Shown: positions 1 to 64,000 of the stretch, piece after piece
Layout of the letters: each line of letters starts with the position of its first letter
Numbering within the stretch: position 1 is the stretch's first letter
Assembly: GCF_947495965.1 (NCBI RefSeq)
Contig: NZ_CANMBB010000001.1
Coordinates: forward strand, 647,728 to 711,727
Direction of reading: 5' to 3'
From: an uncultured Maribacter sp.
GTDB taxonomy: Bacteria > Bacteroidota > Bacteroidia > Flavobacteriales > Flavobacteriaceae
Length of the DNA: 64,000 nt
The notes under the pieces: generated by a model
The model's input: only the letters and a program-made list of their open reading frames with translations
Databases searched by the model: none
Told to the model about the DNA's origin: nothing
Program-made: the position numbers and the translations under genes

Positions 1-1512
1 ATTATCATCAATATTATTTACAACAATATCTAAATCTCCATCATTATCTAAATCGCTATAAATAGCGCCGTTAGAAAAACTTTCTTTCTCGTTTGTCCAA
101 TCTGCAGTTTTATTTTCAAACGTTAAATCTCCCTTATTTCTAAAAATATAATTGGTTAATTTTTGTTGCGGTAATTTTTGGGTTAGTTCTAAAATCTTTT
201 TAGCATCTAAATTATCTTTGTTTTTAGAAGCGTATGCATCTAGAGACCTAATAACATCTTTATTTACAACATCTCGGTAAATTCCATTAGTAACATAAAT
301 ATCATTAAAGCCATCTAAATCAAAATCTGCAAAGAGGGTTGACCAACTCCAATCTGTTTTGGCAATTCCGCTCATATGACCAATATCACTATAGGTGCCA
401 TTACCATTATTTAATTGCAGGGTATTGTGCATGTATTGGTAATAGTAGCCTTTGTCTATCATTTTCTTAAACTTAGCAATAGAGGTCATTGCCATTGTTG
501 TTTTAGATCTAATATAATCTTCGGGTGCCATATCTAAAACCATTACATCTTGTAATCCGTCATTATTTATATCTGCAATATCGCTACCCATACTAAAGTA
601 AGATATGTGTTTAAATGTCTCATCTCTACCATCTTTAAAGGTGCCATCTTGGTTATTAATAAATACAAAGTCTGAGCCAACAAAATCATTAGAAACATAA
701 ATATCTGGCCAACTATCATTATTAAAGTCTCCTATTTGGGCATTTAGTCCAAATCCTAAATCTGGTAATATTCCTGCAGTAATAGATACATCGTTAAAAT
801 GACCATTTCCGTCATTATTATAAAGTTTATCACTCCCTTTAAAGGTTTTAGTTAATGGATGATTTTGAATATTTTTTTTATCTAAAACCACACCAGAAAC
901 ATCAAACCTAGAAGGGGCATTGGCAATGAATAAATCTAAATCGCCATCTTTATCATAATCAAAAAAGGTAGAAGTTATAGATCTATTAGTATCTGCTATG
1001 CCATAAGATTTTGCTTGCTCTGTAAAAGTTACATCGCCATTATTAATATAAAGTAGGTTGGCTAGTTTTTTTTCATCTTCATACCACCCGGCTCTATTAA
1101 TATATACATCTAAAAAACCATCATTATTAATATCTACAATAGAAATGCCTGTGTTAAATCCGTCTGTTTTTTTTATACCAGATGTAGAGGTAACATCTTC
1201 AAATTTTAAATCTCCTTTATTTAAGAAAATTTTGTTTTGATATAGGTTAGACACAAAAAAAAGGTCCTCTAACCCATCATTATTAAAATCTGCCGCTGCA
1301 ACACCACTACCAATGTACATATACAAGTATTTATAATAGTATAGCTCTTCGGATTCTAAAACCTTATTTTCAAATGTAACCCCAGTAACATCTACTGGCA
1401 TACTAGTAAAAAGGCTTGTAGGTGGTATGTTGTCTTCTTTCTCTTCACAAGACAAAAAGCATAAAACAACCCATAAGAAAAGGCTATGGAAATAAAATTT
1501 ATTAGTGCGCAT
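1..1512 (-). CDS. VCBS/FG-GAP repeat lipoprotein (CRTAC1-like), 3' end outside window
   Basis: The minus-strand frame is open from an ATG at 1510-1512 to the window edge (504 codons seen; the C-terminal part is missing). The N terminus is a lipoprotein signal ending FLSC with the lipidated Cys at residue 22, followed by acidic residues, as in exported lipoproteins of Bacteroidota. The rest is a string of Asp/Asn-rich FG-GAP/VCBS blades, for example AAADFNNDGLEDLFF near the start and SDLDNDGDLDIVVNN at the edge, which form a calcium-binding beta-propeller. Large proteins of this family often sit beside SusC/SusD genes and are thought to act at the cell surface; the ligand cannot be told from sequence. 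The start overlaps the 3' end of the upstream 136-residue gene by 11 bases, so the two are probably co-transcribed. The family assignment is firm, the substrate unknown. Confidence 0.9.
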   Translation of the reverse strand, partial: MRTNKFYFHSLFLWVVLCFLSCEEKEDNIPPTSLFTSMPVDVTGVTFENKVLESEELYYYKYLYMYIGSGVAAADFNNDGLEDLFFVSNLYQNKIFLNKGDLKFEDVTSTSGIKKTDGFNTGISIVDINNDGFLDVYINRAGWYEDEKKLANLLYINNGDVTFTEQAKSYGIADTNRSITSTFFDYDKDGDLDLFIANAPSRFDVSGVVLDKKNIQNHPLTKTFKGSDKLYNNDGNGHFNDVSITAGILPDLGFGLNAQIGDFNNDSWPDIYVSNDFVGSDFVFINNQDGTFKDGRDETFKHISYFSMGSDIADINNDGLQDVMVLDMAPEDYIRSKTTMAMTSIAKFKKMIDKGYYYQYMHNTLQLNNGNGTYSDIGHMSGIAKTDWSWSTLFADFDLDGFNDIYVTNGIYRDVVNKDVIRSLDAYASKNKDNLDAKKILELTQKLPQQKLTNYIFRNKGDLTFENKTADWTNEKESFSNGAIYSDLDNDGDLDIVVNNIDDN

Positions 1513-1912
1513 ATAGTTCTGGAGTAAAAGAGATTTTGGTAACATACGATCCATATTTATCATAAAAAACATAGTCTAAAATAATGTCGTGTTTTTTAAA
1601 AGCCTCGTAATTTGGATTCTCTTTAATTTCTTCTAATAAGTAAGGGCGTATTAATGCGGTAGAAGAATCTATCTTCATATATTTTTTATCCATTCCGTAA
1701 AGCGTTTTGTAGTAGATAAAATTTGTATTGGAGATTGTACTAACACTATCTAGCCTAGAACTTTTTTTTAAATAAATGGGGCATTTTTTATTTATACTTT
1801 GAGCCACAGACGCCATTTGTTTTTCTACAGATTTTGGTTGTATAAAAAAGAGATTAATTACATATATACCAATAGAAAGTAAAGCTGCACTTACTATTAT
1901 TTTCTTTTTCAT
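1502..1912 (-). CDS. Small anchored hypothetical protein
   Basis: 136 residues starting at an ATG. Residues about 4-24 form one hydrophobic segment after MKKK, either a signal anchor or an uncleaved signal peptide; the remaining 110 residues are polar and would lie in the periplasm. I do not recognise the family. The body is rich in Lys and Tyr, with several YYK/YDK stretches and no Cys-based motif beyond a single Cys. It sits directly upstream of, and overlaps, the VCBS-repeat lipoprotein, so it is probably translated with it and may be a small accessory protein of the same surface function. That is inference from position only. About 630 bases of gene-poor DNA lie upstream. Confidence 0.7.
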   Translation of the reverse strand: MKKKIIVSAALLSIGIYVINLFFIQPKSVEKQMASVAQSINKKCPIYLKKSSRLDSVSTISNTNFIYYKTLYGMDKKYMKIDSSTALIRPYLLEEIKENPNYEAFKKHDIILDYVFYDKYGSYVTKISFTPELYAH

Positions 1913-2049
1913 TTACGAGAATTTTAACTGTAAAAACGGTTTAAACTTAGTATTCTAAAATACAAAAAATAGGGCACATTAAATTTATAGACCCTACATT
2001 TAAGCTATTACATATTATACTAACATGAGGAATAGCATATACCTTAATT

Positions 2050-2145
2050 TTAAGATTTGGCCTTTAAAAATTCCTGCCCAAATACACCTCCAGAAATTAC
2101 CTCTAAAATAGTTTTATGAGGATATAATCTCGATGCTTTTTTACG
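2050..2145 (-). pseudogene. Short decayed reading frame (C-terminal remnant?)
   Basis: On the minus strand 31 codons are open between a TAA at 2146-2148 and a TAA at 2050-2052, with no usable start codon. The predicted peptide (… RLYPHKTILEVISGG … FGQEFLKAKS) has a protein-like composition unlike the surrounding random frames, so it may be the C-terminal end of a gene lost by deletion or frameshift. I cannot name the family, and a chance reading frame is possible. Confidence 0.25.
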
Positions 2146-2154
2146 TTACGATAG

Positions 2155-2162
2155 TAACTTTG
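2155..2162 (+). promoter_or_regulatory. Candidate -7 box upstream of ABC-3C operon
   Basis: TAACTTTG matches the Bacteroidota -7 consensus TAnnTTTG exactly. No TTG lies 17-23 bases upstream, so the -33 element is missing or weak. A transcript from here would have a leader of nearly 400 bases before the nuclease start at 2542, or could once have served a lost gene. Confidence 0.35.
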
Positions 2163-2541
2163 TAATCCAAAAAAACGAGTTTTAACAACGAGCAGGTTAC
2201 TAGTACGCTAAACTATTATCCTTTCTTATTTCCTATGGTGTATATATAATACAAATGAGAACGCTACTACCCTATGTTATAATCTTTAAAATACCGTATT
2301 TATCGATAAAATGCATATACCTTTTGGTGTACTTCATATTTTAACCGTTAGTTGGTGTTTGCTTAATGCCTAAAAACGCTATAGATAAGCCTACATTTCA
2401 ACATTGTGTGTTAAAAACTATGTGGTTATTCTCCGTTTTTATAAAACAAACCCTGTAGTTATAATATTACATTTGAAATTGAAATTAATTTTTGATAATT
2501 TAAGAATACTAGATGAGATTAATATAAACACTAGGGAATTA

Positions 2542-3747
2542 ATGAGTTATAAAACACATTTTGAGAAAACTGGAGGCGAAACAAAATCAATTGGATTCGA
2601 TTTTCAATACTACTTTTTCTTGTGGAAATTATTAACCCTAAATAAAGGTGAATCTGTTGGTTTAGAGGTAAAAGATGATGTACACACTGAACTAGAAAAT
2701 GATATTAATATTTTTTATCAAGTTAAGCACTCTGTACAAAAAAACAAGCAGGGTGATATAAAAAATATGACAGCCTCTGATATTGATTTATGGAAAACGC
2801 TATATAATTGGGCGAAAGTAATAAGTGATGAAAATGATAACAGGAAAGAAGTAAAATCACAATTGGAATTTGTTCATAAGGCTCATTTTGTGATGTGGAG
2901 TAATAAAAATCATAGCTCTAAAAATCAAATTATTGCCAATATAGAAAAACTAAAGAACAAGACTATTTCTATTGATAATTTCATCAAAAACATCAAGAAA
3001 TTTGAGGAAAACTCAGAGAATAATACAATAAAAAAATACATTAACGAATTTTTACTTTTAGATAAAAATGTTCTTAATAATTATATATCAAAAATCACTT
3101 TTGAACTAGGTGAAGATGAAATACTTCAAAATTGTAAAGACGCAATAGAAACAAAGTTAATTCCAAAAAATAAAGTTGATAATGTTTTTGCAAAAATTGA
3201 TTCAAGGATAAGAGAAGATAATTTTATAGAAATTAAAACTGGTCATAAAATTCAAATCAGTTTTGAAGATTTTCAGAAAAAATACAGAAAGTATTTTAAT
3301 AATACCCGAACAGAAAAGCTACAAATTGTACCTCTAACAATGAGCTTACCTGATAAACTTGAAAATCAAACATTTATTAAACAACTACTAGAGATTAATG
3401 ATATTAAAACTAATGACATTGAGTTAATTGCTCAGTTTACACGTTTTAAACTTAAACTAGAAAACAACATAGCTAAATGGCATACTGAAGGTGAAATTAC
3501 AATAGAAGAGATTGATAATTATAGAAATGAAGCCATATTAAAATGGTCTAATAAGTTTAGAGCGTTAACAAATAAATCGGGTTTTAATAATGATTCTAGT
3601 TTGGATATTGTTAATCACTTAAGAGAGGAAAACCTTAGAATTGATGGACAAGAATTAGGCACAGAATTAAGTAATGGAGAATTTTATTACTTATCAGATA
3701 TACCAAAAATTGGATGGAAAAAAGATTGGGAAAAACATAAAGAATGA
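2542..3747 (+). CDS. Cap4-like nuclease effector of a three-component ABC (ABC-3C) system
   Basis: 401 residues from the ATG at 2542. The frame can be extended to a TTG at 2404, but the family-like sequence begins at MSYKTHFEKTGG, so the ATG is preferred. Residues about 15-65 show the N-terminal restriction-endonuclease-fold signature of Cap4/DUF4297-type DNases: GFDFQY, then E42, DD at 45-46 and QVKH at 60-63, the pattern expected for metal-dependent cleavage. The middle is helical and Lys/Asn/Glu-rich; the C-terminal end (IGWKKDW) resembles the C-terminal domain of ABC-3C effectors. Its stop overlaps the next start by ATGA, and that gene overlaps the ATPase in the same way, so the three proteins are translationally coupled. 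In such systems the nuclease is thought to be released or activated by the ATPase on sensing invading DNA. Nuclease class and system are well supported; the trigger is unknown. Confidence 0.8.
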   Translation: MSYKTHFEKTGGETKSIGFDFQYYFFLWKLLTLNKGESVGLEVKDDVHTELENDINIFYQVKHSVQKNKQGDIKNMTASDIDLWKTLYNWAKVISDENDNRKEVKSQLEFVHKAHFVMWSNKNHSSKNQIIANIEKLKNKTISIDNFIKNIKKFEENSENNTIKKYINEFLLLDKNVLNNYISKITFELGEDEILQNCKDAIETKLIPKNKVDNVFAKIDSRIREDNFIEIKTGHKIQISFEDFQKKYRKYFNNTRTEKLQIVPLTMSLPDKLENQTFIKQLLEINDIKTNDIELIAQFTRFKLKLENNIAKWHTEGEITIEEIDNYRNEAILKWSNKFRALTNKSGFNNDSSLDIVNHLREENLRIDGQELGTELSNGEFYYLSDIPKIGWKKDWEKHKE

Positions 3748-4187
3748 ATTTAGAAAACTATAACAATATTGGAATCACCTCAATAGGCATAAGCTCTGTT
3801 TTGTCTTTATCAAAAGAGCTCTCTTTATCTAAAGCTTTACTTATTATGCCTTTATTTACAAGTAAAGCCTTAACAGCACATTTATCAAGAAAAACAACAG
3901 AAATAAAAAGTATTGAAAAATTAATATCTGAAAAGACTCCTTTATTTTCAAATTTTAATAAAAGGTATTATGATACATTAGCTAATTCACTAAATGCAAT
4001 ACAACTTTTAATTGAGACTAATAGCATTTCAATTAAAGATGGTATTTTAATAAATAACCAACACTTTAATTTTGAAAAAGCTATGGGAAAAAGAGCTGAT
4101 AAAATAAATTCAGCATCTCAAAATGTATCAAAATTACTAAATGAAAATACTGAAAAACTTTACTTAAATCTTAGAATAGAATTATGA
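3744..4187 (+). CDS. ABC-3C system middle component
   Basis: 147 residues between the nuclease and the ATPase, with 4-base ATGA overlaps on both sides. It is a small helical protein with an N-terminal Ser/Leu-rich stretch (SLSKELSLSKALLIMPL, residues about 18-36) and no transmembrane helix or catalytic motif. Size, position and the LLIMPL segment match the middle components of three-component ABC systems (compare LmuC in Lamassu), which are thought to bridge effector and ATPase. Sequence alone gives no biochemical activity. The assignment rests mainly on context. Confidence 0.75.
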   Translation: MNLENYNNIGITSIGISSVLSLSKELSLSKALLIMPLFTSKALTAHLSRKTTEIKSIEKLISEKTPLFSNFNKRYYDTLANSLNAIQLLIETNSISIKDGILINNQHFNFEKAMGKRADKINSASQNVSKLLNENTEKLYLNLRIEL

Positions 4188-6034
4188 AATATAATATTGA
4201 AAAAATTATTCTTTGGCTTAAGAATGAAAAAAAAAGAGAATTAGAGTTTAAACCAAATAAGGTTAATGTAATCACAGGAGATAGTAATACTGGAAAGACA
4301 GCTATTTTAGAAATAATAGATTATTGTTATTTTTCTAGTAAATCAACAATTTCAGAAAGTATTATTAATGAGAATGTTTCTTGGTATGGATTAAAAATAA
4401 ACATAAATGATAAAAAATATACCATTGGAAGAAAAGCTTTATTTGAAGGAAATGTTTCAAGTGAATATTATTTTTCATCTACAGGTGAAATCCCAATAAC
4501 AATTCCAGAATCAAACAATACTCAGGAAAATATAAAATCACTAATAGAAACAGAATTTAGTATAGATAAAACGGTATCATTCCCTATTGGTTATGGTAGT
4601 AACAATATTAAAGTTGGTTCTAAGATTTCTTTACGATATTTCTTGATGTTTAATACTATTTCTCAAGACCTTATAACAAACTCACAAGGAATATTTTTTG
4701 ATAAGCAAAACGAATCGAGATACAGAGATGCATTACCTAGAATTTTTGATATAGCAACTGGAATAGAAAAAATAGAAAACATATTAAAAAAAGAGAAAAA
4801 AGTAGAATTAGAAAAGAAACTAGCAAAATTAAAACGTAAAGAATCCGAGATATCTAAAAAATCAGAATATTTTCAACGTGAACAAAAAGCTTTAGTAAAA
4901 AAAGCAAAAGAGTTCTCATTAATAAACCCTGACACTGTTGAAAAAGATGCTTTGGTTGAATTAAATAATGTTGTAAAAGGTGCTAAAATTGAAACTGTAG
5001 CTGGTGTTGAAAGAGGAAAATTAGAAAAAGAAAGAAATATTATTAAAAGAAAAATCAAAAACCTAAAAGATTTTACTAATGAATATTCTGCTTTTAAAAA
5101 AAACCTAACAGAAATTGAAGACAGTTTGAAACCAATAACTTTTATACAGAAAGAAACTGACAAAATAGTTAAGTCAGATAATTTCAAAAGTCTTATTTCA
5201 CAATTATCAATTGAATTAAATGAAATAAAAAAAGCTAGAAAAGCAAGAACTCCAATTGATAAACAAGTTAAAGACGAAATCTCTCAATTAAACATAAAAT
5301 TATCTTCTATAGAAGACCAATTAGAATCATTACCCAAGGAGAACAAAATTTTCGAAAACGAGAAGAAAAAATATATGTTTATAGGTGAAGTAAAAGCCAA
5401 AATAAATTTATACTCAAAATCGGATTCTTCACCTTCAGCTACTGTAAAAGCTGATATCAAAAAAACAGAAGAAGAACTAGAATCAATAAAAATTGATGAT
5501 ACTGAAATAAAGAGAGAATTAACAATAAAACTAATAGAAGAAATTATAAGAGAATATATGTTAACCGTTGATAACGCAATGGAAAATTACAAAGATTTCT
5601 TACCAAACTTTGATTATAAAAACAAATCTTTACTATTAAGAAAGCCAAAAACAACGTTTTATGAAAATGTAGGAAGCAGTTCTAATCATATGTTTTTACA
5701 TTTATTTTTCTCATTAGCTATGCAAGAAGTAATTTTTAAAAATGAATCACCTTATGTAGCTCCGTTTCTAATTATCGACCAACCAAGTAGACCTTATTAC
5801 GGAGATGATGGAAAAACAAGATTAGATAAAGACCATAGTGATGATTACAAAATAACTCAGGCTTTTAAATTATTAGATAAATTCATTGAAGAAAGAAACG
5901 AAAATAAAAGTGAATTTCAAATGATTGTATTTGAACATATTTCGGAGAATCTATTTAAGGATATGAAAAATATTAATCTTGTCGATAGTGAATTTAAAAA
6001 TGGAAATGCATTAATTCCGACAAGTATGTTGTGA
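4184..6034 (+). CDS. DUF3732 SMC/RecN-like ABC ATPase of ABC-3C system
   Basis: 616 residues. The N terminus is the DUF3732 type (IILWLKN … FKPNKVNVITGDSNTGKT) with the Walker A GDSNTGKT at residues 32-39. Residues about 195-480 are a long, charged coiled-coil-like insert rich in Lys and Glu, as in SMC, RecN and Rad50. The C-terminal half of the ATPase carries the Walker B FLIIDQPS at 528-535. Here Gln533 stands where most ABC ATPases have the catalytic Glu; I believe DQPS is usual in this family, which would fit a slow, switch-like ATPase. Proteins of this kind are predicted to detect unusual or foreign DNA and to control the partner nuclease. Last gene of the operon. The region is visibly richer in A/T than the RecQ gene downstream, consistent with transfer. 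Confidence 0.88.
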   Translation: MKYNIEKIILWLKNEKKRELEFKPNKVNVITGDSNTGKTAILEIIDYCYFSSKSTISESIINENVSWYGLKININDKKYTIGRKALFEGNVSSEYYFSSTGEIPITIPESNNTQENIKSLIETEFSIDKTVSFPIGYGSNNIKVGSKISLRYFLMFNTISQDLITNSQGIFFDKQNESRYRDALPRIFDIATGIEKIENILKKEKKVELEKKLAKLKRKESEISKKSEYFQREQKALVKKAKEFSLINPDTVEKDALVELNNVVKGAKIETVAGVERGKLEKERNIIKRKIKNLKDFTNEYSAFKKNLTEIEDSLKPITFIQKETDKIVKSDNFKSLISQLSIELNEIKKARKARTPIDKQVKDEISQLNIKLSSIEDQLESLPKENKIFENEKKKYMFIGEVKAKINLYSKSDSSPSATVKADIKKTEEELESIKIDDTEIKRELTIKLIEEIIREYMLTVDNAMENYKDFLPNFDYKNKSLLLRKPKTTFYENVGSSSNHMFLHLFFSLAMQEVIFKNESPYVAPFLIIDQPSRPYYGDDGKTRLDKDHSDDYKITQAFKLLDKFIEERNENKSEFQMIVFEHISENLFKDMKNINLVDSEFKNGNALIPTSML

Positions 6035-6125
6035 AAAATCATTTTATTAGAACAGATTGGAGAAACCTTTTCTAACAAGTATATAGATGCCCTCATATAA
6101 AATTTTATATTCGAATTTAAACGAC

Positions 6126-6143
6126 TACAAACGTTTACAAACG
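6126..6143 (+). repeat. Two direct copies of TACAAACG upstream of ssb
   Basis: TACAAACG occurs at 6126-6133 and again at 6136-6143, a 10-base spacing that places both copies on the same face of the helix, about 45 bases before the ssb -7 box. It could be an operator, but two short copies may be chance. Confidence 0.25.
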
Positions 6144-6185
6144 AAAGTAAGTATTTTGTAACCGAATAAACTTTAAGAGCCGTTC

Positions 6186-6193
6186 TATGTTTG
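6186..6193 (+). promoter_or_regulatory. -7 box for ssb
   Basis: TATGTTTG fits TAnnTTTG and lies 59 bases before the ssb start. The nearest upstream TTG is 27 bases away, outside the usual 17-23, so the promoter is incomplete by consensus. It indicates that ssb is transcribed separately from the defence operon. Confidence 0.45.
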
Positions 6194-6252
6194 CAACGTG
6201 GCAGCAATAAAGCACCATAGTATTAACTGTTTAACATTAAAATTTAGAACTT

Positions 6253-6585
6253 ATGAACGCACTTAAAAACAAAGTACAGTTGATTGGACATTTAGGACAA
6301 GACCCAGAAATTGTAACCCTAGACAGTGGGAAAAAACTAGCAAAATTCTCTATCGCAACAACAGACCATTACAAAAATGCGAATGGCGAAAAAGTAGAAG
6401 ACACCCAATGGCATACTATTGTTGCATGGGGAAAAACGGCAGACATTGTAGAAAGCTATTTACAAAAAGGAAAACAAGTTGCTGTAGAAGGAAAACTTAC
6501 GCACCGTAGTTATGAAACCAAGGAAGGCGAAAAAAGATACATTACCGAGATTCGTTGCAATGAGTTATTAATGTTAGGGAAGTAA
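6253..6585 (+). CDS. ssb: Single-stranded DNA-binding protein, short form
   Basis: 110 residues, almost only the OB fold: NKVQLIGHLGQDPE near the start, FSIATTDHYKN, the DTQWHTIVAWGKTAD segment and KGKQVAVEGKL, all typical of bacterial SSB. The protein stops at MLGK, right after the OB domain. It lacks the flexible linker and the acidic DDDIPF-like tip that housekeeping SSBs use to bind repair proteins such as RecQ. It is therefore probably a secondary SSB, with the housekeeping copy elsewhere. It has its own -7 box and is followed four bases later by a membrane-protein gene. A role linked to DNA uptake, repair or the adjacent defence operon is possible but not shown. Confidence 0.92.
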   Translation: MNALKNKVQLIGHLGQDPEIVTLDSGKKLAKFSIATTDHYKNANGEKVEDTQWHTIVAWGKTADIVESYLQKGKQVAVEGKLTHRSYETKEGEKRYITEIRCNELLMLGK

Positions 6586-6589
6586 AAAA

Positions 6590-7060
6590 ATGAGTACATA
6601 TATAACTAAATACGCAAGATATCTAATAAGTAATTCTACCATGCTTGCACAAGCTTCTATTGTAATTTTATATACAGAATGTATTACAATATTATCAAAC
6701 GGATATTCTATTTTAAATAGTAATATATCCATTGAAATATTAACTTTCAAAAAAATTTTAAGCTTTATTATCTATATCGCCATATTAAAAGTTATTCAAC
6801 CATTTTTAGAAATACTTAAATCCGAATTTGATTTTAAAAAAGAAATTAAATTAAGTAATGAAGCCATTATTACTAATTTTATTTTACTTATTACTCTTGG
6901 TATATATATTATATTGACTTTAAACAGTCCTCAATTACGTTTATATAGTATGAATGAATCATTAAACAATATGTGTTTTTTAATTATAGTTGCATTTTTT
7001 TTGGGATCATTATTATGCTTTATAAAATCCAAAATCGATAGAGAAAAAAATAATAATTAA
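6590..7060 (+). CDS. Small four-helix membrane protein
   Basis: 156 residues with four hydrophobic segments at roughly 16-40, 50-70, 88-110 and 124-147 and short charged loops, ending in a basic tail (KSKIDREKNNN). I do not recognise the family and see no catalytic motif. It starts four bases after ssb and is followed by a strong terminator, so ssb and this gene form a two-gene operon. Its base composition is as A/T-rich as the ABC-3C genes, unlike RecQ downstream. Function unknown. Confidence 0.75.
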   Translation: MSTYITKYARYLISNSTMLAQASIVILYTECITILSNGYSILNSNISIEILTFKKILSFIIYIAILKVIQPFLEILKSEFDFKKEIKLSNEAIITNFILLITLGIYIILTLNSPQLRLYSMNESLNNMCFLIIVAFFLGSLLCFIKSKIDREKNNN

Positions 7061-7083
7061 GATTAGATAAACATTTTTTGAAG

Positions 7084-7117
7084 AAACTGTTCTTCTAGTA
7101 TAGAAGAACAGTTTTTT
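7084..7117 (+). terminator. Rho-independent terminator after ssb operon
   Basis: A perfect 14-base stem (7084-7097 with 7101-7114) around the three-base loop GTA, its 3' arm running into a T tract (TTTTTT from 7112). It ends the ssb/membrane-protein operon just before the recQ promoter. Confidence 0.85.
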
Positions 7118-7118
7118 G

Positions 7119-7150
7119 TTTTGTAACCAATGCTGCAAACTGTAACTTTA
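7119..7150 (+). promoter_or_regulatory. Candidate recQ promoter
   Basis: TTTTG ending at 7122 is followed after 20 bases by TAACTTTA (7143-7150), one base from TAnnTTTG. It overlaps the ATG at 7130 and would start transcription close to 7157, which argues that the recQ start is the second ATG. Confidence 0.45.
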
Positions 7151-7156
7151 CCTCGT

Positions 7157-9256
7157 ATGCTACAAGAAGAACAAAAACAACAATTACTTAGCCTTTTAAA
7201 AACCCATTTTGGTTACGATTCTTTTAGACCCAACCAGTTAGAGGTTATCTCCAATGTACTAAACAAAAAAGACGTAATGGCTATTATGCCAACAGGTGGT
7301 GGTAAATCGCTCTGCTACCAATTACCAGCTTTAGCATTAGAAGGTACAACGGTGGTTATTTCTCCACTTATTGCACTTATGAAAGACCAAGTAGATGTGT
7401 TACGTGCCAACGGTGTTTCAGTAGCTTATTACAATAGTTCCCAACCAACCGAGGAACAACAAGAAACTTTAAAAAACTTTAAAGAAGGGAAACTAAAACT
7501 CTTTTACGTAGCGCCAGAAAGTTTGTCTTTTATAGAGCCCTATTTTACCCAAGTAAACATAGACCTTATTGCGGTAGATGAGGCGCATTGTATTTCTTCT
7601 TGGGGACACGATTTTAGACCTGCATATACCCAACTTGGGCGTTTAAAAGTAGCCTACCCAAAAGTGCCTATTATTGCACTTACAGCAACTGCCGACCGTG
7701 CTACACAAGATGATATTCTAGACCAACTTTCTATTCCGCATGCAGAGCGCCATTTGGCGTCTTTTAACAGACCAAACCTGTATTTAGAGGTTAGACCTGG
7801 GCAAAATAGAATGCAGCAAATACAGCAGTTCTTAGAAGGTAAAAGTACCGAAAGTGGTATTATCTATTGTTTAAGCAGAAAAAGTACCGAAAAAATTGCC
7901 GAACAGCTCTGTAGTTTAGGTTTTAAAGCCAAAGCATATCACGCAGGTATACAGGCCGATAAACGTTCTACAATTCAGGAAGACTTTATTAATGACCGCA
8001 CTCCAATTATTGTTGCTACCATTGCTTTTGGCATGGGAATAGATAAAAGTAACGTACGTTGGGTTATTCACTACAACATGCCTAAAAACTTAGAAGGTTA
8101 TTACCAAGAAATTGGTAGGGCTGGCCGTGATGGTATAGATTCTAACACCTTACTTTTTTATAGCTATTCTGATGTTTTGCAACTACGTAAATTTATAGAT
8201 AACGGAGGTAATACTACCGTGCAGTTGGCAAAATTAGAACGTATGCAACAATTTGCCGAAGCTTTAAGTTGTAGGCGAATTGCACTATTAAATTACTTTG
8301 GAGAACACAATACCAAAGCTTGTGGGAATTGCGATATATGCAAACGCCCACCTGCCTATTTTGATGCTACGGTGCTTGCCCAAAAAATTTGCTCCGCTAT
8401 TGTTCGTCTAAAAGAGCAAGAAGCTATGGGAACGGTTATAGATGTTTTACGAGGTTCCCAAAACGCTGCGGTATACGATAAAGGATATCAAAACATAAAA
8501 ACTTACGGTGCTTTAAAGGATATTCCTTGGCAAGATTTGCAGCAATATATAGTACAATTACTAAATCAAGGAGTGCTGCAAATAAACTTTAAAGAACATT
8601 CTAAGTTAGAATTAACACCACTGGCAAAGTCTATTTTGTTTGAAAAACAAAAAGTGCAATTGGCTACCCTTATAGACCTTAAAGAAAGAGCTAAGGAAAA
8701 AGCAAAAGCTGTTAAAAAACAAAGTGCTTTATTTGAAAAATTACGTGCCCTTAGACAACAAATAGCAACCGAAGAAAACGTGCCTGCCTATGTAGTTTTT
8801 ACCGATGCCAGTTTAAAAGATATGGAAGCAAAAAAACCTATGACCATAGAAGCTTTTGAAAAAGTTTCTGGTGTTGGTGCTGCCAAACTAAAGAAATATG
8901 CTAAGGTTTTTATGGATGAAATAGCAGCGCATAGAAGAACCGTAAAAACAAAAGTTCCTACTCATGAGGTTTCGTATACTATGTTTAAAGACGGAATTTC
9001 TATTAGCGATATTGCTGTAGAAAGAGGCATAAAACAAGATACTATCTACGGACATTTACAAAAGATGCATGAAAATGGTGAACCCATAGATTTTGAACAA
9101 TTTATATCTTCCGAAGAAATACAAAAAATAGAAAAAGCCAAAGAAGCACTTACAGCAGAAGATGGTTTAAAAGCATATTTTACCTATTTTGAAGAAAAAA
9201 TACCCTACTGGAAAATTAAAATGGGATTGTATTTGTTAGACTCTAATGGCGCTTAA
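7157..9256 (+). CDS. recQ: ATP-dependent DNA helicase RecQ
   Basis: 699 residues from the ATG at 7157. An ATG at 7130 is also in frame but lies inside the predicted promoter, and the family sequence begins after it. It unwinds DNA 3' to 5' in recombination and replication-fork repair. Visible in order: Q-motif region FGYDSFRPNQ (about 18-27), Walker A MPTGGGKS (44-51), DEAH box DEAHCISSWGHDFRP, helicase C motif GRAGRDG, a zinc-binding cluster C…CGNCDIC near 375-395, a winged-helix RQC domain, an HRDC domain around 535-610 and a C-terminal helix-turn-helix extension (DISVERG-like, DISIAVERG order not exact) found in many Bacteroidota RecQ proteins. Full length. The 3' end overlaps the convergent DoxX-like gene by 21 bases. 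Confidence 0.96.
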   Translation: MLQEEQKQQLLSLLKTHFGYDSFRPNQLEVISNVLNKKDVMAIMPTGGGKSLCYQLPALALEGTTVVISPLIALMKDQVDVLRANGVSVAYYNSSQPTEEQQETLKNFKEGKLKLFYVAPESLSFIEPYFTQVNIDLIAVDEAHCISSWGHDFRPAYTQLGRLKVAYPKVPIIALTATADRATQDDILDQLSIPHAERHLASFNRPNLYLEVRPGQNRMQQIQQFLEGKSTESGIIYCLSRKSTEKIAEQLCSLGFKAKAYHAGIQADKRSTIQEDFINDRTPIIVATIAFGMGIDKSNVRWVIHYNMPKNLEGYYQEIGRAGRDGIDSNTLLFYSYSDVLQLRKFIDNGGNTTVQLAKLERMQQFAEALSCRRIALLNYFGEHNTKACGNCDICKRPPAYFDATVLAQKICSAIVRLKEQEAMGTVIDVLRGSQNAAVYDKGYQNIKTYGALKDIPWQDLQQYIVQLLNQGVLQINFKEHSKLELTPLAKSILFEKQKVQLATLIDLKERAKEKAKAVKKQSALFEKLRALRQQIATEENVPAYVVFTDASLKDMEAKKPMTIEAFEKVSGVGAAKLKKYAKVFMDEIAAHRRTVKTKVPTHEVSYTMFKDGISISDIAVERGIKQDTIYGHLQKMHENGEPIDFEQFISSEEIQKIEKAKEALTAEDGLKAYFTYFEEKIPYWKIKMGLYLLDSNGA

Positions 9257-9688
9257 ATATATCCATACAATAAAGAATATTTGTAACGGCACTCTAAACC
9301 AAAGATATACTAATCCAGGCCCATCATAGGTAGCTTTTTGATAGTTTATATTTTCTAGTGCTGCCTTTATATTAGAAGGAAGTATTGCTATAAAAAATAA
9401 AATTAAAAGCCATGCCACTACTACTCGGTATTCCGAAAAGTGTAAAGCAAAAGCGCCAAACACCTCTATAATTCCAGTTAAAATAATAACCTCTTTTTTA
9501 AAAGGAATAAAGTCGGGGACCATTAAAGCCATTCCGTCTGCGTACATAAAATGCCCTAATGCTGTAAAAAACAACATGGCAGACATTCCTATACGTGCGG
9601 AAAAAGCATAATCATAATTTCCTGTGTTTATTTTTATAAAAATAAGTGCAGGAATACTAACAACAATAAGAATTAAAAATGGTTTCAT
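9236..9688 (-). CDS. DoxX-like membrane protein
   Basis: 150 residues from the ATG at 9688. The longer frame starts at a TTG (9730) that is better read as the -33 element of the promoter. Four hydrophobic helices at about 4-20, 35-50, 65-80 and 90-108, plus a fifth near the C terminus, with GMSAMLFFTALGHF and ILTGIIEVFGAFAL patterns, match the DoxX/DoxD-like family of small membrane proteins. The activity of this family is poorly defined; some members are tied to redox or quinone chemistry. The 3' end runs 21 bases into recQ on the other strand. It follows the Crp/Fnr gene closely but has its own promoter. Confidence 0.8.
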   Translation of the reverse strand: MKPFLILIVVSIPALIFIKINTGNYDYAFSARIGMSAMLFFTALGHFMYADGMALMVPDFIPFKKEVIILTGIIEVFGAFALHFSEYRVVVAWLLILFFIAILPSNIKAALENINYQKATYDGPGLVYLWFRVPLQIFFIVWIYLSAIRV

Positions 9689-9699
9689 CTTTTTTTTAG

Positions 9700-9730
9700 C
9701 AAAAGTAGAGGTAGCTAAAAGACCAAACAA
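9700..9730 (-). promoter_or_regulatory. Promoter of DoxX-like gene
   Basis: Read on the minus strand: TTG (9730-9728), 20 bases, then TACTTTTG (9707-9700), an exact TAnnTTTG match. Transcription would start just upstream of the ATG at 9688, which rules out the TTG as a start codon. Confidence 0.65.
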
Positions 9731-9740
9731 TGAACCTAGG

Positions 9741-10307
9741 TTAAGTAATTCTTTTTCGAATTCTACTTAAAGCTTGTGGTGTTACTCCAATATAAGAAGC
9801 TATATATTTAAGAGGAATTTCCTTTATTAAATTAGGTCTTTCTCTAAATAGATTAAGATATCTTTCCTCAGCAGATTGGGTTAATAAAGACGCTTCTCTT
9901 TTAGATTTGGCAAGAAACAAAGTTTCTGCCGTTACCCTACCAATACTATTTCCATCAACTGTTTCTTTATAAATATCCTGAAGATCGGCATAGGTTAAAC
10001 GCCAAACTACGACAGTAGACATAGCATCTATCTGAAATATACTTGGTTCTCTGTTTAAAAAAGAAGCATAAGAGCTCACAAATTCATTCTCAAAAACAAA
10101 CCCAACAGTTACATCATTCTCTATTTTAGGAATATAAATTCTAGCAGAGCCCTCTATAATAAAACTAAGATAGCGCTCTACATTTCCTGCTTTTAAAAGC
10201 GCATCGCCTTTTTTTATTTCGTATTTCTTTAATTTGGAAGAGAATATCTCCCAATCGGCATCCGAAAGCTTGCTAATAGTATCTAGAGATTTTCTTACTT
10301 CTTCCAT
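9741..10307 (-). CDS. Crp/Fnr-family transcription regulator
   Basis: 188 residues. Residues about 20-125 form the cyclic-nucleotide-binding-type beta roll (KKGDALLKAGNVERYLSFIIEGSARIY is the start of the roll, shown here only as a region), and residues 150-186 hold a helix-turn-helix (PLKYIASYIGVTPQALSRIR) that binds DNA. No Cys cluster for an iron-sulfur centre is present, so it is a Crp-like, not an Fnr-like oxygen sensor; the ligand is unknown. It lies 24 bases after the last gene of the pigment operon in the same direction and 52 bases before the DoxX-like gene. It might control either neighbour, but many flavobacteria carry such regulator/DoxX-like pairs outside pigment clusters, so a link to pigment is only a guess. 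Confidence 0.88.
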   Translation of the reverse strand: MEEVRKSLDTISKLSDADWEIFSSKLKKYEIKKGDALLKAGNVERYLSFIIEGSARIYIPKIENDVTVGFVFENEFVSSYASFLNREPSIFQIDAMSTVVVWRLTYADLQDIYKETVDGNSIGRVTAETLFLAKSKREASLLTQSAEERYLNLFRERPNLIKEIPLKYIASYIGVTPQALSRIRKRIT

Positions 10308-10331
10308 ATCTAAAAGATTTAAAAAACACCT

Positions 10332-11621
10332 TTACCCCCTCCTATCAATTACCGTAACGGGTTTTCTGCCTAACATAGAACTTCTGAGTTTCTGAATTTC
10401 TGCATTATTACAAAATTCAATTTTTGGAGCAACTCTAAGTTTAGACCTAAAGTGGTCTCTGATTTCGCTCTGTAATTCGTCGGATTGGTTATTAGAAGCT
10501 ATTTTAATTCCAATTTCGTCGGTACCAATATCGTTATGATAAATTTCTATAACATGGCTTTCTACCTCTGTAAAATCGTTTAAAAGATTATCCATCGCTG
10601 GCGGATAAAGGGTAGTTCCCTTGTACTTTACCATTTGTTTTTTTCTTCCTACTAAAGGCCCTATTCTAACCGTATTTCTACCACAAGCACATGGCTCATT
10701 ATGTGCCACTACAATATCGCCAGTTTTAAAACGTAAAAGCGGCATTGCCTCTACTCCCAGTGTTGTGATTGTTAATTCTCCTTCTGTTCCTGCCGGAACA
10801 GGTTGGTTGTTATCATCTAAGACCTCCACAATAATTAATTCTGGATGTTGGTGCCCTCCTTGCATTTCGGAACATTCCGTAAAAGCAGTACTCATTTCTG
10901 TAGAAGCGTAGGTAGAAAACAAATCTATATCCCACTTTTCTTTAATTTTATTTCCTAAAATATTCAAAGAAAAATCTTGGTTGCGTAACGACTCTCCAAT
11001 ACAAACTGCTCCTTTAATACCCGAATTTTTATAATCTATACCGTGCTCATCTGCATAGCTTACCAATTTTAATAAAAAAGAAGGCACTACTATTAAATAC
11101 GAAGGTTTAAATTTTACAATAGTATCCCATTGCAATTCTGGAATGCCGGCGCCTACTCTTATAATTCCGGCGCCCAATTTTCTGGCGCCTAAGAAATATG
11201 CCAAACCAGCAATAAAACGCCTATCCATAGTCGTAGTAAGTTGTAAAACATCTTCCTTTGTAATACCAGCGCAAGCAAAAGAGATAGACTCGTTATAGGC
11301 CAAACGCTCCAAATCGGCATCAGTTAAAGCTATGGTAACTGGGTCTCCTAAGGTGCCCGATGTGGTTACATAATCTACAATATCGGTCTTAGAAACACAT
11401 AGAAAATCGGCATTATGCTTTTGTAACTCTTCCTTCGTAGTTGGTGTTATTTTTACCAAATCTTCCAAAGTCTGAATATCCTCTGCAACAATTTTATGAC
11501 TCTTGAACAAACGTCTGTAATACGGAGATTTTTCCAGTAGATAAGATATTAATTCTCTCAGTTTTTCTTCTTGAAAAGCTTTTATTGTTTTCTGGTCTGC
11601 CTTTTCTATTTCAGGAATCAT
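10332..11621 (-). CDS. Phenylacetate-CoA ligase-like adenylate-forming enzyme
   Basis: 429 residues of the PaaK-like AMP-binding family, which activates carboxylic acids as acyl-AMP and then as thioesters. The P-loop TTSGTLGDPV lies at about 86-95, the adenine-binding segment STYASTEMSTAF near 240, and FKTGDIV near 310; a small C-terminal domain follows. A Cys-rich patch PCACGRN (about 320) is typical of PaaK-like proteins in these clusters. The ATG overlaps the stop of the C45 gene (ATGA). In a flexirubin cluster with an ammonia lyase, the likely substrate is a (hydroxy)cinnamic acid starter or the finished polyene acid; sequence does not decide which. It is the last gene of the pigment run. 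Confidence 0.85.
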   Translation of the reverse strand: MIPEIEKADQKTIKAFQEEKLRELISYLLEKSPYYRRLFKSHKIVAEDIQTLEDLVKITPTTKEELQKHNADFLCVSKTDIVDYVTTSGTLGDPVTIALTDADLERLAYNESISFACAGITKEDVLQLTTTMDRRFIAGLAYFLGARKLGAGIIRVGAGIPELQWDTIVKFKPSYLIVVPSFLLKLVSYADEHGIDYKNSGIKGAVCIGESLRNQDFSLNILGNKIKEKWDIDLFSTYASTEMSTAFTECSEMQGGHQHPELIIVEVLDDNNQPVPAGTEGELTITTLGVEAMPLLRFKTGDIVVAHNEPCACGRNTVRIGPLVGRKKQMVKYKGTTLYPPAMDNLLNDFTEVESHVIEIYHNDIGTDEIGIKIASNNQSDELQSEIRDHFRSKLRVAPKIEFCNNAEIQKLRSSMLGRKPVTVIDRRG

Positions 11622-13303
11622 GCGTCTATTTTCCGTTTTATTTTGCGAATATACTCCTCTATATTTTCTTGGTCTACAAGTGTAGTAATTTCTTTTGTTT
11701 TAGCACTATTAAACTCGGCCAAAGCAGCTCTAAAATACCCTTGCTCATATAAATATTTTCCACTAATGTAGTAGCTTTCCCAGTGGTTTGGATTTTTCTT
11801 CTGTAACTCTTTAAAAAGCTGTAAGTCTACTTTTTCCTCTTTATGTATTGCTTTTTCAATGGTACGTTTTAGAGTTCTATACGCCTCATAATTTGTAAAT
11901 GCCTCAGTAAATTGAAAAGTGTCTTTAGCTATTACTAAATTATTATTTGCCAACTGCCTTGGCTCTATATTTTTAGCTTTTTTTTTAAAAATGGTATTTA
12001 AATCGTACGCTACAAACTCTCCTAATTGGTATGGATTAGAAGATACCCATACCAATAGCTCTTCTGGTTTAAAAACAATACCATGGTGTGCTAGTAATTG
12101 GTTTAAGGCTTTCTCATTCCCATAACCAATGTCTTTATCGTCTAAACCTTTTTTGTTTCTTAAAATATCTACGGCAATTTCTGGTGTTACTTTAGGATTT
12201 TCCTGCAGCAGTTCTTCCATACGTTCATAACGATACTGCGAGTGGCTCTCTAAAATATGTTTTTGATTTTTTTCATCATTAGCATACGCTGCACTCTGAA
12301 AATGATTAGAACACACCAAGGTATTCTGATTCTCCACTTTATAAACTCCAAAGTTCTTAGGGGATACTTCAATTAGGACTACTTCTTTATCTTTTGCACT
12401 ACCCACAAAAATAGATTCGGAAACAAAAACCTCTTTACTTTTTGCAATTGCAATAGCTTCTTTGATAGTACTAGCATATTGTAAAATTTCTCTAGTGACC
12501 AAAGAAATTGGGGTTTTTGCGACTAAAGGAAATTTAGATTTTCCTGCATTTATAGTAACCGTTATCCCTTTATTATTCATTCCAGAAACTACTCCTAGCA
12601 TTCCGCCCCAAGTAACCGACATAAATGGGTGCCCCTTCTCTGGCTCTATAAATGCTATTATCTTATCCTCTGCAAAAGTATCGCCAGCATAGAAATCTAA
12701 ATTACGCCCAATGATAAGTTTCCCATCTTTGGTTTTATCTCCCCAAGCAGCAAAAGAAGAACAACCAACTAGTGCTAAATCTTGTAATGCATGGCCAATA
12801 TCATGCGCACCATGCAAATATAAAATTCTGGGATATGGGGCCGCAATATGCTGGTATTTTGGTGACGCGTACTGAGACAAACCATAAATTTCTGCTTTAA
12901 AATCCTCATTAATATTCAAATACATTTTACGATTAAACCAAGCTAAAAATTTACGTAATAAATACTGCTTAGTTTTAGAAGGTACCATTTCGTCTACCTT
13001 AGATAATAATGCATTTTCTTGTTTATGAAAAAGCTCTTGCGTTAGCGATCCTGTTGCTAAACCCAACTGCATTGGGTTGCCTTTTACATAAAGCTCCCAT
13101 TGCCCTTGTTTATTTTTATTTAAAAATCCGTTTTGGGTAACATAACTAGTATCCGAAACTTTAATTCTCTGCGGTTTTTCTAGAGAATAATTACTAATAT
13201 CTGGCACGTTTTTTAAAGACTTAGAAACACCACAAGAGAACAGTAACGTACTTAAAATAAAGGTAACTACAATAGAAAAAAAAGAGTTTAATTTTAATTT
13301 CAT
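11618..13303 (-). CDS. C45-family (acyl-CoA:6-APA acyltransferase-like) Ntn hydrolase, lipoprotein
   Basis: 561 residues. A lipoprotein signal ends LLFSC with the lipidated Cys at 24, so the protein is anchored outside the inner membrane, probably in the outer membrane. Residues about 170-420 match C45 autoproteolytic acyltransferases/hydrolases: the presumed nucleophile is the Cys of LVGCSSFAAWG near 181, followed by IGRNLDFYAGD and GMNNKGITVTINAG. Members cleave themselves before that Cys and then hydrolyse or transfer acyl amides or esters. The C-terminal 100 residues carry a TPR-like helical stretch (ESYYISGKYLYEQGYFRAAL region). In this cluster an outer-membrane acyltransferase could join the polyene acid to the resorcinol or to another carrier; this is inference. 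It overlaps the PaaK-like gene and sits one base after the cupin gene. Confidence 0.82.
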   Translation of the reverse strand: MKLKLNSFFSIVVTFILSTLLFSCGVSKSLKNVPDISNYSLEKPQRIKVSDTSYVTQNGFLNKNKQGQWELYVKGNPMQLGLATGSLTQELFHKQENALLSKVDEMVPSKTKQYLLRKFLAWFNRKMYLNINEDFKAEIYGLSQYASPKYQHIAAPYPRILYLHGAHDIGHALQDLALVGCSSFAAWGDKTKDGKLIIGRNLDFYAGDTFAEDKIIAFIEPEKGHPFMSVTWGGMLGVVSGMNNKGITVTINAGKSKFPLVAKTPISLVTREILQYASTIKEAIAIAKSKEVFVSESIFVGSAKDKEVVLIEVSPKNFGVYKVENQNTLVCSNHFQSAAYANDEKNQKHILESHSQYRYERMEELLQENPKVTPEIAVDILRNKKGLDDKDIGYGNEKALNQLLAHHGIVFKPEELLVWVSSNPYQLGEFVAYDLNTIFKKKAKNIEPRQLANNNLVIAKDTFQFTEAFTNYEAYRTLKRTIEKAIHKEEKVDLQLFKELQKKNPNHWESYYISGKYLYEQGYFRAALAEFNSAKTKEITTLVDQENIEEYIRKIKRKIDA

Positions 13304-13304
13304 T

Positions 13305-14177
13305 CTAATGTTTTTCTAAATTTTTATGTGTTTTTTTAACCGCAAGTTCCTCTTTATAGTTTAACCATTTTTGCCCCCAAAATCTACGTGTAATATTATC
13401 AAAATGACGCATAATTGCCACATTATACAGCATATTTAAAAAACGTTTTGGCGTCCTTGGCAATGCACGTAAAGTCATAGAAAAACCACCATTAAGGTAT
13501 TTTATATAATGCCAATAACCACTGGGCATATACAAAGCATCGCCATGCTTCATCTGCACCTGTATCCCTTCTGCATACTGCAATGCTGGATATTTTTCAA
13601 AATCTGGATTATCCATATCTATCTTATCAATATTGTGTATTGAAAAAGGGACTTTATATAAATATTGGGTTTGCTCAGGAGAAAACAGAGTTACACTTTT
13701 ATCGCCATGAAAATGAAAATGCATACTGTCTGGCAAATCAATATCATAGTGCATAAAAACTTTAGAATCTCCACCTCCAAAAAACAAAGCAGGTAATCTT
13801 TTAAAGAATTTTAGCCCAATATCTGGGTATTTAAAATCTTTTAATAACTCGGGCATACTTTTTAGAATGTCATAAAAGAAAATTCGTAAATCGGTAGGCT
13901 TAGTTTTTAAAATTTCTATATAATCGTATAGCTTAAGTTCTTTTACTGGAGCGTATACACTCTCTTTATCTTTTGCAGGCTCATTATTGTAAAGTGGTAC
14001 AATTTGCTCCCCTGCTCTTTCTTGAATATAATCTAGCGTCCATTTTTCATAGGCAGGCCAATCTTTAGTTAAACCTTCTATTAAAACTGGACGTTGCGGC
14101 TTGTAGTACTTTTCTATAAAATCTGCTTTGGTAATATTTTTTACTCGCTCTATAGGAGTGATTTTAAATTTTCCCAT
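13305..14177 (-). CDS. Cupin-like (JmjC-type) oxygenase
   Basis: 290 residues of the cupin-like/JmjC family of Fe(II)- and 2-oxoglutarate-dependent oxygenases. Seen: the N-terminal RPVLIEGLTKDWPA, the metal motif HYDID (H and D, about 142-146) preceding FHFHGDKSVTLFSP, and the second His in MPSGYWHYI near 222-230. Catalytic residues therefore look intact. It probably hydroxylates a small molecule or protein; in a pigment cluster ring or chain hydroxylation is a reasonable guess. The start codon shares a base with the stop of the upstream CrtI-like gene (TAATG), so the two are translationally coupled. Confidence 0.8.
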   Translation of the reverse strand: MGKFKITPIERVKNITKADFIEKYYKPQRPVLIEGLTKDWPAYEKWTLDYIQERAGEQIVPLYNNEPAKDKESVYAPVKELKLYDYIEILKTKPTDLRIFFYDILKSMPELLKDFKYPDIGLKFFKRLPALFFGGGDSKVFMHYDIDLPDSMHFHFHGDKSVTLFSPEQTQYLYKVPFSIHNIDKIDMDNPDFEKYPALQYAEGIQVQMKHGDALYMPSGYWHYIKYLNGGFSMTLRALPRTPKRFLNMLYNVAIMRHFDNITRRFWGQKWLNYKEELAVKKTHKNLEKH

Positions 14178-15727
14178 TACGCATTTACGTTTACAATGTT
14201 TTCTTCTGCAGTAGGTTCTGTAATTTTATTTAACAAATATTCCCTTCCTAAAATTTCGGAACAGGTAACAATTCCGCTAATGGTAACCCCTAAAATACCA
14301 TGCATATTTAAGCTTTGTCCTGTAAATAACAAGTTTTTAATTTTTGTTCTTGGAGACAAGACTGATTTTAAAGGGTTATTTACATCTTTTACATAGCCAT
14401 ACATAGAACCCTCATTACAGGCTATATAATCTCTATAGGATAAAGGTGTAGAGGTGTACACCGTTTGTATACATTCTCTAATTGTTGGGAACTTTTTTTC
14501 TAACTCTTTTATAAGTTGCTCTGCTTTATTCTTTTTAAACTCTTCATAGGTTTCTCCCCTGTTGTTTTTATGTGCAACCGTATTAAATGTATTGTCCCAT
14601 GGCCTTACCTCATCGTATTGCATATAAGTAATAGCCGTTAATTGGTCTGCCCACTCTCCTAATCCTTTTTTTACACCCATAGAAACCATATATCCTAATG
14701 GCCAGTTTTCTTGGGTATAATTATGACAGTTCCAAACTGCTTCTGGCGTTTTATAGTGGTAGTAATTTTTATTTAAATACTTTACCTTCTCTGGTTTTAA
14801 CACCAAATGAATACTAAAGGCCGATATGGTACTTTCTATATCTTTAATACGATTACTATAGGCTTTTCTAAAATTGGTTTCCCCAACTAATTTTAAAGTT
14901 AGTTTTGGTTCTATGTTAGATATAAAAAGGTCTCCTTTTACAATAGTACCGTCTTTAGTATGTGCCGCAACAATTTGCTTTTCTTTATATTCTAATTGGG
15001 TTACCTCTTTATGTTTATATGCTTCGCCACCGTTTTCTATTAATTTTCTAATTAACAGCTTAGTTATTTGGCTACCACCATTTACACAACGGTACGAACT
15101 TTCTATATAAGAGTTTACAGAAAGTGCATGTACATAAAATGGAGTCTTGTCGGACTCCCCAGCATACAATAAATTAGAACCCGCTAATACTGCCTGTAAT
15201 TTTTTATTAGAAGTAAAAGAATTTATATGTGCTTTAGCCGGAAGTGAAAAAAGCTCGGTATCATCATAATAAGGTTTTCCTAATTTTAAATTATAAAGCG
15301 GAAATTTATCGCAAGTTTCTTTTAATTCTTTACAATAGGCTTTAATACCTTCTTCTTCTTCTGGAAATTGGCTTATTAAAGATTGCTGAAAATTTTCATA
15401 CCCTTGGGCATGGCTGTATTCGTTTTCATCTTCATCAAAAGTGATAATATCAAAACCATCTACGTCCATTTTTTTTAAATTTAGCCCATCAAAAATGCCT
15501 AAATATTTAAAGTAACGATATAAATTTTGTCCTTTAGAAAGTCCGCCTATATAATGCACTCCGGTATCAAAAATGGTTTTCTCGCGTACAAATGTTTGTA
15601 GGTTACCACCATATTGGTTGTTTTTTTCTAGCACGCATACACTCTTCCCTTCTTTTGCTAAAATAATAGCAGAAACAAGTCCTCCCATGCCACTGCCAAC
15701 AATTACAACATCATACTTCTTATCCAT
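14177..15727 (-). CDS. CrtI-like FAD-dependent oxidoreductase (phytoene desaturase family)
   Basis: 516 residues. The FAD-binding dinucleotide fold is at the N terminus (VIVGSGMGGLVSAI, 8-21) followed by LEKNNQYGGNLQTF, the classic pattern of carotenoid desaturases and isomerases; the C-terminal FAD motif appears as NLLFTGQSLNMHGILG. No carotenoid synthesis gene (CrtB, CrtE) is nearby, so the enzyme more likely acts on the polyene or resorcinol of the flexirubin route, or on a lipid. Homologues of this type recur in flexirubin clusters. Eight bases separate it from the MMPL fusion gene. Confidence 0.88.
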   Translation of the reverse strand: MDKKYDVVIVGSGMGGLVSAIILAKEGKSVCVLEKNNQYGGNLQTFVREKTIFDTGVHYIGGLSKGQNLYRYFKYLGIFDGLNLKKMDVDGFDIITFDEDENEYSHAQGYENFQQSLISQFPEEEEGIKAYCKELKETCDKFPLYNLKLGKPYYDDTELFSLPAKAHINSFTSNKKLQAVLAGSNLLYAGESDKTPFYVHALSVNSYIESSYRCVNGGSQITKLLIRKLIENGGEAYKHKEVTQLEYKEKQIVAAHTKDGTIVKGDLFISNIEPKLTLKLVGETNFRKAYSNRIKDIESTISAFSIHLVLKPEKVKYLNKNYYHYKTPEAVWNCHNYTQENWPLGYMVSMGVKKGLGEWADQLTAITYMQYDEVRPWDNTFNTVAHKNNRGETYEEFKKNKAEQLIKELEKKFPTIRECIQTVYTSTPLSYRDYIACNEGSMYGYVKDVNNPLKSVLSPRTKIKNLLFTGQSLNMHGILGVTISGIVTCSEILGREYLLNKITEPTAEENIVNVNA

Positions 15728-15735
15728 TCTTTAAT

Positions 15736-18700
15736 TTATCGCTTTAAAAATAAGGCTTCTGGTAATTCTTTATCTATGGTAAATCCGTTTTCTAAAATAG
15801 TATCAATATGTAAAGATTTACTTTCTTTTAAAAGGATTAAGATAGTAATTTCAGATTTTAAAAGTGCCATGATTTCTTCAGAATTCAATGAGTCTAAATT
15901 TACTATAGCCACATTTGCTATTTCTTTAAAGGCTTCTAATACCGAATTTGAAAAATTATACTTCTTATAATTATGTGTAATGTAACTATTAGTAACAATT
16001 TCTCTGGCTTCAGAATCTTTAATATATGTTGTTATTTTTCTGTCTGGAGCATCTAATTTTAATAAAAAATCTAATTGACCAAAATCTTTAGACAAATGTA
16101 TAATTTGTGCTTTAGAATCTAAATAATCTATAATTTCTTTATAAATAGAAGCATATAACTTTAGATCTGATTTAACGGTATTATATATGAGATTTCCTTT
16201 ATACCTATATTCTAACAACACTAGAGAATGAAAATATGAAGCATTTTCTATATCTTTTCGTATTGTATTAAACTCCTTTCTAAAATGGGTGCTTATTTGT
16301 TTCGTTTTTTCTCTTGTAGTTACTCCATAAGAAGAATCCTGAATTCCTATTTTATTTAGCACCTTAATGGTTATACTCCCATCACGAATAATAAAACTAC
16401 CTTTTGGTAATACCTCCGAATTCCCATGAATTAGAATTGGAAGAACGTCTAGCCCTAATTTATCGGCCAAATGAAATGCCCCTTTATGAAACCTTTTTAT
16501 TTTATTGGTTCTAGAACGTGTGCCTTCCGGAAACGTAATAAGCGAATACCCTTGCGCTACCTTTTTACGCAAATGTGCTTCTCCATTTTCTACTCCTTTA
16601 GAAACTGGATAAAAACCTGCTGCTTGTACTGCTTTACCAAAAACGGGAGAATTATATACCCAATCGTTCACCAAAAAAACAATTTTTGGATGCAACATTC
16701 CTATGGCCAAAATATCTAAGAAAGAGGTATGGTTGGCAATAATCATAACCGGTTCTTTAAAAGTATCTTTCTTTAAATTAATTATTTCTTTAGACACAAA
16801 ACCATTAGTATATAGTACGGACCCCATAAGTTTAGAAATAGACCTATGGAAGCCCGCCATTTTTATTTTCTTAGAAACTGGAATTATTTTTAATACTAAA
16901 CTAAAAAAAGAAAGCACCAAACCACCCAAACCAAAATAGGTAAAAGACAAAACAGAATGTATAAAAAGACGAAAAGAGATTGGTCTTTTAGTTGTATCCC
17001 CAATAAATAATTTAAATAATAAAGGTTGTACCGTAAATGCTATAAGCACTGCAGATAGTATACCTACTAGAGAAACAACCGAAATGGTATATAAGGCCGG
17101 ATGCTTCGCAAAAATTAGAACGCCAACTCCTAAAATTGTAGTAATTACCGATAATAGTATAGATGTTTTGTGTGTTGGTACTATTTTTTCTCCTGTCCTA
17201 TTTTCTGCCAGAAAACCGTTAGTAATAAAAATGCTATAGTCTACCCCTAATCCAAAAATAAAGGTAGAAATAATGATATTAAAAATATTAAACTCTATTC
17301 CCAAAAGTCCCATAATACCAATGGTTAAAAACCAAGTTAAGAAAATAGGAATTCCTGTTACTAAGGTTAAAGAAAAGCTTTTATAAAAAAGAAGCAATAA
17401 CACTAAAACTGCAAGTACCGAATAACCAATTAGGCGGTTAAAATCATTTTTTAGATTACCCAGAAAAGCCTCATTCATTCCTTGACGGTCTATTAAAATT
17501 GTTTTCTTATGCTTAAGGTTTTCTTTAATAATTTGGGCATTTTCTGAAGTCTCTACTTTTAGCAAAGAAGTTACTGCTGTAAAATCTTCTTTAGTGCCAA
17601 TAAAGTCTGCTATTACCAATACGTTTATACTCTTATAATCCTCTAATGTTAAAGGTTGGTATTCTTTTTCTAAAGCAGCATAAAAAGGACTAAATGTTTT
17701 TGGTTTAAACCCTAGTTCCTCTCCAGCTACTATTAAGTCGTTTTTGGTTTGTTTGGTTTTAGTTGTATTCCAAAATTGCTGCCAGCGTTTAATCTTTTCT
17801 TCTTGTTTTTTCTGAGAAGAAACCAATGCTCCTATTGCGCTATAATTTTTAAGTACCCCCTTATCTTTATATTCTTGTAATAGGTGGTAAATACTATCAT
17901 TAACCTGTAAGGCACTTTCTAAATTATTTCCGTATGCTGCTGCGTAGATAGATTTTGAACCAATATCTGTTAATGCTTCTAAATTATTACGAGCATCTAA
18001 CAATGCTTTAGGTTCGTAATTCATCTTAGCAATATCCGTATTAAACAATACGTTGTTATACGTAAAAATGCAAACTAGTAATACTAAAGCTATACCAGAA
18101 AGGACAATTTTATTTTTATGAATTTCATACGATGCTATACGGTCTAAAATATTCTTTTTAGAAACCTTTTCTTTCTTAGTACTATATATTTGTGGAATTA
18201 ATAGCAAAGCAAAAAAAGATGCTCCTAAAACACTTATAGCAGCAAAAATACCAAGGTCTTGTAATGCTTGTGATTTTATAAATAACAAACATAAAAATGC
18301 ACTTGCTGTTGTTACGCTACTCATTAAAATAGACGGTGAAACATCTACATACAAACTTTTTATACTTTTGTTATTTCTTATATGTGTTAGTATATGTAAT
18401 GAGTAATCTAGTGTAACTCCCAAAAGTACCGACCCAATTCCTAAAGAAATTGCAGAAATTTTACCACGTAAAAGGTATAGAATAGCCACCGATAATAGTC
18501 CTCCAAAAATAGTTGGTAAAAAAAGGACAATAGGCACTGTAATTTTACGGTAGAAAAAAATTAGAATTACAAGAAGTAGCGTTAATGCTATTCCTACTGT
18601 AAATTGAATATCTTTTTTAATTTGGTTTGCATTGGCTACTGCAACTAAGGCAGCACCAAAATACTCGCTACTTACTTTACCCTTATATGCTGTGTTTAAC

Positions 18701-19410
18701 TCTTCTTGTATTTTATATAGTGATGTAGAAAATTTAGTATTCTTATCCGTTTCACTAGAAGGGTATTTTGGGGTGATAAAAAGCAATATATGTTGCTCAT
18801 CTTTACTTAGTAAAAAGCCATCTTTAAGAGTAAAATCGTCTCCAACACCTAAACTTTGCAATTTTTTCATTGCCATAAAGGACAATCCTAATGGATCCTT
18901 TAAAATAGTTTTTTTTGCAATTATTCCCGTAGGAGAAATAAGGGTATTGTAATTTTGCTTTGTAATACTTAATAAACTGTCTCTTGTTGTTTTTTGCTCC
19001 AGAATTTTATAATCTGAGGCCTCTAAAAAAAGCGGTAAATTTTTGTAAACAAAATCAATCGTATTAAAAACAACAGCATCTGAAACTTTCCCTTGAATAT
19101 TTTCTACATAGTCGGACTCCTTAGATAGACTATCTAAAAACGTATTTGCATAAGCAGTAATATCTGAAACCTTGCTATTAGGTTCTCTTTTAATGTTTAC
19201 AATAATTTTATCTGTAAACTTAACGGTCTGTAGTACTTTTTGATAGTCTTTATTATTCGTATTAACAGGGATAAGCTTTGTAATGTCTTCCTCGAAAGAA
19301 ATTTTACTAGCAATAAAACCAAAAGCAATTAAAATAGTAAAGAATGAGAGTAAGCCAGCAACTTTTTGCTTATGTATTAGTTCATATATTTTATATAGAA
19401 AATTACCCAT
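15736..19410 (-). CDS. MMPL/RND exporter fused to PlsC acyltransferase and a methyltransferase-like tail
   Basis: 1224 residues with three parts. Residues about 1-850 are an RND/MMPL-type exporter: a first helix at 17-37, a large extracytoplasmic loop beginning FEEDITKLIPVN, helix bundles near 265-400, a second loop and helices near 680-800. Residues about 870-1060 are a PlsC-type acyltransferase with NHTSFLD (HX4D, about 892) and FPEGTRSR near 960. Residues 1080-1224 look like a Rossmann/methyltransferase-type domain without a clear SAM-binding GxGxG, so it may be non-catalytic. The combination suggests acyl transfer coupled to export of the polyene or its ester across the inner membrane; that coupling is inference. 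The 3' end of the upstream glycosyltransferase gene overlaps its start by eight bases. Confidence 0.88.
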   Translation of the reverse strand: MGNFLYKIYELIHKQKVAGLLSFFTILIAFGFIASKISFEEDITKLIPVNTNNKDYQKVLQTVKFTDKIIVNIKREPNSKVSDITAYANTFLDSLSKESDYVENIQGKVSDAVVFNTIDFVYKNLPLFLEASDYKILEQKTTRDSLLSITKQNYNTLISPTGIIAKKTILKDPLGLSFMAMKKLQSLGVGDDFTLKDGFLLSKDEQHILLFITPKYPSSETDKNTKFSTSLYKIQEELNTAYKGKVSSEYFGAALVAVANANQIKKDIQFTVGIALTLLLVILIFFYRKITVPIVLFLPTIFGGLLSVAILYLLRGKISAISLGIGSVLLGVTLDYSLHILTHIRNNKSIKSLYVDVSPSILMSSVTTASAFLCLLFIKSQALQDLGIFAAISVLGASFFALLLIPQIYSTKKEKVSKKNILDRIASYEIHKNKIVLSGIALVLLVCIFTYNNVLFNTDIAKMNYEPKALLDARNNLEALTDIGSKSIYAAAYGNNLESALQVNDSIYHLLQEYKDKGVLKNYSAIGALVSSQKKQEEKIKRWQQFWNTTKTKQTKNDLIVAGEELGFKPKTFSPFYAALEKEYQPLTLEDYKSINVLVIADFIGTKEDFTAVTSLLKVETSENAQIIKENLKHKKTILIDRQGMNEAFLGNLKNDFNRLIGYSVLAVLVLLLLFYKSFSLTLVTGIPIFLTWFLTIGIMGLLGIEFNIFNIIISTFIFGLGVDYSIFITNGFLAENRTGEKIVPTHKTSILLSVITTILGVGVLIFAKHPALYTISVVSLVGILSAVLIAFTVQPLLFKLFIGDTTKRPISFRLFIHSVLSFTYFGLGGLVLSFFSLVLKIIPVSKKIKMAGFHRSISKLMGSVLYTNGFVSKEIINLKKDTFKEPVMIIANHTSFLDILAIGMLHPKIVFLVNDWVYNSPVFGKAVQAAGFYPVSKGVENGEAHLRKKVAQGYSLITFPEGTRSRTNKIKRFHKGAFHLADKLGLDVLPILIHGNSEVLPKGSFIIRDGSITIKVLNKIGIQDSSYGVTTREKTKQISTHFRKEFNTIRKDIENASYFHSLVLLEYRYKGNLIYNTVKSDLKLYASIYKEIIDYLDSKAQIIHLSKDFGQLDFLLKLDAPDRKITTYIKDSEAREIVTNSYITHNYKKYNFSNSVLEAFKEIANVAIVNLDSLNSEEIMALLKSEITILILLKESKSLHIDTILENGFTIDKELPEALFLKR

Positions 19411-20572
19411 TATGACTTACTAGCTTTTTTTTCTCCAAAACAGTTAAAAATAAATATGCAGAGAGTCCAAATAAAATGGCACCAAATGTAGCAAGCGTTA
19501 AGCTACCAACTATATATGTTTTTAAGTGTTTAAGAACTTCAAAATTAGTAGTCATTTCTTCTATGGTATAGGAATAATAATCTCCTAACATAAATTGCCC
19601 AACCTTAGAACTTGCGTATAATACAAAAGGTATAAATGGTGGTAAACTTATATTAGAAAAAGTAAATGCTAAGACTTTGTTTAACTTTAAAAGTATGGCT
19701 AAAGAAATAACTATTACCGTATGTAAACCCCACAATGGAGAAAGCCCAATAAAAATTCCTAATGCTATGGATAGGGCTTTTTTTCTTGGAGAATCATCAT
19801 TCTGCAAAAAATCTTCCCTTATAAATCGTTTAAATCCTTTTTTTTTAAAACGCCTGTATAAATCTCTTGGTTTTATATAAAGCAAAGCAATTAATACCAA
19901 CCAAGTGTTTAATATACTTATTCTTGTAAAATCTTTAAACGGTCTAAAATGCGACACTCTTTCCTCTTCATTGTAGGTAACTTGCACTGGTAAATTCTTT
20001 ACCAAAGTTCCTTTCCAAGCTGCTCTTACTATAACCTCTATTTCGAACTCAAATTTAGGAGTGTAAAATTTTAAGCCCATTAGTTCTGAAATTGGATATA
20101 ACCTAAAGCCACTTTGAGTGTCTTTTAATTTTACTCCAGTTTCAAACCAAAACCAAAAGTTAGAAAACTTATTTCCAAAGCTACTTTTCTTAGGAACATC
20201 CGTCTGTCCCATATTACGAGCGCCTATATAAAGAACATTTTTGGTTTCTTCCTTTTCTAAAGCATTTATAAAAACAGGAATGTCTTCCGGGAAGTGTTGC
20301 CCGTCAGAATCTATCGTAATGGCATAGGTAAAGCCCAACTCAAAGGCCTTTTTAAAACCTACTCTTAAGGCATTACCTTTTCCTTTATTTTCTTGTAATT
20401 CTATACAGTTTAAATGCTTAAATTCTTCTAAAATATTAGAAGTAGTATCTGTAGAGCCATCATTTATGATAATAATATCTTGGGTATACGCAAGAACGCC
20501 TAAAATAACTCTTTTTAAGGTTTTTTGATTATTGTAGGTTGGAATAACTACACAACATTTTAGCTGCTCCAT
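19403..20572 (-). CDS. GT2 glycosyltransferase with C-terminal DUF2062 membrane domain
   Basis: 389 residues from the ATG at 20572. The frame extends to a TTG at 20605, which lies within a -7 box and is rejected. Residues 1-230 are a family-2 glycosyltransferase: CVVIPTYNN, INDGSTDTT and the metal-binding ITIDSDGQH, then DTQSGFRLYP typical of dolichyl-phosphate-mannose-synthase-like enzymes. Residues about 255-385 form a DUF2062 domain with helices (GIFIGLSPLWGLHTVIVISL) as in polyene/flexirubin and aryl polyene clusters. The sugar donor and acceptor are unknown; flexirubins themselves are not glycosylated as a rule. First gene of the distal sub-operon. Confidence 0.87.
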   Translation of the reverse strand: MEQLKCCVVIPTYNNQKTLKRVILGVLAYTQDIIIINDGSTDTTSNILEEFKHLNCIELQENKGKGNALRVGFKKAFELGFTYAITIDSDGQHFPEDIPVFINALEKEETKNVLYIGARNMGQTDVPKKSSFGNKFSNFWFWFETGVKLKDTQSGFRLYPISELMGLKFYTPKFEFEIEVIVRAAWKGTLVKNLPVQVTYNEEERVSHFRPFKDFTRISILNTWLVLIALLYIKPRDLYRRFKKKGFKRFIREDFLQNDDSPRKKALSIALGIFIGLSPLWGLHTVIVISLAILLKLNKVLAFTFSNISLPPFIPFVLYASSKVGQFMLGDYYSYTIEEMTTNFEVLKHLKTYIVGSLTLATFGAILFGLSAYLFLTVLEKKKLVSHNG

Positions 20573-20602
20573 AGACTCCTTTATAGATGATGTGTTTTCT
20601 GC

Positions 20603-20610
20603 CAAAAATA
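20603..20610 (-). promoter_or_regulatory. Internal -7 box in the pigment operon
   Basis: TATTTTTG on the minus strand (20610-20603) fits TAnnTTTG and sits in the longest internal gap (20573-20672) of the pigment run. No TTG lies at the right distance upstream. A six-base stem (GTCTTT/AAAGAC near 20633-20647) precedes it but has no T tract. It may allow separate transcription of the last six genes. Confidence 0.45.
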
Positions 20611-20672
20611 TATGCGTTGTGGGGGTCTTTTATAAAGACTTTAGTTTTTAACAAAGATAACAATTGAAAATA

Positions 20673-21158
20673 CTAAAACAACTTCTTTTCAGAAGCATCA
20701 AAAAGGGAAGACTGCAAAACATAATCTTTAATAAACTTTTTAATAGCTTTATCTGTAGTTCTTTTAAAATTATTTATTAAAAATTGCTTGTCTTCTTCTA
20801 TGTTTTTCTTGTATTTTAAAATTTTTGGGGAATGTTCTTGTACACTTAAACGAAGGCAACGTATCTCTATATTTTTTGGTGCTTTTTCTATAGAAAATTC
20901 CAAATAATCTACCCCTTCTTTAAAGAAACTCTTTTTTTGCTTTATTCCTTTACTGTGTTTTGCTTTTAAGGTAGCAGTTGCTCCTTTATAAGCCACTAAA
21001 ATAGGTTTACTTTCTTTAGTAATATTTTCTAGGGTCATATATAGCTTTTCAGAAACTTCTTTACTATCACTTGCCAATATATAATTCTTTCTAATTTCGG
21101 TTAAATTAGGGCTTAGAAAACTTAGTATTAGAAGTATACTACCAATGAAAAATTTCAT
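20673..21158 (-). CDS. Exported hypothetical protein of flexirubin cluster
   Basis: 161 residues. Residues 1-20 look like a signal peptide (MKFFIGSILLILSFLSP). The rest is basic and helical, with KLYMTLENITKES and a Lys-rich C-terminal half. I recognise no catalytic motif. Small exported proteins of this size and position are commonly found in flexirubin-type clusters of flavobacteria, next to the FabZ-like gene as here (one-base gap). A role in handling the pigment in the periplasm is possible. It is the last gene before the internal gap with the -7 box. Confidence 0.75.
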   Translation of the reverse strand: MKFFIGSILLILSFLSPNLTEIRKNYILASDSKEVSEKLYMTLENITKESKPILVAYKGATATLKAKHSKGIKQKKSFFKEGVDYLEFSIEKAPKNIEIRCLRLSVQEHSPKILKYKKNIEEDKQFLINNFKRTTDKAIKKFIKDYVLQSSLFDASEKKLF

Positions 21159-21159
21159 G

Positions 21160-21528
21160 TTAGCTTATAATTTTAAAGGTTGCACTTAATTTTAATGCAA
21201 GAGTTTCCTCAAAAGAGGTTGTATTTTTAACCTTAATAGTATCCTCTACTTCTGTAATTGCCAAAGTAAGTTTAAGAGTATCATTTTTTTCTGGGTTAAT
21301 AATTGCCATAAATTTAATGTTAGAAGACACTGATAAAAACAACTGCTTTCCTGTTGCTTTCTCTGTAAGTTCTTTTATAATCTGTATCATACAAACTCCT
21401 GGCATTACAGGATTCCCAGGAAAATGACCTTTAAAAATATCGTGCTCTTTATATATCTTTATAGTTGCAATTACAGTTCCTGCTTCTTCTGCAAAATCTT
21501 CTACACTATATAATCCTTCTATCAACAT
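21160..21528 (-). CDS. Hotdog-fold FabZ-like dehydratase
   Basis: 122 residues with the hotdog dehydratase signature HDIFKGHFPGNPVMPGVCMI at about 29-48, where the His after KG and the MPG turn mark the FabZ active-site helix; the usual catalytic Glu/Asp position is replaced by the CMIQ segment, so activity should be tested. It is shorter than housekeeping FabZ (about 140-150). One of three dehydratase-like hotdog proteins in the cluster; such enzymes remove water from beta-hydroxyacyl-ACP so that double bonds of the polyene remain. Gap of three bases to the porin-like gene upstream. Confidence 0.85.
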   Translation of the reverse strand: MLIEGLYSVEDFAEEAGTVIATIKIYKEHDIFKGHFPGNPVMPGVCMIQIIKELTEKATGKQLFLSVSSNIKFMAIINPEKNDTLKLTLAITEVEDTIKVKNTTSFEETLALKLSATFKIIS

Positions 21529-21531
21529 ATT

Positions 21532-22119
21532 TTAAATCTTAAATTTATAAGCTACACCTACTTGAAAAACATTATTTAAGCTTGTGTTATTATCATTATA
21601 ATCGTCAAAAAAATCATCAAACAAGTCTATATTAATAAGACCTTGTTTGTAACGTGCTTCTATTATAAGCCCAAAAGGAAATTCATATCCTATTCCAAAA
21701 AGCAAAGATAAATCTATTGGTGTAACATTAGACTCATTTGTATCATTAACTAGATTTATAAAATTATTATCAAAATCGACATCTAAACTAGGTCCCAAAA
21801 TAAAATGAAACCCTTGTTTAGGTGCTACATAAAATTTATTTATTGCAGCTATAGAAATATAGTTAATATTTAAGTCTTCTCCTCCGTTAGTAGATTCTCC
21901 GCCTTGACTAGAAAACCCTATTTCTGGTTGTAAAGCGTAGAAATTTGTAAACCTAACATCTAAAAAAACAGCACCATTAAGCCCAATCTTGTCCTCTAAA
22001 TTAGTATTAGAAATGTTAGCACTATTTACCCCTAAACGTATTCCTGGATTTACTTTAGATTGTGCAAAACCTACCATAGAAAAAGCAAAAAATAGAGTTA
22101 CTAAAATTATCTTCTTCAT
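21532..22119 (-). CDS. Outer-membrane beta-barrel protein (porin/PorT-like)
   Basis: 195 residues. A clear signal peptide ends GFAQ (residue 20). The mature part has alternating hydrophobic strands and aromatic residues, starts PGIRLGVNSANIS and ends with a terminal strand FQVGVAYKFKI, as in small eight-stranded barrels of the outer-membrane beta-barrel family of Bacteroidota. It lies one base after the start side of the lipoprotein gene in the pigment operon. A role in placing or passing pigment in the outer membrane is plausible but inferred from context. Confidence 0.82.
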   Translation of the reverse strand: MKKIILVTLFFAFSMVGFAQSKVNPGIRLGVNSANISNTNLEDKIGLNGAVFLDVRFTNFYALQPEIGFSSQGGESTNGGEDLNINYISIAAINKFYVAPKQGFHFILGPSLDVDFDNNFINLVNDTNESNVTPIDLSLLFGIGYEFPFGLIIEARYKQGLINIDLFDDFFDDYNDNNTSLNNVFQVGVAYKFKI

Positions 22120-22120
22120 C

Positions 22121-22729
22121 TTAAATTCCTTTTAATTGTATTTTTAATTTGATGTTTTTATGTTCTATTAATATACGCATTGCAGCAGCATCTTTTATGT
22201 TTGAAAATTGATATACCACTTTCTCCTTTCCATTACCCTCTCTAACAATTTTTGTTAAGCCTATATTCTCATAAAAGTAAAAATGGTTTTTGTTTAATAC
22301 TTCCGCTTCTTTAACTTGAATATGTTCTTTAGTATAAGTTTGGGTACTTACATTAAATTCTTTTACTAATGTTGTAAAGTCTCTTTCTAAAACATTCAAA
22401 ATAATTTTCTTATTCATATCTTCCAAGATATGATTTACTTTAAAGTCATTTTTATAAAATGAGAAATCGAAAATTTTATTTCCCATTTCCGTTGTAAAAA
22501 CTAATCTATGCTCTTTATCTGTAATCTTTTTTATGATAATAATTCCAGAGAATTTTTTTTTATAAAACTGTAAATCGGCCTTATAAACATAATCCTTTTT
22601 TGCATTAGAAAAATAAGGATTATAAACTTGAGATACACTTATATTACTTTCTGCAAAACCATTTTTCTTAGGATAACTTGCACAGGAAACCATAACTAAG
22701 AAACAAATACTACTGAGCAAATACCGCAT
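22121..22729 (-). CDS. LolB-like or related lipoprotein of pigment cluster
   Basis: 202 residues. The lipoprotein signal ends MVSC with the lipidated Cys at 16. The mature protein is beta-rich (DYVYKADLQFYKKKFSGIIIIKK, strands about 45-67), compatible with a LolA/LolB-type half barrel, but no decisive motif is visible. It directly follows, and overlaps by 20 bases, the LolA-like gene, which supports a LolA/LolB-style hand-over pair. Such pairs recur in aryl polyene and flexirubin clusters. Confident as a lipoprotein, modest as LolB. Confidence 0.75.
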   Translation of the reverse strand: MRYLLSSICFLVMVSCASYPKKNGFAESNISVSQVYNPYFSNAKKDYVYKADLQFYKKKFSGIIIIKKITDKEHRLVFTTEMGNKIFDFSFYKNDFKVNHILEDMNKKIILNVLERDFTTLVKEFNVSTQTYTKEHIQVKEAEVLNKNHFYFYENIGLTKIVREGNGKEKVVYQFSNIKDAAAMRILIEHKNIKLKIQLKGI

Positions 22730-23333
22730 CTGGAATTACTTTATTTACTTCACGATTAGAAAAAATAATTCGCGTATAATCATTAGAAGGCTCTACCATT
22801 TTTACTTCCAAAACATCCCCATTACTAGTAAATGTAATGTGAAAGACTTTTATAAATTCAGATAATTTTGGGTCTTTAGGGGCAAAATGCACTTCGCTAT
22901 TTTTATCTTTTTTAAAATAGGTGATAGCAAAGTATTCATCATTAAACATATCGCCTTTTATACTAGCTGCTATAAGTGTATTTAGCTCTTTAAATAACTT
23001 ATTAGAACCAATATCTACATTACTCTTATCTCCTTCATTATTTATATAAAGGGTTTCTCCTTTAAACAAAACGGAATACGCAAAAGGCTTTACATATTCC
23101 CATTTTACTGTATTTGGAGCTTTAAAAGACAGCTTCCCTGTAGACTCTATATCATTAGACAAAAAATCTAAATGTTTGTATTGGGTAAAATCACTAGAGA
23201 TAGATTGGGTTTTATTTGCCGTAACTTTCACTTTATTCTTTAATGCATCAGCCTCTTTAGAGCTCATTTTTGTTTGTGCCGTAGCTACTGTTCCTAAAGC
23301 AATAAAAAAAAGAAAATATACTATCTTATTCAT
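22710..23333 (-). CDS. LolA-like periplasmic carrier
   Basis: 207 residues. The signal peptide ends ATAQ (about residue 20). The mature part has the LolA pattern: an N-terminal helix with SISSDFTQYKHLDFL, then GKLSFKAPNTVKWEYVKPF and FKGETLYINN, i.e. the strands of the open half barrel that holds acyl chains. In aryl polyene clusters LolA-like proteins are thought to carry the product or its lipid carrier through the periplasm. It overlaps the deacetylase gene upstream by eight bases and the lipoprotein gene downstream by 20. Confidence 0.85.
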   Translation of the reverse strand: MNKIVYFLFFIALGTVATAQTKMSSKEADALKNKVKVTANKTQSISSDFTQYKHLDFLSNDIESTGKLSFKAPNTVKWEYVKPFAYSVLFKGETLYINNEGDKSNVDIGSNKLFKELNTLIAASIKGDMFNDEYFAITYFKKDKNSEVHFAPKDPKLSEFIKVFHITFTSNGDVLEVKMVEPSNDYTRIIFSNREVNKVIPDAVFAQ

Positions 23334-24102
23334 AAGCTACAATATCTAGTAATTTATTTACAGTTATAGACTGCATTTTTTTCTGCTGTAAAAATAGCAA
23401 TAACTGTTCCAAAACAGCCACGCTTTTAGCACTAGTATCGTGTAAAAGAATAATATCGCCTTTTTTTAAGTTTTTGGTTATTCTACGCACCACCATATTC
23501 TTTGTTCTTTTGGTAGTATCTAAAGAACGAACACTCCAACCTATAGAAGTTAAGCCCAAATCTTTTACTGCCTGTTTAATTCTTGGGTTTGTTACCCCAA
23601 AAGCCGGCCTGTATAAACGCATATTTTTATTAAAAACAGCATTAACATGAGTGTTTGTTTCTTCTAATTCTTGCTTTACCTTTTCTGTACTTAAAAAACC
23701 AAAATTACGAGTGTGTGAATAAGTATGATTCCCTATAGTGTGCCCTTTTTCTAATATTGTAGAAACAATAGCTTGGTGTTCCTTTATTTCTTTACCAACA
23801 CAAAAAAAAGTAGCTTTTGCATTATATTTTTCTAGAAGTTCTAAAACTTGAGGCGTAAATTCTGGATGCGGACCGTCATCAAAAGTAATGGCAACTTTAT
23901 TTTCTTCTATTTTTTTATTTTTATGATAGGAGGTTAAATGGTAATTCCATTGAATAAAAAAAGAACCAAAAACTGTTAGCGCAAACCAAATAAAAGCAAT
24001 AATGCCATATACATAAACAGGAATAGGAAACCAATAACTTGTAAGTAATAACAAACAGAAAAGTGCAATTACAATTCTATTTACGTTACCAAACCTTAGC
24101 AT
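23326..24102 (-). CDS. Polysaccharide deacetylase-family (NodB) protein
   Basis: 258 residues. Two hydrophobic helices near 10-50 anchor it to the membrane. The NodB domain follows: VAITFDDGPHPEFTPQVL (motif 1, with the catalytic Asp and metal Asp of TFDDG, about 70-76), HTIGNHTYSHTRNFG (motif 2, metal His in NHTYSH) and YRPAFG (motif 3); a late DIILLHD is motif 5. The active site appears complete. Relatives remove N- or O-acetyl groups from carbohydrates; in a pigment cluster it might hydrolyse an acyl ester or amide. Overlaps its upstream ketosynthase-like gene by seven bases. Confidence 0.87.
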   Translation of the reverse strand: MLRFGNVNRIVIALFCLLLLTSYWFPIPVYVYGIIAFIWFALTVFGSFFIQWNYHLTSYHKNKKIEENKVAITFDDGPHPEFTPQVLELLEKYNAKATFFCVGKEIKEHQAIVSTILEKGHTIGNHTYSHTRNFGFLSTEKVKQELEETNTHVNAVFNKNMRLYRPAFGVTNPRIKQAVKDLGLTSIGWSVRSLDTTKRTKNMVVRRITKNLKKGDIILLHDTSAKSVAVLEQLLLFLQQKKMQSITVNKLLDIVAYE

Positions 24103-25160
24103 TGTTTTAGTAAAGTGAAGCTATGATTTTCTCCTCTATACTGATTATATAATAGAATGGTTTTTAAAGTTTTAGTTTGTTTCTGATTTAGTTTAACCAC
24201 ATCTGGGATAGATTGGGTTTTAAGAACCTTAGCTCCTAACCAAAAGCCAAAAGAAGATGCCGTATTATACTCGCCACATAAATGTTTGTAATATACTTGT
24301 TGTGTATCTGCAAAAACACCTTCAGAAAGCAGATTATAATACCCGTCAAAATCTACATCGCCATTATTACCTAGGATAACAGCATCTATTTCGGATACAT
24401 TAGAACCGCTTTCTTCTAAAAAAGAAATTATACGTTTTTCTAAATTTTTTTTTGAAATTGTATTTAGGGTTTCTATTGCAATTACTTGAGCGTAAGAACT
24501 CTCTTGTTGTGTAGTAGATAGTGCAAAGAAACCTGCTCCCTCTCCAAAAATAGCTCCGGAAGTATTACTTTCTAATAAAGAAGAAGTATCTGTATTTTCT
24601 TCTTTTACAAAACCTATTAATTGATGAATCTTAACTGTATGTGGGGCATTCTCGTCTACACCACCAACTAGTATATTTTCTTCCTCGCCTGAAGATAATT
24701 GTAATTGCGCATCTAGTAAAGCCGACTCAAAAGACGCTCCAGAATGTACATATGTAAAATTATATCCTTTGCATTGTATGCCTAGAGCTATTTGTCCGCC
24801 AACAGTATTGTGTGTAGACTGTATAAATGAAGTTGGGGTTAAAAACTCTTCGTTATTATCTATTAATTTACTCAAGAATTTTTCAGAGTCTATTAAACAC
24901 CCCATTCCAGTTCCTGTGATTATTGCATCTACAGAATCTAGTTGTGCGTCTTGCATAGCAATATTAGAAGCAACTACTCCCATTTTTACACCAAGAGCCA
25001 TTCTACGAGCTGCACCGCCAGAAATAAAATCTTTATAAACAGGGTTTACCACAGGCATAACTCTGTCATTATAGGTAATTACTTCCTCTAAAAACGCTTT
25101 ATTATCAAAGGTTTTCTGAGCAGAAATAACACCACAACCGTTTATAAAAACTTTTTTCAT
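24096..25160 (-). CDS. Ketosynthase-like protein without active-site Cys (chain-length-factor-like)
   Basis: 354 residues of the thiolase/ketosynthase fold, slightly shorter than FabF (about 410). Where the active ketosynthase has Cys, this protein reads FTYVHSGASFESALLDA, with Ser-Gly-Ala and no Cys. THNTVGGQIALG, VGGVDE and GAIFGEGAGFF are recognisable fold elements. The late His motifs (AHGT and GHT) are also absent. It is therefore not a condensing enzyme on its own and resembles the chain-length factor of type II polyketide synthases. The start shares one base with the stop of the intact FabF-like gene, just as KS and CLF genes are coupled in type II clusters, so a heterodimer setting polyene length is likely. 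Confidence 0.83.
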   Translation of the reverse strand: MKKVFINGCGVISAQKTFDNKAFLEEVITYNDRVMPVVNPVYKDFISGGAARRMALGVKMGVVASNIAMQDAQLDSVDAIITGTGMGCLIDSEKFLSKLIDNNEEFLTPTSFIQSTHNTVGGQIALGIQCKGYNFTYVHSGASFESALLDAQLQLSSGEEENILVGGVDENAPHTVKIHQLIGFVKEENTDTSSLLESNTSGAIFGEGAGFFALSTTQQESSYAQVIAIETLNTISKKNLEKRIISFLEESGSNVSEIDAVILGNNGDVDFDGYYNLLSEGVFADTQQVYYKHLCGEYNTASSFGFWLGAKVLKTQSIPDVVKLNQKQTKTLKTILLYNQYRGENHSFTLLKQC

Positions 25161-26356
25161 TATTTAGAAAATATTACGGTGGAACAATTTCCTCCAAACC
25201 CTAAAGAATTTGATAAAACTGTATTTAATTCTTTTTCTTTTATTTGTACTTGCGGCCTAATTGCAAACTCCTTCATAGGAGTTGTAAAATTTAAATTAGG
25301 AAATACCACATTATTCTGAAGTGCTAAAATAGAGTACACTGCCTCTATACCACCTGCAGCTGCTAAGGTATGTCCTGTATATGGTTTTGTAGAACTAAAA
25401 TCCGGAACGGCATCTTTAAAAACACGTATTATAGCTCTACCTTCCGATAAATCATTATTTCCTGTTGCAGTACCGTGTGCATTTATATAATCTATAGCCT
25501 CTGGTTTTAAATTGGCAACTTTTAAAGCTTTTTCCATTGCTAAAGTAGCTCCATCTCCATTCTCAGAAGATGCTGTTTGGTGATAAGCATCATTAGCATT
25601 CCCATATCCTTTTACGTAGGCCAATACTTTTTTATTCTCTTTAGCTACCAAGGCATCAGACTCTAGCACTAAAAAAGCTGCTGCTTCTCCTAAATTTAGT
25701 CCTTTTCTATTTTCATCAAAAGGGGTATTATAGGTGTCTGATAATATCATTAAGGTTTTAAAGCCATTAATGGTAAATTTAGATAGGCAATCTGCACCGC
25801 CAACCACAACACGGTCTAGCTTTCCAGATTTTATAAGTCTGGCGCCATACATTATAGCATTTGCTGCCGAGGAACATGCAGTACTAATAGTAGTAACTAA
25901 ACTTTCTTTTATGCCTAACTCTTCTGCTATTTTTTGGGTAGAATCTCCTGCATGATGGCCTTCTATATATTTTCTATGCGCATCACTTTCTAGATAGTCA
26001 TAATAGTACTTCTCTGTCCTATCCATTCCGCCAACACTAGTTGCCGAAATTAATCCAGTTTTGTGTGCTGTAATATCTAGAATATTAGCATTTTTTATTG
26101 CTTCCTTAGCCGCTACTAATCCTAAAAGAGCTGTTCTAGAATAATTATTGTCTGGTGGTATTCCTAGTTGTTCTTCTAGCTCTTTGTCAGTGAAAGCAAT
26201 TTCACCAACCATAATAGCATTTTTATGAACCGTATCTATTTTAGAAATTCTAGAAATGCCTTTGTTTCCAGAAATTAAGGAATTATAATTCTCTTCTACA
26301 TTGTTTCCAATTGCAGAAATAATTCCCATTCCAGTTATTGCAACTCCCTTATTCAT
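25160..26356 (-). CDS. FabF-like beta-ketoacyl-ACP synthase
   Basis: 398 residues, full length. The nucleophile Cys lies in TISTACSSAANAI (about 163), the first His in NAHGTATGNND (about 300) and the second in KPYTGHTLAAAGG (about 335), so the Cys-His-His triad is intact. It condenses malonyl-ACP with a growing acyl-ACP, here the polyene. Its downstream partner is the Cys-less chain-length-factor-like protein with a one-base overlap; an ACP gene lies 40 bases upstream. Confidence 0.92.
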   Translation of the reverse strand: MNKGVAITGMGIISAIGNNVEENYNSLISGNKGISRISKIDTVHKNAIMVGEIAFTDKELEEQLGIPPDNNYSRTALLGLVAAKEAIKNANILDITAHKTGLISATSVGGMDRTEKYYYDYLESDAHRKYIEGHHAGDSTQKIAEELGIKESLVTTISTACSSAANAIMYGARLIKSGKLDRVVVGGADCLSKFTINGFKTLMILSDTYNTPFDENRKGLNLGEAAAFLVLESDALVAKENKKVLAYVKGYGNANDAYHQTASSENGDGATLAMEKALKVANLKPEAIDYINAHGTATGNNDLSEGRAIIRVFKDAVPDFSSTKPYTGHTLAAAGGIEAVYSILALQNNVVFPNLNFTTPMKEFAIRPQVQIKEKELNTVLSNSLGFGGNCSTVIFSK

Positions 26357-26396
26357 AGATTCTTAAAAAATAATATAAAATCTTTCTCTAAGATTG

Positions 26397-26654
26397 TTAT
26401 TTAGGGCTATTTTCAGAAATATAAGTAGCCATTGTATCTATGGATTCAAATATCTTTTTCCCTTCTTTTGGATCCGACAATTTTATCCCGTAATCCTTAT
26501 CTAACATTACAATAAGTTCAAGAGCATCAATAGAATCTAGCCCTAAGCCTTCTCCAAATAAAGGGTCATTATCTGCAATTTCATCTACTGAAACATCTTC
26601 TAAGTTTAACTGCTCAATAATCTTATTTTTTAACTCTTCTTTTAACGCTTCCAT
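26397..26654 (-). CDS. Acyl carrier protein
   Basis: 85 residues, the usual size of an ACP. The phosphopantetheine attachment Ser is in GLGLDSIDALELIVML (Ser about 41). Acidic surface throughout. It sits between the half ketosynthase and the FabF-like gene and probably carries the growing polyene. One of two ACPs in the cluster; the other is at 37200-37442 and reads LELDSLDFVDL. Confidence 0.92.
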   Translation of the reverse strand: MEALKEELKNKIIEQLNLEDVSVDEIADNDPLFGEGLGLDSIDALELIVMLDKDYGIKLSDPKEGKKIFESIDTMATYISENSPK

Positions 26655-26659
26655 AATAT

Positions 26660-27277
26660 TTAAAATCTACTATTTATTTCTTTAATTGTGTGCGGAATTT
26701 CTGTTTTCTCTTTTGTTACTAGATATAAAAAAGCGGTATACTCTTCTTCATCTACATTTACCCAACCACACAAAACCTTTTCTGCTTTATTTTCTTCTAT
26801 TAAGCCCTTACTATATGCATATAGATATTCTGGGTTAAAGTTTTCAAAGATAAAGAAACTATTTTCAGAATACAGTTTATGTTTAATACTAATTTCGCCC
26901 ATGCAAATATTTGGTAATGTATATACAAATACAGCCGGACTAGGATAAAAATTAGCATTATCCTCTATAGATTTTTGATACTTTCTATCCGTATCTAAAC
27001 TAGAGGCATTATTAGAAAAAACAAGTGCAATATTTTCTTCTTTTTCTGGCACAACATTTTCATGTTTTAATAAAACATCTGCCCCTAAAAAAGCTAATTT
27101 ACTTAAGCTATCCATCTTAAAAAACTTGGAATAATCTGTTTCCAAATTTTTATATGCCATTTTTATAAAGTCTACAAAAGATTCTTCTTCTGGAGCCTTA
27201 TAAAGCAATTCTCCATTTAACAAAATAGAATTGTTTTTTATATGACAATAACTCTTTATGTAAGTTTTAGAACTCAA
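26660..27277 (-). CDS. Half-size ketosynthase-like protein, TTG start
   Basis: 205 residues. The start codon is TTG: no ATG exists before residue 40, and SSKTYIKSYCHIKNNSILLNG resembles the normal N terminus of such proteins. It corresponds to only the N-terminal half of a ketosynthase: ENIALVFSNNASSLDTD and NFYPSPAVFVYTLPN fit the strands before the active site, and YSENSFFIFENF falls where the Cys loop should be, with no Cys. Half-size ketosynthase homologues in this position are known from flexirubin clusters as hypothetical 3-oxoacyl-ACP synthases. It may be a scaffold or partner of another ketosynthase or of the ACP beside it (five-base gap). Not expected to be catalytic by itself. Confidence 0.78.
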   Translation of the reverse strand: MSSKTYIKSYCHIKNNSILLNGELLYKAPEEESFVDFIKMAYKNLETDYSKFFKMDSLSKLAFLGADVLLKHENVVPEKEENIALVFSNNASSLDTDRKYQKSIEDNANFYPSPAVFVYTLPNICMGEISIKHKLYSENSFFIFENFNPEYLYAYSKGLIEENKAEKVLCGWVNVDEEEYTAFLYLVTKEKTEIPHTIKEINSRF

Positions 27278-27283
27278 TTATTC

Positions 27284-28345
27284 TTATCTTTTTTTACAAA
27301 CTAATATAGTATGGTATTCTCCTATAGCAATATCTTCTTTAATATATAGTCCAGCTTTTTCCGCTAGTCTAATCATAACTTCTGCTCTGTACATTTTACT
27401 GTTACCATTAGCAAGTACTGTAAAGTACAAAGAAGTTGCTTCTAGAATAAATTTAGCATTATCAAACCGTTGCCTGTCTGTAAACGTTTCCATAATTAAA
27501 AGTTCTGTATCCTCATTCATGCCTTCTACACAGGTAGATAGTATTTTTACAATCTCATCCTCAGAAAAACAATCTAAGAATTGACTCATCCAAATAACAT
27601 CTGCTCCAGTTCCTACTTTTGGATTTTCAGAAAGCCAATCTATCTCTTGTCCAGAAATTCTATGGTCTAAATTATTCTTTTTAGCATTATTAAGTGCCAC
27701 ATTTAATTGACCAGGAAGATCAAATATTTTAACCTTAACATCTGGATCATGCTTACAACAAAGTAAAGCACATTTTCCTGTGTTACCGCCAATATCAAAA
27801 ATTTGTTTTGGTTTATTTCTGAAAAGAATTTTTAAAGCCTCTTCAAAAGCGCCATCAGAATAATGGTGATCAAACTCGAACCAAGATTTTTTAATTTCAT
27901 CTGGTAAAACAGATAACCCTTCATAAATGGTATCCCATTTTCCAAGCTCTTTTAAACCAGAAGGTTTTCCTGTTTTTATAGAATCATTTAAATGATAAAG
28001 CCCTTTAAAACACACATCATTAGTAAAATTCATATTAACCCTAGCAGTTTCATTAAACGCTAAGAAATAACCAACTTTAGTAAGCTCGTATTTATTATTT
28101 TCATTTACATAAACAATATCTGAACTCTCTGCCATTTCTAACAAAACACCTAAACCATACTCACTAACAGATAAATCTTTTGCTATTTCATCTATAGTAG
28201 TTCCTCCCGATTTATTTTTTTTAAAAATATAATCCAAAACCCCCAATTTTTTTAAAGAAACTGAGGTTTGAAAAATAAACGGTGCAAAAGCAATTTTTTG
28301 TGCTTCTTCTAATGCATCTATTGCTTTCATGTGTTTTTGTGGCAT
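27284..28345 (-). CDS. SAM-dependent O-methyltransferase (family 2)
   Basis: 353 residues. The N-terminal 100 residues are a winged-helix dimerisation domain (TIDEIAKDLSVSEYGLGVLLE), the C-terminal part a SAM-binding fold with DIGGNTGKCALL (motif I, about 187-198) and IFDLPGQL (acidic loop). This architecture is that of acetylserotonin/caffeate-type O-methyltransferases, which methylate phenolic hydroxyls. In a flexirubin cluster a methyl group on the aryl ring or resorcinol is a reasonable product, although C-methylation cannot be excluded. Lies between a complete ketosynthase and the half ketosynthase. Confidence 0.85.
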   Translation of the reverse strand: MPQKHMKAIDALEEAQKIAFAPFIFQTSVSLKKLGVLDYIFKKNKSGGTTIDEIAKDLSVSEYGLGVLLEMAESSDIVYVNENNKYELTKVGYFLAFNETARVNMNFTNDVCFKGLYHLNDSIKTGKPSGLKELGKWDTIYEGLSVLPDEIKKSWFEFDHHYSDGAFEEALKILFRNKPKQIFDIGGNTGKCALLCCKHDPDVKVKIFDLPGQLNVALNNAKKNNLDHRISGQEIDWLSENPKVGTGADVIWMSQFLDCFSEDEIVKILSTCVEGMNEDTELLIMETFTDRQRFDNAKFILEATSLYFTVLANGNSKMYRAEVMIRLAEKAGLYIKEDIAIGEYHTILVCKKR

Positions 28346-28363
28346 TTATTTAATTTTGAGTAA

Positions 28364-29512
28364 TTAGTGTTTTACTTTTTTAAAAATTGCTGCTGTATTA
28401 CAACCTCCAAAACCAGAAGCTGTTTTTAAAAAAATAGTAAGATTTTTAGCGGCAGTACTTTTAATAATATTTATTGTTTTACTTACTCCTATTTCATCAA
28501 AACCTAAAGAAGCAAAAAGTGTGTTTTTATGCATGGAATGCATTCCTATTATAGTCTCCAATAAGCCTGAAGCCCCTAAAGTGTGACCAAAATAACCTTT
28601 AAGGCTATTAAGTGGTGTTTTGTTCATTTGCAACCTATTAAAAGCTATTGCCTCCATCTCATCATTAAAGATTGTTGCTGTTCCGTGAGCCGAAATATAA
28701 TCTATATCCGAAGCAAGAATATTAGCCTCTTTAAGAGCTGAATTTACACTCCTAACCAAACCTTCTCCAGTTCTTGAAGGGCCAGAAATATGGTTTGCAT
28801 CATTAGCGGTACCATCTCCTAAAATCTCTACTGCTTCGGGTGCTAAATTAGAAATATCTTTTGTTACCAAAATACTTGCTGCAACTTCCCCAATATTAAT
28901 TCCTGTTCTATTTTTACTATACGGTTTACATGGTTCATTACTTAGTGCCTGAAAAGAATTGAAACCAGAAACTGTAAACTTAGTTACCAAATCTCCGCTT
29001 ACAATAAAAACAGAGTCAAACAAATCTTGCTTAATTAAGCGTTTTGCTATGGATGTTGCTAAAACACCAGAAACACAAGCATTAGATAAAACCAAAGGTT
29101 CTTTTAAAAACCCAAAATGAGTTTGCACTGCTTTTCCTAATTCAGATAAATATGCTTTACCTTCATTGTGTAAAGTATTTATTTCTAAAGCATCAATATT
29201 TCCTTTGGTTGTAGAAATAATTAACCCTGTGCGTTCTGTAATTTTAATTTTACTAGCAGAAATAACTTTACTTAGAGAAAGTATCATCATTTTCTCTAAT
29301 GTAGTATGCGCATTTTTAGAGTTTAAACCCGTAAATTCTTCTTCCAATTTTTCTTTATCTACTAAAGAAGAATAAAAAGACTCTGGCATTAACGCTTTAT
29401 TATTAACAAGTTTTAAACTAGTAATTTCATCTTTAATCTTATTAACAGCAGCAGCACTGTTAAAGCCATAAGACGAAACTATATTATTATAGGAAAGATA
29501 AATTTTACGCAT
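28364..29512 (-). CDS. Beta-ketoacyl-ACP synthase
   Basis: 382 residues of the FabF-type condensing enzymes. The nucleophile Cys is in VLSNACVSGVLATS (about 145), the two His in SAHGTATIFND and GYFGHTLGASG, so the triad is complete. It diverges from the other two intact ketosynthases of the cluster in its N-terminal half, suggesting a separate role such as the initiating condensation on the aryl starter. Its start overlaps the thioesterase stop by eight bases. Confidence 0.9.
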   Translation of the reverse strand: MRKIYLSYNNIVSSYGFNSAAAVNKIKDEITSLKLVNNKALMPESFYSSLVDKEKLEEEFTGLNSKNAHTTLEKMMILSLSKVISASKIKITERTGLIISTTKGNIDALEINTLHNEGKAYLSELGKAVQTHFGFLKEPLVLSNACVSGVLATSIAKRLIKQDLFDSVFIVSGDLVTKFTVSGFNSFQALSNEPCKPYSKNRTGINIGEVAASILVTKDISNLAPEAVEILGDGTANDANHISGPSRTGEGLVRSVNSALKEANILASDIDYISAHGTATIFNDEMEAIAFNRLQMNKTPLNSLKGYFGHTLGASGLLETIIGMHSMHKNTLFASLGFDEIGVSKTINIIKSTAAKNLTIFLKTASGFGGCNTAAIFKKVKH

Positions 29513-29954
29513 CTATTAAACCCACTTTTCTTTTCCAATTCATAAAAAAATCAGGAATTGTCAAGGATAATTCTCCTCCTAATTCTACAAAAACCTGAAC
29601 CGTTTCTCCAGTACAAACAATTTCTCCTTCAGGATTAAAAATTTCATACTTAAAAATCATTTTTGCAGCGGGGGAATCTACATAAGTTGTTTTAACAGTA
29701 GCTATATCTCCATAACGCAATGGTAATTTATGCTCTGTGCTAGATTTTACTATTGGCGTAGAAAAATTATTATCTTTCTGATCTAAATAGGAAACACCGT
29801 GATGTCTTCCAAAAGCCTCTCTACCATCTTCAAAATACTGTATATAATTACCATGCCATACAATTCCTAATGGATCCGTTTCTACAAAACGTACACGAAT
29901 TTCACTAGTATAGGAAATTTCCTTTGAGGGTTTAGACCGCAATTTTTTTCTCAT
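29505..29954 (-). CDS. Acyl-CoA/ACP thioesterase (4HBT hotdog)
   Basis: 149 residues. The N-terminal motif RFVETDPLGIVWHGNYIQYF is that of 4-hydroxybenzoyl-CoA-thioesterase-like enzymes, with the catalytic Asp in TDPLG. The rest (EDGREAF, RYGDIATVKTTYV) matches the family. It probably releases a polyene acid or starter from ACP or CoA. The N terminus overlaps the end of the ABC permease gene by 23 bases. Confidence 0.88.
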   Translation of the reverse strand: MRKKLRSKPSKEISYTSEIRVRFVETDPLGIVWHGNYIQYFEDGREAFGRHHGVSYLDQKDNNFSTPIVKSSTEHKLPLRYGDIATVKTTYVDSPAAKMIFKYEIFNPEGEIVCTGETVQVFVELGGELSLTIPDFFMNWKRKVGLIDA

Positions 29955-31200
29955 TATAAAGTATGGCTATTGTTGTTGTAATTATAAAAAATAAAAACAA
30001 GAGTGTAATTTCTGGAATAATTTCTGAAAAACCTACATTTCTTAAGAAAACGTCATAAAATGCATTTAATCCCCAATTCATTGGAGATATATTTGATAAA
30101 GTTTGCATAAATTTTGGCATTGCAAAAACAGGAACCCATACGCCTCCTAAAGCTGCAAGAATAACTACTAAAGTTGCTCCAAAAGGTGCAGATTGCTCAT
30201 GTGTTTTAAAAACTGTACCAAGTAATAATCCTAAACCTACTGCCGCAAGGCCTGCAAATAAAGAAACTATTAATAGTAATGGCAATTTTCCCGTAATGTT
30301 AATTTCTGGTAGAGAAATAACAGGAAACAAATACAATCCCACTAATAGCATAAGCACAAATTGCAGTACACAAACACCTAAATAAACTATAGTTTTTCCT
30401 CCTAAAACGGTAGCATATGAAACAGGGTTTGTTCGTAACCTAACAAAAGTTCCTTGAGACTTTTCCTTTACCATATTTATGGAAAGTGGTAGTATAATAA
30501 AAAATATAGCAAATAAGGACCATGCAGGAATGTTATGCTGACTGGCATTTGGTATGGCATTTTTAGTACTTTCCGGGACTATCTCCTTAAAGGAGATAAA
30601 ACTATTGGTGTCAAAAATTGGCTCTGTACTAGGCTCTTCAGACAGCTGTTCTTCAAAAGCTTTATAAATAGTTTGTATCTCTATGCCCGAAATTACTCTG
30701 TCTATGCCATTCTTAACAGAACTCTTAAAAGATTGTTGGGTTGCAGGATCAAAATAAAGTTTAACTTCTTTCTTCTTATCTTTTTTTGGAATACTAGGCT
30801 CTAACTCTTCCTCTACTCCAAATTTAGCTAGAATACCATCAACATTTTCATTTACTTTTATTTCTAAATCTGAAGATAAGTTTTCTGGTATTACAATTGC
30901 TAATTGATAATCCCCTTTAAAAACTAAGTCTTTGGCTTCCTGTTCTGAAACCTTATTTATTACTTCAAAAGCATTGGTGCTCGTAAGTCCTTTATTGATT
31001 TGTTGCGATACAGAACCTTTGTCATTATCTACAAAAAGAATAGGAATTTTAGAATCCTTAATGGTCTTAAAGGTATTATTTTGAATTAAAGTAATGGTTA
31101 TTAGTAAAATTAACGGCATTACAAAAAGAATGGCCATTCCTCCTAAATCTCTGATTAGAAGTAAAAATTCTTTATATGCTGAAGCCCAAAGTTTATACAT
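29932..31200 (-). CDS. ABC-2 type transporter permease
   Basis: 422 residues from the ATG at 31200; the frame extends to a TTG at 31230 but MYKLWASAYKEFLLLIRD is the usual N terminus and needs only an eight-base overlap with the ATPase. One helix at about 20-40, then a long periplasmic domain of some 180 residues (about 45-225), then five helices near 225-420, the layout of YhhJ/YbhR-like ABC-2 permeases. With the ATPase it would export or flip a cluster product, possibly the polyene or a lipid-linked form. Confidence 0.88.
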   Translation of the reverse strand: MYKLWASAYKEFLLLIRDLGGMAILFVMPLILLITITLIQNNTFKTIKDSKIPILFVDNDKGSVSQQINKGLTSTNAFEVINKVSEQEAKDLVFKGDYQLAIVIPENLSSDLEIKVNENVDGILAKFGVEEELEPSIPKKDKKKEVKLYFDPATQQSFKSSVKNGIDRVISGIEIQTIYKAFEEQLSEEPSTEPIFDTNSFISFKEIVPESTKNAIPNASQHNIPAWSLFAIFFIILPLSINMVKEKSQGTFVRLRTNPVSYATVLGGKTIVYLGVCVLQFVLMLLVGLYLFPVISLPEINITGKLPLLLIVSLFAGLAAVGLGLLLGTVFKTHEQSAPFGATLVVILAALGGVWVPVFAMPKFMQTLSNISPMNWGLNAFYDVFLRNVGFSEIIPEITLLFLFFIITTTIAILYNEKKIAV

Positions 31201-31936
31201 AATCTCTGAGTTCTTTGCCTGTTTTTGCAATAAAAACCTCTTCTAAACTACGAGCTCCTTCTTGTAGTTTTATTAATTCAGAAGGTTCTCCATTACAAAT
31301 AAGCTTACCGTGATCTATAATACCAACTCTAGTGCAAAAATTTTCTGCTTCATTTAAATGGTGCGATGTATAAACAATGGTAGCTCCGTTTTTATTTAAT
31401 TCTTTTAAATGACTAATTATTGCATTTTTAGATTGTACATCTACACCTACTGTTGGTTCATCTAAAAATAACACTTTTGGCTCGTGTAAAATACTCCCTA
31501 TTAGGTTAATTCTTCTTTTCATTCCGCCAGAAAAATGAAGAATTTTTTTATTTAAAAAATCGGTTAAACCTAGAATTTCTACATGTTGTTTTATTAACTC
31601 CTTAAGCTTATTTCCTTTAAGCCCATACATACTTCCTAAATAAAAAAGGTTTTCATATGCTGTTAATGATGGATACAAAGCGTATTCTTGCGGAACAATA
31701 CCAATAATTTGCTTAAGTTTATTTTTATTTTGTTTGTAGGTAAGTCCGTTTATTGTAAAAGAACCTTCCGTTGGTTTTATTAAAGAACTAAGCATAGAAA
31801 TTAAAGTAGTTTTTCCAGCGCCATTAGGCCCTAGCAAACCAAAAATTTCTTGATTTTCTATTACCAAATCTATATTGGACACCGAATATTCTTCTGCTCC
31901 TATATATTTTTTAGATAGTTGGTTAATAGTTATCAT
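31193..31936 (-). CDS. ABC transporter ATP-binding protein
   Basis: 247 residues with all nucleotide-binding motifs: Walker A GPNGAGKTT (37-45), Q-loop IVPQEYALYPSL, signature HFSGGMKRR (about 134), Walker B VLFLDEPTVGVD and the switch His in TSHHLNE. It pairs with the overlapping ABC-2 permease to form one exporter of the pigment cluster. Confidence 0.95.
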   Translation of the reverse strand: MITINQLSKKYIGAEEYSVSNIDLVIENQEIFGLLGPNGAGKTTLISMLSSLIKPTEGSFTINGLTYKQNKNKLKQIIGIVPQEYALYPSLTAYENLFYLGSMYGLKGNKLKELIKQHVEILGLTDFLNKKILHFSGGMKRRINLIGSILHEPKVLFLDEPTVGVDVQSKNAIISHLKELNKNGATIVYTSHHLNEAENFCTRVGIIDHGKLICNGEPSELIKLQEGARSLEEVFIAKTGKELRDYV

Positions 31937-31948
31937 TTTTATATAAAA

Positions 31949-32944
31949 TTAGACCACCTTCTTTAATTTTTTAAAAAAAGCTTCTTCTTTATCTGCAATA
32001 GTAGCCAATTGATCCGCCACTTTATTATAACCATCTTCGGTTGCACTACGGTTTTTATAAATACGAGAAGCATCTACAGCAAAATCTCGCCATAAATCTC
32101 CAATTTGTGTAATTTCTTTAGACATTGTAGAAAGTTGGTCATTCTCCAAAATCTTACTTGCTTCTTGTAAAAAAGCACCATAAATATACCTAAAGCCACC
32201 ACCACCAGTACCAATCTCTTCTTGCATACGAACAATTTGTCCTAAATAGTGATTAGCGGTTTTAACTCCTTTTTTTGCTGGCCACTTACGAATTAGTTTT
32301 GCAATTTTACGTATAGCTTTTACTCCAACAATAGGAACAGGGGCAGTCATGTCTTTACAAGTATGCTTAATCCCTTTTACAATTGCCTTTTTTAATTCTA
32401 ATTTGTCTGGAAACTCTATAGGGTAATACATATGCCCTTTAGGGGCAAATGCTCCTTTAGCAAAACGAACTTTTTCTAGTTCTTTTTCTGATAGAGAGGT
32501 TACCTCCTCCATAACAGGATCACTTATTAAATATCTTCCTTCTTTTTTCCCATATACCACCATGTTATGAGCATTAAAATGAAAGCGATATTCCTCTGGA
32601 AAATACAATAAATTATACACTCCAACTTGCAAACCAACAGGGTTATTTTTTTCTAAATTCTCATCTAACCTTGCTTTTGCTTTTTGCGCAGTACTAAATT
32701 TTTCGCGTTTTATTTTTACCCCAGTACGTTTTGCAAAACGATTAAAAATAGTTCCTGGCATTGCACGATATGTAACTACAGGTGCATGATTAACTTTTAA
32801 AAAAGGAAGGTAACTAAATAATAATCCAGAGCCAATGCCAAAAACCATTGGTTCACTAACTTCAAAACCATTAAAACGCATTAAGTTAGACACTACGCCA
32901 TTTTCACAATGTGCAGATTGTTTGTGGGTAAAGTTTATTTCCAT
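31949..32944 (-). CDS. BtrH N-terminal domain protein
   Basis: 331 residues. The start FTHKQSAHCENGVVSNLMRF has the Cys-Glu-Asn motif of the BtrH/cysteine-protease-like fold (Cys about 13), and FHFNAHNMVVYG (His) with ISDPVM (Asp) could complete a Cys-His-Asp triad. BtrH transfers an acyl group from an ACP to an aminoglycoside in butirosin synthesis, so a related acyl transfer from a cluster ACP is the natural hypothesis. The C-terminal half (about 190-331) is helical and Lys-rich. Such proteins are regular members of flexirubin clusters. Candidate for the ester-forming step between polyene acid and resorcinol. Confidence 0.8.
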   Translation of the reverse strand: MEINFTHKQSAHCENGVVSNLMRFNGFEVSEPMVFGIGSGLLFSYLPFLKVNHAPVVTYRAMPGTIFNRFAKRTGVKIKREKFSTAQKAKARLDENLEKNNPVGLQVGVYNLLYFPEEYRFHFNAHNMVVYGKKEGRYLISDPVMEEVTSLSEKELEKVRFAKGAFAPKGHMYYPIEFPDKLELKKAIVKGIKHTCKDMTAPVPIVGVKAIRKIAKLIRKWPAKKGVKTANHYLGQIVRMQEEIGTGGGGFRYIYGAFLQEASKILENDQLSTMSKEITQIGDLWRDFAVDASRIYKNRSATEDGYNKVADQLATIADKEEAFFKKLKKVV

Positions 32945-32949
32945 GGACT

Positions 32950-33351
32950 TTATTTATGAATATCCTTTAGTTGTTCAACAGTAATTTCAAAAATATCGGC
33001 ATATTTTTGAAGTATTTTTTTATTTAACTTTTTAAAAACGGAAGGTTTAAAATGTCTTTTTACTCTCCATGCCCACATGCCAACATAACTTGCTAAAATA
33101 CCTACATCCATTTTGTGGAGTTCCATGTAATACTCAATAGGACTGGTAGTATTATTTAAAACTTTTTGTTTAGCAATCTCGGTTCTTTCCTCTATATCCT
33201 TAATAGCATTATCTAAAGCAATGGTTTTAGGGTCCCAACCAGTACTTAATTCTGTAGTATATTCTCCGTTTTCATCTACAGCATAATACATTTCTTTAAT
33301 ATTAGCCGACTCTAGATTACTTTTATCCTGAGGCACTTCGTTTTTCTTCAT
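32950..33351 (-). CDS. Hypothetical flexirubin-cluster protein with helix-turn-helix-like tail
   Basis: 133 residues from the ATG at 33351. The longest frame begins at a TTG (33387) inside the preceding gene, and the ATG leaves a two-base gap instead, so the ATG is chosen. The N-terminal third is polar (SANIKEMYYAVDENGEY). The C-terminal part, about 75-133 (MDVGILASYVGMWAWRVKRH … KYADIFEITVEQLKDI), is helical and resembles an XRE-type helix-turn-helix. It could be a DNA-binding regulator or, as a cluster-specific protein, an adaptor. I do not recognise a named family. Confidence 0.7.
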   Translation of the reverse strand: MKKNEVPQDKSNLESANIKEMYYAVDENGEYTTELSTGWDPKTIALDNAIKDIEERTEIAKQKVLNNTTSPIEYYMELHKMDVGILASYVGMWAWRVKRHFKPSVFKKLNKKILQKYADIFEITVEQLKDIHK

Positions 33352-33353
33352 CT

Positions 33354-33803
33354 CTATATTTCGTGAATTAGAAAGTTTAGAGTACAAGCTACAATTAATT
33401 CATCATTATTAAAAATAGCCCCTTCAATTGTACAAATGCTAACTCCTTCTGTATCAAACCTAGAAACCAGCTTTGTCTTGGTCACAATGGTATCTCCTAC
33501 CTTTGGAAGCTGATGTATAGTTACTTTTTTAATTGCACTTATATAGCCTGTAATATTATTAGTTTTACCTTCTAAATCTCCTTTTTCAAAAAAACTTTGC
33601 CCCACAACCGCAGAGCTAACTTGCGCAGCATTCTCTATAAGACCAGGTTCTTTTAAAACACCATCTTTTACAAAAACGCAATCGTTGTTTATCTGAAATT
33701 CTCCTGTGGCACTATCGTCATTTATATGGGTAATATAAGACACCATGAGCATTGGGTCTCTATGCGGTAGAAAGTTTTTAATGCCAATTTTATTTTTGCC
33801 CAC
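33354..33803 (-). CDS. Hotdog dehydratase-like protein, GTG start
   Basis: 149 residues, starting at GTG; no ATG occurs before residue 18, and the family motif lies early: NFLPHRDPMLMVSYI (about 9-23) with the His that FabZ/FabA-like and ApeP-like dehydratases use, then EPGLIENAAQVSSAV near 50-65. It lies seven bases after a second hotdog gene, and the pair may form a heterodimer, as dehydratases of aryl polyene clusters do. Confidence 0.85.
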   Translation of the reverse strand: MGKNKIGIKNFLPHRDPMLMVSYITHINDDSATGEFQINNDCVFVKDGVLKEPGLIENAAQVSSAVVGQSFFEKGDLEGKTNNITGYISAIKKVTIHQLPKVGDTIVTKTKLVSRFDTEGVSICTIEGAIFNNDELIVACTLNFLIHEI

Positions 33804-33810
33804 GTATTTT

Positions 33811-34248
33811 TTATTTTGCTAATACGGTTTTCATTTCGCTTAATGCAATAATTTCCCCTTCGCACTCCACTTCAATTTTTACTAAAGTTACCCCCATTAT
33901 ATCATGTAAAATAACAACCGTGGTTTTTAGTTCTTGTCCTTCTTTTGGCAGCTTAATTATCTCTGCTTTTTTTATAGAACCTATATAACCAGTAGGTGCT
34001 TCTTGGTTTTTAAGAAAATAAGAATACCCAGTATGTAAGGCAACGGTTTGTGCCATATTCTCTATTAATCCAGGGCCTTGAAAATAACCGTTAGATGAAA
34101 ATAAGTCTTCCTTTTTTATTTTAAATCCAGAAATTATCTTCTCGGCAGAAAAATAGAACAATGTATCTACCATTACAAATGGCCATTTTTGTGGTATTAA
34201 GTTTTGTATAAAACTTTCATCCGTAATTGGTTGTTCTACTACATTCAT
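33811..34248 (-). CDS. Hotdog dehydratase-like protein (ApeP-like)
   Basis: 145 residues. The motif reads LIPQKWPFVMVDTLFYF (about 17-33), where Gln-Lys replaces the PHR of its neighbour, so the catalytic His is not in the usual place; GYFQGPGLIENMAQTVALHTG follows in two parts. Its downstream partner at 33354-33803 keeps PHRDP. The two probably form one heteromeric dehydratase in which only one subunit carries the His. Directly abuts the DarB stop codon. Confidence 0.84.
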   Translation of the reverse strand: MNVVEQPITDESFIQNLIPQKWPFVMVDTLFYFSAEKIISGFKIKKEDLFSSNGYFQGPGLIENMAQTVALHTGYSYFLKNQEAPTGYIGSIKKAEIIKLPKEGQELKTTVVILHDIMGVTLVKIEVECEGEIIALSEMKTVLAK

Positions 34249-35382
34249 TTAACATACAGTTAAATATGCATAAGTATAAGAAAAACGAGCGCTTTCCGGA
34301 ACATGAAGAAGTATTCTATCTCCTTTTTTTAGCTTCCCAGAAGCCACCAATTCTTCTAACATTACATATATAGATGCAGCTCCTACATTACCTACATTCT
34401 CTAAATTTAAAAACCACTTATCCCAAGGAATTTCTACCCCTTGTAATTTAAGCTCTTCATAGAGGTTATCTTTGAAATAATAGGACGAAATATGAGGTAA
34501 ATAATAATCTACATCCTCTGGGCCAATATTATTTTTCTCAAAAGCTAATTTTAAACTATCCACACCTTTTACTAAGATATTTTCACCTAATAAACGTGTG
34601 TCTTGTTTCATAGCAAACAAGGATATTTTACCCCATTCTTTTGCAGGAAACTCGCTCCAAGGTTTTAGATTGCCATCTTCTAATTTGTCTGCTCCTGCAT
34701 ACATACATGCTTCTATCTCATGTGCGTAAGAGTAGCCTTCCATCCACTCTACTTTCAATGGAGTATTTCCTTTAGGTTCACTTTCTAAAAGAACAGCACC
34801 AGCACCATCCGATAGCATCCAACGTAAAAAATCTTTATTAAAAGCTAAAATAGGGCTATCTTCTAACTCACTAAGTTGCTCTACTTCATCTTCAAAAACA
34901 TCTGCTCGCATCCAACTAGAAGTTCTTTCAGAACCTGCGCATACAGCATTTTCTACTTGACCGGTTTTTATAGAAAGAAATCCAAATTTTAAAGCATTCA
35001 TTCCAGAACAACAAGCTCCAGACGGAGAATTTATTTCCATATTACCATTCTTTAAAAAACCATGTACCATAGAGGTATGAGAAGGTAATATTTGATCAGG
35101 ACTAGATGTTCCGCAAGACAACAATTGAATATCTTTTGTTGTAAAATTAGCATCACACAAATTCTCCACAGCCTCTTTTGTTAGCTGTGCATTATTATGG
35201 GTAACCTGGCCATTTTCATCAATGGCATAATATCTAGTTTTAATTTTATTGTTACGCAAAACAATACGTCTTGCTTTTGATGTTTTTCCTCCAATTTTTC
35301 CAAGTTTTTCTTCCATTTGATCATTATCAACTGGTTTGTTGGGTAAAAACTTAGATATTCTTGTTATGTATACTTCTTTCAT
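34249..35382 (-). CDS. darB: DarB: KSIII-type ketosynthase for dialkylresorcinol
   Basis: 377 residues of the FabH/KSIII family. The nucleophile Cys is in SPSGACCSGMNAL (about 122), the His in YYLPHISSYYF (about 297) and the Asn in NLENVGNVGAAS (about 330), so the Cys-His-Asn triad is present. The gene overlaps darA by four bases (ATGA), the arrangement found in dialkylresorcinol and flexirubin clusters, where DarB joins a beta-ketoacyl thioester to an enoyl thioester. The acid and resorcinol halves are then esterified. The assignment rests on family and on the darA neighbour. Confidence 0.88.
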   Translation of the reverse strand: MKEVYITRISKFLPNKPVDNDQMEEKLGKIGGKTSKARRIVLRNNKIKTRYYAIDENGQVTHNNAQLTKEAVENLCDANFTTKDIQLLSCGTSSPDQILPSHTSMVHGFLKNGNMEINSPSGACCSGMNALKFGFLSIKTGQVENAVCAGSERTSSWMRADVFEDEVEQLSELEDSPILAFNKDFLRWMLSDGAGAVLLESEPKGNTPLKVEWMEGYSYAHEIEACMYAGADKLEDGNLKPWSEFPAKEWGKISLFAMKQDTRLLGENILVKGVDSLKLAFEKNNIGPEDVDYYLPHISSYYFKDNLYEELKLQGVEIPWDKWFLNLENVGNVGAASIYVMLEELVASGKLKKGDRILLHVPESARFSYTYAYLTVC

Positions 35383-36308
35383 GAATTTTCCTTTAAATAA
35401 ACCGAAGAAAAATATTCTTTCTCTCTTTTTCTTTTAAGGTGCGTAGGCAAATAAGTCAACAAAAATACAATAAAAACTATTGGTGCAATAACCCAAATTG
35501 CAAATAATAAATAATACTTAAAAACCTTAAGGAATTTTACTCTTTTAGGTGCTCCAGACTTTCCTTTTTTTATGATAAGATTTGCCCACTTAGAAAAGAT
35601 AACATTCCCTCTTTCGTCTGTCATTACTAGATAAGGATTCACAATAACACCCCCAAGCTTTACAAATGTTTTTTGAAGTGTTGAAAAATCATTTTTTACT
35701 AATGCTTCTTTAATTGGCGCTCCATATTTATTTGCCTCTTTTATATCTTTATCTGATACCCCTGGTTTAGGAAAAATTCCTAAATAACGGTCTTTTTTAC
35801 CAGATAACATCCAGTATTCAATAGTTATAACACTAATGTGATTAATATGCTTATCTACAAAAGCTAAATGCCCAACCAAATTTGCATTAGCTTTTACTAA
35901 AAGTCTTTTTACTTTCTCTTGCGCTTGCAACCACATATTCCTACAAGCAACAACAGTTATAACAGGTGTATTACCCATTATTTTTTCTGCAAATTCTGAC
36001 TTTAAAAAAGAGTTTATAGGTATTGAAGGAGTTAAAAACCAAACTTGGTATCCTAAAACCACCAAATCAAAATCTTTATTTAAAATTTCTTCTGGAGGGG
36101 TTTCTATCTCTGAAGGTATTTGTAAAAAGGTCTCTGGAAAAACATCATAAAAACTATCTTTTCCCCAAGGAAATTTAAAAGGCTTTACGGGTTTTATTTC
36201 ATAATAGGTTACATTAATTTCTTCCTTAAAAATTGGGGTAATCATATTTTTAAGAATAGTTGTTAGCTGCCCTGTTTGAGAATAATGTATAACTAGTATT
36301 TCTTTCAT
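35379..36308 (-). CDS. darA: DarA: aromatase/cyclase-type partner in dialkylresorcinol synthesis
   Basis: 309 residues. The N terminus ILVIHYSQTGQLTTIL (4-19) has the flavodoxin-like phosphate loop (YSQTGQL), and DLVVLGYQVWFLTPS near 85-100 belongs to the same fold; the C terminus has one hydrophobic helix (about 275-297) with a basic tail, so it is likely membrane-bound. In the Dar route DarA is needed to turn the DarB product into the aromatic resorcinol. Whether it binds flavin is unknown. Overlaps darB and the acyltransferase gene by four bases each. Confidence 0.85.
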   Translation of the reverse strand: MKEILVIHYSQTGQLTTILKNMITPIFKEEINVTYYEIKPVKPFKFPWGKDSFYDVFPETFLQIPSEIETPPEEILNKDFDLVVLGYQVWFLTPSIPINSFLKSEFAEKIMGNTPVITVVACRNMWLQAQEKVKRLLVKANANLVGHLAFVDKHINHISVITIEYWMLSGKKDRYLGIFPKPGVSDKDIKEANKYGAPIKEALVKNDFSTLQKTFVKLGGVIVNPYLVMTDERGNVIFSKWANLIIKKGKSGAPKRVKFLKVFKYYLLFAIWVIAPIVFIVFLLTYLPTHLKRKREKEYFSSVYLKENS

Positions 36309-37192
36309 TCTACTTTTTTAGAATTCCAAAATTTAAAATAATTAAACCATTGTAAAGGATATTTTCCTAACATCCACTCTATACTTTCTGTGTATTCTTT
36401 TAATAAAGCTTGTGCATTCCTATTCTCTACTTTAGCTTTTCTTGCATATAAATGATAGTGTTTTTTAGTTTCTTTCATTACGTATACAAAAAGAACAGGA
36501 ACATTTAATCTAGATGCCATTAAGAAAGGTCCAGCAGGAAATTCTGCCTCATTTCCTAATAATTTTTCTGTTAGGGTTTTATTTCCTTCAAAATAACGAT
36601 CCCCTGTAAAACACACTAAACCTCCTTGATCAAGTGCTGTTTTTATTTCAAAAATATGACTTAAATCTTCATTAATAAGAATAAACTTAATTTTAGACTT
36701 TCCTGTTACACTTTCTAAATATTCTTTTATTTGTTCATGCTCGTTATCTGTGGTTACAAGATGAATTTGCGAATTATAATCTATTTCATCAAAAAAGAAA
36801 TCTGCTATTTCAAAATTTCCAACATGAGCGCTAATAAGAATACCTCCCCGCTTTTCTTTTAGAAGGTTATTTATTTCTTCTACACCATCAAACTCATAGG
36901 TAAACTTATTTCTTAAACCACTAGAAATAGCAACTTTATCTATTATAGTTTGCCCAAAAACATACGTATTCTTTAATATACTTATGGTACTTTTTAGGGT
37001 AGAATATTTTAAATGATTTTTAAAATAGTCATAACTAGATGTTCTACCTTCTCTTGAAAAGAAAAAGTAGTAAACAACAACAAAATTTAATATAAAGTAG
37101 GCAAAAGACAGACCTAAAGTTTTTATAAAAAAAACAAAGATTTTATACCCTAAAACGGTTCCTTTGGATTTTCCTTCCCACTTTTTTGCCAT
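36305..37192 (-). CDS. LpxL/HtrB-like lysophospholipid acyltransferase
   Basis: 295 residues. One N-terminal helix (about 25-48) anchors it. ILISAHVGNFEIADFFF near 115-131 carries the HX4E-type catalytic motif of lipid A late acyltransferases (His and Glu), and VCFTGDRYFEGNKT follows as in the family. In aryl polyene and flexirubin clusters such acyltransferases are thought to attach the polyene acid to a lipid or to the resorcinol. It overlaps darA by four bases and is seven bases upstream-ward of the ACP gene, which could supply its acyl donor. Confidence 0.88.
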   Translation of the reverse strand: MAKKWEGKSKGTVLGYKIFVFFIKTLGLSFAYFILNFVVVYYFFFSREGRTSSYDYFKNHLKYSTLKSTISILKNTYVFGQTIIDKVAISSGLRNKFTYEFDGVEEINNLLKEKRGGILISAHVGNFEIADFFFDEIDYNSQIHLVTTDNEHEQIKEYLESVTGKSKIKFILINEDLSHIFEIKTALDQGGLVCFTGDRYFEGNKTLTEKLLGNEAEFPAGPFLMASRLNVPVLFVYVMKETKKHYHLYARKAKVENRNAQALLKEYTESIEWMLGKYPLQWFNYFKFWNSKKVE

Positions 37193-37199
37193 TGCAATG

Positions 37200-37442
37200 T
37201 TAGCCTAATTTTTTCTCAATAAGGTCGTAAAAATGTTGTAATGTAGTAACGTTGATAAAGTCTTCACCAACAAGTTTTACTCCAAAATTAGACTCTACTG
37301 CAACCACAAGGTCTACAAAATCTAAACTATCTAATTCTAAAGTATCTTTAAGGTTAGCTTCTGGATGAATGTCATCTTGTTCTACCTCAAATTCGTCTAT
37401 AAGAAAGTCGTTTATCTTTTCAATAATAACTTCTTTATCCAT
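37200..37442 (-). CDS. Acyl carrier protein
   Basis: 80 residues, acidic, with the phosphopantetheine Ser in TLELDSLDFVDLVVAV (about 39). Lies four bases from the FabF-like gene and seven from the acyltransferase gene, so it probably feeds both. Second ACP of the cluster. Confidence 0.92.
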   Translation of the reverse strand: MDKEVIIEKINDFLIDEFEVEQDDIHPEANLKDTLELDSLDFVDLVVAVESNFGVKLVGEDFINVTTLQHFYDLIEKKLG

Positions 37443-37446
37443 CTAA

Positions 37447-38664
37447 TTATATTGTTTTTATTACAAGCGCAGAGTTTGTTCCTCCAAAGCCAAAAGAATT
37501 GGATAAAAATACATCAATTTTTTTATCTATGGTTTTGGTTACTAAATTTAATTTAGCGGAATCTTCATCTGTATTCTCTAAATTTATATTCGGGGCTACA
37601 AATGAGTTTTGCATCATTAGCATAGAGTATATTACCTCACTAGCACCAGCCATCCAACATTCATGGCCTGTCATAGATTTTGTTGAGCTTACTAATGGAC
37701 GATAATCTCCAAAAACTTCATGAATTGCCTTTGCCTCATTAGCATCTCCTACAGGAGTTGATGTAGCATGCGCATTTACATAATCTATTTGCGAAGCATT
37801 CATATTAGCGTCTTCTAAAGCTTTTTTCATTGCTTTAGATGGTCCATCAACGTTTGGTGTAGATATATGCCCCCCGTTTGAGGAGAAACCATAACCTACA
37901 ATCTCTCCTAAAATTGGAGCCCCTCTTTTTACCGCGGACTCATAGCTTTCTAATATTACAGTAGCACCACCACCGCTAGGCACAAGTCCACTCCTATCTT
38001 TATCAAAAGGTCTTGAAGCCTTTGTTGGGTTTTCATTATTTATTGCAAAAACACCCAATCCATCAAAACTAGCCATTGCCAAAGGGTTAATTTCTTGAGC
38101 ACCTCCTGAAATAATGCAGTCTTGCATACCACTTTTTATTAAATGATACGCCATTCCTATAGCATGAGACCCACTTGCGCAAGCCGCACTCACAGTAAAA
38201 TTAATTCCTGTTAATTTAAATATTGTAGAAAGGTTCATGGTTATGGTAGAATTCATAGCTTTAAAAATTGCACCAGAACCAACAAGGGTAGTATCTTTTT
38301 TTTCTCTAACCGTATCTATAGAATCTATTACAGATTTGGCCGTACTATCATTACCATAAATAACTCCTACTTCATTTGCATCTAAAAAATCTTGTGAAAT
38401 TTTTGCATTAGCAAGGGCCTCCTGTGTTGCAGCATAAGCATAAGCACCTTCCTGACCTAAACTAATACGTTGTCGTCTAGAAAGCTCTTTTTTAAGATTT
38501 GGAGAATCTACCATACCAGTAATCGGAGATCTATATCCAAGATCTTCTCTCTCTTGATCAAAAGCAATTCCAGATTTACCTTCATATAAGGAAGATTTTA
38601 CCTCCTCTAGATTTTTGCCTATACAAGAGTAAATACCCATTCCCGTTATTACAACTCTTCTCAT
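37447..38664 (-). CDS. FabF-like beta-ketoacyl-ACP synthase
   Basis: 405 residues, full length. The nucleophile Cys is in VSAACASGSHAIG (about 167), the first His in NAHATSTPVGD (about 306) and the second in KSMTGHECWMAGA (about 338). The GHECWMAG wording is typical of ketosynthases from aryl polyene-like clusters. It is followed by an ACP gene and preceded by FabG, so these three with the hotdog pair form a minimal polyene-forming set. Confidence 0.92.
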   Translation of the reverse strand: MRRVVITGMGIYSCIGKNLEEVKSSLYEGKSGIAFDQEREDLGYRSPITGMVDSPNLKKELSRRQRISLGQEGAYAYAATQEALANAKISQDFLDANEVGVIYGNDSTAKSVIDSIDTVREKKDTTLVGSGAIFKAMNSTITMNLSTIFKLTGINFTVSAACASGSHAIGMAYHLIKSGMQDCIISGGAQEINPLAMASFDGLGVFAINNENPTKASRPFDKDRSGLVPSGGGATVILESYESAVKRGAPILGEIVGYGFSSNGGHISTPNVDGPSKAMKKALEDANMNASQIDYVNAHATSTPVGDANEAKAIHEVFGDYRPLVSSTKSMTGHECWMAGASEVIYSMLMMQNSFVAPNINLENTDEDSAKLNLVTKTIDKKIDVFLSNSFGFGGTNSALVIKTI

Positions 38665-38679
38665 TACCTACAAACTCAT

Positions 38680-39432
38680 TTAAGAGTATATCCCTCCATT
38701 TATATTAATAACTTCTCCTGTAATATAAGAAGCTTTTTTAGAAATTAAAAAAGAAACTAAATCTGCTACTTCTTGAGCTTCCCCAAATCTATTGGCAGGA
38801 ATCATTCTTTTTAATTCTTTTTCATCTAATTCTCCGGTCATATCTGTTTTAATAAAACCAGGAGCTACAGCATTTACAGTAACGTTTCTTTTAGCAACTT
38901 CTTGTGCCAATGCTTTGGTTGCTGCAATAATTGCTCCTTTTGCAGCAGAATAATTTGTTTGACCCGGAGTACCCTTAAGACCAGATACTGAAACCATATT
39001 TACAATTCTTCCGTATTTATTTACAAGCAATTTTTGAATTAGGTGATTGGTGACATTAAAAAAGCCATTTAAACTTGTATTAATAACACTAGACCAGTCT
39101 TCTGGTTTCATCCACATAAATAGACCGTCTTTTGTTATTCCCGCATTATTAACTACAGCTTCAATAATTGCATTTTCATTTGCTTCTTGCCAAGCATCTA
39201 AACGCGCTTTTACTTCTTCTAAATTTCCAACATTAAATTGAATAATTTCTCCGGAACCACCAGCATTCTCAACTTCTTTTAAAGTGTCTTCTGCTGCTGT
39301 TTGGTTACTATTATAATTGATTAGAATTTTATATTCAGAATCTTTAGCTAGCTGAATACAAACAGCTTTTCCTATTCCACGAGATCCTCCAGTTACAAGA
39401 GCATATTTTTTAGGCGCAATTTTCTCCTTCAT
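38680..39432 (-). CDS. fabG: 3-oxoacyl-ACP reductase (FabG-like)
   Basis: 250 residues of the short-chain dehydrogenase family. NADPH-binding TGGSRGIGKAV is at 15-25, NNAGITKDG near 92-100, and the catalytic Ser (MVSVSG) and Tyr-x-x-x-Lys (YSAAKGA) near 146-165. It reduces beta-ketoacyl-ACP to the hydroxy form. In an aryl polyene cluster it acts with the dehydratases in every cycle. Housekeeping FabG is expected elsewhere. Confidence 0.92.
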   Translation of the reverse strand: MKEKIAPKKYALVTGGSRGIGKAVCIQLAKDSEYKILINYNSNQTAAEDTLKEVENAGGSGEIIQFNVGNLEEVKARLDAWQEANENAIIEAVVNNAGITKDGLFMWMKPEDWSSVINTSLNGFFNVTNHLIQKLLVNKYGRIVNMVSVSGLKGTPGQTNYSAAKGAIIAATKALAQEVAKRNVTVNAVAPGFIKTDMTGELDEKELKRMIPANRFGEAQEVADLVSFLISKKASYITGEVININGGIYS

Positions 39433-39454
39433 TTATTTATGATGCTTTCTAAAA

Positions 39455-40585
39455 TTATTTACTAGTATCCACAAAGTTTTCTGCATTCTGAAACCATTTA
39501 CCTCCTAGAGCTTCTCCTTTTTCATTAATAAAGCCCCACTTTTTGTTAGACTTTACTTTGGCTAAACCATTAATAAAACCTTTTTTAAATCCAGACATTA
39601 CAAAAGAAAACCCACCAGATATATCATACTCCATAGGTATTACTAATGTTCCAGATGTATTTACAAATCCCCATTTTTTATCTCTTACTGGAGCCAAACC
39701 TTTATCTCCAAAGATTTCTGCATCTCTATAATCAAAAGGAATTACCTCTTCTCCTTTTTCATTGATATAACCCCAAGATTTTCCTTTTAAAACTGGTGCT
39801 AATCCATCAACAAAAGCTTTTACTTTATTAAAAGTTGGCTCTATAACCCATTCTCCGCTTGCATTAATAAAGCCCCAAGTTTTTCCTTTTCTAGCATAGG
39901 TAAGTTTAGATGAAGAATGAAAGTCCCATATTTTAGTAGCACCAGGTACAACTTGTAATTTACCGTTAACAATAACACCAAAATCTTCTCCTTTTCTTGC
40001 CCATATACCATTGCTATTATACTTACTTATTTCTTTATAATCTGCAGGTATAACTAGCTCTCCTTTTTTATTTATAAGCCCCCAAGACTCTCCAATTTTT
40101 ACCTTAGCATGACCTTCCCAAAAGTTTTTTATTACTGTATATTTAGGTTCTAAAATAAGTTTTCCATCAGTTCCTAAAATCCCTATTCTATCTCCTTTTT
40201 TAAATAATGCAACACCATCATTAAAATCATAATACTTATCTGGTATTGGGGTTTCTAATTGTTTCCCAGTACCATCTACATATTTCCAAATTTCATTACT
40301 ATAAACCAAAGCGTATCCAGAATTAAATCTCTTTACTTTATCGTATTCTGGTTTAATTACCCATTCTCCTTTTGCATTAATAAAACCCCACTTATCATCT
40401 TTTCTAGCAGCTGCATATTTTCCCGAGAAGCTTGCAGCTTTTTCAAATTGAGGCTCAATTACATATACCCCAGATTTATTAATATACCCAAATAAATCAT
40501 TCTCTCTAACCAACGCAAGTTCTTGCGCATAGAAAGAAGAAACTGATAATAAAATAGTTAAAATGAATAAAAACCCCTTTTTCAT
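39455..40585 (-). CDS. Exported WG-repeat protein
   Basis: 376 residues. A signal peptide ends FYAQ (about residue 21). The mature part is about ten WG repeats of roughly 33 residues each, with repeats such as KWGFINAKGEWVIKP, SWGLINKKGELVIP and TWGFINASGEWVIEP. WG (KWG) repeats form a beta-structured domain that usually binds proteins or carbohydrates; enzymatic activity is not expected. Placed between FabG and the ammonia lyase with a six-base gap to the latter, it is a regular though unexplained passenger of such clusters. It could be a periplasmic scaffold for pigment assembly. Confidence 0.85.
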   Translation of the reverse strand: MKKGFLFILTILLSVSSFYAQELALVRENDLFGYINKSGVYVIEPQFEKAASFSGKYAAARKDDKWGFINAKGEWVIKPEYDKVKRFNSGYALVYSNEIWKYVDGTGKQLETPIPDKYYDFNDGVALFKKGDRIGILGTDGKLILEPKYTVIKNFWEGHAKVKIGESWGLINKKGELVIPADYKEISKYNSNGIWARKGEDFGVIVNGKLQVVPGATKIWDFHSSSKLTYARKGKTWGFINASGEWVIEPTFNKVKAFVDGLAPVLKGKSWGYINEKGEEVIPFDYRDAEIFGDKGLAPVRDKKWGFVNTSGTLVIPMEYDISGGFSFVMSGFKKGFINGLAKVKSNKKWGFINEKGEALGGKWFQNAENFVDTSK

Positions 40586-40590
40586 AATTT

Positions 40591-42117
40591 TTAGTTTTCG
40601 TTGTTAATAATAAAATCTTTTACTTGATTAACAAAAGGATACATAACAAGATCCTCTTTAAACGGGGGAACAATTTTTCTTATTTTAGAATATAAAGCTT
40701 TAGTTTTAGAAGAAACTTTATCCTGAACTCCTAAATACTCTATTGCTTGTGTTATAGTAATTAACTCTATTGCCATAACCTCAAAAGCATTTTCTATTAC
40801 TTTTTTGGTTATTAAGGCCGCATTAGTACCCATACTAACAATATCTTGATTGTCATTGTTATTTGGTATACTGTGCACATACATAGGGTTAGACAACATT
40901 TGGTTTTCTGCAGTAGTAGAAGTTGCTGTAAACTGTACTCCCTGCATTCCAAAGTTTAAACCTAATTCTCCTAAATTAACAAAAGGCGGAAGTATATCAT
41001 TCAACTTAGAGTTCATTAAATAATTTAGTTGTCTTTCTGCCAACATACTGGTTTTAGCAACTACTATTTTTAGCTTATCCATCTCTAAAGAAACATAATC
41101 TCCATGGAAATTTCCGCCATGATAAACATGCTTTTTCTCTACATTAACAATAGGATTATCATTTGCAGAGTTTACTTCTTCTATCATTATTTTTTCTACA
41201 CCATTTAAAGTGTCTAAAACTGGTCCTAATATTTGTGGTACACACCTAATAGAATAGTACTCTTGCACTTTTTCTTCAAAAACGGAGACACCATCATTAT
41301 TGGTATATAAATGATGTTCTCTTTTTCTTGTTAACTGACTATCTTTTAAATGGCTACGCATAGAACGTGCAATTTCTCGCTGTCCTTTATGCATTTTAGT
41401 ATTATTTAGCTCTTCTGATAAATGATCGTCATAAGCTTGCATTATTTCATTTATAGCAGAAGAAGAAGAAATCATCCACTCTAAAAGTCTACGAGTGTAT
41501 ATAGTATTTACAATACCAATACCCGTCATTACAGAAGTACCATTAATAAGTCCTAGACCTTCTCTAAGTTCTACAGAAATTGGTTGTAAACCTTCCTTTT
41601 TAAATATTTCTTCTGTTGTTTTTCTTTCGCCTTTATAAAAAACTTCACCTTCTCCTATTAAAACCAGAGCTAAATGTGCTAATTGAACTAAATCTCCACT
41701 AGCACCAACACCACCATGTTCATAAATTAACGGAGTTATATCTCTATTAATTAATTCTATCATTAGCTCAACAACAGAAATATGAATTCCAGAATTCCCT
41801 AAGCTCAATGTGTTAATCCTTGCAAGCATTGCTGCTTTTACATATTTTGGTGCTATTGGGTTTCCTGTTCCAGAAGCATGACTTCTTATAAGATTGTATT
41901 GTAATTTAATTCTTTCAGAATCTTTAATCTTATACTGAGCCATTGGCCCAAATCCTGTATTTACTCCGTAGATTACTTTATTCTGAGAAAATTCTTTTAA
42001 AAAATTATGACTTTCATTAATAGTAGCTACAACTTTTGGGTCTATAGTTAACTTTTCTCCTTTGAAAATTACATTATAAAACTCTGTAATTCCTAACTTT
42101 CCTTTAATTTTTGGCAT
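40591..42117 (-). CDS. MIO-dependent aromatic amino acid ammonia lyase (tyrosine-type likely)
   Basis: 508 residues. The prosthetic MIO group forms from Ala-Ser-Gly at 139-141 in GGVGASGDL. The substrate loop reads LIRSHASGTG (Ser79-His80), resembling histidine lyases, but the C-terminal motif NNDNQDIVSMG has Gln where histidine ammonia lyases have the histidine-binding Glu, as tyrosine and phenylalanine lyases do. It lies at the head of a flexirubin cluster, where such enzymes make 4-hydroxycinnamate (or cinnamate) as the aryl starter. Tyrosine as substrate is the best reading; HAL activity is less likely. First gene of the operon, 62 bases from a strong promoter. Confidence 0.86.
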   Translation of the reverse strand: MPKIKGKLGITEFYNVIFKGEKLTIDPKVVATINESHNFLKEFSQNKVIYGVNTGFGPMAQYKIKDSERIKLQYNLIRSHASGTGNPIAPKYVKAAMLARINTLSLGNSGIHISVVELMIELINRDITPLIYEHGGVGASGDLVQLAHLALVLIGEGEVFYKGERKTTEEIFKKEGLQPISVELREGLGLINGTSVMTGIGIVNTIYTRRLLEWMISSSSAINEIMQAYDDHLSEELNNTKMHKGQREIARSMRSHLKDSQLTRKREHHLYTNNDGVSVFEEKVQEYYSIRCVPQILGPVLDTLNGVEKIMIEEVNSANDNPIVNVEKKHVYHGGNFHGDYVSLEMDKLKIVVAKTSMLAERQLNYLMNSKLNDILPPFVNLGELGLNFGMQGVQFTATSTTAENQMLSNPMYVHSIPNNNDNQDIVSMGTNAALITKKVIENAFEVMAIELITITQAIEYLGVQDKVSSKTKALYSKIRKIVPPFKEDLVMYPFVNQVKDFIINNEN

Positions 42118-42167
42118 CTAATGTTGGCTATACTTAAATAAGCGGCAATTTATAAATAAAAATGATT

Positions 42168-42184
42168 AATTTGCTGTGCAAATT
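42168..42184. promoter_or_regulatory. Palindrome between divergent pigment genes
   Basis: AATTTGC, spacer TGT, GCAAATT: a perfect 7-base inverted repeat in the 103-base divergent region between the ammonia lyase and the flavin-enzyme gene. It overlaps the minus-strand -7 box and a near-consensus plus-strand -7 box (TTAATTTG, 42166-42173), so a dimeric regulator here could control both directions at once. Confidence 0.5.
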
Positions 42185-42207
42185 TACATTATTTAATAAA
42201 TATCCAA
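42179..42207 (-). promoter_or_regulatory. Promoter of the pigment operon
   Basis: On the minus strand: TTG (42207-42205), 18 bases, then TAAATTTG (42186-42179), an exact match to the Bacteroidota -33/-7 pattern. It would start transcription near 42172 and give a leader of about 55 bases before the ammonia lyase ATG at 42117. The -7 box lies in the palindrome. Confidence 0.7.
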
Positions 42208-42220
42208 TTTAATCTGTAAG

Positions 42221-43459
42221 ATGATTCAAGAAAATGTTGAAGTATTAATAATAGGAGCAGGACCATCTGGCTCAGTAGCAGCTTCCTATTTGCACAACAA
42301 TGGCTTTAAAGTAAAGGTTGTAGAAAAAAGCACATTCCCTAGATTTGTAATTGGAGAAAGTCTTCTACCAAGATGTATGGATCATTTTGATGAAGTAGAT
42401 TTATTACAACCCTTAAAAGATTTTGGGTTTGAAGTTAAATCTGGTGCTAGATTTATGAGAGGGGAAGAAATTTGTAACTTCGACTTTGCAAAAAAACACG
42501 GCGAAGGTTGGGATTGGACATGGCAAGTACCTAGAGCAGATTTTGATACTATATTAACCAATACATTAATAGAAAGAGGCGTAGATATTGCTTTTGAACA
42601 AGAAGTTACAGATGTAGTTATTACAGACGAAGGCTCTACAATTAGCATAAAAAATAATAAAGGTGAAATATCTAAAATTTTTGCCAAGTTTATTATTGAC
42701 TCTAGTGGATATGGCAGAGTATTACCAAGATTACTAGACTTAGATAAACCATCTCCACTACCAAAACACTCTTCTATATTTGCGCATGTAAATGACCCTA
42801 AACGCCCTGAAGGGGTAGAAGGCACCCTAATAACGTTTGATGTTTTGAGTAAAGAAACCTGGCTGTGGGTAATTCCTTTTTCTAATGGACGCACAAGTAT
42901 TGGTCTTGTAGGACCCACAGAATATATGGATTCTTTTAAAGGGACAAACGAAGAGAAATTAAAAGAAATAATAAATCTCTCTACGTACTATAGAGACCGT
43001 TTTGATGGAGTAGATATTAACTTTGAACCAAAACTTATTAAAAATTACTCTAAATCTGTAAAACAAATTTATGGTAAAGGATATGCTCTTACCGGAAATA
43101 GTGCAGAATTTTTAGACCCTGTATTTTCTTCTGGTGTAACTTTCGCAACCGAATCTGCTTTACTTGCAGCAAAATTGGCTGCAAAAGAACTAAAAGGAGA
43201 AAATGTTAATTGGGAAGTAGACTACTATGAATACATAAAAGAAGGTGTAGATGTATTTTCTACCTATGTAAAAGAATGGTATACTGGAAACTTACAAAAA
43301 ATATTTTTTCACAGACCAGAAAATCCTGAAATAAAAAAGCAAATATGTGCCGTACTAGCTGGGTATGTTTGGGATAAAACTAACCCTTTTGTAAAAAATC
43401 ATAACCGTTTGGTAAGAACTGTTGCAAAGGTAATAGATATGGAAAACCAAACCGTGTAA
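42221..43459 (+). CDS. Flavin-dependent halogenase/hydroxylase-like oxidoreductase
   Basis: 412 residues. The FAD fold begins LIIGAGPSGSVAAS (8-21). FPRFVIGESLLP (about 47-58) and WLWVIPFSNGR (near 214-224) match the conserved blocks of flavin-dependent halogenases (the WxWxIP motif) and related monooxygenases. Chlorinated flexirubins are known, so halogenation of the aryl ring is a strong possibility, but many cluster oxidoreductases with these motifs only hydroxylate. Transcribed away from the pigment operon across a shared regulatory region and ended by its own terminator. No flavin reductase gene is seen nearby. Confidence 0.85.
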   Translation: MIQENVEVLIIGAGPSGSVAASYLHNNGFKVKVVEKSTFPRFVIGESLLPRCMDHFDEVDLLQPLKDFGFEVKSGARFMRGEEICNFDFAKKHGEGWDWTWQVPRADFDTILTNTLIERGVDIAFEQEVTDVVITDEGSTISIKNNKGEISKIFAKFIIDSSGYGRVLPRLLDLDKPSPLPKHSSIFAHVNDPKRPEGVEGTLITFDVLSKETWLWVIPFSNGRTSIGLVGPTEYMDSFKGTNEEKLKEIINLSTYYRDRFDGVDINFEPKLIKNYSKSVKQIYGKGYALTGNSAEFLDPVFSSGVTFATESALLAAKLAAKELKGENVNWEVDYYEYIKEGVDVFSTYVKEWYTGNLQKIFFHRPENPEIKKQICAVLAGYVWDKTNPFVKNHNRLVRTVAKVIDMENQTV

Positions 43460-43463
43460 TAAC

Positions 43464-43504
43464 AAAGAAGAGAGCAATTAATAATTGCTCTCTTCTTTTT
43501 ATAC
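43464..43504 (+). terminator. Terminator after flavin-enzyme gene
   Basis: A 17-base perfect stem (43464-43480 with 43482-43498; in practice about 15 pairs around a small loop) ending in a T tract. It follows the stop at 43459 by four bases. Confidence 0.8.
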
Positions 43505-43517
43505 TTATAAAGCTTTA

Positions 43518-44123
43518 TTATTTTAAAGCCTTCTTCTTAAGATACGCTGCAAAAGATTTTGCTGCTTTAGCATAACATTCAGAAATTCTATAACCAGAGT
43601 TATAATCATTACCCATAGCACCATAACCTTGTACATCATAAAACTTTCCAGAGAACAAAACGTTTCCTGGGTTACTAGTTTCATATATAGTAAACGTTAC
43701 ATCTATCTCTGCATTGTGTCTAACAATACCAACATTGTATCCTGCATATATTTTATTGGTGTGTACTTTCATTGTGTATTCTGCCTCTGCATTTTCACTA
43801 GAAACAGAAAGTTCACCTTCATCAAATCTTTTATTAAAAGACTCTATAAACTTAGGCTCATAAAATTCTTCTCTATCAGAAAACCAAGACGCCTTAAATT
43901 TTTCTCCTAAACCAGCTTCTTTTTCTTCTCTCTTCTTCATTTTATCCGCTAAGAAATCTTCTTCCGAATCGTACTTAGGAATCTCTAAATCAGAATAATC
44001 AAACTCAAGGTTATACTCTTTAATCTCTTTTAAATCTTTAGGATTACCGTCTATATCCTTCATTTTTTGAGCTTGAGTTGCTCCTGCAATAAATAAAAAT
44101 GCTAGTAATGCAATCTTTTTCAT
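43518..44123 (-). CDS. Exported hypothetical protein
   Basis: 201 residues. The signal peptide ends TQAQ (residue 19). The mature protein is acidic in its first third (YNLEFDYSDLEIPKYDSEED, about 35-54) and contains strands that might form a beta fold in the second half (YTMKVHTNKIYAGYNVGIV). The pattern ISECYAKAAKSFAAYLKK closes the protein. I do not recognise the family; it may act at the envelope. It ends at 43518, just after the terminator of the convergent flavin-enzyme gene. Confidence 0.75.
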   Translation of the reverse strand: MKKIALLAFLFIAGATQAQKMKDIDGNPKDLKEIKEYNLEFDYSDLEIPKYDSEEDFLADKMKKREEKEAGLGEKFKASWFSDREEFYEPKFIESFNKRFDEGELSVSSENAEAEYTMKVHTNKIYAGYNVGIVRHNAEIDVTFTIYETSNPGNVLFSGKFYDVQGYGAMGNDYNSGYRISECYAKAAKSFAAYLKKKALK

Positions 44124-44202
44124 ATGTAATTTTTAATGGTTGTTAATTATAAATTTATATTAACGAGAACGAGCAATATTGATATAAAGTATATATTACA
44201 TT

Positions 44203-45078
44203 TTAAAAAGTACCTACCACCCCAATTTGTCCCGGAGCAAAGTTTAAGTTCCAAGTTATTTTTTTACTCCCCTCATTATATTTCTGATTATACTTAGAAT
44301 CTAAATACTTATCTATAGACTCTACTGTAAAAATACTTATTGCTACACCTAAAGCAACATCTGAAAGCCAATGTTTTCCTTCCCATAATCTAGAAATTGC
44401 TGGTATTGAACCTACTGCATAAACCCCAGTTTTTACCCAAGGACTTTTAAATTGTTTTGCAATTGCATGAGCATTTGTCATTGCCAAAATAGTATGTCCA
44501 GAAGGAAAAGAATGATACTCTTTATTCCCTGCCCAGAAAGGTCTAAAAGTATCGCTAGATTTTCCGCTTAAAGGTCTTGCTCTACCTACTGCCGATTTTA
44601 ATACTTGTTGTAAAAGCCCAGCTGAAGTAGCAGACGCAATTAATAATACTCCTGTTCTTCTTAATTTTTCGTCCTTTAAAGCTAAACCTGTTAAATAAAC
44701 TGCTCCTGTAATCATATAATTATTAGTAGGGCTACCAACACTAAAACCATAATTGCTAACTCCTTTTGGAATATCCTCTTTTATTCCAATAAAATAATCG
44801 GATACTGGCTCGTCTACTAAATAAATTAAACCTGTACCTGCCATAGTATACCCTAATGTTGCCCATTGTTTACCTTGCCAATGTAACGGCCTTGTATAGG
44901 AGTATCCCACTCCTTTAAATACATTTCCCATGTCATAGCTTAACATTTTCCATCTGGTTTCTGGCATTTTTATTGTTGTATCCTGTGCAAAAGAAGTCGC
45001 CGAAAAAAATAAAAGGAAAAATAGTACTATTTTTGATAGGCTACATGAAAACAAAGTATTGGTTGTTTTATATTTCAT
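44203..45078 (-). CDS. PAP2-family phosphatase
   Basis: 291 residues. A signal peptide or first helix at about 10-32, ending FAQD. The three PAP2 motifs are present: KSAVGRARP (KX6RP-like, about 159-167), the central SFPSGHT (PSGH, about 191-197) and SRLWEGKHWLSDV (about 230-242, RX5HxxxD), so the acid-phosphatase active site is intact. Members act on lipid phosphates such as undecaprenyl diphosphate or phosphatidic acid. Separated by eight bases from tex. Confidence 0.88.
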   Translation of the reverse strand: MKYKTTNTLFSCSLSKIVLFFLLFFSATSFAQDTTIKMPETRWKMLSYDMGNVFKGVGYSYTRPLHWQGKQWATLGYTMAGTGLIYLVDEPVSDYFIGIKEDIPKGVSNYGFSVGSPTNNYMITGAVYLTGLALKDEKLRRTGVLLIASATSAGLLQQVLKSAVGRARPLSGKSSDTFRPFWAGNKEYHSFPSGHTILAMTNAHAIAKQFKSPWVKTGVYAVGSIPAISRLWEGKHWLSDVALGVAISIFTVESIDKYLDSKYNQKYNEGSKKITWNLNFAPGQIGVVGTF

Positions 45079-45086
45079 ATATATAT

Positions 45087-47204
45087 TTAGTTATGTAAAG
45101 CTAATTGAATACGTTTTCTTGGCACATCAACCTCCAAAACTTTTACAATAATTTGTTGCTGTAAACTTACATGTTCATTCACATCTTTTACAAAAGTATC
45201 TGCTAAATTAGAAACATGTATTAATCCACTTTCTTTTATTCCAACATCTACAAAACAACCAAAATTTGTAATATTATTTACTATTCCAGGCAAAAGTTGC
45301 CCCTCTCTTAAATCTGTTATAGATTTTATATTTTGATTAAATGTAAAAACCTTTGCCTTTTCTCGTAAATCTAATCCCGGTTTTTCTAATTCCTTAACAA
45401 TATCTTTTAAAGTTAATACACCTACACTATCTGATGTATATTTACTAAGATCAATAGCATCTAACTCTTTTTTATCTCCAATAAGTTTTTCTATGGCAAC
45501 TCCTCTATCTTTTGCCATTTTTTCGGCAATTGCATAACTTTCAGGATGTATGGCAGAATCATCTAATGGATTTTTAGCATTTTTTATTCTTAAAAAAGCC
45601 GCTCCTTGCTCAAAAGCCTTACCACCTAATCTTGGAACCTTTTTAATGGCTATTCTACTTTTAAAAGGACCATTTTCATTTCTATAAGTTACAATATTTT
45701 CTGCCAATTTAGGACCTATACCAGAAACGTAACTTAATAAAGAGGTGCTTGCAGTATTTATATTTACCCCAACAAAATTTACACAGCTTTCTACTACAGT
45801 ATCTAAAGAGTTTTGCAATTTTGCTTGGTCTACATCATGCTGGTATTGCCCAACACCAATAGACTTTGCATCAATCTTTACTAGCTCTGCCAAGGGGTCT
45901 GCTAGCCTTCTACCAATAGATACAGCTCCTCTTACGGTAACATCATAATTAGGAAATTCTTCCCTTGCTATTTTTGAAGCAGAATAAATAGATGCTCCTG
46001 CTTCACTAACCACAAAAACTTCTATATCGTTTTTAAAATGAACTCTTTTAACTAAATGTTCTGTTTCTCTAGATGCTGTTCCATTTCCTATTGCAATTGC
46101 TTCTATTTTGTAGGCATCTGCTAGGGAACTAATTTTTTTTATAGCGCCTGCACTATCATTTTGCGGCGCATGCGGATAAATAGTTTCATTATGTTCTAAA
46201 TCTCCTTGCGCACTTAAACACACTACCTTGCATCCTGTCCTAAACCCCGGATCTATAGCTAATATTCTTTTTTCACCTAACGGAGAGCCTAACAATAGCT
46301 GCTTAAGGTTTTTAGAAAAAACAGTTATCGCACCATCGTCTGCTTTTTCTTTAGCAAGTTTTAGTCTCTCATTGGACAACGAAGGATACAACAATCTTTT
46401 ATAAGCGTCTTTTATTGCTATTGAAATTTGGGAGCTACAAGCATTATTGCTCTTAATAATACGGTCTTCAATTTTAGACAAAGCTCTTTCCGCATCTATC
46501 TCTATTTTTACACGAATAAAACCTTCGTTTTCAGCTCTTAAAATTGCTAATAATCTATGAGAAGGACACCTTCCCAAAGACTCACTCCAATCAAAATAAT
46601 CGCGAAACTTTTGCGCTTTTTCATCGTCTTTTTTAGTTCCTATTACTTTAGTTGTTATTTGCGCAAATTTTTCTAACTGATGTCTTATTTGACTTCTAAT
46701 GTCTGAACGCTCATTTATCCACTCTGCAATAATATGTCTTGCTCCTTCTAAAGCTTCGTCCTCATTTTTAATAGTATTATTTAAAAACTTACTAGCCTCA
46801 AATTCTATTTCATTATTACGTTGCGCCATGATTATTTTTGCCAAAGGCTCTAACCCATTCTTACGCGCAGTTTCTGCTTTTGTTTTTTTGTTTTTCTTAT
46901 AAGGTAAATAAATATCTTCCAGAATTGTTAAATCTGGTGCTTTGGTAACTTTTTCTCTAAGGTCTAAGGTTAGTACCTCTTGCTCCTCTAACGCTTTAAG
47001 TATCGCTTTTTTTCGTTTCTCTAAAGCTTCAAATTGTGCTTTAAAAGTAACTATTTGCCCTATTTGAACCTCATCTAGATTACCTGTACGCTCTTTTCTA
47101 TATCTAGAGATAAAAGGAACTGTACAATCTTCTTTTAATAGCTCTATAGTATTTTTAATTCCTTTTTCAGGAAGATTGGTGTGTTTACGTATATAATTTA
47201 TCAT
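45087..47204 (-). CDS. tex: Tex-family transcription accessory protein
   Basis: 705 residues, the usual length. The N terminus (FISRYRKERTGNLDEVQIG) is the Tex helix-turn-helix part; an RNase H-like YqgF domain lies near 310-420 (ILAIDPGFRTGCKV), then helix-hairpin-helix motifs (SYVSGIGPKLAENIV) and a C-terminal S1 RNA-binding domain (LPGIVNNITNFGCFVDVGI, about 625-650). Tex binds nucleic acid and affects transcription and RNA degradation. The ATG lies directly next to the T tract of the upstream terminator, so the leader must be very short or supplied by read-through. Confidence 0.95.
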   Translation of the reverse strand: MINYIRKHTNLPEKGIKNTIELLKEDCTVPFISRYRKERTGNLDEVQIGQIVTFKAQFEALEKRKKAILKALEEQEVLTLDLREKVTKAPDLTILEDIYLPYKKNKKTKAETARKNGLEPLAKIIMAQRNNEIEFEASKFLNNTIKNEDEALEGARHIIAEWINERSDIRSQIRHQLEKFAQITTKVIGTKKDDEKAQKFRDYFDWSESLGRCPSHRLLAILRAENEGFIRVKIEIDAERALSKIEDRIIKSNNACSSQISIAIKDAYKRLLYPSLSNERLKLAKEKADDGAITVFSKNLKQLLLGSPLGEKRILAIDPGFRTGCKVVCLSAQGDLEHNETIYPHAPQNDSAGAIKKISSLADAYKIEAIAIGNGTASRETEHLVKRVHFKNDIEVFVVSEAGASIYSASKIAREEFPNYDVTVRGAVSIGRRLADPLAELVKIDAKSIGVGQYQHDVDQAKLQNSLDTVVESCVNFVGVNINTASTSLLSYVSGIGPKLAENIVTYRNENGPFKSRIAIKKVPRLGGKAFEQGAAFLRIKNAKNPLDDSAIHPESYAIAEKMAKDRGVAIEKLIGDKKELDAIDLSKYTSDSVGVLTLKDIVKELEKPGLDLREKAKVFTFNQNIKSITDLREGQLLPGIVNNITNFGCFVDVGIKESGLIHVSNLADTFVKDVNEHVSLQQQIIVKVLEVDVPRKRIQLALHN

Positions 47205-47237
47205 AAAAAAAGCCTTATAAAATTTTTATAAGGCTTC
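47205..47237 (-). terminator. Terminator of OmpA-like gene, abutting tex start
   Basis: On the minus strand AGCCTTATAAAA pairs with TTTTATAAGGCT and is followed by TTTTTTT, which ends immediately before the tex ATG at 47204. It ends the OmpA-like gene (stop at 47288). Confidence 0.75.
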
Positions 47238-47287
47238 TAATATATTTAACTCTTTTGAGTTAATCGAATTTTTTTAAGTATTAATAA

Positions 47288-47989
47288 TTAATTTTCGTGA
47301 GATTGATTCTTAGCTTCTTCTATCATCTTTTCATTTGGCAATATAGCAACATTTACTCTTCTATTTTTTGCCCTTCCTTCTGAAGTAGTATTATCATTGG
47401 TTGGTTGGGTTTCTCCAAACCATTGGGTTGTAAATCTACTACTCAATAATCCTTTCCCTATTAAATACTTTGTTACTGCATTTGCTCTATTTTTGGACAG
47501 TGTCATATTATACTCATCAGAACCAGCACTATCCGTATGCCCTACCACTAATATTTTTGTGTCTTGATATTCCTTAAAAACACCTGCTAATTTATCTAAA
47601 GAATTTTGTGAGGCTGTATTAATATTAAACATATTAGTATTAAAAAAGACACCACTGTTTTCATCAAAAGTAATAACAATACCATTATCTACTCGCTCTA
47701 CTTGTGCCCCTGGTATTTCCTCTTCTATTTTTTTAGCTTGTTTATCCATTTTGTTTCCTATAAGAACTCCGGCTCCTCCTCCAACAACACCTCCAATGAC
47801 TGCTCCTAATTCTCCGTTTCCTCCTTTGCCTATATTATTACCCAAGATTGCGCCAATGATTGCGCCTCCGGTAGCTCCAATTACAGCTCCTTTTTGTTTG
47901 TTATTTGCATTTTGCACCGATTTACAATTTGTAAAACTAATCGATAATACCAATGCTAATCCTAGGGTAACTATTTTATTAATTTTCAT
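47288..47989 (-). CDS. OmpA-family lipoprotein with glycine zipper
   Basis: 233 residues. The lipoprotein signal ends FTNC with the lipidated Cys at 22. Next comes a Gly-rich zipper region, residues about 34-85 (GAVIGATGGAIIGAILGNN and GAVIGGVVGGGAGVLIGNK), which can insert in or span the membrane. The C-terminal OmpA domain, about 110-220, has GHTDSAGSDEYNM, LSKNRANAV and GRAKNRRV, the peptidoglycan-binding signature with the Asp and Arg that hold diaminopimelate. It probably ties the outer membrane to the cell wall. Its own terminator follows. Confidence 0.92.
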   Translation of the reverse strand: MKINKIVTLGLALVLSISFTNCKSVQNANNKQKGAVIGATGGAIIGAILGNNIGKGGNGELGAVIGGVVGGGAGVLIGNKMDKQAKKIEEEIPGAQVERVDNGIVITFDENSGVFFNTNMFNINTASQNSLDKLAGVFKEYQDTKILVVGHTDSAGSDEYNMTLSKNRANAVTKYLIGKGLLSSRFTTQWFGETQPTNDNTTSEGRAKNRRVNVAILPNEKMIEEAKNQSHEN

Positions 47990-48007
47990 AGATTTTAATT
48001 ATGGGGG

Positions 48008-48478
48008 TTATTTTTTTGAAAAAATCATACTAATTGTAAATGGCTTACCATCTACTGTTAGTGTTTGCGTCCAAACCATATCAGACTCTGTCAATTGTGC
48101 AAGATTTAATCTAAAACCTACATTATTCTGACTTTTATTTTTAGAATCTGTTGGTTTTAAAAGAAAATTATACAAGCCAGTAGCTTCATCAATTTCTTTA
48201 ATTGTAAATATAAAATTACGATTTCCGACAGCACAGTTAGACTTAGATATTGTATATACTCCAGTATTATTATTTGGAATAAATTGCCAAGAACTTCCTT
48301 CAAAACAATCCTTATCGGCATCGTTTAAAAGTGTTACATTATAAATGCCTGGTTCGCTATATGTAACTTGGTTTAAATTCCAATTTCCTTTGATTACTTT
48401 ATGAGAAAGCCTCACTGTTTTAGAGGTTCCACAAGAAATTAAACTTATCGAAAATAAAAGAATTAATATATGTTTCAT
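48008..48478 (-). CDS. Lipocalin-family lipoprotein
   Basis: 156 residues from the ATG at 48478. The longer frame starts earlier, but a textbook lipoprotein signal (MKHILILLFSISLISC, lipidated Cys16) begins here. The mature protein has the lipocalin-like pattern of Bacteroidota: GNWNLNQVTY near the start, then CFEGSSWQF and two further Cys that may pair, and a closing MVWTQTLTVDGKP. It may bind a small hydrophobic ligand at the envelope; the ligand is unknown. Separated from the OmpA-like gene by 18 bases, possibly one operon. Confidence 0.83.
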   Translation of the reverse strand: MKHILILLFSISLISCGTSKTVRLSHKVIKGNWNLNQVTYSEPGIYNVTLLNDADKDCFEGSSWQFIPNNNTGVYTISKSNCAVGNRNFIFTIKEIDEATGLYNFLLKPTDSKNKSQNNVGFRLNLAQLTESDMVWTQTLTVDGKPFTISMIFSKK

Positions 48479-48627
48479 TTTTTTTAATATATACGTGAGA
48501 ATAAATTGTTTAGACGTATCCAAAACGTATAAATTAAAATTGTATTGTAAGAATTTCCTCTAAAATTAAGGACATTGAAATTTAATGTTTTTAAATACCT
48601 GCAGAAATTCTTTTTTATTGAGTAATT

Positions 48628-48735
48628 TTAAGCTACTTTTTTAAGCAAATCAAAACAAGGGCATTTACCGCAACGCTTGCTTTCTGATTTCTTGTACTTA
48701 TTGCAACATTTACTCTTTAGCTTGTTTGGTTTCAT
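48628..48735 (-). CDS. Tiny Cys-rich basic protein
   Basis: 35 residues from the ATG at 48735; the frame can be extended to a TTG at 48810, but that TTG is part of a TATATTTG -7 box on the minus strand. The sequence is Lys-rich with the pattern CC, ten residues, C-GK-C-P-C, suggestive of a zinc- or metal-binding knuckle. Short proteins with LKSKCC…KCPC ends are, as far as I recall, widespread in flavobacteria with no known function. It lies 119 bases from the ferritin gene, whose metal theme may be coincidence. Confidence 0.55.
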   Translation of the reverse strand: MKPNKLKSKCCNKYKKSESKRCGKCPCFDLLKKVA

Positions 48736-48854
48736 AGAAACCGTTTTTGCTAATCTTTTTATTGCTTTTTTATTTTTTCCCAAAACAACATTATTATTTG
48801 CTGATAACAAATATATATTATTTTAATTTAATCTAAATAAGTAATTGTAAAAAA

Positions 48855-49373
48855 TTATTCTGGAGTATCCATAGATGCAGAGGTAACTGTTATTTGCTCT
48901 ATATCTCTATCAAACAAATACAAACCACCTTTATCATCCCCAATAAGATTTATTTTATCTAAAACAGTACGTGCCATCGCCTCTTCTTCTATTTGTTCCG
49001 AAACATACCATTGTAAAAAGTTATGTGTAGCATAATCTCTTTCTTCTAAAGTAATATGCACCAAATCATTAATACTGCTAGAAACAAAAACTTCGTGTTC
49101 AAATAATTTTTCAAACATTTCTTTAAAAGAAGTAAATGTAACGTTTGGTGCCGCTAATTCTGAAATCTGCGCATGCCCTCCTCTTTCATTTACAAATTTT
49201 ACTAATTTGAGCATATGATCACGTTCTTCTTGCGATTGATCATACATAAACCCTGCAACACCTTCTAATCCTTTAACCTCAGCCCAACAAGCCATTGCTA
49301 AATATATTTGGGAAGATTCTGCTTCTATTTTTATTTGTGCATTTAATGCTTTTTCTATTTTTTTGGATAACAT
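48855..49373 (-). CDS. ftnA: Ferritin
   Basis: 172 residues of the non-haem ferritin family. The ferroxidase ligands are visible: Glu in QIKIEAESSQIY (about 18), the EERDHM block (Glu-Glu-x-x-His, about 50-53), EERDYATHNF and EQIEEEAMART (about 127-137). Oligomers of 24 subunits store iron as a mineral. It lies 28 bases downstream of metG. No Fur-like operator was identified. Confidence 0.94.
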   Translation of the reverse strand: MLSKKIEKALNAQIKIEAESSQIYLAMACWAEVKGLEGVAGFMYDQSQEERDHMLKLVKFVNERGGHAQISELAAPNVTFTSFKEMFEKLFEHEVFVSSSINDLVHITLEERDYATHNFLQWYVSEQIEEEAMARTVLDKINLIGDDKGGLYLFDRDIEQITVTSASMDTPE

Positions 49374-49401
49374 ATCTTTTCTTTTTTATAAAATTACAAT
49401 T

Positions 49402-51468
49402 TTAATTTATTGTTTCTCCATTAGTAACGCCCTCTTCATCCGGATTTACAAAAACTAATTTTCCCTCTGTATTTTCGGTCATTAATATCATTCCCTCACT
49501 TTCTACTCCACGTAGTGCCCTTGGAGCTAAGTTAACCAATACCGTAACTTTTTTGCCAACTATTTCTTCTGGTTTAAAACTCTCTGCAATACCAGAAACA
49601 ATGGTTCTAGTATCTAAACCTGTATCAACCTTTAAAACTAGCAACTTTTTAGCTTTTGGCATTTTTTCTGCCTCTATAATAGTCCCAACACGCATATCTA
49701 ACTTAGAAAAATCTTCAAAAGTTATAGTGTCTTTTTGTGGTACTACTTCTTTGTTTGCGTTTTCATTAGCTTTCTTTGTTGCCTCTAACTTATCTAATTG
49801 TGCTTGTACTTCTTTATCTTCTATTTTTCTAAAGAGTAATTCTGCTTTATTTATTTTATGGTTAGAAACTAAAAGCACTTCTTTATCTGCTATATCATTC
49901 CAACTTAAAGCATCTAATTGTAAAATTCCTTTTAGTTTGGTAGATGTAAATGGTAAAAATGGTTCACTTAGTACCGCTAACCCTGCTGCTATTTGTAAGG
50001 CAACGTACATTATTGTTTTTACACGTTCCTCATCGGTTTTAATACGTTTCCAAGGTTCTTCATCTGCTAAGTATTTATTACCCAAACGTGCCAAGCTCAT
50101 AAGCTCTTGCCCTGCTTCTCTAAAACGATACCTTTCTATAGAACTAGAAATAATTTCTGGATATTTTTTTACTTCTGCTAAAGCAGCTAAATCTACTTCT
50201 GTAAATTCTGCTGGCTCAGGAATTACACCATCATAATATTTATGTGTTAGTACAGCTACACGGTTTACAAAATTTCCGAAAATGGCTACCAATTCATTAT
50301 TATTACGTGCCTGAAAGTCTTTCCAAGTAAAATCATTATCCTTAGTTTCTGGTGCATTTGCGGTTAATGTATAACGCAAAACATCTTGCATGTTTGGAAA
50401 CTCTTCTAAATACTCATGCAACCAAACTGCCCAATTTTTAGAAGTGGAAAGTTTATTCCCTTCTAAATTTAAAAACTCATTTGCAGGAACGTTTTCTGGT
50501 AAAATATAACCGCCATGCGCTCTTAAAATTGCTGGGAAGATTATACAATGAAAAACAATATTATCCTTTCCTATAAAATGTACCATTTTGGTATCGTCAG
50601 ATTTCCAATACGGTTCCCAATCTTTACCTTCACGTGCGGCCCATTCTTTAGTGGAGGAAATATATCCAATAGGAGCATCAAACCAAACATAAAGCACTTT
50701 TCCTTCTCCCCCTTCTACTGGTACTGGTATACCCCAATCTAAATCTCTAGTAACCGCTCTTGGTTTTAAACCATCATCTATCCAACTTTTACATTGTCCG
50801 TACACATTAGGCTTCCAATCTTTTTTGTGACCTTCTAAAATCCACTCTTTTAAAAAATCTTCATGCTTATCTAATGGTAAAAACCAATGTTTGGTTTCTT
50901 TTAAAGTTGGTACTGCTCCTGTTATGGTAGATTTAGGATTTATTAAATCGGTTGCATTTAAAGACGAACCACAATTTTCGCACTGGTCTCCATAGGCTTC
51001 TTCATGACCACATTTAGGGCAAGTACCAATAACAAAACGGTCTGCTAAAAATTGCTTTGCTTCTTCATCATATAATTGTGCCGTAGTTTCTTCTATAAAC
51101 TCTCCTTTTTCATCTAAAGTTTTAAAAAACTCAGAAGCAGTTTTATGATGAATATCTGCCGATGTTCTGGAGTAATTATCAAAAGTAATCCCAAAATCTT
51201 GGAACGACTTTTTTATAATACCATTATACGTATCAATAACATCTTTTGGAGTAATACCTTCTTTTTTTGCTTTCATAGATATAGCAACTCCATGCTCATC
51301 ACTACCACACACAAAAGCCACATCATTATTTGTTAATCTTAAATAACGCGCATAAATATCTGCTGGAACATATACTCCTGCCAAATGTCCAATGTGTATT
51401 GGCCCGTTAGTATATGGTAATGCTGCTGTAATTGTATATCTGGAAGGTTTATTTTGCTGTGTAGACAT
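49402..51468 (-). CDS. metG: Methionine-tRNA ligase
   Basis: 688 residues. Class I signature HIGH in [14 protein letters not shown] (21-24), a zinc domain [20 protein letters not shown] near 150-170, and the second signature as NKLSTSKN near 340 (KLSTSK in place of KMSKS). The C-terminal domain, about 585-688 ([20 protein letters not shown]), is the EMAP II/Arc1p-like tRNA-binding domain. It charges tRNA-Met in the cytoplasm. Upstream is a good -7 box. Confidence 0.97.
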
Positions 51469-51488
51469 GTAAAAATTTAATTAAGCAA

Positions 51489-51496
51489 CAAAAATA
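51489..51496 (-). promoter_or_regulatory. -7 box of metG
   Basis: TATTTTTG (minus strand 51496-51489) matches TAnnTTTG, about 20 bases before the metG ATG at 51468. No TTG is found at the usual distance upstream. Confidence 0.5.
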
Positions 51497-51647
51497 CAGA
51501 TTTTGAGGCTAGTTGTTAGCATTCTACAGTAAATGAAATTAGAAAACCATAGGAGTAGTAAACCAAAATGCGTCACTCATCGAAAAAGTATACGAAATTT
51601 AAAATATTTATGTTAAATTATAAGATAAATCTTACAAAAACTTAAAC

Positions 51648-51809
51648 ATGAGTATTGGAAACCCTAAAAAGTTTACCCTTGCTAAAGATATAGCAAAGGA
51701 AAATGAAAAAACTGACTCTAACATAACTAGAGTTCATAAAGACAAGAGCCACAAAATTAAAAAAGAGCTTACTTTTTCTACAAAAAATAACAAATCTAAG
51801 TTGGCATAA
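51648..51809 (+). CDS. Small Lys-rich hypothetical protein
   Basis: 53 residues from ATG to TAA, too short for ordinary gene calls. The sequence is very Lys-rich and starts MSIGNPKKFTLAKDIAKEN. It has no hydrophobic core, no Cys and no transmembrane segment, so it is probably disordered or nucleic-acid-binding if real. It is the only plus-strand candidate in the metG to DUF1501 gap (51469-51865), and its stop overlaps the T tract of the convergent terminator. Chance is possible. Confidence 0.45.
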   Translation: MSIGNPKKFTLAKDIAKENEKTDSNITRVHKDKSHKIKKELTFSTKNNKSKLA

Positions 51810-51844
51810 AAAAGCCTTCTAAATACCGAGGTACACAGAAGGCT
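51807..51844 (-). terminator. Terminator of DUF1501 gene
   Basis: AGCCTTCT (51813-51820) pairs with AGAAGGCT (51837-51844); inside, TACC and GGTA form a second stem. On the minus strand the stem is followed by TTTTTT (51812-51807). It ends the DUF1501 transcript; its T tract overlaps the stop codon of the small convergent gene. Confidence 0.75.
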
Positions 51845-51865
51845 AAGTACATAGTGGGGATATTT

Positions 51866-53605
51866 TTAAGCAACCATAACGGACTTGCTCATTTTTTTAT
51901 TCTGTACATTTATTCTATAAATATATTTTCCGGTTGCTAGGTAATTTGGCAACATTTCTCTAATGTTTATCTCTGTAGAACCTTCAGACATTCTTTCACT
52001 ATAAACCGTTCCAACATTTTGCCCCATTATATTATATAACTTAATATCTACAACTGCAGAAAAAGGCATTTCTATATGAATAAAAGGAGATCCTTGTGTT
52101 GGGTAATAAGGTTCATGAACAATTGCATTTAAAAGTTCTGGACTATATTCTGGATCCTCTTCTGAACCTGATTGCGTTGGTATCGTTGGCTCACTATCAT
52201 CCATAGCTATATCTGGAAATACGGTTTCTGAATGGCATTGAAAACCTAAATCTACCGGAGTATAATTATATCCTGGCACATTGGTAGGATTCAGGTGCTG
52301 ATTTACGGTTGTAGGATCTACACATAACCATTCTGCAAGAACTGTCCCGTATAAATCTCTAAAATCCATAGTATATTCTAAATTACCTCTGCCATCTGGG
52401 TTCTCTAACGTTGGGTGTTCCCCTACAAAAGCACTACCCTTTAAACCAGAACCAAAGAATAAGGTTGGAGCTGCTTTACCATGATCAGTACCATTAGAGC
52501 CATTCTCAAAAATTCTTCTTCCAAATTCAGAAAAAGTCATACTTAAAACTTTTTCATCTTGGCCTGTACATTTTAAATCTTCATAAAAATTATTAACGGC
52601 AACCGATAGGTTGGTCATTAATCTTTCATGTGCTAATGGTTGGTTCCCATGGGTATCAAAACCACCCATAGAAATCATATAAACTTTAGTTCCTAAGTTT
52701 CCTTTTATTAGTTTTGCTAAAAGCTCTAATTGCCTTGCAAAAGAATTATCTTGGTATTCTACACATTGTAAATCATGACCTCTTAAATACGCTTCATGTA
52801 TTGTTCCAGCATACTCATTGGTAACATTAGAAACACCTCTTAAAAAGCGTAACTGATCGCCATACATACAATCATCAAAAAGTGCCTGATCTACTGGATA
52901 TTGCACTCCTGTTTCTGCAATTTGTTGTAATTGGTCTACATTATTAGTTACGAAAGCATAATTAGTTTCTTCTCCTTCAAATACTAAATTACCATAACTT
53001 CCAATTTGTATTGCCGCAGGACCATCTGGCCTACTGCCTTCGAAGTCTGATAAATAATCTGGATATAAATTTTCAAAATGCCTACCTAGCCAGCCCGTAT
53101 TAGTTCCACTAAAACCTGTTGTAGCTAAATCTGTATTTGCAAAAATATCGGACCCTGTAAAATGAGAAAGGCTTTGCCCCTCATACCCTACACCGTGGAC
53201 TGCTTTAAATTGACCTTCTCCCCACATAGGCTCTAAAGAACTCATATAAGAGGGTACACCAAACTCATCGGTAAGTTTTAATATTTTACTTTCTGGTATA
53301 TAAATATTTGGTCTCGCATTTGCATAAGCATCATACTGATTTATTGGTATAACAGTACTAAGTCCGTCATTACCGCCAGATAATCGTATTAATATTAAAA
53401 TATTATCGGTTTCTACATCTGCTAATGCATTTGTTAAACGAGATGGGGCGGATGCTGATAAAAGATTTGAACCAAGCATCATACTTCCAGAACCCGCAAT
53501 TCCTAGTGTTTGTAAAAAAGAACGGCGACTCCAAGTTGCATGTTCTTCATTATGTCCTTTATGTTCTTTTCCTTTATGGGGAGAATTATCATGAGTATCG
53601 CACAT
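51866..53605 (-). CDS. DUF1501 protein with Tat signal and T9SS C-terminal domain
   Basis: 579 residues from the ATG at 53605; the longer frame to a TTG (53704) is rejected. Residues about 1-60 hold a His-rich leader and a twin-arginine signal (WSRRSFLQTLGIAG), so the protein should be exported folded. The DUF1501 domain follows (LIRLSGGNDGLSTVIP; GGFDTHGNQ; SEFGRRI), as in a sulfatase-like fold. The last 75 residues (VDIKLYNIMGQ … GKYIYRINVQNKKMSKSVMVA in part) are a type A T9SS sorting domain, which sends the protein through the type IX system to the surface. It is paired with a DUF1800 gene, the usual arrangement. Enzymatic activity is not known for the family. Confidence 0.9.
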   Translation of the reverse strand: MCDTHDNSPHKGKEHKGHNEEHATWSRRSFLQTLGIAGSGSMMLGSNLLSASAPSRLTNALADVETDNILILIRLSGGNDGLSTVIPINQYDAYANARPNIYIPESKILKLTDEFGVPSYMSSLEPMWGEGQFKAVHGVGYEGQSLSHFTGSDIFANTDLATTGFSGTNTGWLGRHFENLYPDYLSDFEGSRPDGPAAIQIGSYGNLVFEGEETNYAFVTNNVDQLQQIAETGVQYPVDQALFDDCMYGDQLRFLRGVSNVTNEYAGTIHEAYLRGHDLQCVEYQDNSFARQLELLAKLIKGNLGTKVYMISMGGFDTHGNQPLAHERLMTNLSVAVNNFYEDLKCTGQDEKVLSMTFSEFGRRIFENGSNGTDHGKAAPTLFFGSGLKGSAFVGEHPTLENPDGRGNLEYTMDFRDLYGTVLAEWLCVDPTTVNQHLNPTNVPGYNYTPVDLGFQCHSETVFPDIAMDDSEPTIPTQSGSEEDPEYSPELLNAIVHEPYYPTQGSPFIHIEMPFSAVVDIKLYNIMGQNVGTVYSERMSEGSTEINIREMLPNYLATGKYIYRINVQNKKMSKSVMVA

Positions 53606-53616
53606 AGTTGTAGGTT

Positions 53617-55119
53617 TTATTTTAATTGAAATTCTGGTTGCCTTCCTAGATGTTGTAATAAAAGATATACTTGGGTTGGTGTATTTTCTAAATTCATATT
53701 CCAACCAAAGTTGTTAGGGTCGGGACTATCTTCATAAACACCATTATCTTCATAAGGCCCTCTAAAAATTCCTATCGCAGTATCGTAATCTGCTTGGGTT
53801 AAAAGACCTTTAGGTAATATTTTATCTACTATTGCAGTAGCAACCGCTGCGGGATCATTGGTTGTGATACCCCCTGGATCTGCCGCTTGTATTCCAAATT
53901 CCTTAAATTGTTCTGGGTTACTATCATAAAATCCAAGAAGAATTGTTTCTATAGTTAACCAACGACCAATCATAAAATTGGTGTTGATCCAAGAACGGTC
54001 TCTTTGCCAACCAGCAACATCAAAAGGCTCAAATAATGTTTGCCCTAATAAAGAGCTATAATTAACCGCCTCACTTACATTTGTATCTGTAATCGTAAAA
54101 TTTGTTTCTTTAAAAAGGTTAAAATAAAGATCAAAAGGGCTTTTAATAATTACCCCTACTGCCTCATCATCAAAAAAGTGTTGGCTTTTAAATAACTGGC
54201 GCAATACTGGAGCTATCTCAAAATTATTTGTGATAAAAACTGTTGCCATACCGTCTATAATGGTTTGGGCATTATTAGCCGCATCTCTAGAATCTGGGTG
54301 TACAAAAAATTCGTATAATTTTCTGCAAATAAATTCTGCTATTTCATTGGAGCGTTGTGCAAAAAGATTATCTATTACACCTTGGTAATCAAATGTATCT
54401 GTTTGTCCAAAAATAGTTTTAGTACCAGCATCGTGTTTTGTAGGATCAAATTGCACAGGTTCACAACCTAACTCTCCTCTCTCTACATAACCTGTTAGTG
54501 CACGAGCAGTCTCAATAATATCTTCTTCTGTATAATTATTACCTTCTCCTAAAGTAAAAAGTTCATAAAGCTCTCTTGCATAATTCTCATTAGGATTATT
54601 ACCATTGTTAAATACACCATCTAAGTAATATAACATAGCATTTGTTAACCCTATTTCTTCTACAAAGGTTTTAAAATTACCCAAAGCATTTCTTTGCAAG
54701 CAATTTGTATAATGGTATAAGAAAGAATTACATTCGTATATATCAATCTCAGTTACAAAGTGGTTACTCCAAAAGAAACTCATTCTTTCTTTTAGATTAT
54801 TATCTAGCATATCATTTGAATATGCTAATCTCCATTCTTGTCTTTGTGAATTTTGTAATTGACGAGCTGCATCATCATCTGCAGGGTAGTTACTGTTATT
54901 CCAATCTGCCCAAGTTGGCGCTGTAGTAGGAGCCGTATTAAGGGCTTGATCTACTAGTGCATCTACCAAATTACTTGCAGATTGTGTTGTTGCAGTATTA
55001 ATAGTATCTATAGAAGCGCTGAATCCAAGTCTTCTATATAGGTGTGCTGCTTTTTGGTAATCTATAGGACCAGTATAAACAGCAAATGAAGAAGTATTAC
55101 AATTAATGAAATATTCCAT
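53617..55119 (-). CDS. DUF1800 protein, partner of DUF1501
   Basis: 500 residues, helical; AAHLYRRLGFSAS near the start, NHFVTEIDIYE, NENYARELYELFTLGEG (about 162-178) and FDVAGWQRDRSWI are the recognisable DUF1800 motifs. No signal peptide is evident. DUF1800 and DUF1501 genes are neighbours in many bacteria, probably acting together on the envelope or in secretion; the function is unproven. Gap of 11 bases to the DUF1501 gene, so they form one operon. ATG at 55119. Confidence 0.88.
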   Translation of the reverse strand: MEYFINCNTSSFAVYTGPIDYQKAAHLYRRLGFSASIDTINTATTQSASNLVDALVDQALNTAPTTAPTWADWNNSNYPADDDAARQLQNSQRQEWRLAYSNDMLDNNLKERMSFFWSNHFVTEIDIYECNSFLYHYTNCLQRNALGNFKTFVEEIGLTNAMLYYLDGVFNNGNNPNENYARELYELFTLGEGNNYTEEDIIETARALTGYVERGELGCEPVQFDPTKHDAGTKTIFGQTDTFDYQGVIDNLFAQRSNEIAEFICRKLYEFFVHPDSRDAANNAQTIIDGMATVFITNNFEIAPVLRQLFKSQHFFDDEAVGVIIKSPFDLYFNLFKETNFTITDTNVSEAVNYSSLLGQTLFEPFDVAGWQRDRSWINTNFMIGRWLTIETILLGFYDSNPEQFKEFGIQAADPGGITTNDPAAVATAIVDKILPKGLLTQADYDTAIGIFRGPYEDNGVYEDSPDPNNFGWNMNLENTPTQVYLLLQHLGRQPEFQLK

Positions 55120-55299
55120 AGCGATTTAGGCATTAGTATTTTAGTTCTTAGAGTTGGGGCTCTGTAATAACGCAGCAAAATCATGGATAGTATTACAATC
55201 CATTTTTTTGAACATTATTTTCGAAAATACAATGTTTTATCATTAAAAACGTTGAACTCCTTATATTTTCGATGAACTACGCAATTAACGCTTGTTTTT

Positions 55300-55659
55300 A
55301 TGGCAAAACACAATGAATTTGGTAAAAAGGGGGAGCAATTAGCTGTAGATTTTTTACTAAAAAAAGGGTATTCTATCCTTGAAAAAAATTACAGGTATTT
55401 AAAAGCAGAGGTAGATATTATTGCTCAAAAAGGAGAAATATTAGCTATTGTAGAAGTACGCTCTAGAAGTACCAACTTTATTGAAAACATTGCAGATACT
55501 GTCACCAAAAAGAAAATGCAACTACAAATAATTGCCGCAGATTATTATGTTACAGATTTAGACTTAGATGTAGAGGTACAGTTTGATATTATTACAATTC
55601 GTAAGAATAAAACGGAATATTTAATAAATCATATAGAAAATGCATATTATCATTTCTGA
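55300..55659 (+). CDS. YraN-family (UPF0102) putative endonuclease
   Basis: 119 residues. FGKKGEQLAVDFLLKKGY (about 7-24), then ILEKNYRY, EVDIIAQKGEILAIVEVRSR with the Asp and Glu-x-Lys/Arg of restriction-like nucleases. Full length for UPF0102 (about 115-125). The precise DNA or RNA substrate is unknown; the fold is related to Holliday junction resolvases. 55 bases before the ACT-like gene. Confidence 0.9.
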   Translation: MAKHNEFGKKGEQLAVDFLLKKGYSILEKNYRYLKAEVDIIAQKGEILAIVEVRSRSTNFIENIADTVTKKKMQLQIIAADYYVTDLDLDVEVQFDIITIRKNKTEYLINHIENAYYHF

Positions 55660-55662
55660 CAA

Positions 55663-55694
55663 TTTGTTTTATTTATAACAGTTTGTTATATTTG
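55663..55694 (+). promoter_or_regulatory. Promoter of ACT-like gene
   Basis: TTTG (55663-55666), 20 bases, TATATTTG (55687-55694), exact to the Bacteroidota pattern; the start codon is at 55715. Confidence 0.65.
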
Positions 55695-55714
55695 CACAAC
55701 AACACCACGACCAA

Positions 55715-56374
55715 ATGAAAACAATCTCTTCTGTAGTAGAACAGTACATTAAGAAAAAACCATTCTTACAAAGCGCTCTAGCGCAAGGTATTATTAACTT
55801 AACTTCCCTTTCTAGAATAGTAAAACCAGAAATTGAGGAAGAATTAGGTAAAGACATTCGTAATGGAGCTATAGTTATGGCACTTAAACGTTTATCTGAT
55901 GATTTAGAATTTAGAGCAACCCATAAAATTATAAAAGTCCTAAAAAATATAGGTGAAATTACGGTACGTTCTTCATTAACAGATTATACTTTTTTAGCAT
56001 CGGATACAATTTTAAGGCAACAAGCTAAACTTTTAGAAGAGATTAACGCTAACCAAGATGTTTTTTATACTTCTTCTAGAGGTGTAAACGAAATTAATAT
56101 TGTGATTAGCAATTTAATGGATAGCGTAGTTGAGAACCTATTTGTTGGTGAAAAGTGTACCCAAAAAGCACAAGATTTATCTTCTATAACAGTAAAGTTA
56201 CCTGCAGAAAATGTTTCTGTTCCTGGTATTTATTACTTTATTTTTCAGCGTTTAGCATGGGAAGGTATTGTTTTGTATGAAGTAATATCTACTACTAATG
56301 AATTTACTATTCTGGTTGATGATGCCCAAGTAGATATTGCCTTTAAAACTATTAAAGATTTAAAAACCTTATAA
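55715..56374 (+). CDS. ACT-domain-like conserved protein
   Basis: 219 residues. The N-terminal part is helical (VVEQYIKKKPFLQSALAQG), and from about 75 a beta/alpha pattern repeats; the C-terminal third (PGIYYFIFQRLAWEGIVLYEV, TNEFTILVDDAQVDIAFKTI, about 160-215) is an ACT-like domain as in aspartate kinases. It is too short to be a kinase and has no catalytic part. Homologues in Bacteroidota are often annotated as aspartate kinase because of this domain. It may sense an amino acid. Own promoter. Confidence 0.72.
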   Translation: MKTISSVVEQYIKKKPFLQSALAQGIINLTSLSRIVKPEIEEELGKDIRNGAIVMALKRLSDDLEFRATHKIIKVLKNIGEITVRSSLTDYTFLASDTILRQQAKLLEEINANQDVFYTSSRGVNEINIVISNLMDSVVENLFVGEKCTQKAQDLSSITVKLPAENVSVPGIYYFIFQRLAWEGIVLYEVISTTNEFTILVDDAQVDIAFKTIKDLKTL

Positions 56375-56403
56375 GCTAGTAATTCTAGATAATTGTTATT
56401 TAA

Positions 56404-56434
56404 ATACCTCGTGGACTAACCCCCTCGAGGTTAT
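56404..56434. terminator. Weak bidirectional terminator between convergent genes
   Basis: A six-base stem (ACCTCG with CGAGGT, extended by A/T pairs with a one-base bulge) around a C-rich loop sits in the 56-base gap between the ACT-like gene and the redoxin gene. T-rich stretches follow on both sides but no clean T tract. Confidence 0.4.
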
Positions 56435-57750
56435 TTATTTAAGTATTCTATAACCTGCTTATCATCTTCTGGCTTGGCAATAAACCTCTTATTACTATCT
56501 AATATAAAGTATGTAGGAGTTTGGTTTACTGCATAGAGTTTTGCATAATCGCTTTCCCATTTACCTAATGCAATAGCATGTTTAAAATTAGGAAACTTAG
56601 CTTTTTCCACATCCCAACTAATAGTATCCTCTTCCATGCCAACTGCAATTACAGTAATATCTGGATACTTTTTAAGTTCTTTATGCAATGCTGGTAATTC
56701 CTTTATGCAATGCGAACATGTACTACTCCAAAAAACTAAAACATAATTTTTACTACCCTCTAGTGTATTTAAAGTCTGTACGTTATTTCCCTCTTTCCAA
56801 CTAATTTTTGGTGCAACAGCTCCTATTCTTAATCTATTATGTAGTTGGATCTCTTGAACAATATCTTTTTTTCCTAAATCTTGTGCTAACTTTTTTAAAT
56901 AGGTAATAAATACATAATCTGAAGTAGCGTTAAATTGGCTTGCAGCCGCTTGCGCCCATATTGTATAAAACAAATGTAATCTATAATTAGAATCTACATT
57001 TTTAGTTTCTAAATTAACTTTGTCTACATTATTTTGCATTATTTTTTCTGTACCCTCTTTTGTCATTTGTTCTAAAGGCAAAGCAGTAAACACGTAGTTA
57101 AGAGTCTTATCTGTTAAAAAACCCGAAGCTTGTAATGTAGTATTTGTAAAATCTAAACCATTAAAGTAATTTTTTTTCTTTTCAGAAATAAAAGCAAAAA
57201 CATCTACATAACTTTCAGGCAAGTGTAACCTATTTGCTTTTATAAACGTATTTGCCATTAACCCTTCAGAAGAAGTTTCAAAAGCAGTTTGGGTCTTTTT
57301 TAATTTTTTTATAAGAGTATTATATTTTTTTTCAATTGTACTTCCAGAGGAATAAAATTCAATTATCTTGGCCTCTATAGCACTTACCTCATTAAAGTAA
57401 CTATTAAAAATAATATTCTCTTTAGATTCTAAAAACGATACTCCGTTTTCTGTTGTAAATTGTAGTTTAATATCTTCTTCTCCATTATAAACTACATCAA
57501 AATAAAACTCTTCTTGTGGAACAGCATAAACTAACCTGTACATTCCCTTTGGAGAATTTTCTGGAATGTTTAAACTAAATTCCCCTTTCTTAATTGCTGT
57601 GTCAGCCACATAAACTTGCGTTCCAGGCTTTAATCTATACGCAATTATCCAACTATAGTCTTTTGCTGGCATAAAGGTTCCAGAAATAGTATGTTGTGCA
57701 AAAACAAAAGCACTAAAAAATAATAATAAACCTAGGATAATTTTTTTCAT
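56431..57750 (-). CDS. TlpA-like thiol-disulfide redoxin with N-terminal DUF4369-like domain
   Basis: 439 residues. Signal peptide ending FAQH (about residue 18). Residues about 20-130 are a beta-rich domain (GTFMPAKDYSWIIAYRL) like DUF4369; the middle is helical. The thioredoxin domain is C-terminal with the catalytic Cys pair in WSSTCSHCIKELP (about 343-355) and cis-Pro in NQTPTYFILD. It acts in the periplasm as a disulfide reductase or for thiol maintenance. The substrate is unknown. Separated from mfd by 63 bases. Confidence 0.88.
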   Translation of the reverse strand: MKKIILGLLLFFSAFVFAQHTISGTFMPAKDYSWIIAYRLKPGTQVYVADTAIKKGEFSLNIPENSPKGMYRLVYAVPQEEFYFDVVYNGEEDIKLQFTTENGVSFLESKENIIFNSYFNEVSAIEAKIIEFYSSGSTIEKKYNTLIKKLKKTQTAFETSSEGLMANTFIKANRLHLPESYVDVFAFISEKKKNYFNGLDFTNTTLQASGFLTDKTLNYVFTALPLEQMTKEGTEKIMQNNVDKVNLETKNVDSNYRLHLFYTIWAQAAASQFNATSDYVFITYLKKLAQDLGKKDIVQEIQLHNRLRIGAVAPKISWKEGNNVQTLNTLEGSKNYVLVFWSSTCSHCIKELPALHKELKKYPDITVIAVGMEEDTISWDVEKAKFPNFKHAIALGKWESDYAKLYAVNQTPTYFILDSNKRFIAKPEDDKQVIEYLNK

Positions 57751-57813
57751 AACATTACTCTTTTCAGGATATGGTGCTAATTATATTTCAAAAATGATAC
57801 CATAAAGATGATA

Positions 57814-60800
57814 CTATTTAATTTTTAAAGGTTGTAAAACTTTTAATGCTTTTTCTACCGTATTTATATTCTCAAAAACCAACAATAGACGGAGTCCATT
57901 TCTTGTTTGTTTTTCTTTCATTTTACATACTTTTGAGTTTGCTTGTACAAACTGCAATACTCCAGTAAACACTGGACTTTGGTAAAAATCGGACTGTTGG
58001 TCTGCAATAAAATACCCAATAAGTTTTTTCTGTTTCATTACAATTTTCTCTAACCCTATTTGGTTAGCAATCCATTTTATACGAACAGAATTTAATAAAT
58101 CTACCGCAGGTGTTGGCAACTCTCCAAAACGGTCTACCAATTCTTTCTCAAATTTCACCAATTCTTCTTCCTCTTTAAGAGTATTTAAATTAGTATATAA
58201 TGTAAGACGCTCTGTAATATTGTTTATATAATCATCTGGGAAAAGAAGCTCAAAATCCGAATCTATTTGCGTTTCTTTTACATATATTTTCTCTTGGGCA
58301 CCTTCTACCTCTTCGTATAAATCTTTAAATTCATTTTCTTTTAACTCGCTAATAGCCTCAGAAAGAATTTTTTGATACGCATCAAATCCAATTTCATTTA
58401 TAAAGCCACTCTGCTCCCCTCCAAGAATATCTCCTGCACCACGAATTTCTAAATCTTTCATAGCGATATTAAATCCGCTACCTAATTCTGTAAATTGCTC
58501 TAAGGCTTGTATTCTTTTACGAGCATCATTTGTCATTACTTCATAAGGCGGAGTTATAAAATAACAAAAGGCTTTTTTGTTACTACGGCCAACACGCCCT
58601 CGCATTTGATGTAAATCGCTCAATCCAAAATTATTCGCGTTATTTATAAAAATGGTATTTGCATTAGTTACATCTAAACCACTTTCTATAATAGTAGTAG
58701 ACACTAAAACATCAAACTCACCATTCATAAAAGAAATCATGAGTGCTTCTAATTTTTTTCCATCCATTTGCCCATGCCCAACTGCTATTTTAGCATCTGG
58801 TACTAAGCGTTGAATCATACCTGCTACTTCTTTAATATTCTCTATCCTATTATGAATAAAAAAGGATTGCCCGCCTCTTTGTATTTCATAAGAAATAGCA
58901 TCTCTAATAGTTTCTTCTGAAAAACGAATTACTTCACTCTCTATAGGATACCTGTTTGGTGGCGCTGTATTTATTTGTGATAGATCTCTTGCCGCCATTA
59001 AACTAAACTGTAATGTTCTTGGAATAGGCGTTGCCGTTAAGGTTAAAACATCTACATTTTCTTTAATAGATTTTAATTTATCTTTTACAGATACACCAAA
59101 CTTTTGCTCCTCATCTACTATAAGTAATCCTAAGTCTTTAAACTTTACATTCTTATTTACTAGTTGGTGTGTTCCAATAATAATATCTACCCTACCTGCT
59201 TCTAAATTTTCTAATGTTAATTTTCTTTCTTTAGCGGTTTTAAACCTATTAAGATAATCTACCGTTACCGGCATTTCTTTTAAACGCTCTGAAAAGGAAC
59301 GTGCATGCTGAAAAGCTAATATTGTTGTTGGCACTAATACTGCTACTTGTTTGCCATTATCTACTGCTTTAAAAGCAGCTCTTATAGCTACTTCCGTTTT
59401 TCCAAAACCAACATCGCCACAAACCAAACGATCCATTGGCCGTTCGCTTTCCATGTCTTTTTTAATATCTTCAGTAGCTTTACTTTGGTCTGGGGTGTCT
59501 TCGTAGATAAAAGAGGCTTCTAACTCATGTTGTAAATAACTATCTGGAGCATATTGAAAACCTTTTTCTAACCTTCTTTTTGCATATACTTTAATAAGAT
59601 CAAAAGCTATTTTCTTAACTCTAGATTTAGTTTTTTGCTTTAATTTTTTCCAAGCTGCAGAACCCAACTTAAACACCTTTGGAGGAGTACCGTCTTTACC
59701 TGTAAACTTAGAAATTTTATGTAGAGAATGTATACTAACATAAAGTATGTCTCTTTCCCCATACATTAATTTTATAGCCTCTTGTTTTTTTCCTTCTACA
59801 TCTATTTTTTGTAATCCTCCAAACTTTCCAATTCCATGATCTATATGGGTTACATAATCTCCAACATCAAGCTTTGTTAATTCTTTTAATGTAATTGCCT
59901 GTTTCTTTGCATACCCATTTTTTAAATGAAACTTATGGTAACGCTCAAAAATTTGGTGGTCTGTATAACATGTAATTTTTAGGTTCTCATTTATAAACCC
60001 TTGGTGTAAAGAAAAAACTATAGTTTTATAATGAACCTGCTCTTCCGCCTCATCAAAAATATCGTGAAAACGTTGCGCTTGCTGGTCTGTAGCGCAAAAA
60101 ATATAATTTGTATACCCTTTAGTATTGTTCTCGTTTAATTCCTGAATTAATAAATCGAACTTTTTATTAAATGAGGGTTGCGGTTTTGTTTTATACACTA
60201 TTTCCTCGGTAGGTATTGTTGCAACCTTTGCTAAAGCAGATGCATTTTTTCCGGAGGTTATAATTCTAAAAGCTCCTAGTTGTTTTTTTAATAATGTAGC
60301 ATTAACAAAAAGCTCTAAGGGTTCCACATGCTTTATATCCTCAGACAATTTTGAAAATGCAGTAATTGCTTTTGCAAAAAAAGTATCTAATGTATCTAAT
60401 ACAAAATCTATGTTTTTTATATATACTACAGTATCCTTTGCTATATATTTTAAAAAACTTTCTCTAGTTTCATTTAATAGTTTGTTTTCTACATTTGGTA
60501 TAATAGTTATTTTAGAAATCTTTTCTAAAGAAAGTTGTGTTTCCACATCAAACGTTCTAATACTATCTACCTCATCTCCAAAAAATTCTATCCTATAGGG
60601 GCGGTCGTGAGAAAATGAAAATACATCTACAATTCCGCCACGAACAGAAAACTCACCAGGTTCCGTTACAAAGTCTACTCTTTTAAATTTATATTCAAAC
60701 AAAACCTCGTTTAAAAAATCTAAGGTCAGTATATCATCAACCTTTATTTTTAATGTGTTTTTTTCTAACTCTTTTCTTGTTACTACTTTTTCAAAAATAG

Positions 60801-61179
60801 CATCTGGGTAGGTAACTATTACCGCCGGTTTTTTTCTGGAATTTATCCTGTTTAAAACTTCAGCTCTTAAAAGAACATTTGCATTATCGGTTTCTTCTAT
60901 CTGGTATGGTCTACGATAACTTCCTGGGTAAAAAAGAACATCATTATCTCCAACAAACTGTTCTAAGTCATTTAAATAATAAGCAGCTTCTTCTTTATCA
61001 TTAAAAATTAATAGGAAAGGACTTTCTGCTTTCTTAAAAGCATCTGCTAAAATAAAAGATAATGCAGAGCCTGTAGTTCCTGTTAATGCAATATTTTTTT
61101 GAGATTGGGCAATAGTTTTTTGCAGTTTCTGCGATTGCGGAGACTGTGCAAAACCTTGTTGAATAATAGAATAGGTCAA
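57814..61179 (-). CDS. mfd: Transcription-repair coupling factor Mfd
   Basis: 1121 residues from a TTG at 61179. The longest frame begins at another TTG (61197) that belongs to the promoter's TATATTTG box, and no ATG occurs in the first 300 bases, so a downstream non-ATG start is required; TYSIIQQGFAQSPQSQ is the usual N-terminal pattern. Visible: UvrB-like N-terminal domains, the RNA polymerase-interaction region near 440-510 (DYVTHIDHGIGKFGG), helicase motifs GDVGFGKTE (Walker A), DEEQKFG (DEEQ box), TATPIPRT and GRVGRS, and a C-terminal TRCF domain. It removes stalled RNA polymerase and recruits UvrA. Confidence 0.95.
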   Translation of the reverse strand: MTYSIIQQGFAQSPQSQKLQKTIAQSQKNIALTGTTGSALSFILADAFKKAESPFLLIFNDKEEAAYYLNDLEQFVGDNDVLFYPGSYRRPYQIEETDNANVLLRAEVLNRINSRKKPAVIVTYPDAIFEKVVTRKELEKNTLKIKVDDILTLDFLNEVLFEYKFKRVDFVTEPGEFSVRGGIVDVFSFSHDRPYRIEFFGDEVDSIRTFDVETQLSLEKISKITIIPNVENKLLNETRESFLKYIAKDTVVYIKNIDFVLDTLDTFFAKAITAFSKLSEDIKHVEPLELFVNATLLKKQLGAFRIITSGKNASALAKVATIPTEEIVYKTKPQPSFNKKFDLLIQELNENNTKGYTNYIFCATDQQAQRFHDIFDEAEEQVHYKTIVFSLHQGFINENLKITCYTDHQIFERYHKFHLKNGYAKKQAITLKELTKLDVGDYVTHIDHGIGKFGGLQKIDVEGKKQEAIKLMYGERDILYVSIHSLHKISKFTGKDGTPPKVFKLGSAAWKKLKQKTKSRVKKIAFDLIKVYAKRRLEKGFQYAPDSYLQHELEASFIYEDTPDQSKATEDIKKDMESERPMDRLVCGDVGFGKTEVAIRAAFKAVDNGKQVAVLVPTTILAFQHARSFSERLKEMPVTVDYLNRFKTAKERKLTLENLEAGRVDIIIGTHQLVNKNVKFKDLGLLIVDEEQKFGVSVKDKLKSIKENVDVLTLTATPIPRTLQFSLMAARDLSQINTAPPNRYPIESEVIRFSEETIRDAISYEIQRGGQSFFIHNRIENIKEVAGMIQRLVPDAKIAVGHGQMDGKKLEALMISFMNGEFDVLVSTTIIESGLDVTNANTIFINNANNFGLSDLHQMRGRVGRSNKKAFCYFITPPYEVMTNDARKRIQALEQFTELGSGFNIAMKDLEIRGAGDILGGEQSGFINEIGFDAYQKILSEAISELKENEFKDLYEEVEGAQEKIYVKETQIDSDFELLFPDDYINNITERLTLYTNLNTLKEEEELVKFEKELVDRFGELPTPAVDLLNSVRIKWIANQIGLEKIVMKQKKLIGYFIADQQSDFYQSPVFTGVLQFVQANSKVCKMKEKQTRNGLRLLLVFENINTVEKALKVLQPLKIK

Positions 61180-61194
61180 CGGTATAAATTTGTA

Positions 61195-61225
61195 CAAATA
61201 TAACTTCTACTTATAGGGTGTACAA
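61195..61225 (-). promoter_or_regulatory. Promoter of mfd
   Basis: Minus strand: TTG (61225-61223, in a T-rich run), 20 bases, TATATTTG (61202-61195). Exact to consensus. Transcription would start near 61188, so the leader before the TTG at 61179 is only about ten bases. Confidence 0.7.
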
Positions 61226-61288
61226 AAAGGAATCTTCTTTTTTTTACACTAAAAAATAATTGCAATATAAATAGTTATTATAAAAATT

Positions 61289-61296
61289 TATATTTG
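61289..61296 (+). promoter_or_regulatory. -7 box of TerB-like gene
   Basis: TATATTTG, 23 bases before the ATG at 61319. The nearest upstream TTG is 26 bases away, slightly too far. Confidence 0.5.
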
Positions 61297-61318
61297 TGCT
61301 CTTAAACAATAAAAAAAT

Positions 61319-61738
61319 ATGTCATTTAAAGATTTATACGGTAATAGCGAACACAGAAGCAATTTAGCACATTTTGCTGCTATGGCCACTTTAGCTGCAT
61401 CGGACGGAGTAATTTCTGAACAAGAAAAAACTTTATTAGATCGTTTTGCTAATAAACTTGATATTTCGGAAGAAGAATACAAAGAGGTTATGAAACCTAC
61501 TAATAAGTATCCTATTGAACCTCCTGTAAATTCTGAAAAAAGATTAGAGCGTTTGTATGATTTATTTAGAATAATATTCTCTGATCATTTTATAGATAAC
61601 GAAGAAATGGTTCTATTAAAGAAGTATGCTATTGGTCTTGGTTATTCTTCAGAAAAAGCTAATAAATTAATAGAGCGTTCTATTGCAATTTTTAGCGGAA
61701 GAATAGATTTTGAAGACTACCAGTCTTTATTAAAATAA
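61319..61738 (+). CDS. TerB-like (tellurite-resistance fold) protein
   Basis: 139 residues, all helical, with FAAMATLAASDGVISEQEK (about 19-37) and a second acidic motif DHFIDNEEM (about 96-104), the paired acidic loops of the TerB fold that can bind metal. The family's function outside ter operons is unknown; tellurite resistance should not be assumed. Its own promoter and terminator make it a single-gene unit. Confidence 0.85.
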   Translation: MSFKDLYGNSEHRSNLAHFAAMATLAASDGVISEQEKTLLDRFANKLDISEEEYKEVMKPTNKYPIEPPVNSEKRLERLYDLFRIIFSDHFIDNEEMVLLKKYAIGLGYSSEKANKLIERSIAIFSGRIDFEDYQSLLK

Positions 61739-61743
61739 CACTA

Positions 61744-61803
61744 TAATTATTACTATCTTAATAGTAATAATTAAAAAAGCGGTCTATTTTAGACCGCTTT
61801 TTT
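61744..61803. terminator. Two tandem hairpins, bidirectional terminator
   Basis: First hairpin: 13-base perfect stem 61744-61756 with 61761-61773, loop CTTA, without T tract. Second: AAAAAAGCGGTCTA (61773-61786) with TAGACCGCTTTTTT (61790-61803), loop TTT, T tracts on both strands. The second ends both the TerB-like gene and the convergent fbp. Confidence 0.85.
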
Positions 61804-61805
61804 AA

Positions 61806-62813
61806 TTATGCATTTTTTGCCATAAACTCATGGAGTTTTTCAACCATGTTTTTACTTCCACAGAAAAAAGGAACTCTTTGGTGCAGCTCTGTAGGTTCTA
61901 TTTCTAATATTCTACCAAAACCATCACTTGCAATACCATTAGCTTGTTCTGCTAAATATGCCATAGGGTTACACTCATACAACAAACGTAGTTTACCATT
62001 CTCTGCAATACTACTTTTTGGATACATGTAAATACCTCCTTTAATCATGTTTCTATGAAAATCTGAAACTAAAGAACCTATATATCTTGAAGTATACGGT
62101 CTATCCCCTTCTTCTTTTTGACAATATTTTATATAATCTTTTACGCCTTGCAAAAAATGAACATAGTTACCTTCGTTTACAGAATATATTTTACCATCTT
62201 CAGGGAACTGCATATTAGGGTGCGAAAGATAAAAAGTACCTAATGCAGGGTTTAATGTAAACCCATTAACTCCATCTCCAGTGCTATATACTAACATTGT
62301 AGAAGTACCGTAAACAATATATCCTGCAGCAACTTGCTCACTCCCTTTTTGTAAAAAATCTTTCATTTCTACTGGAGTACCAACAGGAGTTACTCTTCTA
62401 TATATTGAAAAAATAGTACCTACAGATACATTTACATCTATATTGGAAGACCCATCTAAAGGGTCTATTAATACTACATATTTATTTTGATGATTCTTAT
62501 CATTACTATTTATAGAAATAAAATCGTCTTCTTCTTCTGACGCAATTCCACAAACAATTTCTCTATTCTTTAGTGTTTGAATAAATTTTTCATTTGCAAG
62601 GACATCTAGTTTTTGCTGACTTTCCCCTTGTATATTAGTGTCTCCTGCATCTCCAAGAATATCTACTAAGCCGGCTTTATTAACTTCATGATTAACAACT
62701 TTAGCTGCCAATCTAAGCGCATTAATAAGTTTTGATAATTCTCCAGATGAGTATTGAAAAGAGGATTGATTTTCAATAATAAACTCTCCTAATGTTTTGT
62801 TTTTCTTAAGCAT
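61806..62813 (-). CDS. fbp: Class 1 fructose-1,6-bisphosphatase
   Basis: 335 residues, full length. The metal-binding motif [20 protein letters not shown] (about 113-132) with Asp-Pro-Leu-Asp-Gly is diagnostic; [10 protein letters not shown] and IASEEEDDF (Glu) precede it, and [20 protein letters not shown] (substrate and phosphate binding, about 242-261) follows. It makes fructose 6-phosphate in gluconeogenesis. ATG at 62813; stop lies against the second hairpin of the bidirectional terminator. Confidence 0.97.
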
Positions 62814-62910
62814 TATTATGATTGTGTTTATTTTGATTACAAATATCGCATATTTTGTGATACTATAACGTTTTCGAATGTTTTTGATTTTTAAATTTAT
62901 AACTATGTGT

Positions 62911-62918
62911 TATATTTG
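62911..62918 (+). promoter_or_regulatory. -7 box of GNAT gene
   Basis: TATATTTG, with TTG 24 bases upstream (62884-62886), one base beyond the usual range. Drives the acetyltransferase and possibly aspartate kinase; fbp, on the other strand, has no such clear box. Confidence 0.5.
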
Positions 62919-63004
62919 TAACATGATAGTTTTTCCTTCTAAATAAATAAAGGTTAAACGCCTTATTTATAACCAAATTGTTTTTTGGAATAAAAAAATG
63001 ACCT

Positions 63005-63487
63005 ATGGATTTTATTATTAGAAATAGCGAAAAAAAGGATATGCCTCAAGTTTTAAGTTTAATTAATGAACTAGCTGTTTTTGAAAAAGAGGAAGATGCT
63101 GTAGAAGTAACTGTAGAGCAATTAGAAAAAGATGGTTTTGGAGAAAACCCACTATTTCATTGTTTTGTTGCAGAAAGTGATTCTAAAATTGTAGGTATGG
63201 CCTTAGTATACTCAAGATATTCTACTTGGAAAGGTCCTGTTATACATTTAGAAGACCTTATTGTTACTGAAGAATACAGAGGAACAGGATTAGGTTCCTC
63301 CTTATTAACCTCTGTAGTTAAACATGGTAAAAAATTAAATGTAAAAAGAATTAGTTGGGAAGTAATTGATTGGAATGAACCTGCAATATCTTTTTATGAG
63401 TCTAAAGGGGCAAATGTAATGAGAGACTGGGATGTAGTACAATTAGATGCGCAAGGAATAGAAGACTATTTAAAAAATAATAACTAA
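63005..63487 (+). CDS. GNAT-family N-acetyltransferase
   Basis: 160 residues. IRNSEKKDMPQVLSLINEL begins the fold; the acetyl-CoA loop is LIVTEEYRGTGLGSSLL (about 87-103) with the RGTGLG turn, and ISFYESKGANV (about 134-144) completes it. The wording is that of SAT/diamine-acetyltransferase-like proteins, so a polyamine or a small amine is a possible acceptor. It precedes aspartate kinase by 34 bases on the same strand. Confidence 0.9.
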   Translation: MDFIIRNSEKKDMPQVLSLINELAVFEKEEDAVEVTVEQLEKDGFGENPLFHCFVAESDSKIVGMALVYSRYSTWKGPVIHLEDLIVTEEYRGTGLGSSLLTSVVKHGKKLNVKRISWEVIDWNEPAISFYESKGANVMRDWDVVQLDAQGIEDYLKNNN

Positions 63488-63521
63488 AATAAACCCTACT
63501 CGGGGTATAAAATTAAGCTTA

Positions 63522-64000
63522 ATGAGAGTTTTTAAATTTGGAGGAGCATCTGTAAAAGATGCCAATGGTGTAAAAAATGTTGTAAAAGTATTACAAGAAG
63601 TAGGTTACAAGAATACCCTAGTAGTTGTTTCTGCTATGGGAAAAACCACCAATGGCATGGAAGCCATTGTTGGGGCATATTTTAATGACAAAAACAACTT
63701 ACCTTCTAATATACAAGAAGTTATAGATTATCATGCTGTTATTTTACATGATTTATTTCCAAATAAAGAACATGAGGTTTATAAAAGGGTTAAAGTTTTA
63801 TTTGATGAAGTTCAAGGCTTTTTAACCTGGAATAAATCTCCAAACTATAATTTTGTATATGATCAAGTTGTAGGTTATGGTGAATTAATATCTACCAGTA
63901 TCATAAGTGCCTATTTAAATGAAATTGGCATGCAAAATAACTGGTTAGATGTTCGTAGCTTAATAAAGACCAATAACATATACAGAGACACGACTGTTAA
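63522..64000 (+). CDS. Aspartate kinase, 5' part (runs off window)
   Basis: The ATG at 63522 opens a frame of 159 codons to the window edge. The amino acid kinase signature VFKFGGASVKDANGVKNV (3-20, KFGG phosphate loop) is followed by LVVVSAMGKTTNGM (33-46) and YDQVVGYGELISTSI (about 115-129), all typical of aspartate kinases. It phosphorylates aspartate, the first step to lysine, threonine and methionine. Whether a homoserine dehydrogenase or regulatory domain follows is outside the window. Confidence 0.93.
   Translation, partial: MRVFKFGGASVKDANGVKNVVKVLQEVGYKNTLVVVSAMGKTTNGMEAIVGAYFNDKNNLPSNIQEVIDYHAVILHDLFPNKEHEVYKRVKVLFDEVQGFLTWNKSPNYNFVYDQVVGYGELISTSIISAYLNEIGMQNNWLDVRSLIKTNNIYRDTTV

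Follow-up and report, generated by a model that had tools for sequence, protein, structure and literature searches.

The window, a 64,000-nt stretch of Maribacter DNA, very probably holds a full flexirubin operon from a Maribacter closely related to M. vaceletii; in it, the BtrH-like protein DarH is a good candidate for linking both pigment halves. Flexirubins, aryl polyene esters of dialkylresorcinols, are orange outer-membrane pigments that serve as a chemotaxonomic marker for Bacteroidota.

Layout and identity of the operon

The region from 10332 to 43459 was analysed by ORF listing and family profiles. It contains 33 consecutive minus-strand ORFs (80-1224 aa) that cover 99.3% of positions 10332-42117, with 14 of their 32 junctions overlapping or abutting and a widest gap of 67 bp, and one divergent plus-strand ORF. 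The features are:

42221..43459, plus: FADdiv, divergent flavin enzyme with halogenase signatures (Pfam Trp_halogenase)
42179..42186, minus: TAAATTTG, upstream of FlxA, which we take to be a putative Bacteroidota-type -7 promoter-like motif (matched by pattern in the 103 bp that separate the divergent genes FlxA and FADdiv)
40591..42117, minus: FlxA tyrosine ammonia-lyase (NCBIfam NF053541, 879 bits, cut-off 700)
39455..40585, minus: WG-repeat protein, signal peptide-like N-terminus (PF14903, 6 repeats)
38680..39432, minus: FabG-type ketoreductase (PF13561)
37447..38664, minus: KS1 ketosynthase, Cys-His-His (PF00109/PF02801; invariant C162, H299, H334)
37200..37442, minus: ACP1 (PF00550)
36305..37192, minus: LpxL-like acyltransferase (PF03279)
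35379..36308, minus: DarA (position and conservation; adjoins DarB)
34249..35382, minus: DarB (NCBIfam NF053539, 659 bits, cut-off 550)
33811..34248, minus: FabZ-like hotdog protein 1 (weak NCBIfam FabZ match, under cut-off)
33354..33803, minus: FabZ-like hotdog protein 2 (weak NCBIfam FabZ match, under cut-off)
32950..33387, minus: DarG (NCBIfam NF053545, 211 bits, cut-off 170)
31949..32944, minus: DarH, BtrH-like acyltransferase, proposed ester former (NCBIfam NF053550, 517 bits, cut-off 300)
31193..31936, minus: ABC transporter ATPase (PF00005)
29932..31230, minus: ABC-2 permease (PF12698)
29505..29954, minus: 4HBT thioesterase (PF13279)
28364..29512, minus: KS3 ketosynthase (PF02801; invariant C146, H276, H310)
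27284..28345, minus: SAM methyltransferase, O-methyltransferase family (PF00891)
26660..27277, minus: u205, short ketosynthase-like protein (profile against 6kxd ketosynthase, E 7e-4)
26397..26654, minus: ACP2 (PF00550)
25160..26356, minus: KS2 ketosynthase (PF00109/PF02801; invariant C161, H294, H329)
24096..25160, minus: CLF1, chain-length-factor-like, no Cys where the active-site Cys is expected (PF00109 partial)
23326..24102, minus: polysaccharide deacetylase (PF01522)
22710..23333, minus: LolA2 (PF03548)
22121..22729, minus: LolB2 (NCBIfam NF053540, 245 bits, cut-off 60)
21532..22119, minus: outer-membrane beta-barrel (PF13568)
21160..21528, minus: FabA-like dehydratase (PF07977)
20673..21158, minus: u161, no known family, hydrophobic N-terminus (N-terminus analysis; DarA linkage in distant genomes)
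19403..20605, minus: GT2 glycosyltransferase with DUF2062 (PF00535, PF09835)
15736..19410, minus: MMPL exporter fused to PlsC acyltransferase (PF03176, PF01553)
14177..15727, minus: CrtD/CrtISO-like FAD oxidoreductase (under CrtD cut-off)
13305..14177, minus: cupin_8 protein, sporadic accessory (PF13621)
11618..13303, minus: C45 Ntn-type acyltransferase/hydrolase, predicted lipoprotein (NF040521, 235 bits, cut-off 85; lipobox)
10332..11621, minus: FlxY aryl-CoA ligase (NCBIfam NF053551, 720 bits, cut-off 520)

The initial annotation had described a complete flexirubin-type cluster of about 33 kb in a single direction with a divergent flavin enzyme, and both descriptions are borne out; its tightly packed minus-strand genes were also found, and number 33 rather than the 32 it counted. 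The parts it named were recovered by profiles, including the lyase, DarB, two ACPs, ketosynthases, hotdog proteins, acyltransferases, exporters, and the WG-repeat, C45, cupin and BtrH-like proteins, with NCBIfam cut-offs passed by FlxA, FlxY, DarB, DarG, DarH and LolB2. Its DarB is a curated family member; DarA had no match among the curated Pfam and NCBIfam profiles, and is named by its conservation and its position beside DarB. An isolated DarA-DarB pair occurs in genome G057. The u161 protein had no family match in Pfam or NCBIfam, and adjoins DarA in three distant genomes (G139, G293 and G309). Likewise, the single u205 sequence matched no Pfam or NCBIfam family; its profile matches the ketosynthase 6kxd, and the possibility that it is unrelated to the pathway was rejected. 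Together, the cluster contains type II polyene synthase parts (ACP, KR, DH, KS) and an outer-membrane delivery set made up of exporter genes and LolA2/LolB2, which also belong to the Flavobacterium johnsoniae operon (PMC11885536).

The cluster is of the standard flexirubin type and of normal length. The length had been called unusual, but a size of 37 kb is reported for the F. johnsoniae cluster (PMC3992019), and similar sizes and gene orders are found in other Flavobacteriaceae. In particular, Flavobacterium hydatis has 32 of the 34 window genes in identical order; compared with the F. hydatis stretch that was read, the methyltransferase and cupin are present only in the window. Since other genera show this order too, it is not due to chance. 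M. thermophilus, of the same genus, carries the same cluster and is listed as flexirubin-positive (PMC10942906). A decayed or silent cluster, leaving this strain without pigment, is very improbable, as all 34 reading frames are open and all 34 proteins are 89-100% identical to those of two near relatives (G001 and G002).

DarH and its proposed role in forming the ester

DarH contains the domains PF14399 (BtrH_N) and PF16169, and NCBIfam already names it a BtrH-related acyltransferase. Its Cys13, His126 and Asp142 are invariant in 33 sequences. The predicted model (pLDDT 87) matches the whole-length folds of CtaG (closthioamide; Z 23.6) and CcbD (celesticetin; Z 20.9) over about 300 residues, with 12-13% identity and matching Cys-His-Asp positions, versus a Z of 14.1 or less for C39 and other papain-like chains; CtaG variants at C11, H128 and D144 appear in PDB titles. 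A DarH profile searched against PDB sequences matched only designed coiled coils, so the family link comes from the predicted fold together with Pfam/NCBIfam. The known members CtaG, CcbD and BtrH (butirosin, sharing the BtrH_N domain) form amides, whereas DarH would form a phenol ester; the match of modelled fold and residues to CtaG does not imply an ester-forming reaction. CtaG is described as moving hydroxybenzoate to an acceptor bound to CtaE, with CtaH as the carrier protein that supplies it (PMC6772006).

The spread of these genes was followed in a draw of 296 Bacteroidota genomes (25 lyase-positive, 271 lyase-negative, 24 with both lyase and DarB), supplemented by 18 named genomes, where related genomes enter the counts as non-independent samples. 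Strong DarH matches occur in 23 of the 24 draw genomes having both lyase and DarB. A counter-case is G278, where the lyase and a DarB-like gene are present, the whole genome gave no DarH match, and the stretches read contain neither DarA nor DarG. Weaker DarH relatives are found in G198 and, as second copies, in G250, G305 and G309. Further, the compact clusters of G158 and G434, two species that share a genus, lack the dialkylresorcinol genes; in both clusters C45 is present and DarH is absent, and there is no DarB match genome-wide in either genome and no DarH match genome-wide in G158. As both belong to one genus, the dar-free state probably reflects one event.

A BtrH-like gene within a dar locus has been published (PMC3949708), and heterologous expression of DarA and DarB alone yielded the resorcinol (PMC3992019), making DarH dispensable for that half. 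In our literature search, no listed title or abstract start gives a BtrH-like protein the ester step. On its modelled fold and invariant residues, and on its absence from the dar-free clusters, DarH is likely the ester-forming enzyme that joins polyene and resorcinol. Alternatively, DarH and the ABC pair would carry out transport or acyl shuttling of the resorcinol half, leaving the ester to the LpxL-like protein or the MMPL-fused PlsC, both of which belong to acyltransferase families. The PlsC part is missing from the MMPL protein in both dar-free genomes, and therefore tracks the dar genes there; in contrast, both dar-free clusters retain LpxL, and comparable acyltransferases of E. coli aryl polyene clusters have been proposed to add a membrane anchor (PMC8253772), making this alternative improbable.

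A C45 enzyme that follows the pathway

C45 is present in 24 of the 25 lyase-positive genomes and in none of the 271 lyase-negative ones. In another family, the lyase occurs in 26 of 27 further C45-positive genomes, compared to none of nine C45-negative genomes tested, and in 20 of those 26 the two genes lie on separate contigs or more than 50 kb apart. G416 has the lyase and C45 with no DarB match, and G381 (91% complete) has C45 with no lyase match. C45 is also among the listed aryl-polyene cluster genes in PMC5932025.

Cys181 is invariant in 34 C45 sequences, and the catalytic part is predicted to have the fold of isopenicillin N acyltransferase. The single protein had no PDB match; its profile matches NAAA weakly. 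With isopenicillin N acyltransferase, acid ceramidase and NAAA of the Ntn family, C45 would share a catalytic fold and a Cys nucleophile; unlike them, it is extended by a membrane anchor at the N-terminus and by a helical part at the C-terminus that gives weak TPR matches. There is an even chance that the anchored C45 acts later, outside the cytoplasm, on an exported polyene lipid.

For the polyene-resorcinol ester step, a 'ligase-like enzyme (FlxW)' was put forward by Schoner et al.; counting the genes of the G423 cluster, on the assumption of two unmatched ones, suggests that FlxW is probably C45. C45, not DarH, would then form the ester outside the cytoplasm by taking the polyene off a lipid carrier and placing it on exported dialkylresorcinol, for which its position W in the count, its fold and invariant Cys181, and its near-universal co-occurrence with the pathway all speak. 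This alternative is nonetheless doubtful: both dar-free clusters retain C45, G139 has dar genes and DarH with no C45 match genome-wide (its cluster lying near a contig end), and the Azoarcus pigment is predicted to have the same ester while Table 1 of that report has a BtrH-like protein and no annotated C45, four of its proteins being unannotated or conserved hypothetical (PMC3949708). Keeping DarH as the ester former, the evidence is about evenly poised on a split assembly, where cytoplasmic DarH would form the ester by CtaG-type chemistry on a phenol and anchored C45 would finish or relocate the pigment outside; the lineage without dar, DarH and PlsC would use the remaining 20-gene machine, including C45, for a different aryl-polyene lipid.

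Halogenase-like and accessory genes

The nearest PDB chain to FADdiv is 3nix, followed by several halogenases including CmlS and PltA. Lys73, WxWVIP (WLWVIP in the window protein) and DPVFSSG are invariant, and Lys73 aligns with a Lys in all five PDB alignments shown, out of nine matches. The Lys and WxWxIP are presumably the active-site signature of flavin-dependent halogenases, and these sequence signatures predict ring halogenation. Ring chlorination varies between flexirubins (PMC3992019), and nothing direct on a halogenase in flexirubin clusters was among the papers listed in our literature search. FADdiv was found in 22 of the 25 lyase-positive genomes, a count taken, like those of the methyltransferase and cupin, from the stretches read.

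The initial annotation had also noted many unexplained passengers, a reading that mostly does not stand up: of the four it named, only the cupin is sporadic. DarH and C45 track the pathway even when unlinked, WG is regular in the family, and co-occurrence counts reject C45, the BtrH-like protein and WG as random passengers. In particular, the WG protein is a regular cluster part restricted by lineage (14 of 25 lyase-positive draw genomes, 17 of 18 named genomes, and all 14 lyase- and DarB-positive draw genomes of the window's own family); the cupin is a sporadic accessory (3 of 25 draw genomes, 9 of 18 named), and the methyltransferase is variable (7 of 25 and 12 of 18). The CrtD-like protein occurs in 23 of 25 lyase-positive and none of 271 lyase-negative genomes, with no match genome-wide in G158 and G139 at the cut-off used, nor in the G434 stretch read.

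Proposed pathway and known systems

From the computed gene content, conservation, co-occurrence, predicted folds and active-site residues, we infer all reactions and their order. FlxA and FlxY would supply 4-coumaroyl-CoA, which KS1-3, CLF1, u205, FabG, the FabZ/FabA proteins and the two ACPs would extend to an aryl-polyenoyl-ACP, while FADdiv and the methyltransferase probably modify the ring. DarA and DarB would form the dialkylresorcinol, and DarH, as a carrier-protein-dependent Cys acyltransferase, most likely shifts the polyene acid from ACP to a resorcinol hydroxyl, creating the ester. The MMPL-PlsC protein, ABC transporter, LolA2/LolB2 and outer-membrane proteins would move the pigment outward, and C45 would act outside the cytoplasm on the exported polyene lipid, by hydrolysis or transacylation.

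The Chitinophaga pinensis flxA-flxY/darAB genes have the lyase, ligase, ketosynthase set, LolA, glycosyltransferase and exporter in common with the window (PMC3992019); there, as in G423 and G340, the dar and flx loci lie apart, whereas the window has a single operon. The dar locus of Azoarcus sp. BH72 (arcuflavin) shares DarA, DarB, the BtrH-like protein, ABC pair, ACP and ketosynthase, and its arc loci share the halogenase, LolA and deacetylase; its starter is chorismate-derived instead of tyrosine-derived, and its Table 1 has no annotated ammonia lyase (PMC3949708). Within the parts of the flexirubin papers compared, biochemical support extends only to the resorcinol half and to the two opening steps of the polyene. 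The comparison yields testable assignments for DarH (the ester), C45 (a step outside the cytoplasm) and the divergent gene (ring halogenation), and the genus of G158 and G434 offers a natural dar-free variant for comparison.

Cluster layout and gene order

The cluster and the flavin gene beside it occupy two adjoining spans:

10332-42117, minus strand, 33 successive open reading frames (ORFs)
42221-43459, plus strand, divergent flavin gene

ORFs fill 99.3% of the cluster span, overlapping or abutting at 14 of 32 junctions, with a largest gap of 67 bp. The cluster described in the initial annotation is real, though its count of 32 minus-strand genes was one short. Pfam and NCBIfam scans assign names to most ORFs. 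In particular, FlxA (the tyrosine ammonia-lyase, TAL), FlxY (a ligase), DarB, DarG, DarH and LolB2 exceed curated NCBIfam cut-offs, confirming the flexirubin-type reading; neither scan gave a curated match for DarA, which is named from its position next to DarB. The flanking genes, encoding RecQ, a cNMP-binding protein, PAP2 and Tex, are unremarkable. Among named genomes, those closest to the window are Maribacter, and the ketosynthase KS2 is 98% identical to that of an uncultured Maribacter and 96% to that of M. vaceletii.

Two neighboring genes were also observed:

9741-10307, minus strand, cNMP-binding regulator-like gene, on the strand of FlxY and 24 bp downstream of it, retained in three close Maribacter relatives
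43518-44123, minus strand, u201, matching no known family, with an N-terminus that resembles a signal peptide, next to the divergent flavin gene in a number of genera

A homologue search yielded 80 loci, of which 40 were placed in their genomes and 18 of these extended to longer stretches; further stretches came from all 25 lyase-positive genomes in a phylum draw, one of which is the window's own. Gene assignment relied on the window proteins and on profiles derived from these. Accessory genes excepted, the window's gene order is that of most Flavobacteriaceae examined (for example, Flavobacterium hydatis); it is rearranged in the five genomes of the order's other family, Algoriphagus chordae and more distant genomes, and the divergent flavin gene is relocated in G266. 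Within the fetched stretches of the 25 draw genomes, TAL and KS2 were each found in 25, C45 (an Ntn-type acyltransferase/hydrolase) and DarB in 24, DarA, DarG, DarH and a CrtD-like FAD oxidoreductase in 23, the divergent flavin gene in 22, the WG-repeat protein in 14, a methyltransferase in 7 and the cupin in 3, some misses reflecting split or cut clusters (G057, G139, G309). The length of 33 kb, earlier considered unusual, is normal, since the F. johnsoniae cluster is given as 37 kb in PMC3992019.

Co-occurrence with the pathway

Single window proteins were searched against 296 Bacteroidota genomes with completeness of 90% or more, matching 25 genomes for the lyase, 26 for DarB, 26 for KS2, 24 for C45, 24 for DarH and 23 for the CrtD-like protein; because the genomes are related, simple p-values would overstate this co-occurrence. 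Of 140 genera, 11 have C45 and 12 have the lyase. The KS2 genomes are the 25 lyase-positive ones plus a weak match in G114. All 24 C45 genomes are lyase-positive, and only G139 has the lyase without C45; the CrtD-like protein was not found in lyase-positive G158 and G139. Strong DarH matches (about 1e-95 or better) occur in 23 of the 24 DarH genomes, all among the 24 having both lyase and DarB (of which only G278 lacks one); in G198 the match is to a weak relative, and a second, weak copy occurs in each of G250, G305 and G309. The genome-wide search found no DarH in G294 and G316, which are DarB-positive and lyase-negative. The DarB-like matches in these two (G294:C42, G316:C390), and a second copy in G222:C12, lie in open frames of 617-675 aa.

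Further, the association does not depend on linkage. In G057, the lyase, C45, DarH, DarA-DarB, KS2 and the CrtD-like gene lie at six separate places (L125-L128, L186, L187), and in G309 about 318 kb separates the lyase from C45. Within the family of G293, 30 of 107 genomes carry C45; of the 27 outside the draw, which were tested, 26 have the lyase (all but G381) and 26 have DarB (all but G416), while nine tested of the 77 C45-negative genomes have neither (0/9 each). Of these 26 lyase-positive genomes outside the draw, 20 have the lyase and C45 more than 50 kb apart or on separate contigs, some separations being uncertain due to draft contigs. Since co-occurrence holds when the genes are unlinked, C45 and DarH belong to the flexirubin pathway.

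All 14 draw genomes that belong to the window's family and carry both lyase and DarB have the WG-repeat protein, as do 17 of 18 named genomes, including Algoriphagus and a contig labelled Chryseobacterium; it was not found in the fetched stretches of the five draw genomes of the order's other family or of the five more distant ones. Most of the genes once regarded as unexplained passengers are therefore working parts of the cluster: C45 and the BtrH-like DarH track the pathway and WG is regular in the window's family. The cupin is sporadic.

Clusters without dar genes

G158 and G434, both genomes of one genus in the set, carry a compact cluster whose genes follow the order of the window:

First part: divergent flavin gene, lyase, FabG, LpxL, FabZ1, 4HBT, KS3, methyltransferase, u205, ACP2
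Second part: KS2, CLF1, deacetylase, LolA2, FabA, GT2, MMPL, cupin, C45, ligase

In G434, LolA2 and FabA are separated by two unmatched genes. Across the 40 kb stretches, KS1, ACP1, DarA, DarB, FabZ2, DarG and DarH were absent, as were the ABC pair, LolB2, barrel, u161, WG and CrtD-like genes; genome-wide, DarB is absent from both genomes, and DarH and the CrtD-like protein from G158. Their MMPL protein ends at model position about 810, without the PlsC part present in all other MMPL copies examined (spread over three frames in M. litopenaei). A different distribution of aryl-polyene genes and darA/darB in marine Flavobacteriia is already implied in PMC5932025.

DarH and its proposed role in ester formation

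DarH co-occurs with DarA: in the fetched stretches, all 23 draw genomes with DarA have DarH, and both without DarA (G158, G278) lack it. In G423 and G340, DarH lies in a separate dar operon with an ABC pair, ACP, KS and CLF, much like the Azoarcus arrangement described in PMC3949708. Its AlphaFold model (pLDDT 87) aligns along its full length with CtaG, AziU3 and CcbD (Z 20.7-23.6), versus Z of 14.1 or less for phytochelatin synthase, C39 peptidases and other papain-like chains. Cys13, His126 and Asp142, invariant in 33 sequences, correspond in order and nearly in spacing to C11, H128 and D144 of CtaG, the residues varied in deposited structures. According to PMC6772006, CtaG takes hydroxybenzoate off a carrier protein and transfers it to an acceptor. 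As heterologous DarA and DarB alone yielded resorcinol (PMC3992019), DarH likely acts after the DarA/DarB step, and the modeled fold suggests that it would form the polyene-resorcinol ester. The NCBIfam label already names DarH an acyltransferase; the ester assignment is our own.

C45, and predicted decoration of the ring

The C45 model (pLDDT 90) has the isopenicillin N acyltransferase/ceramidase fold. A lipoprotein-type Ser-Cys-Gly lies near the N-terminus in 27 of 34 aligned sequences (25 by a stricter scripted pattern); in the other seven, which all come from the more distant families f4 and f11, a hydrophobic segment takes its place at the N-terminus. ACP thioesters are out of reach for a domain anchored outside the cytoplasm. 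Because of this predicted anchoring and its retention in dar-free clusters, C45 would act after export. Judged by gene order, C45 probably corresponds to FlxW, for which Schoner et al. suggested a role in linking the polyene to the resorcinol. In that case, the dar-free clusters speak against this role, although C45 could act on a different acceptor in them.

PltA, CmlS and further halogenases align with the divergent flavin protein, in which Lys73 is common to the five alignments shown and the WxWVIP and DPVFSSG motifs are conserved. Ring methylation and chlorination differ among known flexirubins (PMC3992019), and gene content predicts a halogenated, possibly methylated pigment for this cluster.

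Additional observations

Similarity within the cluster is mosaic: KS2 and CLF1 (24096-26356) are 8-9 points closer to Flavivirga, Kordia and Aquimarina than to three other Maribacter; DarA, DarB and both FabZ proteins (33354-36308) are 9-16 points closer to Maribacter. Many cluster and flanking genes of Maribacter litopenaei (G032, L165-L166) are split across frames, a pattern more suggestive of sequencing indels than of decay. A Tamlana nanhaiensis contig (G025:C2, L175-L178) carries two whole-cluster copies 189 kb apart, 100% identical over 39.9 kb, which reflects either very recent duplication or an artefact of assembly.
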